Below, piece after piece: positions 1-64,000 of a stretch of DNA of 64,000 nt. Each line of letters opens with the position of its first letter. The first letter of the stretch is position 1. The position numbers and the translations under genes were made by a program. The stretch comes from Paenibacillus andongensis (GTDB taxonomy: Bacteria; Bacillota; Bacilli; Paenibacillales; NBRC-103111), in assembly GCF_025369935.1 (NCBI RefSeq), contig NZ_CP104467.1:2611001-2675000 (forward strand), given 5' to 3'. The notes beneath the pieces are model-generated. The model searched no databases and was not told where the DNA came from. It saw only the letters and a program-made list of their open reading frames with translations.

Positions 1-1
1 T

Positions 2-103
2 GATTCCTCCATGGACATAAATATGCCTTCTACTTCATTATTCCAAAAACGAGTTGAACAATTCGACGAAGGATTGACCAAAGAATTTTTGATCAACTTG
101 TAG
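2..103 (+). CDS. C-terminal end of an upstream gene (partial, unidentified)
   Basis: The frame is open from the left edge to a TAG at 101-103, giving about 33 residues ending in FDEGLTKEFLINL. The residue pattern (alternating charged and hydrophobic, helix-like) is compatible with the tail of a real protein, but I recognise no family. It could also be an internal ATG-initiated small frame (ATG at 11 or 23) without an obvious ribosome binding site. The stop codon lies inside the first TAGATT repeat upstream of the symporter gene. Identity needs the sequence to the left. Confidence 0.35.
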   Translation, partial: DSSMDINMPSTSLFQKRVEQFDEGLTKEFLINL

Positions 104-126
104 ATTCAAATAGATTACTGTAGATT
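101..126. repeat. Three TAGATT direct repeats at exact 10-bp spacing
   Basis: TAGATT occurs at 101-106, 111-116 and 121-126, each followed by four non-conserved bases, so all copies fall on one face of the helix. The array ends 85 bp before the symporter start codon. Helically phased hexamers like this are typical of response-regulator or other oligomeric activator sites. No regulator gene is visible, so the role is an inference. Confidence 0.45.
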
Positions 127-172
127 CCTCGTACAATAAAACTCATTCAAGACATTTTAACTTTTATACAAA

Positions 173-186
173 AGAAAGCGCTTTAC
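173..186 (+). promoter_or_regulatory. cre-like palindrome (candidate CcpA site)
   Basis: The block has a perfect 10-bp palindromic core, AAAGCGCTTT, and fits the idealised cre TGAAAGCGCTTTCA at 12 of 14 positions. It sits 25 bp upstream of the symporter start codon, just ahead of the ribosome binding site. Carbon catabolite repression of a dicarboxylate uptake/degradation unit would make sense, but this is predicted from motif and place only. Confidence 0.45.
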
Positions 187-211
187 ATTTTTATAAAAAA
201 GGGGAATTAAG

Positions 212-1477
212 ATGAAAAAATTTGGCTTGGCTTTTCAAATCTTGTTGGGACTAGTTTTAGGGGTTATTGTCGGGGCTATTTTTTATGGTAACCCATCCAT
301 CGAAAGTTATTTGAAACCGGCGGGAGACATTTTCATTCGTTTGATTAAAATGATCGTCGTTCCGATTGTCGTTTCTTCTCTCATTGTCGGAGTAGCAGGA
401 GTAGGAGATATCAAAAAGCTTGGAAGACTTGGTGGTAAAACGCTTCTTTACTTTGAAATCGTGACGACGATTGCTATTATTTTCGGCTTGGTCATAGCGA
501 ATATCTTTCAGCCTGGAGCCGGAATCAATATGGCTGGACTAGCTAAGTCGGATATTACGAAATATGTCGAAGCGACGAAAACAGTGACTAGTCACAGCTT
601 TGCCGATACATTTGTCAACATCGTTCCGAAAAACATTTTTGAATCCTTAGTAGCCGGTGACATGCTGGCCATCATTTTCTTCTCTGTCTTGTTTGGTTTG
701 GGCGTTGCCGCGATTGGCGATAAAGGAAAGCCGGTTTTATCTTTTTTCCAAGGCGTTGCCGAATCGATGTTCTGGGTGACGAACCAAATTATGAAATTTG
801 CGCCGATCGGTGTTTTCGGGTTGATTGGTGTAACCGTATCCAAATTCGGTGTCGGCTCCTTGATTCCTTTGGGGAAATTGGTGATTGCCGTGTATGTCGC
901 CATGTTCCTGTTTGTAGTTATCGTGCTTGGTTTGATTGCTAAGCTTTGCGGTACCAGCCTTATGGCCATTGTTCGCATTTTGAAAGATGAACTCATACTC
1001 GCTTACTCTACAGCAAGCTCCGAAACGGCTCTTCCAAAGATGATGGAAAAAATGGAGAAGTTCGGCGTACCGAAGGCAATCACGTCATTTGTTGTCCCTA
1101 CCGGATATTCGTTTAATTTGGACGGGTCTACGTTATATCAAGCGATTGCCGCATTATTTATCGCACAAATGTATGGAATCCATATGTCGATTAGCTCTCA
1201 GATCATGTTGATGCTTGTCTTGATGCTCACATCAAAGGGAATTGCCGGCGTGCCAGGCGCTTCGTTCGTCGTCCTGCTTGCCACACTTGGATCTGTCGGG
1301 ATTCCGCTCGAAGGATTAGCTTTTATCGCAGGTATTGATCGTATTTTGGATATGGCCCGGACAGTAGTCAACGTTATCGGCAATTCTATGGCCGCGGTGG
1401 TCATGGCGAAATGGGAAGGTCAGTACGACAAGAGTAAAGGAAAGCAATATTTAGAGTCCGTTAAGAAGGCAGCATAA
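212..1477 (+). CDS. SDF-family (DAACS) dicarboxylate/glutamate:cation symporter
   Basis: This 421-residue integral membrane protein would import C4-dicarboxylates or acidic amino acids with protons or sodium. It has the family length and order: multiple hydrophobic helices from residue 5, a serine-rich re-entrant segment (AYSTASSETALP, about residue 268), the TGYSFNLDGSTLYQ segment that lines the substrate path, and a conserved MARTVVNVIGN stretch near the C terminus (the family's MxRTxxNVxG motif). The start follows AAAAAAGGGGAATTAAG, a good ribosome binding site. It lies 23 bp before an aspartase gene, which favours aspartate, fumarate or malate as substrate over glutamate. GltP, GltT and DctA cannot be told apart from sequence by eye. 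Confidence 0.92.
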   Translation: MKKFGLAFQILLGLVLGVIVGAIFYGNPSIESYLKPAGDIFIRLIKMIVVPIVVSSLIVGVAGVGDIKKLGRLGGKTLLYFEIVTTIAIIFGLVIANIFQPGAGINMAGLAKSDITKYVEATKTVTSHSFADTFVNIVPKNIFESLVAGDMLAIIFFSVLFGLGVAAIGDKGKPVLSFFQGVAESMFWVTNQIMKFAPIGVFGLIGVTVSKFGVGSLIPLGKLVIAVYVAMFLFVVIVLGLIAKLCGTSLMAIVRILKDELILAYSTASSETALPKMMEKMEKFGVPKAITSFVVPTGYSFNLDGSTLYQAIAALFIAQMYGIHMSISSQIMLMLVLMLTSKGIAGVPGASFVVLLATLGSVGIPLEGLAFIAGIDRILDMARTVVNVIGNSMAAVVMAKWEGQYDKSKGKQYLESVKKAA

Positions 1478-1500
1478 GAAATAGCTAGGGGGAAAAGACC

Positions 1501-2925
1501 ATGACAACAGCTTCGCAAAGGGTGGAAAAAGATTTTCTTGGTTCGAAGGAAGTACCGTCCGACGCCTATTATGGCATTCAAACACTGCGCGCGGTTGAAA
1601 ATTTTCCGATTACCGGCTACCGCATTCATGAAGAATTAATACGTGCGATGGCAACCGTTAAACATGCTGCTGCCTCAGCGAACATGGAGATCAGGCAGTT
1701 GAATCCGCAGATTGGGCATGCTGTCGTGCAAGCAGCACAGGAGATTATGGACGGCAAATGGCATGATCAATTTATCGTCGATCCGATACAAGGCGGAGCA
1801 GGTACGTCCATCAACATGAATACCAACGAGGTCATCGCCAACCGGGCGATCGAGATTCTCGGGGGAATCAAGGGCGATTATTTTAAAGTAAGTCCCAACT
1901 CGCATGTGAATATGGCCCAGTCGACCAACGATGCTTTTCCGACAGCGATTCATATTGCAACACTTTCTTTAATTGAGAAGCTGCTCGTGACGATGGAGGA
2001 GATGCTCACAGCATTTCGTAAAAAAGCCGTGCAATTCGACGGGGTTATCAAAATGGGGCGGACGCATCTGCAGGATGGCGTGCCGATCCGCCTCGGGCAG
2101 GAATTTGAGGCCTACAGCCGAGTACTCGAGCGTGATATCAAGCGGATCAAACAAACCCGCGACCATTTGTACGAAGTCAACATGGGGGCAACGGCCGTCG
2201 GAACAGGCCTGAATGCCGATCCACGCTACATTAAGCGAGTTGTGGAATTGCTCGCGGAGCTCAGTGGATTACCTCTTATCAATGCTGATCACCTCGTGGA
2301 CGCAACTCAGAATACGGATGCCTATACCGAGGTGTCTGCCGCATTGAAAGTGTGCATGATCAACATGTCGAAGATTGCCAACGACCTACGATTGCTTGCT
2401 TCAGGACCGCGTGCTGGACTTGGAGAGCTGAATCTGCCTGCGCGTCAACCTGGTTCATCCATCATGCCAGGTAAGGTGAATCCGGTCATGGCTGAGGTTG
2501 TTAATCAGGTAGCTTTCCAGGTTATCGGGAATGACCATACGATTTGTCTTGCTTCTGAAGCTGGACAGCTTGAGCTTAATGTGATGGAGCCTGTACTCGT
2601 GTTCAATTTGCTGCAATCGCTCAGTATGATGAATCAAGTTTTCAAAGTTTTCCGTGTGCATTGTTTAGAAGAAATCGAAGCAAACGTAGAGCGCTGCAAA
2701 GAGTATGTGGAGAAAAGTGTTGGGGTCATTACCGCGCTCAACCCGCATCTGGGCTATGAAGTCGTAGCGAGGATCGCGCGTGAAGCGATTCTGACGGGGC
2801 GTCCTGTTCGGGAACTGTGCCTTCTATATAATGTCTTAACGGAAGAGGAACTCGAGATTATTCTCGATCCGTATGAAATGACGAATCCGGGTATTGCAGG
2901 AGCGGAGTTATTAAACAAAAACTAA
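1501..2925 (+). CDS. aspA: Aspartate ammonia-lyase (aspartase)
   Basis: This cytoplasmic enzyme converts L-aspartate reversibly to fumarate and ammonia. The 474 residues match the usual aspartase length. The superfamily signature GSSIMPGKVNP lies at about residues 318-328, and TGTxxNM-like and QSTNDAFPTA blocks (about residue 140) are present. The N-terminal pattern (KDFLG...PxDAYYGIQTLRAxENFPITG) is that of AspA rather than FumC or argininosuccinate lyase. The start follows GGGGGAAAAGACC. With the symporter upstream and malic enzyme downstream, it supplies the middle step of aspartate catabolism. Fumarase would have to come from elsewhere. Confidence 0.93.
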   Translation: MTTASQRVEKDFLGSKEVPSDAYYGIQTLRAVENFPITGYRIHEELIRAMATVKHAAASANMEIRQLNPQIGHAVVQAAQEIMDGKWHDQFIVDPIQGGAGTSINMNTNEVIANRAIEILGGIKGDYFKVSPNSHVNMAQSTNDAFPTAIHIATLSLIEKLLVTMEEMLTAFRKKAVQFDGVIKMGRTHLQDGVPIRLGQEFEAYSRVLERDIKRIKQTRDHLYEVNMGATAVGTGLNADPRYIKRVVELLAELSGLPLINADHLVDATQNTDAYTEVSAALKVCMINMSKIANDLRLLASGPRAGLGELNLPARQPGSSIMPGKVNPVMAEVVNQVAFQVIGNDHTICLASEAGQLELNVMEPVLVFNLLQSLSMMNQVFKVFRVHCLEEIEANVERCKEYVEKSVGVITALNPHLGYEVVARIAREAILTGRPVRELCLLYNVLTEEELEIILDPYEMTNPGIAGAELLNKN

Positions 2926-2971
2926 AGAGAAATTCATAGGAGTCGTTTCACAAAAAAAGGAGAGAGAAACC

Positions 2972-4393
2972 ATGTCTGTAACAAGCGGTGCCAGCACGTA
3001 TATGATATTTCGGCTTCAAATCGATAAAGAACTAGCCTCACTAGGCGATATAGCCGCTGTAATTGAAGGGACAAATGGCGATATTGTAGGGATTGACGTC
3101 ATCTCGTCCAGCCGTTCGAATACCGTCCGTGATATAACGGTTAATGTAGTAGATCAAGCACACAGCCAGTTGATCGATGAATCGCTTCAGAAGCTAAACG
3201 GTGTTAAGGTGATTCACGTGTCAGATCGGACTTTCCTCGTGCACTTAGGCGGGAAAATCGAGATTGCCTCCAAAATTCCGGTGAAAAACCGGGACGATTT
3301 GTCACGGGTGTACACGCCAGGTGTCGCCAAAGTCTGCACAGCGATTGCGGAACAGCCGAGCAAGGCCTACTCCCTGACGATTAAACGGAATATGATCGCG
3401 GTTGTATCGGACGGAACGGCCGTACTTGGGCTTGGCGACATCGGACCAATGGCAGCTATGCCGGTGATGGAAGGCAAAGCCATGCTGTTCAAAGAGTTCG
3501 CAGGCGTTGACGCATTTCCGATTTGCCTGGATACGAAAGACCCCGACGAAATTGTCCGCATCGTAAAAGCAATGGCTCCGGCATTCGGAGGCATTAATTT
3601 GGAGGACATTTCGTCACCGCGCTGCTTCGAAATTGAGGAGCGTTTGAAGCAGGAACTGGATATCCCGGTGTTTCACGATGATCAGCACGGAACGGCTGTC
3701 GTCCTTCTGGCCGGCTTGTTGAATGCACTCAAAATTACCGGCAAACAAATGTCGGATATTAAGGTCGTTGTGAACGGTATCGGCGCAGCGGGCATCGCAT
3801 GCTCCAAGATGTTGCTTGCCGCCGGTGTGCATAATTTGATCGGTGTGGACCGCAATGGCGCGATCCATCGGGAAGCTATTTATGACAACCCTCATTGGAC
3901 AGCGTTTGCTCAGATGACAAATCCGAACTTGGAAGTCGGCAGCTTGTCTGAAGTTATCAAGAATGCGGATGTTTTTATCGGCGTTTCGGCTCCGAATATT
4001 TTAAAAGTGGACGATGTTAAGTCCATGGCGAAAGACCCGATCGTCTTTGCGATGGCGAACCCGATTCCGGAGATCGACCCGGAGCAGGCCAAGCCTTACG
4101 TTAGGGTCATGGCTACAGGAAGGTCTGATAAGCCAAATCAAATCAACAACGTGCTTTGCTTCCCAGGCATTTTCCGTGGTGCACTGGATTGCAGGGCAAG
4201 CGAGATCAATGAAGCGATGAAACTTGCTGCTGCACAGGCGATCGCATCTGTCGTGACAGATGAAGAGTTGAACGAAACGTATATTATCCCGAGCGTGTTT
4301 AACCAGAAAGTCGTGGAAAAGGTAAGAGAAGCTGTTGTTGAAGCGGCTTACCGTACCGGGGTTGCCCGAAAAAGCATGAGAGAATCCAATTAG
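2972..4393 (+). CDS. NAD(P)-dependent malic enzyme with N-terminal ACT domain
   Basis: This enzyme decarboxylates malate oxidatively to pyruvate and CO2. The 473 residues divide into an ACT-like regulatory domain (about residues 8-90, small-ligand sensing) and the short bacterial malic-enzyme core. Visible core blocks are SRVYTPGVAKVC, DGTAVLGLGDIGP, GINLEDISSPRCFEIE, VFHDDQHGTAVV and the Rossmann glycine motif NGIGAAGIA (about residue 268). The start has a strong AAAGGAGAGAG ribosome binding site. It completes a likely operon in which aspartate is imported, deaminated to fumarate, hydrated by a fumarase encoded elsewhere, and drained to pyruvate. Cofactor preference cannot be read by eye. 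Confidence 0.92.
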   Translation: MSVTSGASTYMIFRLQIDKELASLGDIAAVIEGTNGDIVGIDVISSSRSNTVRDITVNVVDQAHSQLIDESLQKLNGVKVIHVSDRTFLVHLGGKIEIASKIPVKNRDDLSRVYTPGVAKVCTAIAEQPSKAYSLTIKRNMIAVVSDGTAVLGLGDIGPMAAMPVMEGKAMLFKEFAGVDAFPICLDTKDPDEIVRIVKAMAPAFGGINLEDISSPRCFEIEERLKQELDIPVFHDDQHGTAVVLLAGLLNALKITGKQMSDIKVVVNGIGAAGIACSKMLLAAGVHNLIGVDRNGAIHREAIYDNPHWTAFAQMTNPNLEVGSLSEVIKNADVFIGVSAPNILKVDDVKSMAKDPIVFAMANPIPEIDPEQAKPYVRVMATGRSDKPNQINNVLCFPGIFRGALDCRASEINEAMKLAAAQAIASVVTDEELNETYIIPSVFNQKVVEKVREAVVEAAYRTGVARKSMRESN

Positions 4394-4450
4394 GCGTATA
4401 GTATACAAAAGATAAAAGATTCTTCGATATTCTCTATATAAGTCAACAAA

Positions 4451-4493
4451 GGGGCTGTCCTCAAGTAGATTTCTACTTTGAGACAGCCCTGTT
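4451..4493. terminator. Imperfect hairpin after the malic enzyme gene
   Basis: GGGCTGTCCTCAAGTAG (from 4452) pairs with CTACTTTGAGACAGCCC (to 4489) around a short AT-rich loop, with a one-base offset inside the stem. Downstream is T-rich but without a clean T run. On the minus strand the same structure lies directly after a short reading-frame remnant, so it may serve that side or be a degenerate inverted repeat of a mobile element. Confidence 0.6.
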
Positions 4494-4497
4494 CTCT

Positions 4498-4599
4498 TTA
4501 CATCGACGCTATTTCGTTGTTTTTAGCTTCGGACAGCTCAAAAGTCATCAGTTTCTCCAACTCCGACCGGAGGTGAGTACGTAAATATATCTTCCTAGG
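4498..4599 (-). pseudogene. Short reading-frame remnant, C-terminal-like, unidentified
   Basis: On the minus strand a 33-codon open stretch (bounded upstream by an in-frame TGA) encodes a charged helical tail containing LRSELEKLMTFELSEAKNN and stops at 4498-4500. It has no start codon with a ribosome binding site. Immediately downstream on that strand is the hairpin at 4451-4493. The arrangement looks like the 3' end of a lost gene with its terminator, or of an old insertion sequence. I do not recognise the family. Confidence 0.3.
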
Positions 4600-4612
4600 T
4601 CATATATTCTAA

Positions 4613-4642
4613 TAGACATAAAGCGAACATACGTGCTATAAT
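4613..4642 (+). promoter_or_regulatory. Sigma-A-type promoter for the MFS gene
   Basis: TAGACA at 4613-4618 (5/6 to consensus) and a perfect TATAAT at 4637-4642 are separated by 18 bp. The pair sits 40 bp before the MFS start codon, so the unit would have a leader of roughly 30 bases. Confidence 0.7.
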
Positions 4643-4681
4643 TGGAAGATTCTGAGTGTCATCATAGATTGGAGATTAGGT

Positions 4682-5917
4682 ATGAATCAATCGTTACTTC
4701 GGAATCGGACATTTGTTTTCATGATGATCGGAGAAGCCATTCAAGGCGCAGGTATTTGGACAAGTATCATTGCTAATTTGCAATTTATGCAAAGCCACGT
4801 CCCGTCGGATTTAGGCAAGAGCTTGATCCTAATGTGCGGTTTATTTCTCGGTGTACTCATTTCGCCGCAAGCCGGGGTGTGGGCAGACCGCTATGATAAG
4901 AAAAAAATATTGTTTATCTCAGGGCTTGTCCGCTGTCTGGCTCCGATTGTCATGTTTGCGGCTATTCACTACCAATCCGTCGCCATTATGCTGTTGTCCG
5001 TCGTCATCATGCAAGTAGCGGCTACTGTTTATATGCCTACCGTACAAGCAGCGCTGCCTTCCGTCGTTCCGGCCTCCGAGCTGCTTAAAGCGAACAGCTT
5101 AAACTTTAACGTGATTACAATAGCGAGAATCGGCGGTACTGCTGCAGCAGGTATATTGGTATCCATGATGAATTTGTACACGGTCTACGCGCTGTCGCTT
5201 GCTTTTTACGTCATCCTCGTGTTGCTCATTACACAGTTGAGGATTCCCCTTGCTGCGGATTCCGCCGCGGCTGCAAAAAAGCAGGAGAAAATTCGCTTTA
5301 CGGAGTTGTTTCCACTCATTCGGTCAGAACCATCTATCTTTATCGGACTTATCAATAGCGGGGTTATTACTTTGTTTCTTGGCGGTTTTAATTTGCTTGT
5401 ACTGAAGTTTAGTCAAATCCAGCACAAACCGGAACTGATGGGTTGGATCTATTCGTTAGAAGGTACTAGCATTTTGATTGCAGGCCTATTCGCAAAGCGC
5501 GTGATCGGCATGCGAAATCTGGTAACCAGCTCTACGCTGTTCATGTTATTATTTGCGCTTTCTTTTGCTGGAATGTCCTTCAGTGAAAGCAGTTATGCGG
5601 TTCTCGGCTCTTACGTTATGTTCGGTTGCGCCGTCGCTTTTTTCTTTCCGATGATATCTACACTTTTCCAAATCAAAGTGCCGAAAGAAGCGCAAGGCCG
5701 CTTTTTCTCATTTCGCGGAATGCTTGACCGCGTGATGTTCCAGATTTCGCTGCTTGCGACCGGAGCTTGTCTCGATTGGTTCGGGATCTCCACATTTTTA
5801 CTAACACTCGCTATTATTACATTATCGAGCGGGATCTTGACGTTGTTCATAGCCAAACGAAAATCAATGGACGTCCGGCAACCGATTAATAGCGACACAG
5901 TTGCGGGAAATAAATGA
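4682..5917 (+). CDS. MFS transporter, drug/siderophore-exporter type
   Basis: This 411-residue membrane protein has about 12 hydrophobic segments. The loop-2/3 motif GVWADRYDKKK (about residue 63) is characteristic of the EntS-like MFS_3 exporters. Proteins of this type pump siderophores, antibiotics or other hydrophobic compounds out of the cell by proton antiport. The gene stands alone with its own promoter upstream and a bidirectional hairpin downstream. The start codon follows TTGGAGATTAGGT, a moderate ribosome binding site. The substrate cannot be inferred. The NRPS locus is about 13 kb away, so a role in peptide export is possible but unsupported. Confidence 0.88.
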   Translation: MNQSLLRNRTFVFMMIGEAIQGAGIWTSIIANLQFMQSHVPSDLGKSLILMCGLFLGVLISPQAGVWADRYDKKKILFISGLVRCLAPIVMFAAIHYQSVAIMLLSVVIMQVAATVYMPTVQAALPSVVPASELLKANSLNFNVITIARIGGTAAAGILVSMMNLYTVYALSLAFYVILVLLITQLRIPLAADSAAAAKKQEKIRFTELFPLIRSEPSIFIGLINSGVITLFLGGFNLLVLKFSQIQHKPELMGWIYSLEGTSILIAGLFAKRVIGMRNLVTSSTLFMLLFALSFAGMSFSESSYAVLGSYVMFGCAVAFFFPMISTLFQIKVPKEAQGRFFSFRGMLDRVMFQISLLATGACLDWFGISTFLLTLAIITLSSGILTLFIAKRKSMDVRQPINSDTVAGNK

Positions 5918-5932
5918 ATCTAGAGCACGAAC

Positions 5933-5968
5933 AAGCCCCGATCCTTGAAGGAGGAACCGGGGCTTTAT
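5933..5968. terminator. Bidirectional rho-independent terminator
   Basis: AAGCCCCG (5933-5940) pairs perfectly with CGGGGCTT (5958-5965), extended inward by a TCCTT/AAGGA stem, and is followed by TTATTC. It lies between convergent genes: the MFS gene on + and the beta-propeller gene on -, whose stop is about 20 bp away. It probably ends both transcripts. Confidence 0.85.
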
Positions 5969-5983
5969 TCGTCGTGAAAAGGA

Positions 5984-8404
5984 CTACGGAATTACCACCG
6001 AGTTCTTTTCCTTCAGCGTACCCAGGTCGTTCGCTTTGATTAATCCGTTCGAGACGGTGTACAGCGTGTCGCCGATATATAGAACGCGTTGTACCTGCTT
6101 GTCGCCGGCTTGAACATATTGTCCGGCTTTTTGCAGATCTTCCTGCGTAAGATGGGTAATGCCGCCACGGAACTGGAAGCCTTTTTCCAAATCAAGGTTG
6201 TAGACGTATGCGCCTTGGAAAGCAAAATTGCCGTATGCGTTAGCAGGCATCTTCGGATTGTTTGTCGTCTGATTCGGGTCGATTTTCATTACGTTAACGG
6301 GGAAGGAAAGCAGATTTTTTTCCTTGCTAAATAGCAACGCACGGTGATTGTGCAGCAGCTCAGAATCTGTGCCGCGGTCCCCGATCAGCTCCTTGAATTT
6401 CTCCTTCGGATTATTCACATCGGTAACATCGAACAGCGCCACTTTCATGCCTTGGTAATAGGCAATGGACTGCGGTCCATTCGGATTCTTGTTGTCAACC
6501 TCGATGGTATCTTTACCGAAGCCAATAATATGGTTTTCATCATAAGGATGCAGATAATCGCTGTAGCCAGGAATCTTCAACGCACCCAACAATTTTGGCG
6601 CAGCGGGATCCTTTAAATCCATAACGAATAGCGGATCGGTGTTCTTAAAAGTAACCATGTAAGCTCGGTCGCCCATGAAGCGGGTGGAGTAAATCCGCTC
6701 TCCTGGCGCGATGTTTTCGATCTTGCCTTTCTCGTTCAGGTTCCCGTCAAGTATGAAAACATGATTCTTCGAAGTCCCCTCATCTGTCCGTCCCACTTCG
6801 CCTGTTGTTGTAGCAAGCCGGAAGTAGCCATTATGCTCATCCATGGAAAATTGATTGAGTAAACGCCCGGGCACCTTACCTGTATGTTTGTACTCTGCTT
6901 TACCTTCGTTCAGTCCAAATTGATAAATGATCGTTTCCTGCTTAGGAAGTTCAAAAGACTGGATGACTCCGTTCGGCTCACCGACTCGTATGCCTTGAGC
7001 AGCATCACCAGCGGGCATCCTCATGGGTTGGATTCGCATCTGTTCATAATTCGTTACGGCCACATATAAGTTCTCTTCGGACGCGTACACGTTCTGACCT
7101 GAGCCGAGGTAAGAAGTGACATTCATCGTCTGATTCAATTCATTAAGATTGATGCCTCCGATGAGCACATAGTTAGGCTCCAGAGCTTTCGGCAAGTAAT
7201 AGACCTGATTGAGCGGAACAGAGGTAAAGGAATCGCCAGCCGCTGAATCCCGATAAGCAGGAATTAGGGCAGTCTTCGCTTTTTCTTTATCCGCCAATTC
7301 CCGGTATTGGTAGTAATTCACGTACTTATTGGAGATAAAATAGAGCGACGATCCGATTTTGCGGGAAGAAACGTAGTTTCCTTCAAGCTCAACTTCCTTC
7401 TCAAGCTTCAGGTTGCTCCGATCGGAGAGGTCGTAGACCATGACCTTCGCGGTTCCCTGGGATCTCATAGGCATAGGGAGGATCATTTTCTTCTCTGTTA
7501 TGCCGCTTTCCCCATTATTAGGGACCGGTATATAACTCTGATAAGAATTACCAAGCACGATCAGATGCTTGTCGTCCACGTAGATTTCACTAGGCTGGAA
7601 CTGCGTGTCTTGATTTTTCGGGAAATCGAGAATGCTCAGCACCTTCATCTGGTCAGAGGGATAAGCCTGAGTGACTATAATACGCTGCTTGTTTACCGTA
7701 TAGATGTAGGTTCCATCTGTCTTGACGACATCGGATTCATCCACGCCTTGCACTTGAACGTTCGTGCTGGAGTAACCGGGTGCCGCTGCCTTGGGCGAAT
7801 TTTGGACTGGAACAGCAGCACCGGCACTAGCTGGAGCCGGTGCGTTACCTAAGGATTTAGATTCAGCTTGTGTGGTTGTTACAGTAATCCTGGCGGACCC
7901 ACTGCTTTCATTCTGAGTCAAAAGTGTGACCAAGTGGTCATAGGTACCGACTACCGGCAAGCTGTCAGCCTGTTTCGTGATGTTCACTGAGCTGGTGGCT
8001 GAATCCCAGCGAACAACATAATTTGCGCTTTCCATAAAGAAGCGCAGCGGAATGTACATAGAACCATCTACCATTTGTGTACTGCCGTAAATGGTGCTTG
8101 CTTTACCGTTCACGTAAGCAAAGTCTGAATTCATTGGAAGCTTCAGTTCGTACTCGTTGCCAATAACTACCGCAAGCTGTTCCGTTTCACTCCATGTCAC
8201 TTCCATGCCTAAAGTCTTGGCAAGATCCTTTACAGACGCCATTAAAGTACCGTTTATTAATTTAGGCTGCTGTGAGAATGTGATAGGCTGTCCCTCAAGC
8301 CGAACTACTGGTCCCTGATCGGCATTAATGGAGTTAGGTGCAAATGCGGACGTTAAGATCATAGCGGATAACAGGAGGCCGACGACCAAACCTTTTTTCT
8401 TCAT
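5984..8404 (-). CDS. Secreted beta-propeller protein with copper-amine-oxidase-N domain
   Basis: The protein is about 806 residues. A signal peptide (KKK then a hydrophobic core, cleavage near residue 30) is followed by a copper amine oxidase N-terminal-like domain (about residues 33-148, with VKDLAKTLG and YIPLRFFMES), a widespread Gram-positive cell-envelope module. An Ala/Pro-rich linker (about 175-205) leads into a large C-terminal secreted beta-propeller domain that opens with the family hallmark VQGVDESDVVKTDG. The substrate is unknown; such proteins are exported and envelope-associated. I prefer the ATG at 8404 because the AAAAGGA ribosome binding site directly abuts the alternative ATG at 8413, whereas it is well spaced from 8404. 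No operon partner is visible. Confidence 0.85.
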   Translation of the reverse strand: MKKKGLVVGLLLSAMILTSAFAPNSINADQGPVVRLEGQPITFSQQPKLINGTLMASVKDLAKTLGMEVTWSETEQLAVVIGNEYELKLPMNSDFAYVNGKASTIYGSTQMVDGSMYIPLRFFMESANYVVRWDSATSSVNITKQADSLPVVGTYDHLVTLLTQNESSGSARITVTTTQAESKSLGNAPAPASAGAAVPVQNSPKAAAPGYSSTNVQVQGVDESDVVKTDGTYIYTVNKQRIIVTQAYPSDQMKVLSILDFPKNQDTQFQPSEIYVDDKHLIVLGNSYQSYIPVPNNGESGITEKKMILPMPMRSQGTAKVMVYDLSDRSNLKLEKEVELEGNYVSSRKIGSSLYFISNKYVNYYQYRELADKEKAKTALIPAYRDSAAGDSFTSVPLNQVYYLPKALEPNYVLIGGINLNELNQTMNVTSYLGSGQNVYASEENLYVAVTNYEQMRIQPMRMPAGDAAQGIRVGEPNGVIQSFELPKQETIIYQFGLNEGKAEYKHTGKVPGRLLNQFSMDEHNGYFRLATTTGEVGRTDEGTSKNHVFILDGNLNEKGKIENIAPGERIYSTRFMGDRAYMVTFKNTDPLFVMDLKDPAAPKLLGALKIPGYSDYLHPYDENHIIGFGKDTIEVDNKNPNGPQSIAYYQGMKVALFDVTDVNNPKEKFKELIGDRGTDSELLHNHRALLFSKEKNLLSFPVNVMKIDPNQTTNNPKMPANAYGNFAFQGAYVYNLDLEKGFQFRGGITHLTQEDLQKAGQYVQAGDKQVQRVLYIGDTLYTVSNGLIKANDLGTLKEKNSVVIP

Positions 8405-8643
8405 CTTCTTCATCCTTTTCAGTCGTTTTGAGAGTTACCATTATTTTCAACTATATCCTCTTAACGGATGTGTTTTCTGATTTGTTTCAGCGATTCGAAA
8501 ATATTTTTTATGGGGGTTCAAAACCAACAATTTACAAGGAATGATGAAAATGGCATTTACAATTAATCTATGTCTATTTAATACCGTGTAAATAAAAAAA
8601 ACTTAAACTAAATCTATCAATAAGTATCGAAGGGAGAAAACTC

Positions 8644-8805
8644 ATGGATATTAACACGTATGCTTTGGAAAAAATGATGGCTCAAAGAAAAACGGAATTA
8701 GAACAATCCCTGCCGATGGAAAGGAAAGTAAAGAAAGAAAACGAAACAAGTTGGTTGGTGAAATTGCAGCCTGCTTTTATCAATAGAGTAGGCTTAGTTC
8801 GGTAA
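8644..8805 (+). CDS. 53-residue small protein of unknown function
   Basis: The frame has an excellent ribosome binding site (AAGGGAGAAAACTC before ATG), 53 charged, helix-forming codons (MDINTYALEKMMAQRKTELE at the N terminus, then lysine-rich) and a TAA. It is followed 15 bp later by a clean terminator hairpin. It has no signal peptide, membrane segment or cysteines, so it is probably a soluble cytoplasmic protein. Having its own ribosome binding site and terminator argues for a real monocistronic gene. I recognise no family. It lies upstream of the 702-aa secreted protein gene on the same strand, but the terminator separates them. Confidence 0.6.
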   Translation: MDINTYALEKMMAQRKTELEQSLPMERKVKKENETSWLVKLQPAFINRVGLVR

Positions 8806-8820
8806 TTTTCGAGATTTGTC

Positions 8821-8851
8821 AAGGAGCATGCTTTTGCAGTTGCTCCTTTTC
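8821..8851 (+). terminator. Rho-independent terminator of the small gene
   Basis: AAGGAGCA (8821-8828) pairs perfectly with TGCTCCTT (8841-8848) around a 12-base loop and runs into TTTTC. It lies 15 bp after the stop of the 53-codon gene. Confidence 0.75.
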
Positions 8852-8916
8852 AATATGCATCGCTGCTTGTAATACATATTTTCAAAAAATCCCTAAGGTG
8901 GAGAAAGGATGAAATT

Positions 8917-11025
8917 ATGACTATGAAGTCGCCTATCTTGAAACTGGCAGCATTGGCTATTTCCATTTCGCTCTCTCTAAGCACTGTAACACCCGCATTT
9001 GCCGATGGGGAGGGATCTGCGATCATTGGCAAGGTCTCCATTTCGGAACAAAGTTACTTTGAATTAAAGCAAATTCATTTGACAACGTCTCAGAACAGTA
9101 AGCTGGCTGTAATCAACATATCGATTCACAATGGAGGCAGCAGCGCATTAAAAGTGATCGATTATTGGATCCGCTTAAAAAACAAAGCGGGCAGCCAATT
9201 CAACGCGCGTTTACTTCCTTCTGATATAGACAAGACTTCCGTAGCTCCTGGCTCAAGTGTGGATATGACTTATTATGCGAATGTGAATGAAAGCACGCAG
9301 CTTCAAGATTTGGTTGTAGAGTTTATGAATTGGGATTTGAACCAGATTAAATTCGAAAGAGTGCTCGGTCAGGTCGCCGTACCCGATACATACACGGATG
9401 TGACTCCGTCACAAGAGGGTTCAATCCTCCAAGCAGGAGACACGGAAGTGAAGGCATCGATCAAGAAGCTCGTCAGCAACAAAAACGAAAAATATCATGT
9501 GCCTACCGTTTATTTAGCTCTTGAGAATGTCGGCACTAAGGCGATTACAATGCCGTCCTACCTCTTTTCGATTCGCACACCGGAAGGGCTTCTATATCCT
9601 TTGGAAGCGAAAGGACTCAAGGATTTAACTATCAAACCGAAAGAAAGCAAAGAAATTCAGTTATCCGGAACGATTCCAGTTGCCGTTTCTTCCGATCATT
9701 GGGAGCTTGTCATAACGGAGACTGCGACCGATTTGAAAATCAACCTGCCTGTGGCCGCATTTCAGCTTCCTGCCGCAACCTCGAATCAAGGCGGTTCCAT
9801 CGGAAAAGCCTACTCTTTTACAAGCAAATCCGGTGTTTATACCGCTGAATTGAATGCTTTATACCGGCTCCCATGGGAAGATCAGGACCTAGTGAGCGGA
9901 GATATTACCTTAAGTAATAAAGGTCCCGATACATTGTCCATACCGAACTTGACCGGATACTTTCTTTTAGATGATGCGGTTAAAATCGAAGCCAACATCG
10001 TGCAGACGGCGAATGCAGTCGGTATAGCATCCGATTCGTCCTTGAATTTGCAAATGGTAGGTAAAATTCCTTATACATCGAAGTATTCGCGAATGAAGCT
10101 TGTGCTGCAGGAGAAAGAAAGCGATACGGTCACATCGGATGTGGTCGAGTTTACCAGTCAATCCGAGCTGCAGGCGATTCCCTTCCATAGTTTGGAACAG
10201 CCGTACCTCCTTGACGATGCGGGTAGAAAAACTAGTTTTAAGATCCGCAGCCTTAATCGTTATACAAGCAATACAAGCTCATTGGTTATCGCACAGGTAG
10301 AAGCGACGAACTTGGAGAAAAGATATACCGCGCCCACAAAGCTAGTCGCTCAATTCAGAGCAGCTGACGGGACGGTGCTTCCAGCTTCGGTAGCCGAAGT
10401 CAAAAATAAAGTAAGTCCGAATGGCACTGCACTGCTAAACGTATCGGCCTCGCTTCCGAAAGGGATTTCGACGGAAAACATGCACCTGATTATCGGTGAG
10501 TCCGTAACGGAAGGCAAGCTGACGGAGAGCGGCGGCAAACCCGATTCTTACGTGAAACCCGTGGCGTTCATGCTTCCTGAAGTGAAGGTTGATGTGAAGG
10601 ACTCACTGAAGGACGTTATCCTATACCCTTATCAAATTTCATTGAATCATTTTGGAACGATGGTCGAAAACAGTACGTTTACCCTTAAATTTAATTATGA
10701 AATCAGTCGCGAGGGCTATCTGGAAACGAATGTAGACGGACATAAGCTCGTGCTTGTTTTTGAAGATGGAAGCGGTCAAAAGTCGTTTGAGAAATCATTC
10801 GAGATGAAAGATTTTGACCCCGTCGAAGGTGAAACGCCCGAAACCGTGGGGACGAAGCTGAAAATCGGTAAACATGAGAACTTTAAAATACAAGTAACAG
10901 ATGCCGATTTGATTTTCAAATCTTCTTTCTTGAAGCAGTATAAGCTCAGTTTATATGAAGAATTTGAAGGGCAAAGAAAGCTATTGGCGACTCAAAAGGC
11001 GGACTGGTTCATTACAACGGACTAA
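8917..11025 (+). CDS. Large secreted protein of unknown function, beta-rich repeats
   Basis: The protein is 702 residues. A clear signal peptide (lysine then a hydrophobic core, likely cleavage after AFA near residue 30) is followed by a predicted beta-rich exported body. Several segments share the pattern of a strand with N-x-G-x-x-x, a strand, 'L-x-P', and an S/E-rich turn. Examples are around residues 60-130 (ISIHNGGSSALKV), 200-270 (LALENVGTKAI) and 325-400 (ITLSNKGPDTLSI). This resembles CARDB/DUF4352-like immunoglobulin folds, but I cannot assign a family. The ATG at 8917 follows AAGGTGGAGAAAGG; an ATG at 8909 runs into a stop at once. It precedes the MacAB-like genes by 254 bp on the same strand, so it may be an extracellular partner of that pump. 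Confidence 0.75.
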   Translation: MTMKSPILKLAALAISISLSLSTVTPAFADGEGSAIIGKVSISEQSYFELKQIHLTTSQNSKLAVINISIHNGGSSALKVIDYWIRLKNKAGSQFNARLLPSDIDKTSVAPGSSVDMTYYANVNESTQLQDLVVEFMNWDLNQIKFERVLGQVAVPDTYTDVTPSQEGSILQAGDTEVKASIKKLVSNKNEKYHVPTVYLALENVGTKAITMPSYLFSIRTPEGLLYPLEAKGLKDLTIKPKESKEIQLSGTIPVAVSSDHWELVITETATDLKINLPVAAFQLPAATSNQGGSIGKAYSFTSKSGVYTAELNALYRLPWEDQDLVSGDITLSNKGPDTLSIPNLTGYFLLDDAVKIEANIVQTANAVGIASDSSLNLQMVGKIPYTSKYSRMKLVLQEKESDTVTSDVVEFTSQSELQAIPFHSLEQPYLLDDAGRKTSFKIRSLNRYTSNTSSLVIAQVEATNLEKRYTAPTKLVAQFRAADGTVLPASVAEVKNKVSPNGTALLNVSASLPKGISTENMHLIIGESVTEGKLTESGGKPDSYVKPVAFMLPEVKVDVKDSLKDVILYPYQISLNHFGTMVENSTFTLKFNYEISREGYLETNVDGHKLVLVFEDGSGQKSFEKSFEMKDFDPVEGETPETVGTKLKIGKHENFKIQVTDADLIFKSSFLKQYKLSLYEEFEGQRKLLATQKADWFITTD

Positions 11026-11213
11026 AGCAGGAACCATTTGATCAATCGTCAGAGTCTTCACTTTTATCTCAATAAAACCTTTATTTGGAAATAACACACA
11101 GAAAACATAAACGGGTTAAAATAATCATGATTCATCCTTCGAGTCATCCATCTATGATTGTTCCACTCCTTCAAGAAGGGTAAGGGTTTCAACTATCCAT
11201 CTCATGCTTTATT

Positions 11214-11239
11214 GCCAAGAAGCTTTAGTGCTTTTTGGC
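11214..11239. other. Hairpin in the leader of the ABC-export operon
   Basis: GCCAAGAAGC (11214-11223) and GCTTTTTGGC (11230-11239) pair with one mismatch around TTTAGT. It lies 40 bp before the adaptor start codon and has no following T run on the + strand, so it is not an obvious terminator. It may be a leader structure or an operator. Confidence 0.35.
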
Positions 11240-11279
11240 ACAAAAGCATACATGTAGATACCTAAAGAATGGGGAGAGA

Positions 11280-12395
11280 ATGATCGTGCCTAGAAAAGCG
11301 CTTTGGGGAGTATTGGTTGTCATCCTTTTGGTTGTTGCCGTACTAGTTACAGGTGTATTTACCTCAAAAGGAAGTGCGGCGGTTGCCGTAAAAATTTCCA
11401 CAACGAAAGAAGGGAACATAACGAAAGACGTCTTCGCGAACGGAAAGATCGAGTCAAAAGTCATTAAGGAACAATTTGTAACATCAGGCGGTATCATTGA
11501 GAAGATTCACGTCAAAAAAGGCGATTCTGTCAAAAAGGGGCAGGAGCTGCTTACCTTGTCCACGACGGATTTGAATGAAAAGCTGAAGCAAGAGAAGCAT
11601 CAACTTCAAGTGAATCTCGCTGAGAAGGAGAAGTTTCTGAAAGACCAGGATAAAGTGAGAAAGCAAACGTTTGAAACGGCGAAAAAAGAAATGAGCGAAA
11701 CGGGTTCAGCTTCGAGCTTGGAATCCTTTGATGGAAATAGTGCTGCTGATGTGAAGTTGTACGATCTCAAAATTCAAGACGCAGAGTCCAATATCGATGA
11801 CATCCAGAAAAAGCTTGAAAAGAATCAATTATTTGCTGATATCGATGGGATTGTGACTGGGATTTCTGTCAAAGAAGGACAAGAGATCGCACTCGGCACA
11901 TCATCATTTACAATTACAAACGTGTCTCAATTACAGATTAAAGCGAACTTGGCGGAAAACGATGCCAACCTAGCTAAAGTAGGGATGAAGGTTAAGGTAT
12001 CGGGCGATGCATTCACGAATACCTATGCAGGAAGCATTTCGTATATTTCACCGGTTGCCGTCACTTCCGAACTGGATGCCAAGGAGTCAGTCGTTGAGTT
12101 CAGGGTTGATCTCGAACAGCCGGATGTGCAGCTTCGTCCCGGATATAAAGCAACCGTTCAATTAACCATAGAGAACGTTGCGCATCATATCATCCCTCTT
12201 AGCGCTGTGAAGCGGGATGGACAGCAATCTTATGTATTTAAGGTTGTTGAGAATAAAGCCGTTCGAACCCATGTTAAGCTTGGGGAGGAAAACGACGAAT
12301 TTATCGAAGTACTCGAAGGACTGCAACCAGGTGACCCGTTTATTGAAGGACCTTCCGCTGATGTGAAGGAAGGCGTGCAGGTGGTCAACAAATGA
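11280..12395 (+). CDS. MacA-like efflux adaptor (membrane fusion protein)
   Basis: This membrane-anchored adaptor works with the next two genes as an ABC-type export system. It has 371 residues: an N-terminal anchor helix (residues about 7-27), a beta/lipoyl half-domain with GGIIEKIHVKKGDSVKKGQ (about 71-90), a charged alpha-hairpin coiled coil (about 95-180), the second lipoyl half with VKEGQEI, then beta-barrel and membrane-proximal domains ending in EGLQPGD. I chose the ATG at 11280 because GGGGAGAG precedes it; an in-frame TTG at 11235 has no ribosome binding site. The stop overlaps the ATPase start by four bases (ATGA), which implies translational coupling. In Gram-positives such systems often expel peptides or envelope-active compounds. 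Confidence 0.9.
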   Translation: MIVPRKALWGVLVVILLVVAVLVTGVFTSKGSAAVAVKISTTKEGNITKDVFANGKIESKVIKEQFVTSGGIIEKIHVKKGDSVKKGQELLTLSTTDLNEKLKQEKHQLQVNLAEKEKFLKDQDKVRKQTFETAKKEMSETGSASSLESFDGNSAADVKLYDLKIQDAESNIDDIQKKLEKNQLFADIDGIVTGISVKEGQEIALGTSSFTITNVSQLQIKANLAENDANLAKVGMKVKVSGDAFTNTYAGSISYISPVAVTSELDAKESVVEFRVDLEQPDVQLRPGYKATVQLTIENVAHHIIPLSAVKRDGQQSYVFKVVENKAVRTHVKLGEENDEFIEVLEGLQPGDPFIEGPSADVKEGVQVVNK

Positions 12396-13078
12396 TCGCA
12401 TTGGAGGGAATTCATAAAGTTTACCGCAACGGCGCGTTGGAAGTTCAAGCCCTTAAACCGACGAATCTGACGATCGAGAAAGGGGATTACGTAGCGATTA
12501 TCGGACCTTCGGGATCTGGGAAATCGACGTTGATGAACATTTTGGGCTGCTTGGATATTCCAAGTGGCGGCACCTATAAGTTGGATAGTCAAGAAGTCCA
12601 ATCGTTGACGGAAAAAGAATTAGCCAAGGTTCGAAATAAGAAAATTGGGTTCGTGTTCCAAAATTTCAACTTGCTCGCCAGGCAAACGGTTCAGAGCAAT
12701 GTGGAGCTCCCGATGCTGTACGGAGGCGTTGCTTCTTCGGTTCGTATGGAACGGGCAAGCAGTTTGCTGGAGAAAGTCGGCTTGGGGGGGCGCGTGCATC
12801 ACCGCCCGAGCGAATTGTCCGGCGGGCAAAAGCAGCGTGTTGCGATAGCTAGAGCGTTGACGATGAATCCTGCCATCCTGCTGGCCGATGAGCCGACTGG
12901 AAACTTGGATCAAAAGTCGTCTCATGAAATCATGGGGCTATTCACTCAACTGAACGATGAAGGGTCTACGGTGATTGTCATCACCCATGAAATGGACATT
13001 GCGGAGCATGCCAAACGCATACTCCGCTTCGGAGATGGGGAAATCATCGAAGATCGCCGAAAGGGAAGTGAGCGATAG
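12392..13078 (+). CDS. MacB-type ABC transporter ATP-binding protein
   Basis: The 228 residues carry every ABC ATPase signature: Walker A GPSGSGKST (about residues 37-45), the Q-loop in FVFQNFNLL, the ABC signature LSGGQKQR (about 142), Walker B ILLADEPTGNLD (about 160) and the switch histidine in VITHEMD. The sequence belongs to the MacB/LolD (FtsE-like) subgroup that powers mechanotransmission-type exporters. Its start overlaps the adaptor stop and its TAG overlaps the permease GTG start, so the three proteins are made in a coupled way. It is a peripheral membrane protein on the cytoplasmic side. Confidence 0.95.
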   Translation: MIALEGIHKVYRNGALEVQALKPTNLTIEKGDYVAIIGPSGSGKSTLMNILGCLDIPSGGTYKLDSQEVQSLTEKELAKVRNKKIGFVFQNFNLLARQTVQSNVELPMLYGGVASSVRMERASSLLEKVGLGGRVHHRPSELSGGQKQRVAIARALTMNPAILLADEPTGNLDQKSSHEIMGLFTQLNDEGSTVIVITHEMDIAEHAKRILRFGDGEIIEDRRKGSER

Positions 13079-14280
13079 TGAGTATATGGAAAAATCTATT
13101 GATTTCCTTGGACAGCTTGCGAGTGAACAAACTCCGTTCTTTGCTAACGATGATCGGCATTATCGTCGGTGTTGCATCCGTCGTCTTGGTTGTATCCATC
13201 GGCCAAATCGGTAAAGGCTCCGTCGTTTCGGAGCTCGCTAAATATTCCCCAGGCGTTTTCTTCGTAACGCCGTCCTCAAGCGCGACGAAAGCTGATAAAA
13301 TCCAAATAACGATGGCGGATTTAAAACAAGTTAGCAGGCTAGAAGGGATTCAAGCGGCTTCGGGCTCTTTAGGCATGACCATGACTTCCAAATCAGGGGA
13401 CTCTACGCTTACTTTTAACGTGACAGGCACGTTTGCAGACATCGTCAAGTTTATGAACTTGAAAACGGAAGCGGGCCGGTTTTTTACCGTAAGCGAACAA
13501 AAGTCGCGCCAAAAGGTGATTGTCGTTGAATCGGACTACGCAATCAGTCAGTTTGGCTCTGCCGAACAGGCTGTAAACCGAAAGATCACGCTGGATGGGA
13601 ACAAATACGAGATCGTTGGTGTATACAAGTCCGATAAATCGATATTATCCGGGCTGGATGGTAAAAATTATGCCGCTTATTTGCCTTATGATTCCTTGCC
13701 TCTGCTCAAAGAGGGCACGAACAATGAACTGGATTCACTGATGGTGATTGCAAACACTACGGATTCTATGCAAAAGGATAAGACGGGAACAGCGATAACA
13801 AGTCATTTAGCCAAAGCGCATAACACAGAGAGTAGTTATTATGAAGTTCAGAAAGTAGAGGATTTCCAGCGAAACCTCGATGTCGTATTTAATGTTATGC
13901 AGATTCTGATAGGCTCCATTGCCGGCATTTCCTTGTTAGTCGGCGGTGTCGGAGTTATGAATATTATGCTTGTGTCTGTTACGGAGCGCACGAGGGAAAT
14001 TGGTACCCGCAAAGCAATCGGAGCTACGCCAGGGTTGATCTTACAGCAGTTTATGATGGAGGCCATCATTCTTTGCTTTCTTGGCGGGGTGGTTGGCATT
14101 TCAATCGGCGTACTAGGTTCGTTTGCCTTCTCACTGATCACTAAGTGGCAATTCATTTTGTCAGGCTGGACGATCGTGATCGCTTTTGGATTTTCTACGG
14201 CGGTAGGACTGTTTTTTGGTTGGTATCCCGCTAAAAAGGCGGCCAACATGCAGCCTATTGAATCACTAAGATACGAATAA
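13078..14280 (+). CDS. MacB/FtsX-type ABC transporter permease
   Basis: The 400 residues have the MacB layout. One N-terminal helix (LLTMIGIIVGVASVVLVVSIG, about 20-40) is followed by a large extracellular MacB-PCD domain (about 45-265) and three C-terminal FtsX helices. The conserved loop ERTREIGTRKAIGATP (about 303-318) follows the second helix. It begins at GTG 13078, overlapping the ATPase stop by one base; the MSIWKNLLISL start fits the family. With the adaptor and ATPase it forms a complete tripartite-type exporter. The substrate is unknown. Its place beside the phosphopantetheinyl transferase gene and near the NRPS locus makes peptide export or self-protection a reasonable but unproven idea. 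Confidence 0.92.
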   Translation: MSIWKNLLISLDSLRVNKLRSLLTMIGIIVGVASVVLVVSIGQIGKGSVVSELAKYSPGVFFVTPSSSATKADKIQITMADLKQVSRLEGIQAASGSLGMTMTSKSGDSTLTFNVTGTFADIVKFMNLKTEAGRFFTVSEQKSRQKVIVVESDYAISQFGSAEQAVNRKITLDGNKYEIVGVYKSDKSILSGLDGKNYAAYLPYDSLPLLKEGTNNELDSLMVIANTTDSMQKDKTGTAITSHLAKAHNTESSYYEVQKVEDFQRNLDVVFNVMQILIGSIAGISLLVGGVGVMNIMLVSVTERTREIGTRKAIGATPGLILQQFMMEAIILCFLGGVVGISIGVLGSFAFSLITKWQFILSGWTIVIAFGFSTAVGLFFGWYPAKKAANMQPIESLRYE

Positions 14281-14295
14281 GCGTAGTAGGAGGGT

Positions 14296-14985
14296 TTGCA
14301 TCTGCTCAAGCTGCAGGTTTTTGCTGTGCATCTATCGGAAGAACTGGATAGACAGAAGTTTGATCGGATGTTTCGTCAATTATCGCTGGAGAAACAAAGC
14401 AAGGTCCGGCGGATGTTGAAATATGATGACGCTGTTCGCTCTTCGGTGGGGGAGTTGTTGGTCAAATATGCGATTGGCACAATGACGAAGCTGCCTCGGC
14501 ATAGGATTCGTTTCGTCATGAATGCCTATGGCAAACCCCACCTTGACGGTACGGATTCCGTCTCCTTTAATATTTCACATTCTGGAGACTGGGTCGTCTG
14601 CGCCATTGATTCAGACCCTGTAGGAATCGATGTTGAGAAGATTCATTCGATCGATATGCAAATCGCCCGTCAATTTTTTTCCACAGCGGAGTACGAGCAA
14701 TTGATGAATTTGCCAAGCTCACATCGTTTGGCCTATTTTTTTGACATTTGGACGTTAAAAGAAAGCTTGATCAAAGCAGACGGGAGAGGGCTTAGTATCT
14801 CTTTGAATTCGTTCAGCATCAACAAGCAAGGTTCTGATATTCAACTGATCACCAGTGACGAAATAACGAAATATCATTTTATGCAATATGAAATTGATCC
14901 TGCCTATAAACTATCTCTATGTGCGAAGTCCAGCCATTTTCCTGATAAAGTCATTCACGTTGACGTTGATACGCTCGAGACATAA
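14296..14985 (+). CDS. sfp: Sfp-type 4'-phosphopantetheinyl transferase
   Basis: This cytoplasmic enzyme transfers 4'-phosphopantetheine from CoA to the conserved serine of carrier domains, which makes the NRPSs of this locus active. In 229 residues it shows FNISHSGDWVV (91-101), the Mg-binding GIDVEKI (110-116) and WTLKESLIKADGRGL (152-166), as in Sfp. The start is uncertain: TTG at 14296 is only one or two bases from the AGGAGG at 14288-14293, while an in-frame CTG at 14302 has better spacing. Both give an N terminus close to that of Sfp. It follows the ABC permease by 15 bp and could be cotranscribed with it. One such enzyme can serve all 13 or more carrier domains here. Confidence 0.93.
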   Translation: MHLLKLQVFAVHLSEELDRQKFDRMFRQLSLEKQSKVRRMLKYDDAVRSSVGELLVKYAIGTMTKLPRHRIRFVMNAYGKPHLDGTDSVSFNISHSGDWVVCAIDSDPVGIDVEKIHSIDMQIARQFFSTAEYEQLMNLPSSHRLAYFFDIWTLKESLIKADGRGLSISLNSFSINKQGSDIQLITSDEITKYHFMQYEIDPAYKLSLCAKSSHFPDKVIHVDVDTLET

Positions 14986-15064
14986 ATTTCCAATCCTATC
15001 CGAAGTCTTATATTATGTGCTTTATTGGAACATAATGGTGAAGATGACCGGAAGGGAGGGCTTC

Positions 15065-16507
15065 ATGCGAATATTCGAGATCTTGTTTATTGTAAGCAAT
15101 GTAATGCTATGGATCGTTGATAGATGGGGTAGAAGAAAAGTGGTTGGCGTGGCAAACTGCTTGGCTATAGGTATAGCCTTACTTCATTTCATTTTTGAGG
15201 GCTACAGGTGGCAGATGGTTCCGCTATACGTCTTTACGGCGGGCTATATGCTGTATTTGTTTGTAAAAGCAAGGCGTCATAAAGAGCGAAGAAAGCAGCC
15301 TCATTTCATTTGGAACTTCCTGCTGCCGTTCTTATTGGCTGTTGCTGTGATACTGCCTATCCTGCTTCCCGTATTTAAAATCGACTCTCCATCCGGTCCT
15401 TATTCGGTAGGAACAGTCACCTATCATTGGACCGATGCGTCAAGAGAGGAAATATTAACGGATACTCCTAATGATCGGCGAGAGCTTCTTGTTCAATTAT
15501 GGTACCCTGCTCAAATCGATCAAGCCTCATTTAAGGCACTTTACATACCTGAGTATCGTCAGTTTGGGCAAGCGCTGCAGCAGGAATACAAGATTCCTGC
15601 ATTCATATTACACTATTTTCGCCATGTAAAAACAGATTCTTATGTAAACGCTCCGCTCTCGGCAGAACAAGCCCAATATCCGCTCATTGTATTCTCGCAC
15701 GGACTGCCAGGCACGCGGTTTACGAGCACGTCTCAAATGGAGGAACTGGCAAGCAACGGCTATCTGGTTGCCGCCATACAGCATCCCTACTATGCGATGA
15801 CGACGGTATTTCCTGATCAGCGTATTGCTCCCAAGACGAAAAAGCTTCCTGCCGTCATCGACATTGACGGATGGGATCGAATGATCGAAGTCTGGGTGAA
15901 GGATGCTCAGTTTGTACTGGACCAGTTCGGAAAGCTGAATAAGCAAGACCCGCAGGGGTTGCTAACCGGAAAAATAAACATGGATAAAATCGGCATGCTG
16001 GGCCATTCCTTCGGAGGGGCGGCAACGATCCAAACGCTCTATGCGGATCAACGGCTAAAAGCCGGTATCAACATGGATGGAACTCCGTTCGGTAAAACCA
16101 TTGTAAACGGCCTGCAACAACCCTTCATGCAGATGAAGACGGAGGTTGTAGAGTCGAACAAGGATGCGGAACCGACCGAACAGCAATTGGCAAAAATCGG
16201 AGTTACTAAACAAGCCTACGACAAATATAAAACAGAGATACCGATTCGGAATAGCGTCTTGTTCGGAAAAGGTGGCGGTTATGCGGTAACCATCCGTGGA
16301 ATCAAGCATATGAGCTTTACAGACTATTATTTATGGTCCCCCGGGCTTCGCCTCATGGATGGCTTGAAATTGCCACCCAAACAGGCATGGCATATGATTA
16401 ATAGCTATGTGCTCGCATTTTTCGATAAATACTTGAATCAAAAGCCATCTACTCTTTTGGATGAACCGATGTCGCCCTTTAAGGAAGTAATCGTTGAGAA
16501 AAAATGA
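15065..16507 (+). CDS. Membrane-anchored alpha/beta hydrolase (PAF-acetylhydrolase-like)
   Basis: The protein has about 480 residues. The N-terminal part (1-115) has about four hydrophobic helices and a basic loop (KARRHKERRK). The rest is an alpha/beta hydrolase with LIVFSHGLPG (oxyanion region) and the nucleophile elbow GHSFGG (Ser315). A late histidine in GIKHMSFTDY could complete the triad. The layout resembles platelet-activating-factor acetylhydrolase II-like bacterial enzymes that cleave short or oxidised acyl esters. The frame is open upstream into sfp, but ATG 15065 has a strong GGAAGGGAGGG ribosome binding site and avoids a 98-bp overlap. A role in acyl-peptide or lipid turnover near a lipopeptide locus is only a guess. 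Confidence 0.82.
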   Translation: MRIFEILFIVSNVMLWIVDRWGRRKVVGVANCLAIGIALLHFIFEGYRWQMVPLYVFTAGYMLYLFVKARRHKERRKQPHFIWNFLLPFLLAVAVILPILLPVFKIDSPSGPYSVGTVTYHWTDASREEILTDTPNDRRELLVQLWYPAQIDQASFKALYIPEYRQFGQALQQEYKIPAFILHYFRHVKTDSYVNAPLSAEQAQYPLIVFSHGLPGTRFTSTSQMEELASNGYLVAAIQHPYYAMTTVFPDQRIAPKTKKLPAVIDIDGWDRMIEVWVKDAQFVLDQFGKLNKQDPQGLLTGKINMDKIGMLGHSFGGAATIQTLYADQRLKAGINMDGTPFGKTIVNGLQQPFMQMKTEVVESNKDAEPTEQQLAKIGVTKQAYDKYKTEIPIRNSVLFGKGGGYAVTIRGIKHMSFTDYYLWSPGLRLMDGLKLPPKQAWHMINSYVLAFFDKYLNQKPSTLLDEPMSPFKEVIVEKK

Positions 16508-16601
16508 TGCCATAACGATCCGCAATGAGAAAACCTCTATCGAGGCCATTCAATGATGAGCGACCGCGATTAGAGGTAGGTTTTATCGCCAATAAGAAAG
16601 C

Positions 16602-16622
16602 AGTTTTCGGCAACCGAAAACT
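16602..16622. other. Small perfect hairpin in the convergent intergenic region
   Basis: AGTTTTCGG and CCGAAAACT pair perfectly around CAA, and are flanked by GAAAG...CTTTC, which lengthens the stem. It lies about 20 bp before the stronger terminator. It may be an auxiliary terminator or a degenerate intergenic repeat. Confidence 0.4.
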
Positions 16623-16639
16623 TATACTTTCTTATGTGG

Positions 16640-16684
16640 AAAAAACGGCTCTATTCGCAAAAGATGCGAAAGAGCCGTTTTTTC
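16640..16684. terminator. Strong bidirectional terminator
   Basis: AAAAAACGGCTCT...TTCGC pairs with GCGAA...AGAGCCGTTTTTT around a short loop. A run of A precedes and a run of T follows the GC stem, so it can work in both directions. It separates the hydrolase gene (+) from the convergent lipase gene (-), whose stop lies 10 bp away. Confidence 0.9.
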
Positions 16685-16693
16685 ATGAATGGT

Positions 16694-18283
16694 TTAGTAT
16701 CTGTCACCCTTCTCATCGATGTAAATGGAACGAATAAGTGTTCTTTCGAAGGGAACACCCTTCGCTGTTTGTCCCTTTACGACGAATGATACTTGGTAGA
16801 CACCTGGACTGCTTACATCAGATAGATTTGCTTCACTGTCCGAATCGATGGTTGCGAGATTTTTTAACTTTGTTGTTTGTTTTTTGTTGGCGCTGCTGCC
16901 CTCAGAAGTAAAATCAACTTGATATTGGACGTTAAGTTTGTCTTCTTGCAAGGAAGCTTTATCGCGCTCGACCTGAATCTTTGTTTTGTCATCGTTTAGC
17001 TTCAAATGAATGGCTTTGTCCAAATCTGAATCATATCGGACGGTCATCAGATAGCCGCCTGGATTAACGCTGTGTGTCTTAAGTGTCCATTCTCCCTGCT
17101 TGGGATTATTCACGACAGCAATGTGATGCCAAGCGTTTTTGAACACTTGCTCGTCTTGATAAGTTTTGACTTTTACGCTCGTTTGCCCGTTTGTTGGGGA
17201 AATCAGCTCGACGTGATCGGCTTTCTGGTGGGAGATCCAGTCGACGGTTATGCTTTTTACGTCGTTTTCAACAAGAAAGCTTTCGCTGGCAGTTCCATTG
17301 TGCGCTCCGCCACGAACTAGTAAATTGCTTGCTGATCCGTCTGTATTTTCTTGCGCAGCATCAGAAGGTTTATTGCTTGCAACTGTGACGAGGTCGCTAG
17401 GAACGCCAGCTTTTGCTGATACTGCTGTACTTGTGGCCGTTAAAAATGGTTTGAATAAAGAAAACGTAGTGGATCCTTTGCGGATCGTATTATGGTCCCA
17501 ATCACCGATCTTGACCATAGTACCCTTAGGTACATAGGAACTGTCTACAGTAACCACACCGTCGTTATTCCCGAATAGCGACAAGTAGAGTCCACCGGCA
17601 AAATAAGAGCTGCTAGGTGATGAGGCCCAGCCTTTTCCAGCCAATGTGTAGAACTTATTGAAAGAACTATTAGGGTTCGAATCGGTAACAGAGCGGAAGT
17701 AGTTCATGTAGGAGGTTTGCATGGAATAAGTGGCGTCGTTCTTGTAGCCGATGAGGTCGGCTAGCCACCCCGCCCAGCTTGAATAAGCAAGATCGGCTAA
17801 CTCAGAACCGTGATGCGGAGAGCTCAGTGTGATCACATTCGTAACGTAAGGATAAGCATTGTAGTGCACGAGAGCGGCTTGCGTATCTACGCCTCCCTTG
17901 CTGTGAGCGACGATCACAAGTTTCTTGTTGAAGTATTGGGAGATGACTGCAATTTTCTGAGCTAACAGCTGTCCGTTGTCCCACATGTTTTTGGGCGTTC
18001 CGCCCGAATCGTTCAGTTCGATAAAAGCAGTCTGATAGCCGTTATTGTAAGCTGTTTGATACATGTCATTGGTGTCATACCAAGATCCCGCATTGCCGCC
18101 GAGGCCCTGAACGAATAAAATGACAGGCAATTTGGCATTCAAATTGGATGGCGTCGCTCCCGGCGACCATGTGCCTGGGACACGGGACAGGTTAGGGTTA
18201 GAAACGGCAGCAGAGGCGGGCGCGATAACGAAGCTTATGACCAGTATGAATGCTAGAAAGATGGAAGTGGCAAATTTCTTCAT
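16694..18283 (-). CDS. Secreted lipase/esterase with C-terminal beta-sandwich domain
   Basis: The precursor is 529 residues. The signal peptide is residues 1-25 (KK, hydrophobic core, cleavage after ASA). Lipase features are VILFVQGLGGNAGSWYD (oxyanion loop, about 54-70) and the nucleophile elbow AHSKGG (Ser128). Likely triad partners lie in NDGVVTVDSSY and GDWDHNTIRKG. A lid-like Ser/Tyr-rich stretch lies between. The C-terminal half (about 270-529) looks like two immunoglobulin-like beta domains. It probably acts outside the cell on acyl esters. I chose ATG 18283 because GAGAGG precedes it and a signal peptide follows directly; the frame runs 57 bases further upstream without a ribosome binding site. 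It is divergent from the NRPS locus. Confidence 0.88.
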   Translation of the reverse strand: MKKFATSIFLAFILVISFVIAPASAAVSNPNLSRVPGTWSPGATPSNLNAKLPVILFVQGLGGNAGSWYDTNDMYQTAYNNGYQTAFIELNDSGGTPKNMWDNGQLLAQKIAVISQYFNKKLVIVAHSKGGVDTQAALVHYNAYPYVTNVITLSSPHHGSELADLAYSSWAGWLADLIGYKNDATYSMQTSYMNYFRSVTDSNPNSSFNKFYTLAGKGWASSPSSSYFAGGLYLSLFGNNDGVVTVDSSYVPKGTMVKIGDWDHNTIRKGSTTFSLFKPFLTATSTAVSAKAGVPSDLVTVASNKPSDAAQENTDGSASNLLVRGGAHNGTASESFLVENDVKSITVDWISHQKADHVELISPTNGQTSVKVKTYQDEQVFKNAWHHIAVVNNPKQGEWTLKTHSVNPGGYLMTVRYDSDLDKAIHLKLNDDKTKIQVERDKASLQEDKLNVQYQVDFTSEGSSANKKQTTKLKNLATIDSDSEANLSDVSSPGVYQVSFVVKGQTAKGVPFERTLIRSIYIDEKGDRY

Positions 18284-18735
18284 GATTTCATTCCTCTCTT
18301 TTCTTAATACAACTTCAAATGGGCTGGCCAGCCAATTCAATTATCTCATTAATTTCCTAATTTTGTATTTTAATTGTTTATGAAGATGGGAATTTTACGT
18401 GCATTATAATTTATTTTTATAAAGATAATTTTAACCTAAATAACAGAAAAGATTGGTACAAATAGGCTTGAATCTCTTGTTTTTCGGGGTTAAATGCTAG
18501 TTGCATCCCGATATTTTACCATGTTAACTATCCTGTAATTCATAACACGTTCACATAAACTTTAATATTTACCATTATTTTCTTTATAAATATTTCTTAT
18601 TCAGTTAACACTACGCTAATAATTCAGCATTACCTTTAAAGAGGTCAGGTGTACGTTTCTGGACAGGGGGGAAATAGCAATTTTTTAGGTCAGGAGTGTT
18701 CTTTTATCATAAAAACAAGTGGAAGAGGTAGAGAG
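18284..18735. promoter_or_regulatory. AT-rich divergent region between lipase and NRPS locus
   Basis: This 450-bp gap holds no convincing gene. It is strongly AT-rich from about 18340 to 18630, as expected for the divergent promoters of the lipase and NRPS operons and for binding by transition-state regulators. I cannot fix a convincing -35/-10 pair; TTGCAT...TTAACT around 18502-18530 is a weak candidate. Two copies of AGGTCAGG (18642 and 18687, 45 bp apart) lie just ahead of the thioesterase gene. No riboswitch or tRNA-like fold is evident. Confidence 0.5.
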
Positions 18736-19539
18736 ATGACATCCAAACTTCATTCATGGTTCTTAAATGCAAATGTGAATTCCCGTGCCAACCTTCGATT
18801 GTTTTGCTTTCCGTACGCTGGAGGAGGGGCTTCGGTATTTCGTGAATGGTCCCGCTTTTTCCCAAAGGATGTTGAGGTGTGCCCCGTTCAATTACCCGGC
18901 AGAGAGAGCAGGGGACTTGAATCCCCTATGACCTCATTGTCACAAATTGTCCAAGCGATTGTTTTGGAAATGGGGCCGCTGCTTCAAACGCCCTTTGTAT
19001 TTTTCGGTCATAGCATGGGCGCATTGATTGCTTATGAAACAGCTCGCCAAATTAGTAGAAAATATGGGAAACAGCCTGTTCATTTATTTGTTTCAGGACG
19101 TTCTGGCCCTGGGCTTCCTTATACGAAGAAAAAACTTCACCAACTTCCAGATGATGAGTTCAAAATGGCGTTGAAACGAATGAATGGCACGCCGGAGGCG
19201 GTACTCCAGCATGACGAGTTGATGCAGCTGCTGATGCCGAGGCTGAGGGCCGACTTTGAAGTATGTGAGACGTATTCATACATAGATGATCAGCCGCTGC
19301 GTTGTCCGATATCCGCATTCGGCGGGAATGCCGATTATGATGTTAGCGTTGCATCTTTGGCTGCTTGGAATGAACAAACGAGTAGCGAGTTTTTTCTACA
19401 TATGTTTGATGGCGATCATTTTTTTCTGCACAATCAACAAGAAAACATCATGCAGACGGTTTACGATAGCTTTCACAAAGTCCCTGCGAAACCGACCCCA
19501 AAGCAAGTCGTTCACACGGGTAACGTAATTTGGCTATAG
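18736..19539 (+). CDS. Type II thioesterase of the NRPS locus
   Basis: This stand-alone thioesterase (267 residues, about 20 longer at the C terminus than SrfAD/GrsT) removes mis-primed acyl groups from carrier domains. Family marks are LFCFPYAGGGASVFREW (about 22-38), VQLPGRESR (51-59), the nucleophile elbow GHSMG (Ser93), a likely catalytic Asp in FGGNADYDV and the catalytic His in FDGDHFFLH. The frame is open to 18649, but homologues start close to ATG 18736, which follows GAAGAGGTAGAGAG. It precedes the first synthetase by 30 bp and is almost certainly cotranscribed with it, the reverse of the common order in which this gene follows the synthetases. Confidence 0.92.
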   Translation: MTSKLHSWFLNANVNSRANLRLFCFPYAGGGASVFREWSRFFPKDVEVCPVQLPGRESRGLESPMTSLSQIVQAIVLEMGPLLQTPFVFFGHSMGALIAYETARQISRKYGKQPVHLFVSGRSGPGLPYTKKKLHQLPDDEFKMALKRMNGTPEAVLQHDELMQLLMPRLRADFEVCETYSYIDDQPLRCPISAFGGNADYDVSVASLAAWNEQTSSEFFLHMFDGDHFFLHNQQENIMQTVYDSFHKVPAKPTPKQVVHTGNVIWL

Positions 19540-19569
19540 AGAACTATTAAACATGGTGGAGGGAACCAA

Positions 19570-22500
19570 ATGTCGAACCAACCGACTCACCCGTTAACAC
19601 ATGCGCAAAAAAGAATTTGGTATACGGAGAAATTTTATCCGGGGACGAGTATTTCTAATCTTGGCGGTACGTTTAATCTGAAGGACTCGCAATTGAATTA
19701 TGGGCTGTTAAAGCAGGCGATTCACGACTTTGTCAGGCTGCACGATACCATTCGGCTTCGTGTGCTGGATGAGCACAGCAGCGAACCGCGTCAGTATGTT
19801 TCCGAATTCACATCCTTCGAAATTCCATTCTACGACTTCAGCGACCAAGATGATGCCAGCGCGGCGGTACGTCTATGGGGCGAACGAGGAATGATGCAGC
19901 CTTTTCAGCTTCACGATGCCGATTTGTTTGAGTTTGTAATTTTCAAAATTAGCGGCGATGAGGGCCGCGTATATATGAAAATTCATCATCTCGTCTCGGA
20001 CGGGATATCCATGGTGCTTGCCGTTAACGAAATCATCGATATCTATGTAGGCCTTGTGAATGGTGAAGATACCGCTCAAGATGAGCGCCCGTCGTACGTG
20101 GACTACGTTCACAATGAGCCAGACTATGAAGCTTCAGACCGTTACCTGAAAGATCAAAAATTTTGGCATGAGGAATTTCAGACAATCCCTGAATTTACGA
20201 GTTTGAAAACTTATGATCTATACCGTGTCAGTACCGAGGCGGCGAGAGAATCGATCATTATTCCACAAACGCTTCGTAATGACATTGTGGGGTTTTGCAA
20301 AGAACATAACGTCAGTGTTTTTACGTTGTTTGTCGCCATGCTGTACACGTACATTTATCGCGTTACCTCTCATGAGGATATCGTGCTTGGTACCAATTTC
20401 TCCAATCGGACGAACGCGAAAGAAAAAAATATGCTGGGTATGTTCGTCAGCACGACACCTTTTCGAATGCAGGTGGAGCCTGAGCTAGATGCACTGTCGT
20501 TTATCCGCAAAGTCGGCAAAAAGCAGATGAACATTTTCAGAGTTCAAAAGTACCCCTATAACGTATTGGTTAACGAATTGCGGGAAAAGCACAGTGACAT
20601 TAGCAGACTATTCGGTGTTTTCATAGAATACCAGGTGATGGAATGGCAGAAAAAAGAACAAATCGAATACGTTACGGAACCGTTTGGCAATGGACACGAA
20701 GCCAATGATTTCATCATACATATCAAAGATCGTATGGATATTGACCAGCTGCAGCTCGACATCGATTATCGTACAGGCTTATTTACGAGTGAAGAAATCT
20801 CTTCGATGTTAGAGCACATGCTTGTGCTTCTAAAGGATGTATTAGACAATCCGGGCAAACCGTTGTTTGATCTGGAGCTTTGTAATGAGCAGGAAAAAAA
20901 CCAACTGCTGCATGTTTTATCAGGTGTTGAAGCTGATTATCCGATGGATCAAACCATCCATGGGATGTTTGAACAACAGGCGGATCGGGTGCCAGATCGC
21001 ATTGCGGTCGTTTTCGGCAGCGAAAGCCTTACCTACCGTGAGCTGAATGAGCGTGCCAACCGTTTGGCAAGAAGGCTTCGCGATCACGGCGTGAAGCCTG
21101 ATGATCGGGTTGGACTTATGGTGGATCGTTCTGTGGAAATGATCGTAGGCATTATCGCGATACTCAAAGCGGGTGGTGCGTATGTGCCTATGGATCCTGA
21201 TTATCCGGAAGAGCGAATCCAGTTTATGCTTGAGGACAGCGGGGCTCAGGTATTGCTGACTGAAGTGCAGTGGCAGGAAAGAGTATCTTTCAACGGGACC
21301 ATTTTCGTTATCGATGGGGATCTGCTTTCATCTGGCGATAGTTCCAATTTGCCACTCGTGAATCAGCCATCTGATATGGCTTATATCATTTACACCTCCG
21401 GTACGACTGGAAAGCCAAAAGGGGTAATGATCGAACATCGTAACGTGGTCCGGCTGCTGTTTAACGACAAGCTGCAGTTTGACTTTAGCGAGAATGATGT
21501 ATGGACCGCATTCCATTCGTTTAGCTTTGACTTTTCGGTATGGGAGATGTATGGCGCCCTCTTGTATGGGGGCAAATGCGTGGTGATTCCGAGAATTATT
21601 GCGCAAAATCCGAAGGAATTTACTGGGCTGCTTCGAGATGAAAAAGTAACAGTACTGAATCAAACGCCTACCGCATTTTATTCGTTGATCAATGAAGAGC
21701 TGCTGCAGGAAGACAGCTTCTTGGCAATCCGTTATGTCATTTTTGGCGGTGAGGCACTGAACCCGATCATGCTGCAACCATGGCGGCACAAGTATCCCGA
21801 GACGAAGCTGATTAATATGTACGGCATTACGGAAACAACGGTGCACGTTACATTTAAAGAGATTGGCGAACAGGAAATCGAAACGAATATTAGCAACATC
21901 GGAACGCCAATTCCGACGTTAACCTGCTATATTTTTGACCAAAACAGGAAGTTAGTGCCCATAGGTGTTACGGGCGAGATGTATGTCGGTGGAGCGGGCG
22001 TAGCCCGAGGCTATTTGAACCGTGATGAACTGACGCAGGAGCGTTTCATCATGAACCCGTATAAGCCTGGGGAACGGTTGTATAAAACCGGCGATTTGGC
22101 AAAAATGCTCCCTAATGGAGAAATGGCGTATTTGGGCCGGATCGACAATCAGGTGAAAATCCGCGGACACCGCATTGAATTGGGTGAAATCGAAACAAGA
22201 TTGCTTGAGCACCCCATGATTCATGAGGTTATCGTTATCGCACTCGACGATGCGCAAGCGCAAAAATATTTGTGTGCGTATCTGATTAGTGAGGCGGAGC
22301 TGACGGTTTCTGAACTGCGCATGCACTTAGCGCTGGAGCTTCCGGCCTATATGGTACCTTCCCATTACGTACATTTGGATAGAATGCCGATCACAGGGAA
22401 CGGAAAGATTGATCGCAAAGCGCTGCCTAAGCCTGCGGGGCTCGCTATGACTGGTCGTGAATATATGCCGCCAAGCAGCGATATAGAAGAAATGCTTGTT

Positions 22501-25500
22501 TTGATTTGGCAGGACATATTGGAGCAGGAACGAATCGGTGTGCAGGATAACTTTTTTGAGCTGGGCGGCCATTCCTTAAAGGCCATGCAGATCATTTCGC
22601 GCATTCATCAGTCATTTCATGTAGAGCTGCCGCTTCGTGTTTTGTTTGAGACGCCGACAATTACGGCGATTTCTCCCTACATTGACCAAGCTAGCGAAGG
22701 TACATACACCACAATTTTACCAGCGGAACAACAAGAATATTACCCTCTTTCCTCATCTCAGAAGCGACTATATGTGTTGAACCAATTCGAAGGCATGGGG
22801 ACGACCTATAATATGCCTGGCGTTTTTACCGTCGAAGGACCTTTGGATCCAAGACAATTGGAAGCTGCCTTTAACCGATTGGCTGTTCGTCACGACATGC
22901 TTCGCACTTCCTTTCACACCATCGATGGACACCCTGTACAGAAAGTACACAACCACATTCATTTTACCATTCAACATGATAGTCAAGGACCTGATGACTC
23001 TATTGATTTTCTCGTATCCAAGTTTGTCCAGCCATTTCAACTGGATCAAGCCCCGCTAATTCGAATAGGCCTTGCAAAAATCGGTGAAAATCGCCACCTG
23101 TTCATGTTTGATATGCATCACATCATTTCCGACGCATTGTCGATCGAGATTCTCGTTAGCGAATTGGCAGATTTATACCGTGGTTTAGAACCTGCACGAG
23201 CGTCGGTGCCCTATAAAGACTTTGCGGTCTGGCAAAACGAATCTTTCCTGTCAGGCGCAATGAAAAAGAAGGAAGCCTACTGGCTGGAAGCTTTTGCTGG
23301 TGAGATTCCTGTACTGGGGATGCCAGCCGATTTTCCGCGGCCGTCGGTGCAAAGCTTTGAAGGTGACAGCATCCTATTCGGCACGGGCCATCAATTGATG
23401 ATTCGTCTAAACCGTCTTGCCGCTGAAACGGGCACGACGATGTACATGCTGCTGCTAGCGGCGTACAACGTACTTCTCGCTAAATATGCGAATCAAGATG
23501 ATATCGTTGTGGGCACACCGGTGGCAGGTAGGCCACACCCTGATGTAGAGCATACGATCGGAATGTTCGTTAATACGCTTGCTCTCCGCAACAGGCCGAT
23601 TCCAACCTTAAGCTTCCGCAATTTCCTGGAAGATGTGAAGCAAAATGCATTGCACGCTTTTGAACATCAGGATTATCCGTTTGAACTGTTGGTGGAAAAG
23701 CTGGATGTCGCGCGGGATATGAGCAGGAATCCTTTGTTCGATACGATGTTCAGCCTTCAGATGAAAGACCTGATGATGCTGGAGCTGGGCGACTCCTTAA
23801 GTTTCGTGCCCTACATGTTGGATAACCGTATCGCGAAATTCGACCTGTCACTGGAAGCAACGGAGAAGGAACTTGAGCTTGTATTCCAGCTGGAGTTTAG
23901 TACGAAGCTGTTTGCGAAGTCGACGATGGAACGTCTGGCTGGGCATTATATCGAAATTTTGAAGTGTGTTACGGAATGTCCGGATATCACACTAGCAGAT
24001 ATTTCCATGGTAACAGGGGATGAAAAGCGGCAGCTCTTGGAAGGGTTCAATGAGACGGAGCTGGCATATCCATCTGGCAAAACGTTCACAGAGCTTTTTG
24101 AAGAACAAGTGAAGAAAACACCGAATCATGTAGCGGTAGTTTGTGAAGAGGAGCTGCTTACCTACAGGACGCTTAACAGCATGGCGAATCAGCTTGCGCG
24201 GAAGCTCCTTACCAAAGGAATTCAGTCGGAGAGCGTCGTAGGGATTATGGTTGATCGTTCGATTGACATGATCATCGGCGTGCTCGCTGTATGGAAAGCG
24301 GGAGCCACGTATTTGCCGATTGATCCTGAGTACCCGGATGAACGGATTGGGTACATGCTGGCAGACAGCCGTGCGGAGCTATTGTTGTCTCAGCGCGCGA
24401 TCGCACGCCGGGTATCTTTTGAGAAAGAAATTGTTTGTTTTGAGGATAATGGTTTGTACTCCGAGCCTTCTACCAATCTCGGGATCGTTAACAGAGAGGA
24501 TCAACTGGCCTATATTATCTATACTTCGGGTACGACTGGGAAGCCAAAAGGCGTGATGATCGAACACGGCAGCTACACGAATGTTGCATTCGCCTGGAGA
24601 GAGGCATACAAACTGGATTCGTTCCAGGTTAGCCTGCTGCAGATGGCGAGCTTTGCATTCGACGTATTCGCCGGGGACATGGCGCGAGCGCTGCTGAACG
24701 GCGGTAAGATGATCATTTGTCCAAATGATGTAAAGCTGGATCCAGCTTCGCTCTACACGCTAATTAGGAGCTATGAAATCAATATTTTTGAATCGACGCC
24801 GGCGCTGATCGTACCGTTAATGCAATATATATACGATCACGATTTGGACATGAGCCAACTGAATTTGCTTATTTTGGGATCGGACAGCTGCTCATCTGAA
24901 GATTTCACCAATCTGCAAAGCCGATTCGGCCATAGGATGCGGATTGTGAACAGTTACGGCGTGACGGAAGCATGTATTGATTCCAGCTTCTACGAACATA
25001 CCGATGCATCACTGCCGTATTCCGGCAATGTGCCAATCGGAAAGCCGCTGCCGAATATGAAGTTTTATGTGCTTGATCCACAGATGAAGTTGCAGCCGGT
25101 TGGTGTCATTGGCGAGCTGTGTATCGGCGGAATCGGGGTTGCCCGGGGTTATTATAATCAGCCTGAGCTGACCGCTGATAAGTTTGTCGATAATCCTTTT
25201 GAACCTGGTGAACGCATGTATCGAACAGGGGATATGGCCAGATGGATGCCTGACGGTAACATGCAATTCCTCGGCAGGGGCGACCATCAGGTGAAAATTA
25301 GAGGCTACCGCATCGAACTCGGAGAAATCGAAGCGGGTCTGCTGAAGCATGAAAGCATCAAGGAAGCCGTTGTTATCGCAAGAGACGACCAATCGCAGCA
25401 AAAATATTTGTGCGCATATCTCGTTGCGGACGGAACGCTGACGATTCCGGAGCTTCGCGAACACCTGACAGGTCAGCTGCCAGCTTACATGGTCCCGTCC

Positions 25501-28500
25501 CATTTCGTGCAGCTGGATAAAATGCCGCTTACGCCAAACGGTAAACTGGACCGCAAAGCACTGATGGCACTCGAAGGCAGTGTTCATATAGGAACCACAT
25601 TTGTCGCACCGACGAATGTTATGGAAGCGAAGCTTGCTTCTGTATGGCAAGAGGTGCTTGGCGTCGACCAAATCGGCATTCACGACGATTTCTTCCAGCA
25701 CGGGGGTCACTCGCTGAAAGCGATGATGCTCATTTCGCAAATGCACAAAGCGAGCAGTGTGGAAGTACCGCTGCGTACTTTGTTCCAAAATCCGACGATT
25801 GCCGCTGTCTCAGCTTACATAATCGATTCGGATGAGAAGAGCTACTCAGCAATTGCACCTGTGCCAGAGCAGGAGTTCTATCCCGTATCTTCGGCGCAGA
25901 AGAGGATGTACGTCATTCATCAACTGGATGAAACAGGCACAAGCTATAATATGGCGGATGCGATGCTGGTTGAAGGAAATTTGGACCATGAACGGTTAAC
26001 AGAAGCATTCCGGGGATTGATTCTGCGCCACGAAGCGCTTCGCACTTCGCTGCATACGGTGGATGGCGTGCCGGTACAAAAGGTGCATGCTCATGTGTCA
26101 TTCGACGTTGAAGTGATGGAAGCAAATGAGGGTAATGTTTCTGCGCTGGTTCGCGATTTCATCAAGCCGTTCAATTTAAGTCAGGCGCCGCTCTTGCGGG
26201 TTGGTCTTGTACGCTTGGCTGCGGAACGTCATGTGCTGCTGTGTGATATGCATCACATCATCTCGGACGGCATTTCCGTTTCGGTGCTCATGCGTGAATT
26301 TACCGATCTGTACGAGGGGGCAAGTCTGCCTGAACTTCGCAACCAATATAAAGATTTTGCCGTATGGCAGAACGAACGGCTGCAAAGTGAGGATTTGAAG
26401 CGCCAAGAAGCCTATTGGCTCGACGCTTTTTCCAGTGAAATTCCAGTGCTTGATTGGCCGACCGACTATGTAAGACCGCCCGTTCAAAGCTTTGATGGCG
26501 ATCGCGTCACATTTGATACCGGCAAGGAGCTGTTGCAGGAACTGCACAAGCTAGCTGCGGAATCAGGTACGACGCTGTATATGGTGCTGCTAGCAGCCTA
26601 CAACGTGCTCATGGCCAAATATTCCGGTCAAGAGGATATCATCATCGGTTCGCCAATTGCCGGAAGACCGCATGCAGATGTCGAACGCACAATCGGTATG
26701 TTCGTCAACACATTGGCTATTAGAAACTATCCAGAGGCTGGGAAATCGTTCAAACAGTTTTTGGCGGAGGTAAAGGAAACATCGCTGAGGTCCTTTGAAA
26801 ATCAAGATTATCCGTTCGAAGAGTTGGTCGAGAAGCTGAACATTCGACGCGACTTAAGCCGCAATCCGCTGTTCGATGTCTTGTTCGTGCTGCAAAATAC
26901 GGGAGACGAAGCCATTCGAATCAACGATCTGGCATTCTCGCCTTACAGATTAGACCGAAATGTCGCGAAGTTCGACTTGTCGCTCGAAGCTGCTGAAGGG
27001 GAGAATGGGATTGTGTTCCATCTCGAATATGGCACAGCTTTATTTCATCGTGCGACGGCAGAAAGGCTTGCGCAGCATTTTCTGCAAATCCTTCACGCCG
27101 TTTCAGCGAATTCAGATATCCAATTGGCGGATATTGATATGCTAACCGATGCAGAGAAAACGCAGCTGCTGGGCGAATTCAACCAGGCCGGAGCGGCGTT
27201 CCCGCAAGATCAAACGATTCACGGTCTGTTCGAGGAGCAGGTGCAAAGGACGCCGGAACGCATAGCTGCATCATGCGGCGAGGAAAGGCTGACGTACCGT
27301 CAGCTGAATGAACGCGCCAACAGTTTGGCATGCGTACTTCGCAGCCATGGAGTGGGGCCGGATGTTAGGGTCGGCCTGCTCGTCGAGCGCTCGCTCGATA
27401 TGATCGTCGGCATCCTCGCGACGCTCAAAGCCGGCGGCGCTTATGTACCGCTCGATCCGGACTATCCGCAGGAGCGCACGCAATTCATGCTGGAGGACAG
27501 CGGAGTCCGCGTCCTGCTGACGCAGCCGCATTTGGCAGATAAGGTGCCTTATGACGGTGTCATGCTGGATATGAGCGATGTAGAGCTGTACGCCTGGGAT
27601 TATGCAGATTTGGAACCGGTGAATGGGCCGCACGATATGGCCTACATCATCTACACGTCAGGTACGACTGGCAAGCCGAAGGGCGTTATGATCGAGCATC
27701 AGAACGTCGTGCGTTTACTCATTCATGACCAGCTGCAATTCGATTTCAGCGAACGCGACGTGTGGACCGTATTTCATTCCTTCTGCTTTGATTTCTCCGT
27801 CTGGGAAATGTACGGGGCGCTGCTGTACGGCGGCAGGTGTGTGGTGGTTCCGAAGACAACCGCACAAAACCCTAAAGCATTCGCGCAGCTGCTGCGGCAG
27901 GAGCAAGTAACGGTGCTGAATCAAACGCCAACCGCGTTCTACACGCTGATCCAAGAGGAGCTGCAGCAGCCGGGCAAAGGGCTTGCCGTCCGCTGTGTCA
28001 TCTTCGGCGGGGAAGCACTGAACCCGGTCATGCTGAAGCCGTGGAAGAGGAAGTATCCGGATACGCAGCTGATCAATATGTACGGGATTACCGAAACGAC
28101 TGTACATGTTACTTATAAAGAAATTACGGATCGCGAAATCGAAACGAACCTAAGCAACATCGGCCGTCCGATTCCGACACTGACGAGCTACATCTTCGAT
28201 GCGCAGCGCAGGCTGGTGCCGATCGGCGTTGTCGGAGAGCTGTACGTAGGCGGAGACGGCGTCGCCCGCGGTTATTTGAACCGCGAGGAGCTGACGGCTG
28301 AGCGATTCGTCGCGAATCCATACAAGCCGGAAGAACGGTTATATCGAACCGGTGACCTTGCGCGTCTGCTGCCCAGCGGCGAGATGGAATACTACGGACG
28401 GATCGACCATCAGGTGAAGATCCGCGGGCATCGCATCGAGCTCGGCGAGATCGAGACGCAGCTGCTGCGGCACGAGCGGATTAAGGAAGCGACGGTGCTG

Positions 28501-31500
28501 GCACAGGATGACGAACAGGGGCAGAAGTTCCTGTGCGCTTACTTCATCACAGACGGGGAGCTGACGGTGTCCGAGCTTAGGGCGCATATCGGCAGCGATT
28601 TGCCGGCGTACATGATCCCGTCGCATTTTGTGAAGCTGGACAAAATTCCGCTTACCGCCAACGGCAAAATCGACCGCAAAGCGCTGCCGAAGCCGGAAGG
28701 CGGGCTGGATTCGGGCACGGCTTATGTGGCGCCGAGAACAGAGTTGGAAGCTGAGCTTGCGCAAATTTGGCAGGAGGTACTCGGCTGCGGCCAGGTCGGG
28801 GTGCTGGACGATTTCTTCTTACTAGGCGGGCACTCGCTGAAGGCGATGTCGCTTATTTCCGCGATGCACAAGGCTTGCCAAGTAGAAGTGCCGTTAAAGG
28901 TATTGTTTGATACTCCGAGCGTTGAAGCGATCGCTGCATATATCCAAACGGCCGTCAAAGAGGCCTATGTATCCATTGGACGGGTGCTGGATGAACAGGA
29001 CTATTATCCGGTATCGTCGGCCCAAAAGCGGATGTACATTCTCAGCCAGTTTGAAGGTGCAGGCACCGGATATAACATGCCAGAGGCTTTCATTCTTGAA
29101 GGCGATTTAGATGCGGCTAGGCTGGAAGCAGCTCTGAAGGAGCTTATTGCCAGACATGAGATCCTGCGAACTTCCTTTGCAACGATTCACGGCGAGCCGG
29201 TGCAGCAAATTCATGCGGACATTGAATTCTCGGTTGAAACTATTGTTGAAACCATCGTCGCAAACATCGAAGCGAATGAAACCGAACTTGCAGAGCTCGC
29301 AAAAAGGTTTGTGCGTCCATTTCAATTAAACAGAGCTCCGCTCCTTAGAGCGGGTCTGGCTAAACTTGCCGATGGTCAGCACTTATTCCTTGTCGATATG
29401 CATCATATCATCTCAGACGGTGTATCCGTGGGCATTATGATGGATGAATGGATGCGGCTATACAAGGGTGAGCGACTTTCTGAGCCAGGCATTCAATATA
29501 AAGATTTTGCCGTCTGGCAAAATAGCTGGTTCGAGACTGATGTTTTTAAAAAGCAAGAAACCTATTGGTTAGACACGTTTGCCGGAGAAATTCCGGTGCT
29601 CAATCTGCCGGCCGATTTTGTCAGACCTGCCGTGCAAAGCTTTGAAGGCGATCGTGTTCATATCGTCGTTGAAAGTGAACTCTGTACGCAGCTTGGACAG
29701 CTTGCTGCGCAAACGGACAGCACCCTGTTTATGGTGCTCCTAGCAGCCTACAACGTGCTTTTAGCCAAATACACCGGGCAGCAGGAGTTCGTAGTTGGAA
29801 CCCCAATCGCAGGGAGATCGCATCCGGACACGGAGGGCGTACTCGGGATGTTCGTGAATACGCTGGCGATGCGGAATCGGGTCGATGCGGATAAGACTTT
29901 CCGTGAGTTCATAGCCGATGTGAAGCATCGTGCTCTGGAAGCCTATACGAATCAGGATTACCCATTCGAGAGGCTGGTGGAACACATTGGCATAGCTCGG
30001 GATCTAAGCCGTAATCCGCTGTTCGATACGATGTTTATTCTGCAGAACTTGGAAACGCGCTCGCAATCGGATGACCCAAGCGACAACTTGAAATTGGCTG
30101 CTATCGCAATGCATGACGGCATTGCCAAATTTGACCTGACGTTCGAAGCCAGAGAAACAAATGGCGAAATAGAATTGTTTATTGATTACGGCGTTAAATT
30201 GTTTAAGAAAGCAACGGTGGAACGGATCGGACGTCATTTCGTTCAATTGTTACAGTCGGCGGTTAAAAATGCAGATATTTGTCTGGCCGACTTGACGGTG
30301 TTGAACGAAGCGGAACTGCACCAATTGCTAGTTACATTCAATGAAACAAAGACAGTTTTGCCTACCGGCAAGACACTGCACGAGTTGTTCGAGGAGCAGG
30401 CAGAGAAGACGCCGGATCAGCCGGCAGTTGTCTGTGCAGGCGTGCAATTGACCTATGCGGAGATGAATGCAACAGCTAACCGTTTGGCAAGGACACTTCG
30501 TGATCAAGGCGTCGATCCGGAGACATGTGTAGGCATTATGGCGGATCGTTCGTTAGAACTGGTTATTGGTATCCTGGCAATTCTGAAATCAGGCGGGGCT
30601 TATGTACCGATCGACCCACAATATCCTGTGGAACGGATCCGCTACATGTTGAAAGATAGTAACATCAAACTCGTCCTGAGTCAGTCGCATCTGGTCGCAA
30701 GCTTGAGTGAGGATGTTCATGCTGCCTTCGATGGGAAGTGGCTCGATCTCCATGACGAGCGCCATTACAACTCTGACGGTTCGAATCTGCCGAAGGTTAA
30801 TGATCCGACTAATCTGGCGTACATCATTTACACATCGGGTACGACAGGAATGCCTAAAGGCGTCATGATCGAACACGCCAGCATTGTCAGTAATCTGCTG
30901 TGGAGAAAAGCCGAATACGCGCTGGATACCAACGATTCTGTGCTGCAGTTGTTCTCCTTCGCCTTTGACGGCTTCGTGACCAGCTTCTTCACGCCGATCA
31001 TTGCCGGAGCAACGGTCATCTTGCCGCAAGAAGAGGAAGCAAAGGATCCGCTGCTCATGAAAAAACAAATCGCTGCGCATGCAGTCACGCATTTCATCAG
31101 CGTACCAAGCTTGTATGCAGCGCTGCTTGAGTGCATGAGCGAAGAAGAAGCAAGCTCGCTTCGTATCGTGACGCTGGCTGGGGAGAAAGTGACCGATAAC
31201 GTGGTCTCACGCAGCAAGCAGCTTCATCCGCATATCGAGTTGGTGAATGAATACGGACCGACGGAGAATAGTGTTGTAGCCACATATGAAAGAGGCCTAG
31301 ATTCAAACAAAGAGATTACGATCGGGAGACCGATTGCGGGTACACAAATCTATATTGTGAGCGGAGAGGGCGCTCTGAAGCCTATCGGCGTCATTGGCGA
31401 GTTGTGCATCGCCGGTAACGGTTTGGCGCGCGGCTATTTAAACCGCGAAGAACTGACTGCCGAGAAGTTTGTGCGGAACCCGTTTGCAGCCGGGGATAAC

Positions 31501-34500
31501 GGAAACGAACGGATGTACAAAACGGGTGATCTTGCCCGCAGATTGCCTGACGGTACAATCGAATTCATCGGTCGTCTGGACGAACAGGTGAAGGTGAGAG
31601 GTTACCGGATCGAGCTCGGCGAGATCGAATCCGTCATCCTGCAGCATCCGCTCATTAACGAAACGGTTGTGTTAGCCAAGGACGACCATCGCGGACAAAC
31701 GTATCTATGCGCTTATATTACCGCAGATGATGTGTTTACACTGGATGATTTAAGGGCGCACTTAGGGAAAAAACTGCCGGCCTATATGGTTCCGTCTTAC
31801 TTCATGCAGCTGTTAGCCATGCCGCTTACTCCGAACGGCAAAGTGGATAAGCAGGCTTTGCCGGAACCGGATACGGATCTTATGGCCAAAAAAGAATATG
31901 TCGCTCCTTCCAGCGCAGCAGAAGCGAAGCTGATTGGTTTGATGCAGGATTTGCTGGAGATCGGACAAATCGGGTTGCTCGATAACTTCTTTGACCTTGG
32001 AGGACATTCGCTCAGCGCAATGACGCTAGTCTCTCAAATGTACAAAGAATTCCAAGTCGAAGTTCCGTTGAGAGCAGTTTTTGAGACGGCTTCTGTCAAG
32101 GAGCTTGCAGCTTACATACAAGGAGCGGGACTCTCGCGATACGAGTCGATTCAATTGGCGGCAGAGCAGCCGTATTACCCGCTATCGTCCGCACAGAAGC
32201 GATTGTTCATCTTGAATTTGCTGGATAGCGGAAGCACCACCTATAACATGCCGGGTGCTATGACGATCGAAGGCAAGCTCGATATTCAGCAATTTGAAGG
32301 AGCTTTCCAAAGCCTGGTAGACCGCCATGAAACGCTGCGAACTTCGTTTGATACGGTCGACGGAGAACCGATCCAGAGGGTGCATCCTAGACTCGAGATA
32401 CAGGTGGATTACACCTGGTATGTGGCAGATTCACTGCCGACGATAGAGGAGATGATCGAGCGCTTTGTCCGGCCTTTTGACTTGAAGACTGCGCCTCTTT
32501 TCAGAGTCGGACTGGTGAAGCTGGAGGAAGAACGCCACTTGCTGTTGTTTGATATGCACCATCTCATTTCCGACGGGGTGTCGATGGGGATTTTCATCCA
32601 AGAATTCGTACAGTTGTATCAAATGCAACCACTGCCGCAGCTCCGAGTTCAATACAAAGATTTCTCAGAATGGCAAAACCGTCTGTTCCAGTCGGAAACA
32701 ATCAGAGATCAGGAATCCTACTGGCTAACGATGTTTGAAGGTGAAGTTCCGCTGCTCGATCTGCCTATGGATTATGGAAGACCATCCATGCGCAGCTTCG
32801 CTGGACACAGTGTAACGTTCAGAGCGGATAAATCTCTGCTGAGACAGCTTCATCAGTTGGCTGCGATGAGTGGCACGACCCTCTATATGGTACTGCTTGC
32901 TGCTTACAATGTGCTGCTGTCGAAATACGCCAACCAATCGGATATTGTGGTCGGAACGCCAATTGCCGGCAGATCGCATGCGGACTTGGAACATGTTATC
33001 GGGATGTTCGTCAATACGCTTGCCATGAGGAACCGGCCTGAAAGTTCCAAGTCGTTTAAGCAGTTTTTGGCCGAAGTCAAAGAACAGGCGCTTATGGCTT
33101 TCGAGAATCAAGACTATCCGTTCGAAACACTGGTGGAAAAGCTGGAGCTGCAGCGCGATTTAAGCCGCAATCCGCTGTTTGATACGATGTTTATTATGCA
33201 AAATATCGGTAACCCATCGATTGGCATCAAGCCTTTAACATTTATTCCGCATGAGGTTCCGCATACGACGTCGAAGTTCGACCTGACTATGCTTGCCATG
33301 GAAGATCAAGAAGGATTGGAATTGACGATTGAGTACTGTACGGCGCTGTTCAAACAAGAAACGATGGAACGTTTTGGGCGTCATTTCGTCCGTATTTTAC
33401 AGGAAATTGCCGATCAGCCTGATGCGCAGCTAGCGCAAATCGACATGCTTTCATTGGAAGAAAAGAAGCAAATTGTCGTAGATTTCAACCAAACGAAAGC
33501 CGATTACCCGCAGAACTGTACGATACAGGAGCTATTTGAGCGGCAGGCGGAGAAGACACCGGATCATGTGGCTGTCGTTTGGGACAGTGAACGGATGACT
33601 TACCGTCAGTTGAATGCCAAAGCAAACCGCTTAGCAAGGGTATTAGGCGAGAAGGGCGTCGCCGCAGACAGCATTGTTGGCGTCATGATGGAGCGTTCCG
33701 CCGATTTGATCGTCACGATACTGGCCATTCTTAAAGCTGGTGGCGCGTTCTTGCCGATCGACATCGACTATCCGGCCGATCGGATTCGCTACATGCTGGA
33801 AGACAGCGCTGCTTCGTTAATCGTTACTCAGGAGGCGGAACGTCCAGCAGGATTTGCCGGGGAAGTTGTAGCGCTGGAGGAAACGGATCTGACTTTCAAA
33901 TTAGACACCAATTTGGGGTGGGCTAGTACATCCTACAATTTGGCCTACATCATCTATACGTCGGGGACAACAGGCAAACCGAAAGGGATTATGCTCGAGC
34001 ATGCGGGTATAGCAAATTTACAGGCATTTTTTGAGAATCAACTCGATGTGACTGCCGATGACCGGATCGGACAATTTGCCAGCAGTTCCTTTGACGCTTC
34101 GGTTTGGGAAATGTTTATGGCGCTGCTGACGGGAGCTTCGCTCCACGTGTTGTCCAAGGAAATCATCGGTAATTACACAAGGTTTGAAGATTATGTAAGT
34201 GAACACCGGATCTCTATTCTTACCTTGCCGCCGACCTACATGACGCATCTGAATCCGCAGCGGATGAGCTCTCTGAAGAAGCTGATTACCGCCGGCTCCG
34301 CCACCTCCTTCGAATTGATCCGCAGGTGGGAAGGAAAGGTCCAGTACATCAATGCGTACGGACCGACCGAAACGACGATCTGCGCAACCATTTGGCAGGC
34401 CAGTCATTCAGAGCTGCATACGGGTGTGGTCCCAATCGGTTACCCGATTCCAAATACACAGGTGTACATCATGAGTCCAGATAACCTGCTGCAGCCGATC

Positions 34501-36651
34501 GGCGTACCTGGCGAATTGTGCATCGGGGGTGTCGGATTGGCCAGGGGATACGTGAATAAGCCGGAACTGACGGATGAGAAGTTCACGGACAATCCGTTTG
34601 CTCCAAGTGAACATATCTATCATACTGGCGACCTTGCCCGCTGGCTGCCTGATGGAAATATCGAGTACTTGGGACGGATTGATCATCAGGTGAAAATCAG
34701 AGGATACCGTATTGAATTGTCAGAAATCGAATCAGTGATGCTGGGTCACGAACTGCTTCAAGAAGCGATCGTCATCGCCCTTGAAGACCATCATGGTCAC
34801 CATTACTTGTGCGCTTATTTCACAGGCTTATCCAATGCTCCCATATCGAACCTGAGAGCGTATGTAGCCGAATCATTGCCCGATTACATGGTGCCATCCT
34901 ATTTTATTCAACTGGGACAAATGCCTCTGACGCCTAACGGTAAAATTGACCGCAAAGCACTTCCGGAGCCTGAACTGGGCACAGCCATCACAGGCACGGA
35001 ATATGAAGCGCCTAGAAATGAACTAGAGCGTCTGCTTGCGGAAGTATGGGAAGAAGTGCTGGGCGTTCGCCCGATTGGCATCAAGAATAATTTCTTTGAG
35101 CTTGGCGGCGACTCGATCAAAGCCATTCAGGTGTCAACACGTTTGTATAAACATGATTTGATGCTGGAAATGAAGGATTTGTTCCAAAATCCCGTTATTG
35201 AAAAAGTGAGTTCATACGTACAAACATTAGGCCGTAAGAGCAGCCAAGAAACGGTAGTCGGGGAACTGGAGCTGTCTCCCATCCAACGATGGTTCTTCGC
35301 CCAGAGATTCACCGACATGCATCATTGGAATCAATCGATCCTGCTGCAGAGTACTCATGGCTTTAAGGAGCCCGTTGTCCGCAAAATATTCACCCAAATT
35401 ATCCAGCATCATGATGCGCTAAGAACCGTTTTCCGGGTAGACAACGACAGAGTCACTGCGCAGATCCGCGGTCTGGAAGAACCTTTGGTACATCTGAAAG
35501 TAATTGATGTAAGGAATCAAGTTGATGAGTCTTCGGTTATTACCGAAGAAGCAAATCGCTTGCAGTCGAGCATGGATTTGAACGAGGGGCCCTTGATCAA
35601 GCTGGCTTTGTTCAGAACGATAAGTTGCGATCATCTGTTAATCGTCGCGCACCATCTCGTGGTCGATGGCGTTTCCTGGCGCATTATTCTGGAGGATTTT
35701 GCTTTAGGTTATGAACAAGCGATGAACGATGAGGACATCCTATTTCAGGATAAAACGGATTCCTATCAAGTTTGGACGGAACAGTTGAAGGCTTATGCGG
35801 CTGGTAAAGAATTGGCAAAGGAAAAGAATTACTGGCAGCAAATGGGCGGCTTGTCCTGGGCTCCGCTGCCGAAAGACAAGAAAGCGGAAGAAATGAAACT
35901 CATTCATACGCGAAGTACCGCGTTTGAGCTGAACGAGGAAGAGACAGAGCGTTTACTGAAGCAGGTTAATCAAGCTTATCATACCGACATTCCGGACATT
36001 TTGTTGACAGCGTTAGGCTTAAGTGTTGGGGACTGGACGAAGCAGGACTGCGTGATCGTCAATATGGAAGGGCACGGCAGGGAAGACTTGGAGGGGCAGG
36101 TCAACGTATCGAGAACGGTCGGTTGGTTCACAGCGCAGTTCCCGATTGTACTCGACTTGAAAGGACCGAACGATACGGGCTCCCATATTAAGCGGATCAA
36201 AGAGCACGTAAGGCGTATACCGAACAAGGGTATCGGATTCGATCTGCTGAGATTCATGTCTCCAGAGGAGCTGCGTTTGGACCCGGCACCAAAGCCTGAG
36301 ATTGGTTTCAACTATTTGGGCCAGTTCGACTCCGACGTAACGACAAAATGGTTCACGGTGTCGCCGTATGATATGGGAGAGCCGATGAGTCCGGATGCGG
36401 AGCGTTTGTTTACGCTCGATGTCACCGCAATGATTCAAGGCGGCAAACTAAGCGTTCGTTTTGCCTACAATATCCAGGAGTACAATCAGACCACGATGAC
36501 CCAGTTGCAAAATAGCTTTAAGAAGCATCTGCTGGAAATTATGGAGCATTGCGTGAATAAACAAGGACCTGAGCTGACCCCGAGCGACCTCGGCGATCAT
36601 GAGCTTTCCTTGGAAGAACTGGATGGTTTGGTTGATATTTTCGAGTCTTGA
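19570..36651 (+). CDS. NRPS 1: starter C plus five modules (Thr-Orn-Thr-Tyr-Phe) with E
   Basis: The 5693-residue synthetase starts after TGGAGGGAACCAA. Domain order: starter-type C (5-440, HHLVSDG at His139), A1 (455-945), T1 (Ser1002), C2 (His1183), A2 (1490-1990), T2 (Ser2048), C3 (His2228), A3 (2536-3037), T3 (Ser3089), C4 (His3278), A4 (3590-4094), T4 (Ser4147), C5 (His4330), A5 (4638-5130), T5 (Ser5182), E (5235-5670, His5361). Pocket codes read from the core motifs: A1 and A3 DFWNIGMVH (Thr), A2 DVGEIGSID (Orn), A4 DGTITAEVV (close to the Tyr code DGTITAEVA), A5 DAWTIAAIC (Phe). The starter C implies an N-acylated first residue; the E domain makes D-Phe. C2 has HHIISDA instead of HHxxxDG. 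T5 alone reads GGDS rather than GGHS, as usual before E. The C-terminal tail (LSLEELDGLVDIF) looks like a donor docking peptide for NRPS 2. No acyl-ligase gene is in the window. Confidence 0.97.
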   Translation: MSNQPTHPLTHAQKRIWYTEKFYPGTSISNLGGTFNLKDSQLNYGLLKQAIHDFVRLHDTIRLRVLDEHSSEPRQYVSEFTSFEIPFYDFSDQDDASAAVRLWGERGMMQPFQLHDADLFEFVIFKISGDEGRVYMKIHHLVSDGISMVLAVNEIIDIYVGLVNGEDTAQDERPSYVDYVHNEPDYEASDRYLKDQKFWHEEFQTIPEFTSLKTYDLYRVSTEAARESIIIPQTLRNDIVGFCKEHNVSVFTLFVAMLYTYIYRVTSHEDIVLGTNFSNRTNAKEKNMLGMFVSTTPFRMQVEPELDALSFIRKVGKKQMNIFRVQKYPYNVLVNELREKHSDISRLFGVFIEYQVMEWQKKEQIEYVTEPFGNGHEANDFIIHIKDRMDIDQLQLDIDYRTGLFTSEEISSMLEHMLVLLKDVLDNPGKPLFDLELCNEQEKNQLLHVLSGVEADYPMDQTIHGMFEQQADRVPDRIAVVFGSESLTYRELNERANRLARRLRDHGVKPDDRVGLMVDRSVEMIVGIIAILKAGGAYVPMDPDYPEERIQFMLEDSGAQVLLTEVQWQERVSFNGTIFVIDGDLLSSGDSSNLPLVNQPSDMAYIIYTSGTTGKPKGVMIEHRNVVRLLFNDKLQFDFSENDVWTAFHSFSFDFSVWEMYGALLYGGKCVVIPRIIAQNPKEFTGLLRDEKVTVLNQTPTAFYSLINEELLQEDSFLAIRYVIFGGEALNPIMLQPWRHKYPETKLINMYGITETTVHVTFKEIGEQEIETNISNIGTPIPTLTCYIFDQNRKLVPIGVTGEMYVGGAGVARGYLNRDELTQERFIMNPYKPGERLYKTGDLAKMLPNGEMAYLGRIDNQVKIRGHRIELGEIETRLLEHPMIHEVIVIALDDAQAQKYLCAYLISEAELTVSELRMHLALELPAYMVPSHYVHLDRMPITGNGKIDRKALPKPAGLAMTGREYMPPSSDIEEMLVLIWQDILEQERIGVQDNFFELGGHSLKAMQIISRIHQSFHVELPLRVLFETPTITAISPYIDQASEGTYTTILPAEQQEYYPLSSSQKRLYVLNQFEGMGTTYNMPGVFTVEGPLDPRQLEAAFNRLAVRHDMLRTSFHTIDGHPVQKVHNHIHFTIQHDSQGPDDSIDFLVSKFVQPFQLDQAPLIRIGLAKIGENRHLFMFDMHHIISDALSIEILVSELADLYRGLEPARASVPYKDFAVWQNESFLSGAMKKKEAYWLEAFAGEIPVLGMPADFPRPSVQSFEGDSILFGTGHQLMIRLNRLAAETGTTMYMLLLAAYNVLLAKYANQDDIVVGTPVAGRPHPDVEHTIGMFVNTLALRNRPIPTLSFRNFLEDVKQNALHAFEHQDYPFELLVEKLDVARDMSRNPLFDTMFSLQMKDLMMLELGDSLSFVPYMLDNRIAKFDLSLEATEKELELVFQLEFSTKLFAKSTMERLAGHYIEILKCVTECPDITLADISMVTGDEKRQLLEGFNETELAYPSGKTFTELFEEQVKKTPNHVAVVCEEELLTYRTLNSMANQLARKLLTKGIQSESVVGIMVDRSIDMIIGVLAVWKAGATYLPIDPEYPDERIGYMLADSRAELLLSQRAIARRVSFEKEIVCFEDNGLYSEPSTNLGIVNREDQLAYIIYTSGTTGKPKGVMIEHGSYTNVAFAWREAYKLDSFQVSLLQMASFAFDVFAGDMARALLNGGKMIICPNDVKLDPASLYTLIRSYEINIFESTPALIVPLMQYIYDHDLDMSQLNLLILGSDSCSSEDFTNLQSRFGHRMRIVNSYGVTEACIDSSFYEHTDASLPYSGNVPIGKPLPNMKFYVLDPQMKLQPVGVIGELCIGGIGVARGYYNQPELTADKFVDNPFEPGERMYRTGDMARWMPDGNMQFLGRGDHQVKIRGYRIELGEIEAGLLKHESIKEAVVIARDDQSQQKYLCAYLVADGTLTIPELREHLTGQLPAYMVPSHFVQLDKMPLTPNGKLDRKALMALEGSVHIGTTFVAPTNVMEAKLASVWQEVLGVDQIGIHDDFFQHGGHSLKAMMLISQMHKASSVEVPLRTLFQNPTIAAVSAYIIDSDEKSYSAIAPVPEQEFYPVSSAQKRMYVIHQLDETGTSYNMADAMLVEGNLDHERLTEAFRGLILRHEALRTSLHTVDGVPVQKVHAHVSFDVEVMEANEGNVSALVRDFIKPFNLSQAPLLRVGLVRLAAERHVLLCDMHHIISDGISVSVLMREFTDLYEGASLPELRNQYKDFAVWQNERLQSEDLKRQEAYWLDAFSSEIPVLDWPTDYVRPPVQSFDGDRVTFDTGKELLQELHKLAAESGTTLYMVLLAAYNVLMAKYSGQEDIIIGSPIAGRPHADVERTIGMFVNTLAIRNYPEAGKSFKQFLAEVKETSLRSFENQDYPFEELVEKLNIRRDLSRNPLFDVLFVLQNTGDEAIRINDLAFSPYRLDRNVAKFDLSLEAAEGENGIVFHLEYGTALFHRATAERLAQHFLQILHAVSANSDIQLADIDMLTDAEKTQLLGEFNQAGAAFPQDQTIHGLFEEQVQRTPERIAASCGEERLTYRQLNERANSLACVLRSHGVGPDVRVGLLVERSLDMIVGILATLKAGGAYVPLDPDYPQERTQFMLEDSGVRVLLTQPHLADKVPYDGVMLDMSDVELYAWDYADLEPVNGPHDMAYIIYTSGTTGKPKGVMIEHQNVVRLLIHDQLQFDFSERDVWTVFHSFCFDFSVWEMYGALLYGGRCVVVPKTTAQNPKAFAQLLRQEQVTVLNQTPTAFYTLIQEELQQPGKGLAVRCVIFGGEALNPVMLKPWKRKYPDTQLINMYGITETTVHVTYKEITDREIETNLSNIGRPIPTLTSYIFDAQRRLVPIGVVGELYVGGDGVARGYLNREELTAERFVANPYKPEERLYRTGDLARLLPSGEMEYYGRIDHQVKIRGHRIELGEIETQLLRHERIKEATVLAQDDEQGQKFLCAYFITDGELTVSELRAHIGSDLPAYMIPSHFVKLDKIPLTANGKIDRKALPKPEGGLDSGTAYVAPRTELEAELAQIWQEVLGCGQVGVLDDFFLLGGHSLKAMSLISAMHKACQVEVPLKVLFDTPSVEAIAAYIQTAVKEAYVSIGRVLDEQDYYPVSSAQKRMYILSQFEGAGTGYNMPEAFILEGDLDAARLEAALKELIARHEILRTSFATIHGEPVQQIHADIEFSVETIVETIVANIEANETELAELAKRFVRPFQLNRAPLLRAGLAKLADGQHLFLVDMHHIISDGVSVGIMMDEWMRLYKGERLSEPGIQYKDFAVWQNSWFETDVFKKQETYWLDTFAGEIPVLNLPADFVRPAVQSFEGDRVHIVVESELCTQLGQLAAQTDSTLFMVLLAAYNVLLAKYTGQQEFVVGTPIAGRSHPDTEGVLGMFVNTLAMRNRVDADKTFREFIADVKHRALEAYTNQDYPFERLVEHIGIARDLSRNPLFDTMFILQNLETRSQSDDPSDNLKLAAIAMHDGIAKFDLTFEARETNGEIELFIDYGVKLFKKATVERIGRHFVQLLQSAVKNADICLADLTVLNEAELHQLLVTFNETKTVLPTGKTLHELFEEQAEKTPDQPAVVCAGVQLTYAEMNATANRLARTLRDQGVDPETCVGIMADRSLELVIGILAILKSGGAYVPIDPQYPVERIRYMLKDSNIKLVLSQSHLVASLSEDVHAAFDGKWLDLHDERHYNSDGSNLPKVNDPTNLAYIIYTSGTTGMPKGVMIEHASIVSNLLWRKAEYALDTNDSVLQLFSFAFDGFVTSFFTPIIAGATVILPQEEEAKDPLLMKKQIAAHAVTHFISVPSLYAALLECMSEEEASSLRIVTLAGEKVTDNVVSRSKQLHPHIELVNEYGPTENSVVATYERGLDSNKEITIGRPIAGTQIYIVSGEGALKPIGVIGELCIAGNGLARGYLNREELTAEKFVRNPFAAGDNGNERMYKTGDLARRLPDGTIEFIGRLDEQVKVRGYRIELGEIESVILQHPLINETVVLAKDDHRGQTYLCAYITADDVFTLDDLRAHLGKKLPAYMVPSYFMQLLAMPLTPNGKVDKQALPEPDTDLMAKKEYVAPSSAAEAKLIGLMQDLLEIGQIGLLDNFFDLGGHSLSAMTLVSQMYKEFQVEVPLRAVFETASVKELAAYIQGAGLSRYESIQLAAEQPYYPLSSAQKRLFILNLLDSGSTTYNMPGAMTIEGKLDIQQFEGAFQSLVDRHETLRTSFDTVDGEPIQRVHPRLEIQVDYTWYVADSLPTIEEMIERFVRPFDLKTAPLFRVGLVKLEEERHLLLFDMHHLISDGVSMGIFIQEFVQLYQMQPLPQLRVQYKDFSEWQNRLFQSETIRDQESYWLTMFEGEVPLLDLPMDYGRPSMRSFAGHSVTFRADKSLLRQLHQLAAMSGTTLYMVLLAAYNVLLSKYANQSDIVVGTPIAGRSHADLEHVIGMFVNTLAMRNRPESSKSFKQFLAEVKEQALMAFENQDYPFETLVEKLELQRDLSRNPLFDTMFIMQNIGNPSIGIKPLTFIPHEVPHTTSKFDLTMLAMEDQEGLELTIEYCTALFKQETMERFGRHFVRILQEIADQPDAQLAQIDMLSLEEKKQIVVDFNQTKADYPQNCTIQELFERQAEKTPDHVAVVWDSERMTYRQLNAKANRLARVLGEKGVAADSIVGVMMERSADLIVTILAILKAGGAFLPIDIDYPADRIRYMLEDSAASLIVTQEAERPAGFAGEVVALEETDLTFKLDTNLGWASTSYNLAYIIYTSGTTGKPKGIMLEHAGIANLQAFFENQLDVTADDRIGQFASSSFDASVWEMFMALLTGASLHVLSKEIIGNYTRFEDYVSEHRISILTLPPTYMTHLNPQRMSSLKKLITAGSATSFELIRRWEGKVQYINAYGPTETTICATIWQASHSELHTGVVPIGYPIPNTQVYIMSPDNLLQPIGVPGELCIGGVGLARGYVNKPELTDEKFTDNPFAPSEHIYHTGDLARWLPDGNIEYLGRIDHQVKIRGYRIELSEIESVMLGHELLQEAIVIALEDHHGHHYLCAYFTGLSNAPISNLRAYVAESLPDYMVPSYFIQLGQMPLTPNGKIDRKALPEPELGTAITGTEYEAPRNELERLLAEVWEEVLGVRPIGIKNNFFELGGDSIKAIQVSTRLYKHDLMLEMKDLFQNPVIEKVSSYVQTLGRKSSQETVVGELELSPIQRWFFAQRFTDMHHWNQSILLQSTHGFKEPVVRKIFTQIIQHHDALRTVFRVDNDRVTAQIRGLEEPLVHLKVIDVRNQVDESSVITEEANRLQSSMDLNEGPLIKLALFRTISCDHLLIVAHHLVVDGVSWRIILEDFALGYEQAMNDEDILFQDKTDSYQVWTEQLKAYAAGKELAKEKNYWQQMGGLSWAPLPKDKKAEEMKLIHTRSTAFELNEEETERLLKQVNQAYHTDIPDILLTALGLSVGDWTKQDCVIVNMEGHGREDLEGQVNVSRTVGWFTAQFPIVLDLKGPNDTGSHIKRIKEHVRRIPNKGIGFDLLRFMSPEELRLDPAPKPEIGFNYLGQFDSDVTTKWFTVSPYDMGEPMSPDAERLFTLDVTAMIQGGKLSVRFAYNIQEYNQTTMTQLQNSFKKHLLEIMEHCVNKQGPELTPSDLGDHELSLEELDGLVDIFES

Positions 36652-36682
36652 TTCCGGAGTGCGAACTCTTTAGAGGTGAATA

Positions 36683-39600
36683 ATGAAAAAATCAGACACA
36701 ATCCAAAAAGTGTATCCACTCACTCCGATGCAGGAAGGGATGCTCTTTCATTCAATCATGGATCCAGACTCGAGCGCCTATCATAACCTGCTGCAAGCAA
36801 AACTTTGCGGGCAGCTCGATGTCAGCCTTTTCGAACAAAGCTTTAACCAATTAATCGCAGAAAACGATATTTTACGCACAGCATTTGTACATCAAAATCT
36901 TCAGCGCCCAAGACAGGTTGTTTTAAGCAAAAGAACGATCCAGCTTCATTTCGAGCAAATCGATCATTTGGATGAAAGCGAACAGCAGATCTACATCGCA
37001 TCTTTTATCAGCGAACGGAATGCTGGACGTTATAACCTGGCCAAGGATATACCGATGCACATGGCTGTATTCCAAACGGCTGAACAGGAATATCAGTTCA
37101 TCTGGAGCCACCATCATATCTTGATGGACGGGTGGGGGCTTGGCATTGTCATCAACCGGCTGTTTCAAATCTATGAAGCTTTGAAGCATGAGAATACGCT
37201 GCCTCAAGAAGCGGTATACCCTTTTAGTGATTATATCAAGTGGCTGGAAAAGCAGGATAAAGACGAATCGCTGGCCTATTGGCAAACGTATCTGGACGGC
37301 TACGAGCAGTCCGTTCATATCCCTAAAGCATTCGCACCTGAAGACAGTTTGTATCAAAAGCAAGAGATCAGCTTCGTTATTGACGAAACGACGACTGGTC
37401 GGATTGCTCAGCTTGCTAGCAGCTACCAGACGACGGTAAACACGGTTTTCCAAACGATTTGGGGTCTTCTCCTAAGTAAATACAACCATACGAATGACGT
37501 TGTGTTTGGCTCTGTCGTTTCCGGTCGGCCCTCGCAGGTGAGGGGTATTGAGAAAATGGTCGGACTGTTTATTAACACCATTCCGGTACGCATTTCCTAT
37601 CAAGATGAGCAATCGTTTGGCAGTCTGCTTGCCGAAGCTCAGCGCAATGCGCTGGCTTCGGAGGCCTATCATTTCGTTCCTTTGTACGAAATTCAAAGCC
37701 AGAATGGACACAAACAGGATTTATTCGATCATATCCTCATTTTTGAAAACTATCCGGTTGCCAAAGAACTGCAAAATAACGGTTGGGAAGGGTCGCTGGG
37801 CTTCGCAATCGACGATGTGCATGTCGAGGAGCAGACCAATTATCCCTTGAATATCGTTGTGGCACCGGGCGCTGAACTGGGGATCAAGCTAAGCTTCAAT
37901 GCAGCTGTTTATGCGGCGGAATGGATGAACAGCATCGAAGGGCATATGAAGCAAATCATCGCTCAGGTCGTTGCCGATCCGCAGGTGCTGCCCAAGCATA
38001 TTGAAATCTTAACGGAGCAAGAGAAACGGCAAATTCTCCACTCTTTCAATGATACGGAAATCCGTTATCCGCAGGACCAAGAGCAAACGCTCCATGCGCT
38101 TTTTGAGCAGCAGGCCATCAAAACACCGGATCAAACGGCTATTGTTTGCGGAGATTTGAGCATGACGTACCGCGAGCTTAACGAAAGAGCCAACAGACTC
38201 GCTCGGGTATTAAAAGAAAAAGGCGTTGGCAAGGACCAAATGGTTGCCATCATGACGGATCGTTCCTTAGAGATGGCTGTCGGTCTGCTCGCCATTCTGA
38301 AGGTGGGCGGAGCCTATGTGCCTTGCGATCCGGAATATCCAGCTGAGCGGATCCGCTATTTGCTTGAAGATAGCGGAGCACAGCTCCTATTGAGTAAAAC
38401 GGGGTTGATGCACAAGGTTGAGGGAAGCCATTGCGAGTTCCTAGATCTGCAAGACGAAGTGAATTATGCCTCGGATGCTGCAAATCTAACGGCTGAAAGC
38501 TGGCCTGCGGACTTAGCTTATATGATCTACACATCAGGAACGACTGGTCAGCCGAAGGGTGTAATGATTGAGCACGCAAGCATCATGAATACGATCCGTT
38601 GGAGAAAAGAGGAATATGGTTTCGGCACGGATGATCGTGTATTGCTGTTTTTATCGTTTTCGTTCGATGCCTTTGTCAGCAGCTTTTTCGCGCCGATTGT
38701 ATCCGGTTCGACGGTTGTCCTAGCGAGTGATGAGGAAGCGAAAGATCCGCTGGCGCTGAAGAAACGAATCTCTTCCTTGCAGATTACCCATTTTAGCTGC
38801 GTGCCGAGCTTGTACGCTGCGATTTTGGAAACGATGAACGCGGAGGAAGATTCTTCGCTGAAAGCCGTAACCCTCGGCGGTGAGAACATTTCGCCCTATT
38901 TGCTGGAGAAAACGAAGCGAATCATTCCCGGAGCGGAAATCGTCAACGAGTACGGCCCGACGGAAAACAGCGTCATTTCCACCGTAAGCCGAAATCTGAT
39001 GCCTGGAGAGCCGATAACGATCGGGCATCCGATCGCTAACTCACAGGTGTACATCGTGGATCAACATCACCAGCTGCAGCCTATTGGAGTGAAGGGTGAA
39101 TTATGCGTAGCTGGAGCAGGGCTGGCCAGAGGGTATTGGAACAAAGAAGCACTCACCTCGGAAAAATTCATCGACAATCCCTTCCTTCCAGGCACGAAAA
39201 TGTACAAAACCGGCGATTTGGCCAAGTGGCTGCCGAATGGCAATATCGAATTTATCGATCGTATCGATCATCAGGTTAAAATTCGCGGCTATCGCATCGA
39301 GCTCGGAGAAATCGAGGCGACGATACTGAGGCATCGTTCTGTTAAAGAGGCTGTCGTGCTCGCCGCCAACGACGGTGGGGGAGAAAAAGCGCTCGCTGTG
39401 TATTATACACTCGAAACGGACGCAGCAGCAGCTGATCTTAAAGAAGACCTACTGCAGGAGCTTCCGGCCTATATGGTGCCTTCCTACTTTATGCCGATGG
39501 AACGTCTGCCGCTTACGCCAAATGGCAAAATTGACCGAAAAGCGCTGCCGAAACCGGAAGGGGAATTGAAATCCGCTGCCATTTATGAAGCACCGGCTAA

Positions 39601-42600
39601 CCTTACGGAAGCTAATCTGCTGCCGCTATGGCAAGAGATTTTAAAGACAGAGCATATCGGCGTGACTGACCATTTTTTCGAAAATGGCGGCCATTCTTTG
39701 AAGGCAATGATGCTCATTTCGAAAATTCATCAGGAACTGAAGGTGGAAGTACCGATCAAGGTACTGTTCGACAGTCCGACGATAAGGCAGATTGCCAAGT
39801 ATATTCAACGCGCAGACGAACAAGTCTACGCAGCGATCCGCTCTACGGAGCAGCGTGATTATTATCCGGTATCCTCGGCGCAGAAGCGGATGTTCGTGCT
39901 GAATCGTCTTGACCCTGATGGAACCAGCTCCAATATGCCAGGGGCCATGCTGCTTGAAGGACCACTCGATATAGAAAGGTTCCGCGGAGCCTTCCAAGCT
40001 CTAGTGGCGCGGCACGATACACTGCGAACTTCTTTCGATACGGTGGACGGAGAGCCTGTGCAAATCGTGCATCCGCAGGTTGAGCTGCGAATTCCTGTAA
40101 AAGAGGCGAATGAAGAAGATGCTGCGGGAATGATGAACGACTTCATACGCCCGTTTGATTTAAGCAAGGCGCCACTGCTGCGCGTAGAGTTAATTCGGTT
40201 TGCTGCAGAACGCCACCTCTTCTTGTTCGATTTACATCATATTATTTCCGACGGTACCTCGATGGGGCTCATCGTCAAGGAATTTATGCTCCTGTATCAA
40301 GGGAACCACTTGCCGGAGCTTGCGATTCAGTATAAAGATTTTTCCGTTTGGCAGCACGAATGGTTCGGATCCGAAGTGATGAAACGGCAGATGACCTTCT
40401 GGGTCGAGATGTTTGGCGGGGATGTTCCTGTTCTTGAAATCCCAACAGATTATCCGAGACCGCCTATTCAGAGTTTTGAGGGAGATAAGGTTATCGTCCA
40501 TACCGGCAAAGAACTGCAGGAGGCGCTCAGACGTCTCGCGTCTGAATCGGGCACTACACTGTTTATGGTCATGCTTGCGGCTTACAATGTGCTGCTTGCC
40601 AAATATTCCGGACAAGAAGATATCGTCGTCGGGACGCCGATTGCAGGCAGATCCCACCCCGATCTGCAATCGATCATTGGCATGTTCGTGGGTACGCTGG
40701 CACTTCGTAATCGAGCAGACGGCAAGCTTTCGTTTGCCGAGTTTCTGGCTAGGGTCAAGATGAACATGCTTCATATTTACGAAAATCAGGATTATCCTTT
40801 CGAAGCGCTGGTTGAACAGGTCGATGTGCGCAGAGACATGAGCCGCAATCCGCTGTTCGATACGATGTTTGTCCTGCAAAACATTGAGCTTGAAGCCATG
40901 GAGCTGGACGGATTGTCGATATCGCCAGGCATAGTAGACAATCCCGTCGCGAAGTTCGATTTGACGATTGAAGCAAGAGAAGATGAAGAGGGGATCGAGC
41001 TTTGCTTCGTCTACCGGACCAAGTTGTTCAAGCAGGAAACCGTGAAGTGTATGGCCGATCATTTTCTGAATATTTTACATACGGCGGTTGCTAACCCGCA
41101 CCAGACGATTTCTAACATAGATATGCTGAGTGAGGCGGAGAAAAGACGTTTGCTTGTCGAGCTCAACGATACCGCCGCTCAGTACCCGGAAGGAATGACG
41201 CTGCACGCACTGTTTGAGTCACAGGCTGCGATTCGACCGGATCGCACGGCGATCGTATATGACGGGGAACGAATGACCTATCGCGAATTAAATGACCGCG
41301 CGAACCGGTTGGCCAGAGAGCTGCGCAGTCACGGCGTGCAGCCTGATGGAAGGGTCGGTCTGCTCTTGGAGCGCTCGTCCGATATGATCGTGGGCATACT
41401 CGCCACGCTGAAGGCCGGCGGCGTCTACGTGCCGCTTGATCCGGATTACCCTCAGGATCGGCTGCAATTTATGCTGGACGACTGCGGCGCCCGCGTGCTG
41501 CTGACCCAGTCTCATCTGACCGGCAAAGTGCCGTTTGATGGTACGGTGCTTGATATAGGTGACCCGGCGCTATACAGCGGAGACGGTTCGAACCTGGACT
41601 CCGTGAATCAGCCGGACGATATGGCTTACATTATCTATACGTCCGGTACGACAGGCAAACCGAAAGGCGTCATGATCGAGCACCGAAATGTCGTTCGTCT
41701 GATGCTGAACGATAAGATGAAGTTCGATTTTACTGATCGCGACGTGTGGACCGTGTTCCACTCCTTCTGCTTCGATTTCTCCGTTTGGGAAATGTACGGC
41801 GCTTTGCTGTACGGCGGCACCTGTGTCGTTGTGCCTAAGGCGGTGGCACAGAATCCGAAGGCGTTCGCACAGCTGCTGCGCCAAGAAGGAGTTACTGTGC
41901 TTAACCAGACGCCGACCGCGTTCTACGCGCTGATTCACGAGGTGCTTGGACGACAAGACAACGATTTGCAAGTCCGCTACGTCATCTTCGGCGGCGAGGC
42001 GTTGAATCCGATCATGCTGAAGCCATGGAAGGCGATGTACCGGCAGACACAGCTGATTAATATGTACGGCATTACTGAAACGACCGTTCATGTTACTTAT
42101 AAAGAAATAACGGAACAGGACATGGAGACGAGCTTAAGCAACATTGGCCGGCCGATTCCGACACTGACAAGCTACATCTTGGATAGCGAGCAGCGGTTAG
42201 TACCGATCGGTGTCATTGGAGAGCTGTATGTGGGCGGAGAAGGCGTAGCTCGCGGGTATTTGAACCGCGAAGAGTTGACGGCCGAGCGGTTCATTGCGAA
42301 TCCCTATAAGCCGGAGGAAAGGCTGTACAGGTCGGGTGATCTCGCCAGATTATTGCGCAGCGGAGAAATGGAATATTTGGGCCGAATCGACCATCAGGTC
42401 AAAATCCGCGGGCATCGGATCGAGCTGGGCGAAATCGAGACACAGCTCTTGAAGCACGAGTCGATTCGCGAGGCCGTCGTAATGGCGCTGGACGATGAGC
42501 AGGGGCAAAAGTTCCTTTGCGCGTACCTGCTGTTGGATCAGGATCTGACCGTGACGGAGCTGCGGGCGCATGCATCCGAGGATCTGCCGGCATACATGAT

Positions 42601-44365
42601 CCCGTCGCATTTTGTAAGACTCCCGCAGATGCCGATGACGTCTAACGGCAAGGTTGACCGGAAGGCGCTACCGAAGCCCGAGGGTGGGCTGAAGACAGGA
42701 GCCGAATACATAGCGCCTCGAAACGAGTTGGAAGAAAAGCTGGTACACATCTGGCAGGAAGTGCTGGGATCGGACCGGATCGGTATACGTGACAATTTCT
42801 TCGATCTTGGCGGCGATTCGATCAAGGGCATACAAGTAGCCTCGCGTTTGTTTAATCATGGGCTGCAGCTTGAGATGAAAGATCTGTTCCGATACCCTTC
42901 GATCGAAGAACTGAGCGGCTTAGTTGCGCTGGTCAAGCGCCAAATCAGTCAGGAGACCGTAACGGGTGAAGTCGGGTTGACACCGATTCAGCAATGGTTT
43001 TTCGATCAGCGGTTTGCCAGCCAGCATCACTGGAATCAATCCGTTATGCTGCATAAGTCTGACGGATTCGATTCGCTGGCTTTGGAGAAGGCGCTGCACG
43101 ATCTTGTCCAGCATCATGATGCGCTTCGTATGGTTTACAGCGAGAAGGACGGGCGGATCGTCCAGTTGGGCCGCGGTCTGGAAGGCGAGATTTATGGATT
43201 CGAACAGTTCGACTTCAGGGCTCATGCTGACACAGAACTGCGCATTGCATCGGAAGCCAATCGCATTCAACAAAGCTTCGACCTGAGTCAAGGTCCTTTG
43301 CTGAAAGCAGCTCTTTTTCAAACAGCCGAAGGTGATCACTTGCTGCTTGCCGCTCACCATTTGATCGTTGACGGGATCTCCTGGCGCATCCTGTTTGAAG
43401 ATTTGGCGACAAGCTATGCGCAGGCCCTTGCAGGCGAAGAGACATCTTTTCAGGAAAAAACGGACTCGTTCCAATATTGGTCTCAACGGTTAACGGCCTA
43501 CGCGGAAAGCAAGGAATTGCTGCAGGAAATTGATTATTGGAAACAGCTAGAAAATATGTCAGTTGGCTCATTGTATAAAGATTTTGCAGTTGAAACCTGT
43601 ACACTTGGCGAAAGTGCAACGGCAGAAATGGCGCTTACCCGGGAACAGACCGAGCATCTGCTGAAGCATGTCCATCATGCCTACCATACGGAAATGAACG
43701 ACATTCTTTTAACCGCTGTAGGATTGGCCGTTCAGGAGTGGGGGCAGACCGATCGTATTGCTGTTCAACTCGAAGGCCACGGGCGCGAAGAGATGATGGA
43801 AGACGTCAACATTTCCCGGACAGTCGGCTGGTTCACCTCCATGTATCCGATCGTGCTTGATCTGACGGATGGTGATTTATCCAGGGAAATCAAGTCGGTT
43901 AAGGAGACTCTCAGACAGGTACCGAACAAGGGAATCGGCTATGACATTCTGAAATATTTGACACCGGAAGACAAACGGTCCGGACTCCATTTTAAACTAA
44001 AACCGGAGATCTGCTTCAACTATCTCGGTCAGTTCGATGCGAATCTCGTCCATGACGCGTTCGGTCCGTCCCCGTATGACATGGGAGAACCGATTAATCC
44101 GAATTCCCACCGCATGTATCCAATCATCATGAACGGAATGATAGCAAACGGCGAGATGAGCTTCCGAATTTCGTATAGCCCGAGACAGTATGAGGAATCC
44201 ACCATGCAATGTTTATCTGCTGCGTTCAACTATCATTTGCTCCGCATCATCGATCACTGTAGGAACAAAGAGGAAAGCGAGCGGACTGCGAGCGATTTCA
44301 GCTCCAAGGGACTGACGACGGACGACGTCGATGATATCTTCGAATTGCTTGGTGAAAAGCTGTAA
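36683..44365 (+). CDS. NRPS 2: two modules (unassigned residue, then Thr) with E
   Basis: The 2560-residue synthetase begins 31 bp after NRPS 1 with an AGAGGTG ribosome binding site. Domains: C1 of the D-L type used after E (10-450; PLTPMQEGMLFH opening, HHILMDG at His144), A1 (454-952), T1 (Ser1005), C2 (HHIISDG, His1185), A2 (1494-1995), T2 (GGDS, Ser2046), E (2090-2540, HHLIVDG at His2225). A2 has the Thr code DFWNIGMVH. A1 reads DASSTGEVI, which I cannot match to a standard code. Its framework (FDAFVSSFFAPI, HFSCVPSLYAA, NEYGPTENSV) is nearest the Tyr-like domains of this cluster, so an aromatic or other hydrophobic residue is the best guess. The product step adds X6 and D-(allo)Thr7. The C-terminal tail (TTDDVDDIFELLGEKL) is a donor docking peptide. 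Confidence 0.96.
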   Translation: MKKSDTIQKVYPLTPMQEGMLFHSIMDPDSSAYHNLLQAKLCGQLDVSLFEQSFNQLIAENDILRTAFVHQNLQRPRQVVLSKRTIQLHFEQIDHLDESEQQIYIASFISERNAGRYNLAKDIPMHMAVFQTAEQEYQFIWSHHHILMDGWGLGIVINRLFQIYEALKHENTLPQEAVYPFSDYIKWLEKQDKDESLAYWQTYLDGYEQSVHIPKAFAPEDSLYQKQEISFVIDETTTGRIAQLASSYQTTVNTVFQTIWGLLLSKYNHTNDVVFGSVVSGRPSQVRGIEKMVGLFINTIPVRISYQDEQSFGSLLAEAQRNALASEAYHFVPLYEIQSQNGHKQDLFDHILIFENYPVAKELQNNGWEGSLGFAIDDVHVEEQTNYPLNIVVAPGAELGIKLSFNAAVYAAEWMNSIEGHMKQIIAQVVADPQVLPKHIEILTEQEKRQILHSFNDTEIRYPQDQEQTLHALFEQQAIKTPDQTAIVCGDLSMTYRELNERANRLARVLKEKGVGKDQMVAIMTDRSLEMAVGLLAILKVGGAYVPCDPEYPAERIRYLLEDSGAQLLLSKTGLMHKVEGSHCEFLDLQDEVNYASDAANLTAESWPADLAYMIYTSGTTGQPKGVMIEHASIMNTIRWRKEEYGFGTDDRVLLFLSFSFDAFVSSFFAPIVSGSTVVLASDEEAKDPLALKKRISSLQITHFSCVPSLYAAILETMNAEEDSSLKAVTLGGENISPYLLEKTKRIIPGAEIVNEYGPTENSVISTVSRNLMPGEPITIGHPIANSQVYIVDQHHQLQPIGVKGELCVAGAGLARGYWNKEALTSEKFIDNPFLPGTKMYKTGDLAKWLPNGNIEFIDRIDHQVKIRGYRIELGEIEATILRHRSVKEAVVLAANDGGGEKALAVYYTLETDAAAADLKEDLLQELPAYMVPSYFMPMERLPLTPNGKIDRKALPKPEGELKSAAIYEAPANLTEANLLPLWQEILKTEHIGVTDHFFENGGHSLKAMMLISKIHQELKVEVPIKVLFDSPTIRQIAKYIQRADEQVYAAIRSTEQRDYYPVSSAQKRMFVLNRLDPDGTSSNMPGAMLLEGPLDIERFRGAFQALVARHDTLRTSFDTVDGEPVQIVHPQVELRIPVKEANEEDAAGMMNDFIRPFDLSKAPLLRVELIRFAAERHLFLFDLHHIISDGTSMGLIVKEFMLLYQGNHLPELAIQYKDFSVWQHEWFGSEVMKRQMTFWVEMFGGDVPVLEIPTDYPRPPIQSFEGDKVIVHTGKELQEALRRLASESGTTLFMVMLAAYNVLLAKYSGQEDIVVGTPIAGRSHPDLQSIIGMFVGTLALRNRADGKLSFAEFLARVKMNMLHIYENQDYPFEALVEQVDVRRDMSRNPLFDTMFVLQNIELEAMELDGLSISPGIVDNPVAKFDLTIEAREDEEGIELCFVYRTKLFKQETVKCMADHFLNILHTAVANPHQTISNIDMLSEAEKRRLLVELNDTAAQYPEGMTLHALFESQAAIRPDRTAIVYDGERMTYRELNDRANRLARELRSHGVQPDGRVGLLLERSSDMIVGILATLKAGGVYVPLDPDYPQDRLQFMLDDCGARVLLTQSHLTGKVPFDGTVLDIGDPALYSGDGSNLDSVNQPDDMAYIIYTSGTTGKPKGVMIEHRNVVRLMLNDKMKFDFTDRDVWTVFHSFCFDFSVWEMYGALLYGGTCVVVPKAVAQNPKAFAQLLRQEGVTVLNQTPTAFYALIHEVLGRQDNDLQVRYVIFGGEALNPIMLKPWKAMYRQTQLINMYGITETTVHVTYKEITEQDMETSLSNIGRPIPTLTSYILDSEQRLVPIGVIGELYVGGEGVARGYLNREELTAERFIANPYKPEERLYRSGDLARLLRSGEMEYLGRIDHQVKIRGHRIELGEIETQLLKHESIREAVVMALDDEQGQKFLCAYLLLDQDLTVTELRAHASEDLPAYMIPSHFVRLPQMPMTSNGKVDRKALPKPEGGLKTGAEYIAPRNELEEKLVHIWQEVLGSDRIGIRDNFFDLGGDSIKGIQVASRLFNHGLQLEMKDLFRYPSIEELSGLVALVKRQISQETVTGEVGLTPIQQWFFDQRFASQHHWNQSVMLHKSDGFDSLALEKALHDLVQHHDALRMVYSEKDGRIVQLGRGLEGEIYGFEQFDFRAHADTELRIASEANRIQQSFDLSQGPLLKAALFQTAEGDHLLLAAHHLIVDGISWRILFEDLATSYAQALAGEETSFQEKTDSFQYWSQRLTAYAESKELLQEIDYWKQLENMSVGSLYKDFAVETCTLGESATAEMALTREQTEHLLKHVHHAYHTEMNDILLTAVGLAVQEWGQTDRIAVQLEGHGREEMMEDVNISRTVGWFTSMYPIVLDLTDGDLSREIKSVKETLRQVPNKGIGYDILKYLTPEDKRSGLHFKLKPEICFNYLGQFDANLVHDAFGPSPYDMGEPINPNSHRMYPIIMNGMIANGEMSFRISYSPRQYEESTMQCLSAAFNYHLLRIIDHCRNKEESERTASDFSSKGLTTDDVDDIFELLGEKL

Positions 44366-44443
44366 TCATGGCAAGATACGCGAAATGATAGCATAGCAAA
44401 TGCTTACGTCCCTAATGTAAATTCTAAGGAGAGAAGCCCCTGT

Positions 44444-47400
44444 ATGAGCCAATTTAAAAAAGAACACGTCCAAGACATGTATTTTTTATCCCCGATGCAG
44501 GAAGGGATGCTGTTTCATTACTTGCTCGAGCAGGGCCAATCGAATGCTTACTTCGAACAAATGTCCATCCGCGTACGAGGGACGCTCGATATTGGCTTGT
44601 TTTCGGTCAGTTTAAACCGAATCGCTCAGCGGTATGACGTATTTCGCACCGTGTTCCTTTATGAAAAAGTGAAACGACCCGTGCAGGTGGTGCTGAAAGA
44701 GCGTCAGATTCAGGTCCGTTTTGAAGATGTCAGCAGTTTGCCTGAACAGGAACGTGAGCTATTTGTAGAGCGGTTTAAACAGGAAGATCTGGAGCAAGGA
44801 TTCGATCTGTCCAAGGACATGATGATGCGTGTCTCCATTCTTCAGACGGGGGAGTCCGAATATCAAATCTTTTGGAGCCACCATCACATTCTGATGGACG
44901 GATGGTGTCTCGGTATCATCGTCGGCGAACTGTTCCAAATCTATGCCTCCTTGCGGGAACAAGCACCGATCCAGTTGGAAAGGACGTATCCATACAGCGA
45001 CTACATCAAATGGCTGGAACGCCAGGACAAGGACGAAGCAAAGCGTTTTTGGGCTGATGCGCTGTCCGGATATGAACAACTGGCGTCTGTGCCCCAGATG
45101 ACAGCTCCCGCCACGGATATGGCAGGGCGCGGATATAAGCAGGAAGAGCTGACAATCCGGTTCGATGAGAAGCTGACTGCGAAGCTGCAGCAGTTGGCGG
45201 GCAAGCACCAGGTAACGTTGAATACGGTGTTTCAGACGATCTGGGGCATCGTGCTGCAAAGGTATAGTCATGCGAATGATGTCGTATTTGGTTCCGTCGT
45301 TTCCGGGCGGCCTTCGCAGGTTGTCGGCATTGAGAAAATGGTCGGTTTGTTCATTAATACGATTCCGGTACGCGTGAAGTCGTCCGCGGATCAATCATTC
45401 TCGGATGTGCTGCAAAGTGTGCAGCTGAATGCGCTGGCTGCCGAATCGTACACCTACTTGCCGCTTGCTGAGGTTCAGGCGCAAAGCTTGCTTAAGAGTA
45501 ATCTGTTCGATCATATTCTCGTTTTCGAAAACTATCCGGTGGAGGAGTCCGTGCAAAATGGATCCCTCGAAAGCCAATTGGGATTTGAAGCAACGGATGT
45601 GAGCATGATCGAGCAGACGAGCTACGATTTGAACTTGTTGGTTATGCCAGGCCGGGAGCTGGCGGTGCGCCTGAACTATAACGCGAACGTGTATAACACG
45701 CAGTTTCTGCGGAGCATCGAAGGACATCTGAATACCGTCGCATGGACAATCGTGGAACATCCGGAGCTGCGCCTGAAGGATCTAGTTATGGTCACCGAAG
45801 AAGAAAAGCAGCTTCTTCTGCAGCTGAACGATACGAGGGAAGAAGTTCCAAGCCATTTGACTGTTCATCGTATGTTTGAGGAGCAGGCGGAGAAAACGCC
45901 GGATCAAGTGGCCGTTGTATTCGGGGAACGGCAGTTGACGTACCTTGAATTGAACGAAAGGGCTAACCGATTAGCCAGAACGCTTCATGGCAAAAACGTT
46001 GGAGCGGATCAGGCTGTCGGGATTATGGTGGAACGTTCGCCGGATTTGGTAGTCGGTATTCTGGCGATTCTGAAAGCGGGAGGCGCTTATGTGCCGATCG
46101 ATCCCGAGCTTCCGGAAGAACGCGTCAATTATATGCTTCACAACAGCGGTGCATCCATTTTGCTAACACAAAGCCATTTATACGGAAAGTTGGCGTTTGA
46201 GGGTGAAATCCTTGATATTTCGAGCGATCACGTATATGACTCGGAGAGCAGTAATCTGGAGGTAAACAGCAGCGCCAACGATCTGTTCTATATCATTTAT
46301 ACGTCAGGTACGACAGGTAAGCCAAAAGGTGTCATGCTTGAACATCGCAATATGGTCAACCTGCTTCACCATGTTTTCCGCCACGACAATGTCAATTACG
46401 GCAGTACTGTTCTGCAGTACACAACGATGATCTTCGATGTTTGCTACCAGGAGATTTTTTCTACATTGTGTTCGGGAGGGAAATTATATCTGATCGACGG
46501 AGATACGAAGCGAGAGGTGCATAAGCTGCTTCACTTAATTGAAGAGGCGCAAATTGAAGTCTTGTTCCTTCCGGTCTCCTTCTTGAAATTTATTTTTAAC
46601 GAGCAAGAATACGCCGGCCGTTTTCCGTCTTGTGTACGGCATATCATTACTGCTGGCGAGCAGCTGGTGGTCACGAATCAGCTTCGTTCCTTTTTGCAAA
46701 AAAATGGCGTGAAACTCCATAACCATTATGGTCCGTCGGAGACCCATGTCGTCACCATCTTTCAGATGGAGCCAAACGGAGACATTCCTGAGCTGCCTTC
46801 GATTGGACGGCCGATTGCGAACAACGGCATCTATATGTTGAATGACGGATTGCAGCTTCAACCATTCGGCGCCCCGGGAGAATTATTCATAGCTGGTGAT
46901 AACGTAGGGCGCGGTTACAGGAACAACGACGAGCTGACAGCGGAAAAGTTTATGCCAAATCCGTATCGTGAAGGCGAACGCATGTATCGAACGGGCGATC
47001 TGGCACGCTGGATGCCGGACGGCAACCTCGAGTTTCTAGGCCGTATCGACCATCAGGTGAAAATCCGTGGACACCGCATTGAGCTTGGCGAAATCGAATC
47101 GCAGTTGCTGAATCATCCTTCGGTGACGGCCTCAGCCGTATTGGACCGGAAAGATGCGCAGGGAGGAACTTATTTGTGCGCGTATTACGTGTCAGATAGG
47201 CCGCTTCATTCGCTAGAGCTGCGGACATATTTGCTGAGAGAACTGCCGGAATACATGATTCCGTCGTTTTTTATGGAGCTGGCTAAGCTGCCTGTGACAC
47301 CGAACGGCAAAACAGACCGTCGAGCACTGCCTGAGCCTGATGGGGAGTTCGTAACGGGGACGGAGTACATACCGCCGACAAATGTCGTGGAAGAAGCACT

Positions 47401-50400
47401 TATTGCTATTTGGCAGGAAGTGTTGGGGATTGTCCGCATAGGCATTCATGACAATTTTTTCAGTCTCGGCGGACATTCGCTGAAAGCCATGACGTTGATG
47501 TCACGCTTGAACAAGCATTTCAGCGTCAATATCCCGCTGCGCGAGCTGTTTGAATCGCCTACAGCGGAAGGGTTGGCACGCAAGATCCGCGAGGCGGAGG
47601 AGGATGTCCGTAAAGCAATCCAACCAGCGGGGAAAAAGCCGTATTATCCGGTTTCCTCCGCACAAAAGCGGATGTTTGTGCTGCAAGATTTGGATGATGC
47701 AGGTACAGGCTACAATATGCCCGGCGTGTTTATCGTCTGCGGCGAGTTAGACCGCGACCTGTTCGAGAGAGCGTTCGCTCGCCTTATCCAGCGGCACGAA
47801 GCGCTGCGCACGTCCTTTGAGTTGGTCGACGGGGAGCCGGTTCAGAAGATTCATGAGAACGTCGATTTCGAAGTAGAGTTCTCACGACTGTCTGAAAGCG
47901 CTGAGGATTCGGCTTCAGAAAACATAGTCATTGAACGCCTGGTGGAGCGTTTTATGCGGTCATTCGATCTGCAAAAGGCGCCATTGATCCGTGTTGCGCT
48001 TGTAGAGCTGCAGGAACGGCGTCATTTGTTCATGTACGACATGCATCATATTATCTCAGACGGCGTATCGATGTCTGTCATCGTGAAGGAGTTTGTACAG
48101 TTGTATGGCGGTGGTACTTTGCCTGAACTGTCCATCCAATATAAAGACTATGCAGTTTGGCAGCAGGCTCAGCTGGAAAGTGAATCACTGCGCAAGCAAG
48201 AAGCGTTCTGGTTGCATTCATTTGCCGGCGAGCTGCCGCAGCTGGAGCTTCCGTCTGACTTCCCTCGCCCTGCAGTGCAGAGCTTCGAGGGTGACCATAT
48301 ACGCTTTGCAGTTGATACGGAATTGCTCGGGTCATTGAAACGATTGGCTGCTGAAAACGGGTCAACGCTGTACATGGTTTTGTTTGCTGCTTATAATATC
48401 CTGCTTTCCAAGTATTCCGGACAGGAAGATATCGTTGTAGGTACTCCGACAGCCGGCCGTTCTCAGGCGGACTTGGAGCATGTCGTCGGGATGTTCGTCG
48501 GTACACTGGCGCTGCGAAGCCGTCCGGAAGGCGGGAAAACATTCCACAGCTTCTTGTCGGAAGTAAAGGAGTATGCCCTTCAAGCCTTTGAAGCGCAGGA
48601 GTATCCGTTTGATAAGCTGCTGGAGCAGTTGAATATTCGGCGCGATCCCGGCCGCAATCCTTTGTTCGATACGATGTTCAGCATGCAGAGTATCGATCCG
48701 GGACTAGGCCAAGAGGGCGGAGCAGGCTTTGGGGAATTGACCTTTACACCGCACGTCTGGCAAAGCGGCATCGCCAAATTTGATCTGACGCTGGAAGTGC
48801 GTGAAGGAGCGGGAAGTTTGGAGCTCCAGCTGGATTACAGCACGAATCTGTTTGCGCTGGAGACAGCGAAGCGGATGGCGCGCCATTTCGTATGCTTGTT
48901 AGAAAAAATCGTATTAGTCCCGGATCTGACGTTGGCGGAGCTAAGCATAGTACCTAGTGAGGAAGAATGGCAAATCGTTCAAGAATTCAACGATACAAGC
49001 TCTGATTATCCGAACAACGAGACGATCGCAACGCTGTTTGAGAAGCAGAGCGCGCTGACACCGAATCATCCGGCTGTTGTCTTTGAGGGTAAACAACTCA
49101 CCTATCGGGAACTGAATGCGCGGGCGAATCTACTAGCAAACGAGCTGAGGAAGCAGGGGGTTGGCGCAGGCAAGGTCGTTGGCCTACTTGCGGATCGTTC
49201 GATCGAGCTGATGATCGGTCTAATGGGCATTCTGAAGGCAGGCGGCGCTTATTTGCTGCTTGACCTAGAAATGCCTGCGGAACGGATCAGATTTATGCTC
49301 GAAGATAGCGGCGCTAACATCGTACTGACGCAGCGGAAATTGTATTGGATGGCACAGGCTGCGCTCGCTGAACATGTGATCGACCTCGATGAAGCCGTAT
49401 TGAATGAGAATAGCTTGATTAGCGAGAACTTGCTGTCACTGGGAGGACCGCGCGATCTGGCCTACGTCATCTATACGTCTGGCTCTACAGGTAAGCCGAA
49501 AGGCGTGCTTATTGAACAGCGCAGCGTCGTACGGCTGGTGAAGGAGACGAACTACGTCCAGTGGAGCGAAGATGAGCGCATTCTGCAGACAGGCGCGCTT
49601 GGTTTCGATGCGGTTACGTTTGAGATTTTTGGCGCACTGCTGAACGGAGCTACGCTATATCTAGCTGATAAGAGCGTTATTCTGGATAGCGAAAAGCTCG
49701 GTGCGTTTATCGCCGATCATCGAATCACGACCATGTGGCTCACATCACCGCTTTTCAACCAGCTTTCACAGGAGAATGCGGAGTTGTTCGCAGGTGTGCG
49801 GCAGCTGCTGGTTGGCGGAGACGCGTTGTCGCCGAGCCACATTAATCACGTTCGCTACATGTTTCCGAGTCTGCGTCTGATTAATGGCTATGGTCCGACA
49901 GAGAACACAACGTTCTCCACGACATTCTTGATTGAACGGGATTACGAGGGAAGCATCCCGATAGGGCGGCCAATCAGCAATTCGACAGCATACATCGTGA
50001 ACAAGTACAACCAACTGCAGCCGATCGGCGTGCCGGGCGAGCTATGCGTCGGCGGTGATGGCGTGGCGCGAGGGTATGCGAACCGTCCGGAGCTAACAGC
50101 CGAGACCTTCGTTCCGAACCCATTCAAAGAGGGAGAGACGATGTACCGCACCGGTGACCTGGCGAAATGGCTGCCGGACGGGACGATTGAATATAGAGGC
50201 CGTATCGATCAGCAGGTGAAGATCCGGGGGTACCGGATCGAGCTGGGCGAGATCGAGGCGGAGTTGATGAAGCATCCTGCTATGAAGGATGCCGTAGTGA
50301 TCGCTCGTGAGGATGCGAACGGGCAGAAGTTCTTGTGCGCCTACATCGTGGCAGAGCAGGAGCTGGATGTGCCGGAAGTAAAAGCGTTGCTGGCACAGGA

Positions 50401-52123
50401 GCTGCCATCCTACATGGTGCCGGCGTACATGGTGCAGATGGAGAAGCTGCCGCTTACCGCTAACGGCAAAATCGATCGGCGCGAGCTGCCTGAGCCAGAG
50501 GGTGGCTTGGGGCTCGGCACAGAATATGCAGCACCGCGCAATATGACAGAAGAGCGGCTTTGCGTCATCTGGCAGGACGTACTCGGTGTGTCGCAAGTCG
50601 GTATCCGCGACGATTTCTTCCAGCTCGGCGGCCACTCGCTGAAGGCGATGACGCTGCTGGCGCGGATCAAGCAGCAGCTTCAAGTGAATGTGCCGCTGCG
50701 GATGCTGTTCGAGTCGCCGACGGTAGAGGCGCTTGCCCAGCATATCGTACAGGCCGACAGGGAATCATATGCGGCGATTAAGCCAGTGGAACTGCGCGAT
50801 TTTTACCCGGTTTCCTCCGCCCAGAAGCGGATGTATATCATGAGCCAATTTACAGGCTCGAACACTAGCTATAACATTCCAGGCGTCATGTTCATGGAAG
50901 GTGAATTGGATCTGGAGAGATTCGAGCAAGCGTTCCGGTGCTTGGTTGCCCGGCATGAATCACTGCGGACGACGTTCGAGACAGTCCACGGCGAAGCGGT
51001 GCAGATCGTGCACACGAATGTTCATTTTGAGGTTGAGTACGCCAGAAGCACTGAGGAAGGGCTGGCTTCCATCGTTACGGAGTTTGTACAGCCATTCAAT
51101 TTGCAAAAGGCACCGCTGCTGCGAGTCAAGCTCGTACATGTAAGTGCTCAGCGCTATTTACTGCTGTTTGATATGCACCACATTGTATCCGACGGCGTGT
51201 CGATGGGCATTTTGTTAAGTGAATTTGCATGCCTGTATCGTGGAGATGATCTGCCTGAATTAACGGTTCAATATAAAGATTTCGCTGTTTGGCAGAACAG
51301 CATGCTCTCTTCCGAGTCGATGCGAATCCATGAAGCGTACTGGCTTGAGACGTTCTCCGGCACTATTCCGGTGTTGGCGCTGCCGACTGACTATCCGAGA
51401 CCAGCCGTTCAAAGTTTTGAAGGGGATGCGCTCACCGTGAGGTTAAGCCAGCCGCTGCGCGATCAAATTCACAACATAGCGTCCGATTATGGCGCCACAC
51501 TTTACATGATGCTGCTTGCCGCGTATCAAGTGCTGCTTTCCAAATACAGCGGGCAGATGGATGTAATCGTTGGAACACCGGTAGCAGGCAGGCCGCTTGC
51601 TGAAACCGAGAACATTCTCGGCATGTTTGTGAATACGCTCGCGATACGCAGCCAGCCGGAAAGCGGTAAAACGTTCGCGCAGTTTTTGGAGGAAGTGAAG
51701 CGAAGTTCATTACTGGCTCTGGAACACCATCATTACCCTTTGGAGATGCTCATTGATCAATTGGAGCTGCGCAGGGATTTAAGCCGAAATCCGCTCTTCG
51801 ATACGGTCTTCAGTGTGCAGAATCAGGAGATGAAAGCTTCGGAGTTTGCCGGTCTTAGATTCGAACCTTACCACACGGAAAACAAAATCGCCCAGTTCGA
51901 TTTGTCAGTCAAAGCGATCGAGGATGAAAACGAGATTGTGCTCCATGCGGAATACGCCAGCCATTTGTTTCATAAAGAGACGATTGAACGGATGATGACC
52001 GATTATCAAGCGTTACTGCATCAGGTTACGGAAAATCCGGGCATTTTGTTGAGAGATATTGCACTTACGCACTTCGACAAGTTGGAAAATGTGTTGGATG
52101 AGGCTGTGGAGTTTCTATTTTAG
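44444..52123 (+). CDS. NRPS 3: Pro and Val modules ending in a free C domain
   Basis: The 2559-residue synthetase starts 78 bp after NRPS 2 behind TAAGGAGAG. Domains: D-L type C1 (10-455; FLSPMQEGMLFH, HHILMDG at His147), A1 (461-960), T1 (Ser1012), C2 (His1201), A2 (1516-2013), T2 (Ser2065), then a complete third C domain (2090-2555, HHIVSDG at His2245) that ends the protein with no A domain after it. Pocket codes: A1 DVQFIAHVV (Pro), A2 DAFWLGGTF (Val). The terminal C must act on the aminoacyl carrier of NRPS 4 in trans. There is no E domain and no donor-type docking tail of the kind seen on NRPS 1 and 2. A2 is closely similar to the second A domain of NRPS 4, at DNA level too. Confidence 0.96.
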   Translation: MSQFKKEHVQDMYFLSPMQEGMLFHYLLEQGQSNAYFEQMSIRVRGTLDIGLFSVSLNRIAQRYDVFRTVFLYEKVKRPVQVVLKERQIQVRFEDVSSLPEQERELFVERFKQEDLEQGFDLSKDMMMRVSILQTGESEYQIFWSHHHILMDGWCLGIIVGELFQIYASLREQAPIQLERTYPYSDYIKWLERQDKDEAKRFWADALSGYEQLASVPQMTAPATDMAGRGYKQEELTIRFDEKLTAKLQQLAGKHQVTLNTVFQTIWGIVLQRYSHANDVVFGSVVSGRPSQVVGIEKMVGLFINTIPVRVKSSADQSFSDVLQSVQLNALAAESYTYLPLAEVQAQSLLKSNLFDHILVFENYPVEESVQNGSLESQLGFEATDVSMIEQTSYDLNLLVMPGRELAVRLNYNANVYNTQFLRSIEGHLNTVAWTIVEHPELRLKDLVMVTEEEKQLLLQLNDTREEVPSHLTVHRMFEEQAEKTPDQVAVVFGERQLTYLELNERANRLARTLHGKNVGADQAVGIMVERSPDLVVGILAILKAGGAYVPIDPELPEERVNYMLHNSGASILLTQSHLYGKLAFEGEILDISSDHVYDSESSNLEVNSSANDLFYIIYTSGTTGKPKGVMLEHRNMVNLLHHVFRHDNVNYGSTVLQYTTMIFDVCYQEIFSTLCSGGKLYLIDGDTKREVHKLLHLIEEAQIEVLFLPVSFLKFIFNEQEYAGRFPSCVRHIITAGEQLVVTNQLRSFLQKNGVKLHNHYGPSETHVVTIFQMEPNGDIPELPSIGRPIANNGIYMLNDGLQLQPFGAPGELFIAGDNVGRGYRNNDELTAEKFMPNPYREGERMYRTGDLARWMPDGNLEFLGRIDHQVKIRGHRIELGEIESQLLNHPSVTASAVLDRKDAQGGTYLCAYYVSDRPLHSLELRTYLLRELPEYMIPSFFMELAKLPVTPNGKTDRRALPEPDGEFVTGTEYIPPTNVVEEALIAIWQEVLGIVRIGIHDNFFSLGGHSLKAMTLMSRLNKHFSVNIPLRELFESPTAEGLARKIREAEEDVRKAIQPAGKKPYYPVSSAQKRMFVLQDLDDAGTGYNMPGVFIVCGELDRDLFERAFARLIQRHEALRTSFELVDGEPVQKIHENVDFEVEFSRLSESAEDSASENIVIERLVERFMRSFDLQKAPLIRVALVELQERRHLFMYDMHHIISDGVSMSVIVKEFVQLYGGGTLPELSIQYKDYAVWQQAQLESESLRKQEAFWLHSFAGELPQLELPSDFPRPAVQSFEGDHIRFAVDTELLGSLKRLAAENGSTLYMVLFAAYNILLSKYSGQEDIVVGTPTAGRSQADLEHVVGMFVGTLALRSRPEGGKTFHSFLSEVKEYALQAFEAQEYPFDKLLEQLNIRRDPGRNPLFDTMFSMQSIDPGLGQEGGAGFGELTFTPHVWQSGIAKFDLTLEVREGAGSLELQLDYSTNLFALETAKRMARHFVCLLEKIVLVPDLTLAELSIVPSEEEWQIVQEFNDTSSDYPNNETIATLFEKQSALTPNHPAVVFEGKQLTYRELNARANLLANELRKQGVGAGKVVGLLADRSIELMIGLMGILKAGGAYLLLDLEMPAERIRFMLEDSGANIVLTQRKLYWMAQAALAEHVIDLDEAVLNENSLISENLLSLGGPRDLAYVIYTSGSTGKPKGVLIEQRSVVRLVKETNYVQWSEDERILQTGALGFDAVTFEIFGALLNGATLYLADKSVILDSEKLGAFIADHRITTMWLTSPLFNQLSQENAELFAGVRQLLVGGDALSPSHINHVRYMFPSLRLINGYGPTENTTFSTTFLIERDYEGSIPIGRPISNSTAYIVNKYNQLQPIGVPGELCVGGDGVARGYANRPELTAETFVPNPFKEGETMYRTGDLAKWLPDGTIEYRGRIDQQVKIRGYRIELGEIEAELMKHPAMKDAVVIAREDANGQKFLCAYIVAEQELDVPEVKALLAQELPSYMVPAYMVQMEKLPLTANGKIDRRELPEPEGGLGLGTEYAAPRNMTEERLCVIWQDVLGVSQVGIRDDFFQLGGHSLKAMTLLARIKQQLQVNVPLRMLFESPTVEALAQHIVQADRESYAAIKPVELRDFYPVSSAQKRMYIMSQFTGSNTSYNIPGVMFMEGELDLERFEQAFRCLVARHESLRTTFETVHGEAVQIVHTNVHFEVEYARSTEEGLASIVTEFVQPFNLQKAPLLRVKLVHVSAQRYLLLFDMHHIVSDGVSMGILLSEFACLYRGDDLPELTVQYKDFAVWQNSMLSSESMRIHEAYWLETFSGTIPVLALPTDYPRPAVQSFEGDALTVRLSQPLRDQIHNIASDYGATLYMMLLAAYQVLLSKYSGQMDVIVGTPVAGRPLAETENILGMFVNTLAIRSQPESGKTFAQFLEEVKRSSLLALEHHHYPLEMLIDQLELRRDLSRNPLFDTVFSVQNQEMKASEFAGLRFEPYHTENKIAQFDLSVKAIEDENEIVLHAEYASHLFHKETIERMMTDYQALLHQVTENPGILLRDIALTHFDKLENVLDEAVEFLF

Positions 52124-52130
52124 TTGGCCA

Positions 52131-52203
52131 ATGCTTACGAAGTCAGTTTTCCTATGGAAAACTAAGCCTATGCTTACGAAGTTAGTTTTGCTAAAGCAAA
52201 ACT
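52131..52203 (+). repeat. Tandem hairpin repeat between NRPS 3 and NRPS 4
   Basis: Two copies of a 33-34-bp unit, each starting ATGCTTACGAAGT, lie at 52131-52163 and 52170-52203. Each contains a perfect hairpin: AGTTTTCC/GGAAAACT (loop TAT) and AGTTTTGCT/AGCAAAACT (loop AA). The stems differ in sequence but keep complementarity, a sign of selection for structure. They fill the 95-bp gap, ending eight bases before the NRPS 4 ribosome binding site core. AATGCTTACG also appears alone at 44399-44408, in front of NRPS 3. They could tune expression or RNA stability, or be a dispersed intergenic repeat family. Confidence 0.8.
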
Positions 52204-52218
52204 CTTAGGAGGATGCTC

Positions 52219-55200
52219 ATGATCGATAAATATTCACAAAATATGATGCTTGCCGGCGGTCAATTTGAGAAAGAGCAGCAGTATTGGCTGAACAAGCTGC
52301 AGGGTGAAATCGTTCTTTCGGAATTTCCGAGGGATGCTGATCGATCAGCCGCTATTCCCGACAAAATGTCGGCGATGAAATACGACTTGCCGTCAGAGCT
52401 CTCGCAAAAGCTGCAGCATATCACGAGTAAGTCCGATTTTGCTCTTTATATGATTCTCTTGTCTGGGGTTACATACATCCTGCATCGGTATACGTCCCAA
52501 GCGGAGATTATCGTAGGCATGCCTGTTTTCAAGCAAAACAAACAAAGTTCTGTTCTGGTGAACTCGCTTTTGCTGCTGCAAATGACTTTCATGCAGGATA
52601 CCTGCACGTTCAAACAATGGCTGACAGCTGTAAAAGAAACCATCCAATCTGCCAATGAGCATCAAAATTATCCGTATGCGAAGTTGGCGGAGCTGCTCGA
52701 CCTGCCAAAAGGGAGCGGAGACAAACCTTACCTTCCTACGCTTGTTTTGCTTGAGAGCATTCATGACAGCAGCGTCGCCAACCATGTCCAATCCAATGTT
52801 ATCTTCCAGTTTTCAAAAGCCGAGGAACAGGTTGAACTGGTTATCCAATACAACACCGGAATCTATAGCGAATTTTTGATGAAGCAAATCGTGTTTCACT
52901 TGATTCATTTTTTGCGGTCGGCTTTGAACGAGCCGGACCGCAGTCTGGCGGAGTTTGAGTTTATTTCCATGGCTGAAAAAATGACGCTGCTGGACGAATT
53001 CAATCAGACAGGGGCGGCGTTTCCGAAGGAACAAACGATCCATGGTTTGTTCGAGGAGCAGGTGCTAAGGACGCCGGATCGCGTCGCTGCATCTTGCGGT
53101 GAAGAGCAGCTGACGTATCGTCAGCTGAACGAACGCGCGGACAGCCTCGCCCGCAACCTCCGCAGCCACGGAGTGGGGCCGGACGTTAGGGTCGGCCTGC
53201 TCGTCGAGCGCTCGCTCGATATGATTGTCGGCATCCTTGCGACACTCAAAGCAGGCGGCGCCTATGTACCGCTCGATCCGGACTACCCTCAGGAGCGCAC
53301 GCAGTTCATGCTTGCGGACAGCGGGGCCCGCGTCCTGCTGACGCAGCCGCATCTGACCGGAAAAGTACCTTATGACGGCGTCGTACTCGATATGAGCGAT
53401 GATGAGTTGTACGCCGGGGATTCTGCTGACCTGGAACCGGTGAATGGGCCGCACGATATGGCCTACATCATCTACACGTCCGGCACGACCGGCAAGCCCA
53501 AGGGCGTTATGATCGAGCATCAGAACGTCGTGCGTCTGCTCGTTCATGACCGGCTGCAGTTCGATTTCAACGAGCGTGACGTGTGGACGGTATTCCACTC
53601 CTTCTGCTTCGATTTCTCCGTGTGGGAAATGTACGGGGCGCTGCTGTACGGCGGCAGGTGTGTGGTTGTACCAAAGACAACCGCGCAAAACCCGAAAGCA
53701 TTCGCGCAGCTTCTGCGGCAGGAGCAAGTGACAGTGCTGAATCAAACGCCGACCGCGTTCTACACGCTGATCCAAGAGGAGCTGCAGCAGCAGAGCAAGG
53801 GGCTATCCATCCGTTATGTCATCTTCGGCGGGGAAGCGCTGAACCCACTCATGCTGAAGCCGTGGAAGATGAAATACCCGGATACGCTGCTGATTAATAT
53901 GTACGGGATTACCGAAACGACTGTACATGTTACCTATAAAGAAATAACGGATCGCGAAATCGAAACGAACCTAAGCAACATCGGCCGTCCGATTCCCACA
54001 CTGACGAGCTACATCTTCGATGCGCAGCGCAGGCTGGTGCCGATCGGCGTTGTCGGCGAGCTGTACGTCGGCGGAGACGGTGTCGCCCGCGGTTATTTGA
54101 ACCGCGAGGAGCTGACGGCTGAGCGGTTCGTCATGAATCCTTACAAGCCGGAGGAACGGCTGTATCGATCCGGCGACCTAGCGCGTTTGCTGCCCAGTGG
54201 CGAGATGGAATATTTCGGTCGGATCGACCATCAGGTGAAGATCCGCGGGCATCGCATCGAGCTTGGCGAGATTGAGACGCAGCTGCTCCTGCATGAGCGG
54301 ATTAAGGAAGTGACAGTGTTGGCGCAGGATGACGAACAAGGGCAGAAGTTCCTGTGCGCCTACTTCATCTCAGACGGGGAGCTGACTGTGTCCGAGCTTA
54401 GGGCGCATATCGGCAGTGATTTGCCGGCGTACATGATCCCGTCGCATTTTGTGAAGCTGGACAAAATCCCGCTCACCGCCAACGGCAAAATCGACCGCAA
54501 AGCGCTTCCGAAGCCAGAAGGCGGGTTGGACTCGGGCACGGCCTACGTGGCACCGAGAACAGAACTGGAAGCGGGGCTCGCGCAAATTTGGCAGGACGTG
54601 CTCGGCTGCGGTCAGGTCGGGGTGCTGGACGATTTCTTCGCGCTGGGCGGGCATTCGTTGAAGGCGATGTCGCTCATCACAGCGCTGCACAAAGCGTACG
54701 AAGTGGAAGTGCCGTTAAGCTTGATGTTCGAGACGCCGAATATTGAAGCGGTGGCTCGTTATATAGAAGCTTTTGACGCAGAAAGCAGCGGATTTTTGGC
54801 GATTCGCCCTGCACCGCAGCAGGATGTATATCCTGTTTCTTCGGCACAAAAGCGGATGTTCATCATCAATCAATTTGAAGGTTCTGGCACAGGCTATAAT
54901 ATGCCAGGCGTGTTCAATTTGAAAGGGAAGCTGGATAGAAACCGCTTGGAACAGGCGTTCCGCCAATTGATCGAACGCCATGAGACGCTGCGAACATCGT
55001 TTGAAACGGTAAATGGAGAGCCTTTTCAGAGAATACACGCATATGTTCCGTTTGAGATCCGTTATACGGAGGTTGATGGGGGAGAGCCATCTCGTGTCGA
55101 GGTCGAGGCGTTGATCCGCTCATTTATTCAACCGTTCGATTTGAATGTTGCCCCGCTGCTCCGCGTAGGGTTGATTCAGCTTGCCGACGATCACTACATC

Positions 55201-58200
55201 TTCATGTGCGATATGCACCATATCATTTCGGATGGGGTCTCCATGTCGATCCTCGTCAACGAATTTACAGAATTGTATCATGGGGCAGAACTGCCGGAAC
55301 TTTCCGTTCAGTATAAAGATTTTGCCGTATGGCAGCATGACGGTCTGCAAAGTGAGAAACTGAAAAAACAGGAAGCTTACTGGCTTGACTTGTTTGAAGG
55401 GGAGCTGCCGCAGCTGGAGCTGCCGACTGACTATGCAAGACCTGCGGTGCAAAGCTTTGAGGGCGATCATGTATCGCTGCAGGCGGAAAAACGGATTTTG
55501 GATGGCATAAAGCGCATCGCTGCGGAAACAGGAACAACGCTTTACATGGTGCTGCTTGCCGCCTATAACGTCTTGCTCTCCAAATATTCCGGAAAAGAAG
55601 ACATCATTGTCGGCACACCTACAGCCGGAAGATCCCATGCCGATGTGGAAGGCATCATTGGCATGTTTGTCGGCACGCTGGCGATGAGAAATAAGCCCGA
55701 GGGCCATAAAACCTTTAAGCAGTTTTTAGCGGAAGTCAGGCTGGGCGCGATGATGGCGTACACCCATCAGGATTACCCGTTTGAGCTACTTCTCGAAAAG
55801 CTGAACATTGTGCGCGATATTAGCCGCAATCCGTTGTTTGATACGATGTTCATGGTGCAAAACATCGATGTGCAGGAGGCCGGATTCGAAGAGCTGCAGG
55901 TTGAGCCGTACGCGGTTGAGAATTACATTTCCAAATTCGATCTATCCTTGGAAGCGAAGGAAGCGGCGAACGGTCTGAGCGTTCATATCGAATACAGCAC
56001 GAACCTTTTTGAAAGGGAAACTGTCGAGCGAATGGGCCGCCACTACCTCGTACTGCTCGAATCCATTGTGCAGGAACCGGAGAGGAAGCTGGCGGAGCTC
56101 GACATGCTCTCAGAGGAAGAAAGACGACAAATTCTGGCTGATTTCAACGATACGCAAACAGATTACCCGAGCGAAATGACTATTGCTGCGTTATTTGAGC
56201 GGCAGGCCCGGCAAACACCTGATCATCCTGCTATTGAATGGAAGGGTCAGCAGCTGACCTACCGTCAGCTCAATGAGCAAGCGAACCGACTCGCGCGGAC
56301 GCTGATCGCACAAGGCGTAGGTCCCGATCATGTCGTCGGTCTGATGGCGGAACACAAACTAGAACTTATGGTCGGCCTGCTCGGCATTCTGAAGGCAGGC
56401 GGCGCCTTCTTGCTCCTTGATCTCGATGTGCCTGTAGAGCGCATGAAGTTCATGCTCGAAGATAGCGGAGCACGTATCATTCTGACAGAGCGGCACCTGC
56501 GTCAGCAGACAACGGCATTTGCTTTTGCACAAGTGATTTTCCTTGACGATGAGGTTGTTGTTTATAATAGCGACTGCTCCAATCTGGTGCTGCCTGGCTC
56601 ATCGCGCGATCTGGCGTATGTCATCTACACGTCCGGCTCCACCGGCAAGCCGAAAGGGGTGCTCATTGAGCAGCGCAGCGTTGTAAGGCTGGTTAAGGAA
56701 ACGAACTACGTTCAGTGGAGTGCGGATGAGCGGATCCTGCAAACAGGAGCGCTTGGTTTCGATGCGATCACGTTCGAAATCTTCGGTGCGCTGCTGAACG
56801 GAGGTACGCTCTACCTGACCGAGAAGAGTGTCATCCTGGATAGTGAGCAGCTTGGCGCGTTCATCGCCGAACACCGCATCACGACGATGTGGCTTACTTC
56901 ACCGCTATTCAACCAGCTTTCGCAGGAGAACGCGGAGCTGTTCAGGGGTGTTCACCAACTGCTAGTCGGTGGAGACGCGTTGTCTCCAAGCCACATTAAC
57001 CACGTACGCAGTAAGTGTCCGGATTTACGACTGATTAACGGCTATGGGCCGACGGAGAACACCACGTTCTCCACGACATTTAGGATCGAACGCGATTACG
57101 AGGGAAGCATTCCGATCGGGCGGCCGATCAGTAATTCCACGGCGTACATCGTGAACAAGTACAACCAGCTGCAGCCAGTCGGCGTGCCGGGTGAGCTGTA
57201 CGTCGGCGGTCATGGCGTGGCGAGAGGGTATGCGAACCGGCCTGAGCTGACGGCCGAGACCTTCGTACCGAACCCATTCATAGCGGGAGAGATGATGTAC
57301 CGCACTGGTGACCTGGCGAAATGGCTGCCGGACGGGACGATTGAATATAGGGGCCGCATTGATCAGCAGGTGAAGATACGGGGGTACCGGATCGAGCTGG
57401 GCGAGATCGAAGCGGAGCTGATGAAGCATCCTATCATGAAGGATGCGGTAGTGATCGCACGCGAGGACGCTAGCGGGCAGAAGTTCTTGTGTGCCTACAT
57501 CGTGGCGGAGCAGGAACTGGGTGCGCCGGAAATAAAGGCGTTTCTGGCGCAAGAGCTGCCGTCCTACATGGTACCGGCGTACGTGGTGCAGCTGGAGAAG
57601 CTGCCTCTGACGGTTAACGGCAAAATCGATCGCCGTGAGCTGCCCGAGCCGGAAGGCGGCTTAGGACTAGGCACAGCGTATGCAGCACCGCGCAATATGG
57701 CGGAAGAGCAGCTCGCTGCCATTTGGCAGGATGTACTCGGCGTGCCGCAGGTCGGCATCCGCGACGATTTCTTCCAGCTGGGCGGCCACTCGCTGAAGGC
57801 GATGACGCTGCTAGCGCGGATCAAGCAGCAGCTTCAAGTAAACGTGCCGCTGCGGGTGCTGTTCGAGTCGCCAACGATAGAGAGGCTGGCCCAGCATATC
57901 GCACAGGCCGACAGGGAGACCTATACGGCGCTCAAGCCGGTCGAGCAGCGCGACTATTACCCGGTTTCCTCCGCCCAGAAGCGGATGTTTATTCTTGGGC
58001 AATTTGAAGGCTCCGGAACGGCTTATAATATGCCCGGTGTTATGTTCATCGAAGGTGAGCTGAACCTCGAAAGATTCAAACAGTCGTTCATTCGCTTGGT
58101 TGAACGACATGAATCGCTGCGAACCTCTTTCTCGGTCGTAGATGGCGAACCGGTCCAAACCGTACACCGGAATCTGCAATTTGAGATTGAATATATCGAT

Positions 58201-61200
58201 TTCGCTCAAGAAGGTACCGAAGTAGGTCGGTTGGTAGAACAGTTCGTTCGACCGTTCGATTTATCGAAGGCGCCTCTGCTTCACGTAGGTCTGATTCATC
58301 TACAGCCTGGACGTCATCTATTCCTTTTCGATATGCATCATATCATTTCTGATGGCGTATCGATGGCAATCCTCATTGACGAATTCGTCCGTTTGTATCA
58401 AAGCGAAGTATTGCCGGAACTTTCGATCCATTATAAAGATTTTGCTGTGTGGCAGAACGCGTTTTTCCAATCGGAATTCATGCAAATGCAGGAGACTTAC
58501 TGGTTATCCCAGTTTGAAGGAGAAATTCCGATACTTGATTTGCCAACCGATTTCTCCAGACCTTCCATCCAAAGCTTTGAAGGCGATTATATAACCGCTC
58601 TCTCAGGTAAAGAGCTGGCTGACAGGCTCAAACGACTTGCCGCCGAAACCGGCACAACGCTGTACATGGTGCTGTTAGCTGCTTATCATGTGCTGATGTC
58701 CAAATACAGCGGGCAGGAAGACATCGTGATCGGAACGCCGATCGCCGGGAGACCGCGTGCGGAGCTTGAGCCTGTTATCGGGATGTTCGTCAACACACTG
58801 GCACTGCGCAACCGTTCGGAAGGCGGGCAGACGTTCAAGCAGTTTTTGGCGTCGGTAAAAGATACAACACTTGGAGCATTCGAGCACCAAGATTATCCTT
58901 TCGAATCTCTCGTCGACAAGCTGAATATGGCCCGCGATTTAAGCCGCAACCCGTTGTTTGACACCATGTTCAGCATGCAGAACATTTCTGTTCAGGCGGC
59001 GCAAATGGAAGGGCTCCAATTTACGCCTTATGAAACGGAGAGCCGAATTGCCAAATTCGATCTTTCGATGGAAGCAACGGACGAAGAGGATCAAATCCGC
59101 TTCAATTTGGAATACAGCACGCGGTTATTTACCCGGGCGACGGTGGAAAGATTAGCGGACCACTATTTGCGGGCGCTCCATCAAATCGTCTCGAACCCCG
59201 ATAGCTTGCTAGCTGAGATCGATATACTTAGCGCTGCAGAGAGGCATGAGATCATTCATTTATTTAACGATACGAGAGAACCGTTCAACCTGGATGTGAC
59301 GATGCCGCAGCTGTTCGAGCAACAAGCGGCGCAAACGCCGGATCGCATCGCGGTCAGCTTCGAAGGAACGCACATCACTTACCGCGAGTTGAATGAGCGG
59401 GCAGATCAGTTAGCTCGTTACTTGCTTTTAAAAGGGATGAAGCAGGAGGATTTGGCGGCCATCTTGCTGCACCGTTCACCAAAGATGATTGTGTGCATCC
59501 TTGCCATTTGGAAGGCGGGCGGCGCTTATGTGCCTATCGATCCGGATTATCCGCCGCAAAGAATTCGCGATATGCTTGCTGATTCTGGCGCTGTGTGCCT
59601 GCTGACTGAAATGCCATACGTAACGCCTGAAATCGAACAAGACTGTAACGGAGTAATCATTCCGATGGATACGGTCGATGAGGTCATCCGCCAAGTAGAA
59701 GCAGAGAATGGAATCCTCCCGGTACCGGGATCCAATAACCTTGCTTATGTCATTTATACATCCGGTTCGACCGGCAAGCCGAAGGGCGCCATGCTGGAGC
59801 ATGCAGGCATGCTGAATCATATGGATGCGATGATCAACGCCTTCGATCTGGACGAACAAAGTGTCATAGTCCAGAATGCCCCGCACTGCTTCGATATTTC
59901 CGTCTGGCAGTTGGTTACCGCTTTAGTGATTGGTGGCCGGACGGCGATGTACAGTCATGAACTCGTGTTGAATGTACGTGAGTTTATGAAGCAAGTGGCG
60001 GAAGACAAGGCAACCGTTCTGGAGGTAGTCGTTTCGTATATGACCGCGATGCTGGATTTACCTGAAGTCGTACCGCTTCCCGATCTGCAATATGTGCTGG
60101 TGACCGGGGAGTCGATCAAACCTCCGCTGGCGCGAAAATGGTTCGAGCGCTATCCGCACGTGAAGCTGGTCAACGCATACGGGCCAACTGAAGCGTCGGA
60201 TGACATTACGTTGTACGAAATGGATGAAGCGCCGGAACTGGAAACGGTGCCGATCGGCAAGCCGGTGCAAAACCTGCATGTTTACATCGTTGACCCGTAT
60301 ATGAAGCTTGTGCCTATCGGCGTTCAAGGCGAATTATGTGTGTCCGGCATCGGGGTTGGGCGCGGCTATTTGAATGACCCGGAGAGAACGAAGAAAGTGT
60401 TCATGGAGGACCCATTCCGCAGCGAAACTGGTATTCGTTTGTACAAAACAGGTGACTTGGCACGTTTCCTGCCGGACGGCAATTTGGAATATATCGGACG
60501 GGTAGATCATCAAGTTAAAATACGAGGCTACCGAATCGAGCTCGGCGAAATCGAGGCTATTTTGCTGAAACAATCGGGGATCAAAGAAACCGTAGTCATT
60601 GATCGGATGGATTCCCATAGTCAAAAGTACTTATGCGCATACTTCGTTTCTGACGAATTGATGCCAGCTTCTGAGCTGAAAGAAAGCTTAAGCAAGGAGC
60701 TTCCTGCCTATATGGTGCCGTCATACTTTGTTCAAATGGATCAGCTTCCCTTGACTCCGAACGGTAAAATTAACCGCAAAGCACTACCCGAGCCGGATGG
60801 TGGGCATGAGAACAACTATACGGCACCGTCAAATGCAACGGAGGATAATCTCTGCGGTATCTGGCAGCATATTCTCGGAATCGGCCGGATCGGCATTCAT
60901 GATAACTTTTTTGAATTGGGCGGCCATTCTCTGAAAGCGATGATGCTCCTCGCCCAGATTCATCGTGAAACGGGTGTGGAAGTGCCGCTGCGCATGCTGT
61001 TCGAGATGCCGACGGTGCAGCAGATTGCCAAGTTTATTGACCAATCCGCATCGCACAATTACCAGTCGATTGGGCCTGCTGATGAGCAGGAATATTACCC
61101 GCTGTCATCCGCTCAAAAACGGATGTTCATTCTGCAGCAGTTTGAGTCGGGCAGCGTCGGTTATAACATGCCGGATGTGATGCTGATCGAAGGCGAGCTA

Positions 61201-64000
61201 GATTTTGAGAGATTTGAGCAGGCTTATCGGGCACTTGTTCGTCGGCACGAAGTACTTCGCACCTCATTCCATACCGTGGATGGGGAGCCGAGGCAGAAGG
61301 TACATGCGGATGCCGAACTGACGGTTCAAATCGAGGTCTTCCAGGCTGATTCAGACGAAGCTGCCGCTCAACTTGTGCAGTCTATCATTCGTCCGTTCAA
61401 GCTAAGTGAAGCGCCATTGATTCGCGCAGCTTTGATCCGAAGGGCGGACGATCAGCATGTCTTTGTTTTAGATATGCATCATATCGTTTCAGACGGTGTC
61501 TCAAGCAGCATCATTGTGAATGATTTTGCTGCGCTTTACACGGGCGCTGATCGGCCAAAGCTGACTATCCAGTACAAGGATTTTGCGGTATGGCAAAATG
61601 AACAATTCCAAAGCGGTGTCATGCTGAGGCACGAGCAATATTGGTTAAGCAAGTTTGCCGGCGAAGTGCCGCTGCTAAATCTCGCAACCGATTATCCTAG
61701 ACCGCAAGTGAAAAGCTTCGAAGGGGACTTTATCGCTTTCGGCTCCGGCCCTAAAAGGATGGAGCTACTGAACCGATTGGCTGCTTCACAGGGAACGACG
61801 CTGTATATGGTGCTCCTCGCCGCATTTAATGTGCTGCTTGCCAAATATTCCGGTCAGGATGATCTAGTGGTGGGAACACCAATTGCCGGCAGACCGCATG
61901 CGGACGTGGAAAATGTTGTCGGGATGTTCGTCAATACGTTAGCGCTGCGGAGCCAGCCAGAAGCCGGATTGACGTTCCGTAACTTCCTTCAGCAAGTCAA
62001 AGAAACTGCGCTGCAGGCATACGAGCATCAGGACTACCCGTTCGAGCTGTTGGTAGAAAATTTGGGCTTACAAAGGGACTTAAGCCGTAATCCGCTGTTC
62101 GATACAATCTTTATTTTCCAAAATACAGATGAAGCGGTGATCGAACTTAACGAACTGCAGTTCAAACCGTTCCCTCTCGAACATAACGTCGCCAAATTCG
62201 ATCTCGCGTTAACAGCGGTTGAGACCGAAGGTGAGATCGGATTTAATCTGGCGTACAGCACCAAATTGTTTAACAAAGCAACCGTAGAGCGTATGGGCCG
62301 CCATTTGTTAAAACTGATCGACAACTTATTAGATCGTCCTGATACGTTGTTAGCTGAGGTTGATCTCATGACGGAAGATGAGCTTTCGCAAATAGCTCTC
62401 TTCAACGCAACGCAGACAGACGTGCTAAACGAAAAGCCGCTGCACGGGCTGTTTGAGGAGCAGGCGGCGCGAACTCCAGAACAGATGGCAGTCGTCTGTG
62501 CGGACCGGCAGCTGACCTATGCGGAGTTGAATACGAAGGCTAACCAGTTGGCAAGAACGCTGCGGGTTAAGGGCGTTCGCCCGGAGACGCGGGTAGGCAT
62601 TATGGCCGACCGCTCGCTCGAGCTGATCGTCGGTATCATGGCGATATTGAAAGCTGGCGGCGCGTATGTGCCGATTGATCCGCAGTATCCGCAAGAACGA
62701 ATTCGCTACATGCTAGAGGATAGCGGTACTGCGATCGTGCTGACTCAGGAGCGATTGATCGTGGGCATGAGCGGTGAGTTAAAGGCGGCTTTCTCCGGAG
62801 AGCTGCTGGATTTGAACGACAATCAACACTATGCTGCGGACGGTTCCAATCTGCAGCAGGTCAATGCGCAGACGGATTTGGCTTACATCATTTATACGTC
62901 GGGTACGACGGGTAAACCGAAAGGCGTCATGATCGAGCACCGCAGCATCGCCGGCAATCTCTTATGGAGAAAGTCGGAATATGAGCTGAGCACAAAAGAC
63001 AATGTACTGCAGCTGTTCTCATTTGCTTTTGACGGTTTCGTGACAAGCTTCTTTACTCCGATTCTGGCGGGAGCCACGGTTATTCTGCCGCAGGAAGAAG
63101 AAGCAAAGGACCCCGTCGCTATCAAAAAGCAAATCGCGGAGCATCGCATTACGCATTTCATCAGCGTGCCAAGCTTGTACGCAGCGCTGCTCGACTGTAT
63201 GAACACCGATGAAGCTGGCTCGCTGCGTATCATTACGGTTGCCGGCGAAAAGGTGAACAAACCTGTGATCGAGCGCAGCAAGCAGCTTTTCCCGCACATC
63301 GAGCTTGTGAATGAATACGGTCCTACGGAAAGCAGCGTCGTAGCCACATTCCTGCGAGACCTGACGCCAGATAAGGACATTACAATCGGCCGTCCGATCG
63401 CAAATACGCAAGTGTACATTGTGAATGAAACCGATCATCATCTGCAGCCGATCGGCATCATTGGCGAGCTGTGTATTGCAGGGGACGGTTTGGCCCGAGG
63501 ATATTTGAATCGTGAGGACCTGACGAGCGAAAAATTTGTCGCGAATCCATTCACTTCCATAGCAGGGACAAGTGAACGGTTGTACAAAACGGGAGATCTT
63601 GCCCGGTTCCTGCCAGACGGTACGATCGAATACATCGGACGCCTCGACGAGCAGGTGAAAATCAGGGGCTACCGGATCGAACTGGAAGAAATAGAAGCAG
63701 TTCTCCTCAGACATGAATATGTGCAAGAAGCTGTCGTCGTGACGGAAGAAATGAACGGAGAAGAGGTACTTTGCGCATACTTGGTTGCAGGCGTTAGCCA
63801 GGACATGGCACAGCTGAGGGCGTATCTTTCCTCCGAGCTGCCGGCATACATGGTCCCGAGCTATTTCATCCGTATGGAAGCCATGCCGCTGACTCCGAAT
63901 GGTAAGCTGGATAAAAAATCGCTGCCGAAGCCGGATGAAAGCACCTTGGCCCGCGCAGCTTATGTCACACCTCGTAACGCAACGGAGGAGCGTCTCGCCG
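52219..64000 (+). CDS. NRPS 4 (partial): half C domain plus at least four modules (Thr, Val, X, Tyr-like)
   Basis: The frame opens at ATG 52219 behind TAGGAGGATG and stays open to the right edge (more than 3927 residues, 3' end missing). Domains: the C-terminal lobe only of a C domain (1-255, starting near [11 protein letters not shown], no HHxxxDG), A1 (260-760), T1 (Ser813), C (His1000), A2 (1311-1808), T2 (Ser1858), C (His2040), A3 (2348-2858), T3 (Ser2904), C (His3087), A4 (3395-3904), then the start of T4. Pocket codes: A1 DFWNIGMVH (Thr), A2 DAFWLGGTF (Val), A3 DIWELTADD (unassigned), A4 DGTITAEVV (Tyr-like). A1 is nearly a copy of NRPS 1 A3, and A2 of NRPS 3 A2. The A3 framework ([21 protein letters not shown]) differs from all others here. 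No E or TE domain is reached, so chain end and release chemistry are unknown. Confidence 0.95.

Follow-up and report, generated by a model that had tools for sequence, protein, structure and literature searches.

A complete 13-module NRPS line in Paenibacillus andongensis with a predicted lipopeptide product and a likely docking joint formed by a C-domain tail and a half C domain

In this study we analysed a window of 64,000 nucleotides of Paenibacillus andongensis, positions 2611001-2675000 of a 7.64 Mb genome in a single contig, and characterized the nonribosomal peptide synthetase (NRPS) line that it carries. The genes of the line with their domains, and the exporter and transferase genes beside it, lie on the plus strand and are numbered by window position. 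A type II thioesterase gene for external editing (18649..19539; Pfam Thioesterase 180.3 bits, GHSMG motif) stands before four synthetase genes, N1 to N4. A sequence-only reading of the same DNA had proposed this enzyme and four colinear synthetases with 13 A and two E domains, which the open reading frames and our domain scan bear out; the thioesterase start that it placed at 18736 is an internal ATG of the frame beginning at 18649. N1 (19570..36651) holds modules 1-5 (Thr, Orn, Thr, Tyr, Phe), from the starter-type condensation domain C1 (19579..20910) to the E domain of module 5 (35260..36606, within the E clade of our tree) and a COM-donor-like tail. The active-site motif of C2, in module 2, reads HHIISDA instead of HHxxxDG. 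N2 (36683..44365) comprises module 6 (X6, with a tyrosine-like pocket) and module 7 (Thr) and ends in the E domain of module 7 (42965..44314, assigned by tree). N3 (44444..52123) comprises modules 8-9 (Pro, Val) and also the complete C domain of module 10, and N4 (from 52213 or 52219, past 64000) comprises modules 10-13 (Thr, Val, X12, Tyr). Altogether the scan of the line returned 13 A domains, 13 complete C domains, two E domains (modules 5 and 7) and one half C domain. N4 ends in T-TE (TE motifs GYSAG, LDAS and GPHEDM) at window coordinate 64896, with the TE domain outside the window and the gene end 896 bases to its right; therefore the line is complete and closed with four subunits and 13 modules, and the expectation that it would extend beyond module 13 does not hold. 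All 16 PF00668 matches in the genome fall within this locus (13 complete C, two E, one partial C), which is the sole locus with C domains.

A MacAB-like exporter (adaptor, ATPase and permease, 11235..14280; domain search) and an Sfp-type phosphopantetheinyl transferase (14296..14985; Pfam ACPS and AASDHPPT_N) are kept beside the line, as synteny shows. A PAF-acetylhydrolase-like reading frame (14888-16507) overlaps the end of the transferase gene and is also found beside the line in three related species at 78-90% identity. When we searched 30 genomes of the genus with the half C domain, nine matched at 1e-20 and four carry the line: the window's own genome, P. phytorum LMG 31458, Paenibacillus sp. 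Soil787 and P. sedimenti WST5. The A-domain codes are identical across the copies with two exceptions, A6 of P. sedimenti, whose ninth letter is V instead of I, and A3 of Soil787; in that draft genome the first synthetase gene lies in two frames with a break inside A3. In all three relatives the flanks hold the MacAB-like exporter, the Sfp-type transferase, the thioesterase, two ABC exporters and a transaminase, at 76-98% identity. A related line of 14 modules occurs in P. harenae. Its codes are DIWELTADDK, DFWNIGMVHK, DILQLGMVWK, DVGEIGSIDK, DAASTGEVIK, DGTITAEVVK (E), DASSTGEVIK, DFWNIGMVHK (E), DVQFIAHVVK and DAWTIAAICK and, after a cut, DGTITAEVVK, DAFWIGGTFK, DVWHFSLVDK and DASNTGEVMK. 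It resembles the window line in synthetase order, kinds of joints, related flanks and an X-D-Thr-Pro core, but has one module more and differs in its codes at most other places.

To read the codes we used A5 as the reference of an alignment of the A domains, with the code positions placed by their motifs. The match of A5 to 1amu, the Phe-activating A domain of GrsA, scores 690 bits. The codes of A1 to A7 are DFWNIGMVHK, DVGEIGSIDK, DFWNIGMVHK, DGTITAEVVK, DAWTIAAICK, DASSTGEVIK and DFWNIGMVHK, and those of A8 to A13 are DVQFIAHVVK, DAFWLGGTFK, DFWNIGMVHK, DAFWLGGTFK, DIWELTADDK and DGTITAEVVK. In this order we take them to mean Thr, Orn, Thr, Tyr, Phe, X6, Thr, Pro, Val, Thr, Val, X12 and Tyr. 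A polymyxin table gives DFWNIGMV for Thr and DVGEISAI for Dab. The sequence-only reading had derived the same order from classical Stachelhaus positions, and its order of modules is likewise supported. It had also predicted D-Phe5 and D-Thr7. E domains do follow modules 5 and 7, and both D residues are consistent with the tree, where C6 and C8, the C domains after them, fall into the clade of C domains following E (support 100/100). The predicted product would thus be acyl-Thr-Orn-Thr-Tyr-D-Phe-X-D-Thr-Pro-Val-Thr-Val-X-Tyr. A6 probably takes an aromatic residue, since it is 57% identical to both Tyr domains, A4 and A13. No other A domain of the line is more than 45% identical to A12 (59260..60795). 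Among 103 genomes of the family, with at most 14 candidates scored per genome, no line but the four copies of this one showed an A12-like domain at E 1e-175 or better, so that no known line tells the substrate of A12. The P. harenae domain that shares its code has 59% identity to it. A search of one open-licence library returned no paper with the codes DIWELTADD and DASSTGEV, nor do they occur in the available part of an A-domain signature survey.

Initiation with a fatty acid had been proposed from a starter-type C domain, and the domain order and the tree speak for it: C1 comes first, before an A domain, as in a lipopeptide line, and groups with the first C domains of an octapeptin-order line and of P. 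harenae (100/96; 100/99 with that of SYP-B3998 added), although the tree program flags long branches around it. The best PDB sequence match of C1 is 7c1k (3.3e-29), in a near tie with TycC; the 7c1 entries are named RzmA starter C. At the other end, complete modules run up to the TE, as also expected of a lipopeptide line. The predicted product is an acylated 13-residue peptide that would be released and, given the terminal TE, perhaps cyclised.

The earlier reading had noted a single basic residue. There is indeed one Orn code, but the word single is in doubt, because TIGR02407, the model for diaminobutyrate transaminases (cut-off 552.2), gives 590.8 bits with a class III aminotransferase downstream, whose gene follows the two ABC genes in all four copies of the line. 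This aminotransferase is the only match at 1e-130 in the window's genome; in P. harenae a transaminase lies about 1.8 kb beyond the second ABC gene, with a higher-scoring one elsewhere. The family is not tied to the line, since five of the nine genomes of the genus with a match are without it. The linked transaminase thus hints at a second basic residue in the product. A12, a Dab candidate, carries acids, namely E and D, in two positions that are acidic in Dab and Orn codes, and Dab at position 12 would be our guess. It might also be that Dab stands at position 2 instead of Orn and position 12 is something else, which we regard as a possible but distinctly less probable arrangement; the transaminase gene, which accompanies the four copies and also lies near the line of P. 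harenae, speaks for it. The code of A2, DVGEIGSIDK, is presumably an Orn code. It differs at the sixth place from the printed Dab code and the like codes of other lines, which carry S there, and the two acids of A12 fall where those Dab-type codes carry theirs.

The joints between the subunits are of two kinds. N1/N2 and N2/N3 each follow an E domain, the donors N1 and N2 carry acidic COM-donor-like tails, and the acceptors begin with a C domain of the after-E type. At N3/N4, a joint that the sequence-only reading had passed over, no E domain adjoins. Here N3 ends in C10 (50795..52078), by domain scan and tree a complete, ordinary LCL-type C domain with the motif HHIVSDG, and in a tail (52079..52120; gtggagtttctattttag) that ends in VEFLF and might be a docking peptide; in a structure model of C10 the pLDDT is below 50 for residues 441-454. 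N4 starts with the proposed docking acceptor, a half C domain (52219..52989) that consists of the C-terminal lobe only, without the catalytic half and HHxxxDG, and A10 (52996..54516, Thr) follows immediately. The C-lobe fold begins at residues 4-12 of N4 and leaves no room for the separate N-terminal alpha-beta-beta-alpha-alpha acceptor domain of beta-hairpin docking. The intergenic stretch (52124..52218) holds AGGAGG (52207-52212), 6 bases before ATG 52219. A short palindromic repeat (ATGCTTACGAAGTYAGTTTT...AAAACT), present twice in tandem, fills the rest of this gap (52124-52206); its core pattern occurs exactly at 12 sites of the genome, against 0 for a control.

To see how widely this arrangement occurs we scanned genome contigs, where 15 loci proved to encode a relative. 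In 13 of these (twelve Paenibacillus, one Aminicenantes MAG) the half C starts its gene and the upstream neighbour ends in a complete C domain; in the other two, from Bacillus and Pseudoalteromonas, the available sequence has no NRPS gene before the half C. A family-wide search matched 31 of 104 genomes at 1e-30, some of the matches being lobes of complete C domains. After duplicates over a 180-residue stretch were removed, loci L040 to L124 gave 75 subunits with a half C at the N-terminus and an A domain next to it. The HHxxxDG motif is missing in 75/75. An NRPS gene lies within 800 bases upstream of 72 of them, and it ends in a C domain in 72/72; as the loci were chosen by their half C, only this upstream side is a test, and any count of C-ended subunits followed by a half C would be biased. 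Three subunits (L052, L054 and L115) have no preceding NRPS gene. L115 (G023 C1:1573143-1578365) encodes a half C-A-T protein, and its upstream 2.4 kb are free of NRPS genes. That the N3/N4 joint is an assembly or sequencing error splitting one gene has practically no probability: a tandem of C and half C would look odd in a single genome, but the same layout is present in the four genomes with the line and in 72 distinct joints, and AGGAGG stands 6 bases before ATG 52219 of N4. A protein search limited to lengths of 0.55 to 1.75 times 786 residues returned 20 proteins, none from Paenibacillus, with long subunits falling outside this length window. In L050 (half C subunit 10001-19648, Paenibacillus sp. 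P96) the A domain after the half C is split by about 270 residues, perhaps an inserted domain.

The tails of the upstream subunits share a motif. Among 66 distinct tails F is the last residue in 62 and the third from the end in 60, with E or D before that F in 55. The pattern [IVMAL]x[FIL]xF-stop fits 56/66 tails, whereas shuffles (2000 per tail) average 0.36 fits and never exceed 3; the Aminicenantes tail is one of the ten off the strict motif. In the collected loci the pattern fits 58/69 C-ended subunits and 0/10 E-ended, 0/8 T-ended and 0/2 TE-ended ones, these control ends being few and partly copies of one line; two broken A-ended frames and two T-ended subunits with long extensions (0/4 fit) were kept apart from the controls. 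E-ended subunits have tails of the type LTPSDLGDHELSLEELDGLVDIF, which we take to be the COM donor type. In the lines compared for their cuts (the window line in four genomes, P. harenae, the octapeptin-order line of genome G057 and, in part, SYP-B3998) a cut after E always leads from E to C, and every other natural cut from C to half C. In G057 (L122/L123) the scan divides each of three A domains of the octapeptin-order line into two pieces that lie about 31 residues apart, perhaps a lineage-specific insert.

Has the half C arisen once or many times from neighbouring C domains? We built a tree of 42 half C representatives (less than 70% identical) and 78 C-lobes of complete C domains. In this tree 41 of the 42 form one clade (SH-aLRT 100, stem 0.96), a result to which long-branch attraction could contribute, and the half C label needs 2 changes against a shuffled mean of 35. 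Both results speak against a repeated origin. The 42nd representative, L052 from Pseudoalteromonas, falls outside the clade and was excluded from the residue analysis and the extended tree. With seven more proteins the clade of 41 gains three at support 73; EdeJ and a Stanieria protein stand just outside it (fork of 46, support 91), and two others apart. The half C domains have residues of their own, namely H184 (39/41), F200 (40/41) and E21 (37/41; positions counted from 52213). R108 and two residues of the GMF motif (G and F), all invariant in the 78 complete-C lobes, are missing from them. Such losses, together with a catalytic motif gone in 75/75, are what one would expect if the half C were a functionless dead remnant of a gene split. 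We consider this very improbable, because the domain forms one clade with its own conserved residues, is kept in Paenibacillus lines of different codes, in the Aminicenantes MAG and in a Bacillus, and has dN/dS values of 0.17, 0.28 and 0.15 against the three other species. The C10 lobe gives 0.13, 0.15 and 0.18 in these comparisons, the C11 to C13 lobes give 0.07-0.15, and A10 gives 0.09-0.10. For the N3 tail dN/dS is 0.12, 0.26 and 0.38 over 14 codons, no lower than in the surroundings.

How could such a joint work? At N1/N2 and N2/N3, each after an E domain, COM-type tails would connect the subunits. At N3/N4 the hydrophobic-acidic tail with its F-x-F end would bind the half C of N4. This lobe, which cannot catalyse without HHxxxDG, would keep the usual platform of C-lobe and A domain for A10 and would hold A10 and T10 near, and C10 would form the peptide bond between the Val9-ended chain from T9 in cis and a threonyl acceptor from T10 in trans. 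Tail and half C are likely the docking pair for joints without an E domain, a reading drawn from their pairing, the motif and conservation alone, and the simplest reading is that they would serve plain cuts as COM serves cuts after E. All in all we are fairly confident that this is a four-subunit, 13-module line with a predicted acylated 13-residue peptide, in which N3 and N4 likely dock via C10 with its tail and the half C. The wider proposal is that there is an undescribed class of NRPS docking pairs, of single origin, which serves every cut that a Paenibacillus-type line has at an L-residue without E, with the dead C-lobe as a dedicated socket for the F-x-F end; here we see the balance as even.

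Docking need not be all that the half C does, as the three subunits without a preceding NRPS gene and thermoactinoamide ThdA indicate. ThdA, in the part of the publication available to us, has an N-terminal truncated C domain before its A domain, called probably inactive, but at the loading module of the line and not at a joint; its authors propose that such a piece affects A-domain selectivity (PMC7253712). It might accordingly be that the half C is a structural base for its A domain, keeping the platform folded and tuning A10, while N3 and N4 meet in some other way. We think this unlikely, for it leaves unexplained why 72/72 upstream genes end in a C domain and why these share an F-x-F end that is found in 0/20 control C-termini. 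On the docking reading, the nearest known systems differ in kind. COM docking domains also join NRPS subunits, and N1 and N2 have tails of their donor type, but the available parts of the docking literature place them with E domains, whereas N3/N4 is without E, ends in C and has a half C as acceptor. Beta-hairpin docking with a short linear motif is alike in that a short disordered C-terminal motif binds an N-terminal acceptor; in the sources as far as available its joint runs from PCP to C or Cy and its acceptor is a small alpha-beta-beta-alpha-alpha domain, whereas at N3/N4 the motif stands behind a C domain and the proposed acceptor is a C-lobe by its fold.

Octapeptin-type and polymyxin synthetases share the starter-type C domain but have 8 or 10 modules and other residues, against 13 modules, one Orn code and X12 here. 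The octapeptin-order line of G057 runs Dab(E)-Dab-Dab / X(E)-X-Dab-Dab / X with TE, and both cuts are joints from a complete C to a half C. With X as Leu or Phe we take this pattern to be the octapeptin order, and octapeptin, presumably, to be an active antibiotic; if the G057 line makes it, the joint is functional. Since A, T and TE together have about 840 residues in the window line, a half C would fit, and perhaps the joint occurs in polymyxin lines too.

As a product of the window line octapeptin was rejected: it would call for eight Dab-rich modules, and the codes of the line read otherwise. Cilagicin, also considered as a candidate, comes from three synthetase genes, cilCDE of P. mucilaginosus, and reportedly has 12 residues. 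Paenilipoheptin, from what is available of its description, does not fit. The paenidepsins are likewise a large Paenibacillus lipodepsipeptide family from genome mining, but in the available part of the report they have 12 residues (Orn-His-Val-OHPro-Gly-Cit-OHTrp-Gly-Trp-Gly-Val-Asp) from two synthetase genes (PMC13036774), so that 12 modules, two genes and an Orn-His-Val start set them apart from the line. The predicted peptide sequence was not found in print in one open-licence library, where partial strings matched only a review on non-canonical amino acids in protease work; the lipopeptide is likely undescribed as far as this one library goes. In the same kind of search, over one open-licence library, for half, partial, truncated or split C domains, thermoactinoamide was, among the papers listed, the sole clear NRPS example in which a bacterial A domain is preceded by a cut C domain, next to a few other NRPS or PKS papers (PMC4041764, PMC6737921, PMC7486941, PMC8739492, PMC9600693 and PMC3705289), and for docking via a C-lobe, half C or split module one open-licence library gave general docking papers only, in the parts available, for example PMC9113145 and PMC12402864. 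The sources of this study, as far as their text was available, were PMC11959601, PMC12826051, PMC12837651, PMC13036774, PMC7253712, PMC9113145, PMC3708778, PMC12283262, PMC11210098 and PMC12402864.

The predicted peptide is a candidate for a new lipopeptide class that is kept in four genomes of different species, and because the genome has no other locus with C domains the product can be sought without interference. The joint itself is found in the octapeptin-order line and in many other NRPS lines of Paenibacillus. If our reading is true, there would be a new and orthogonal means of joining NRPS subunits, through a tail that is short and portable and a half domain that matches it.
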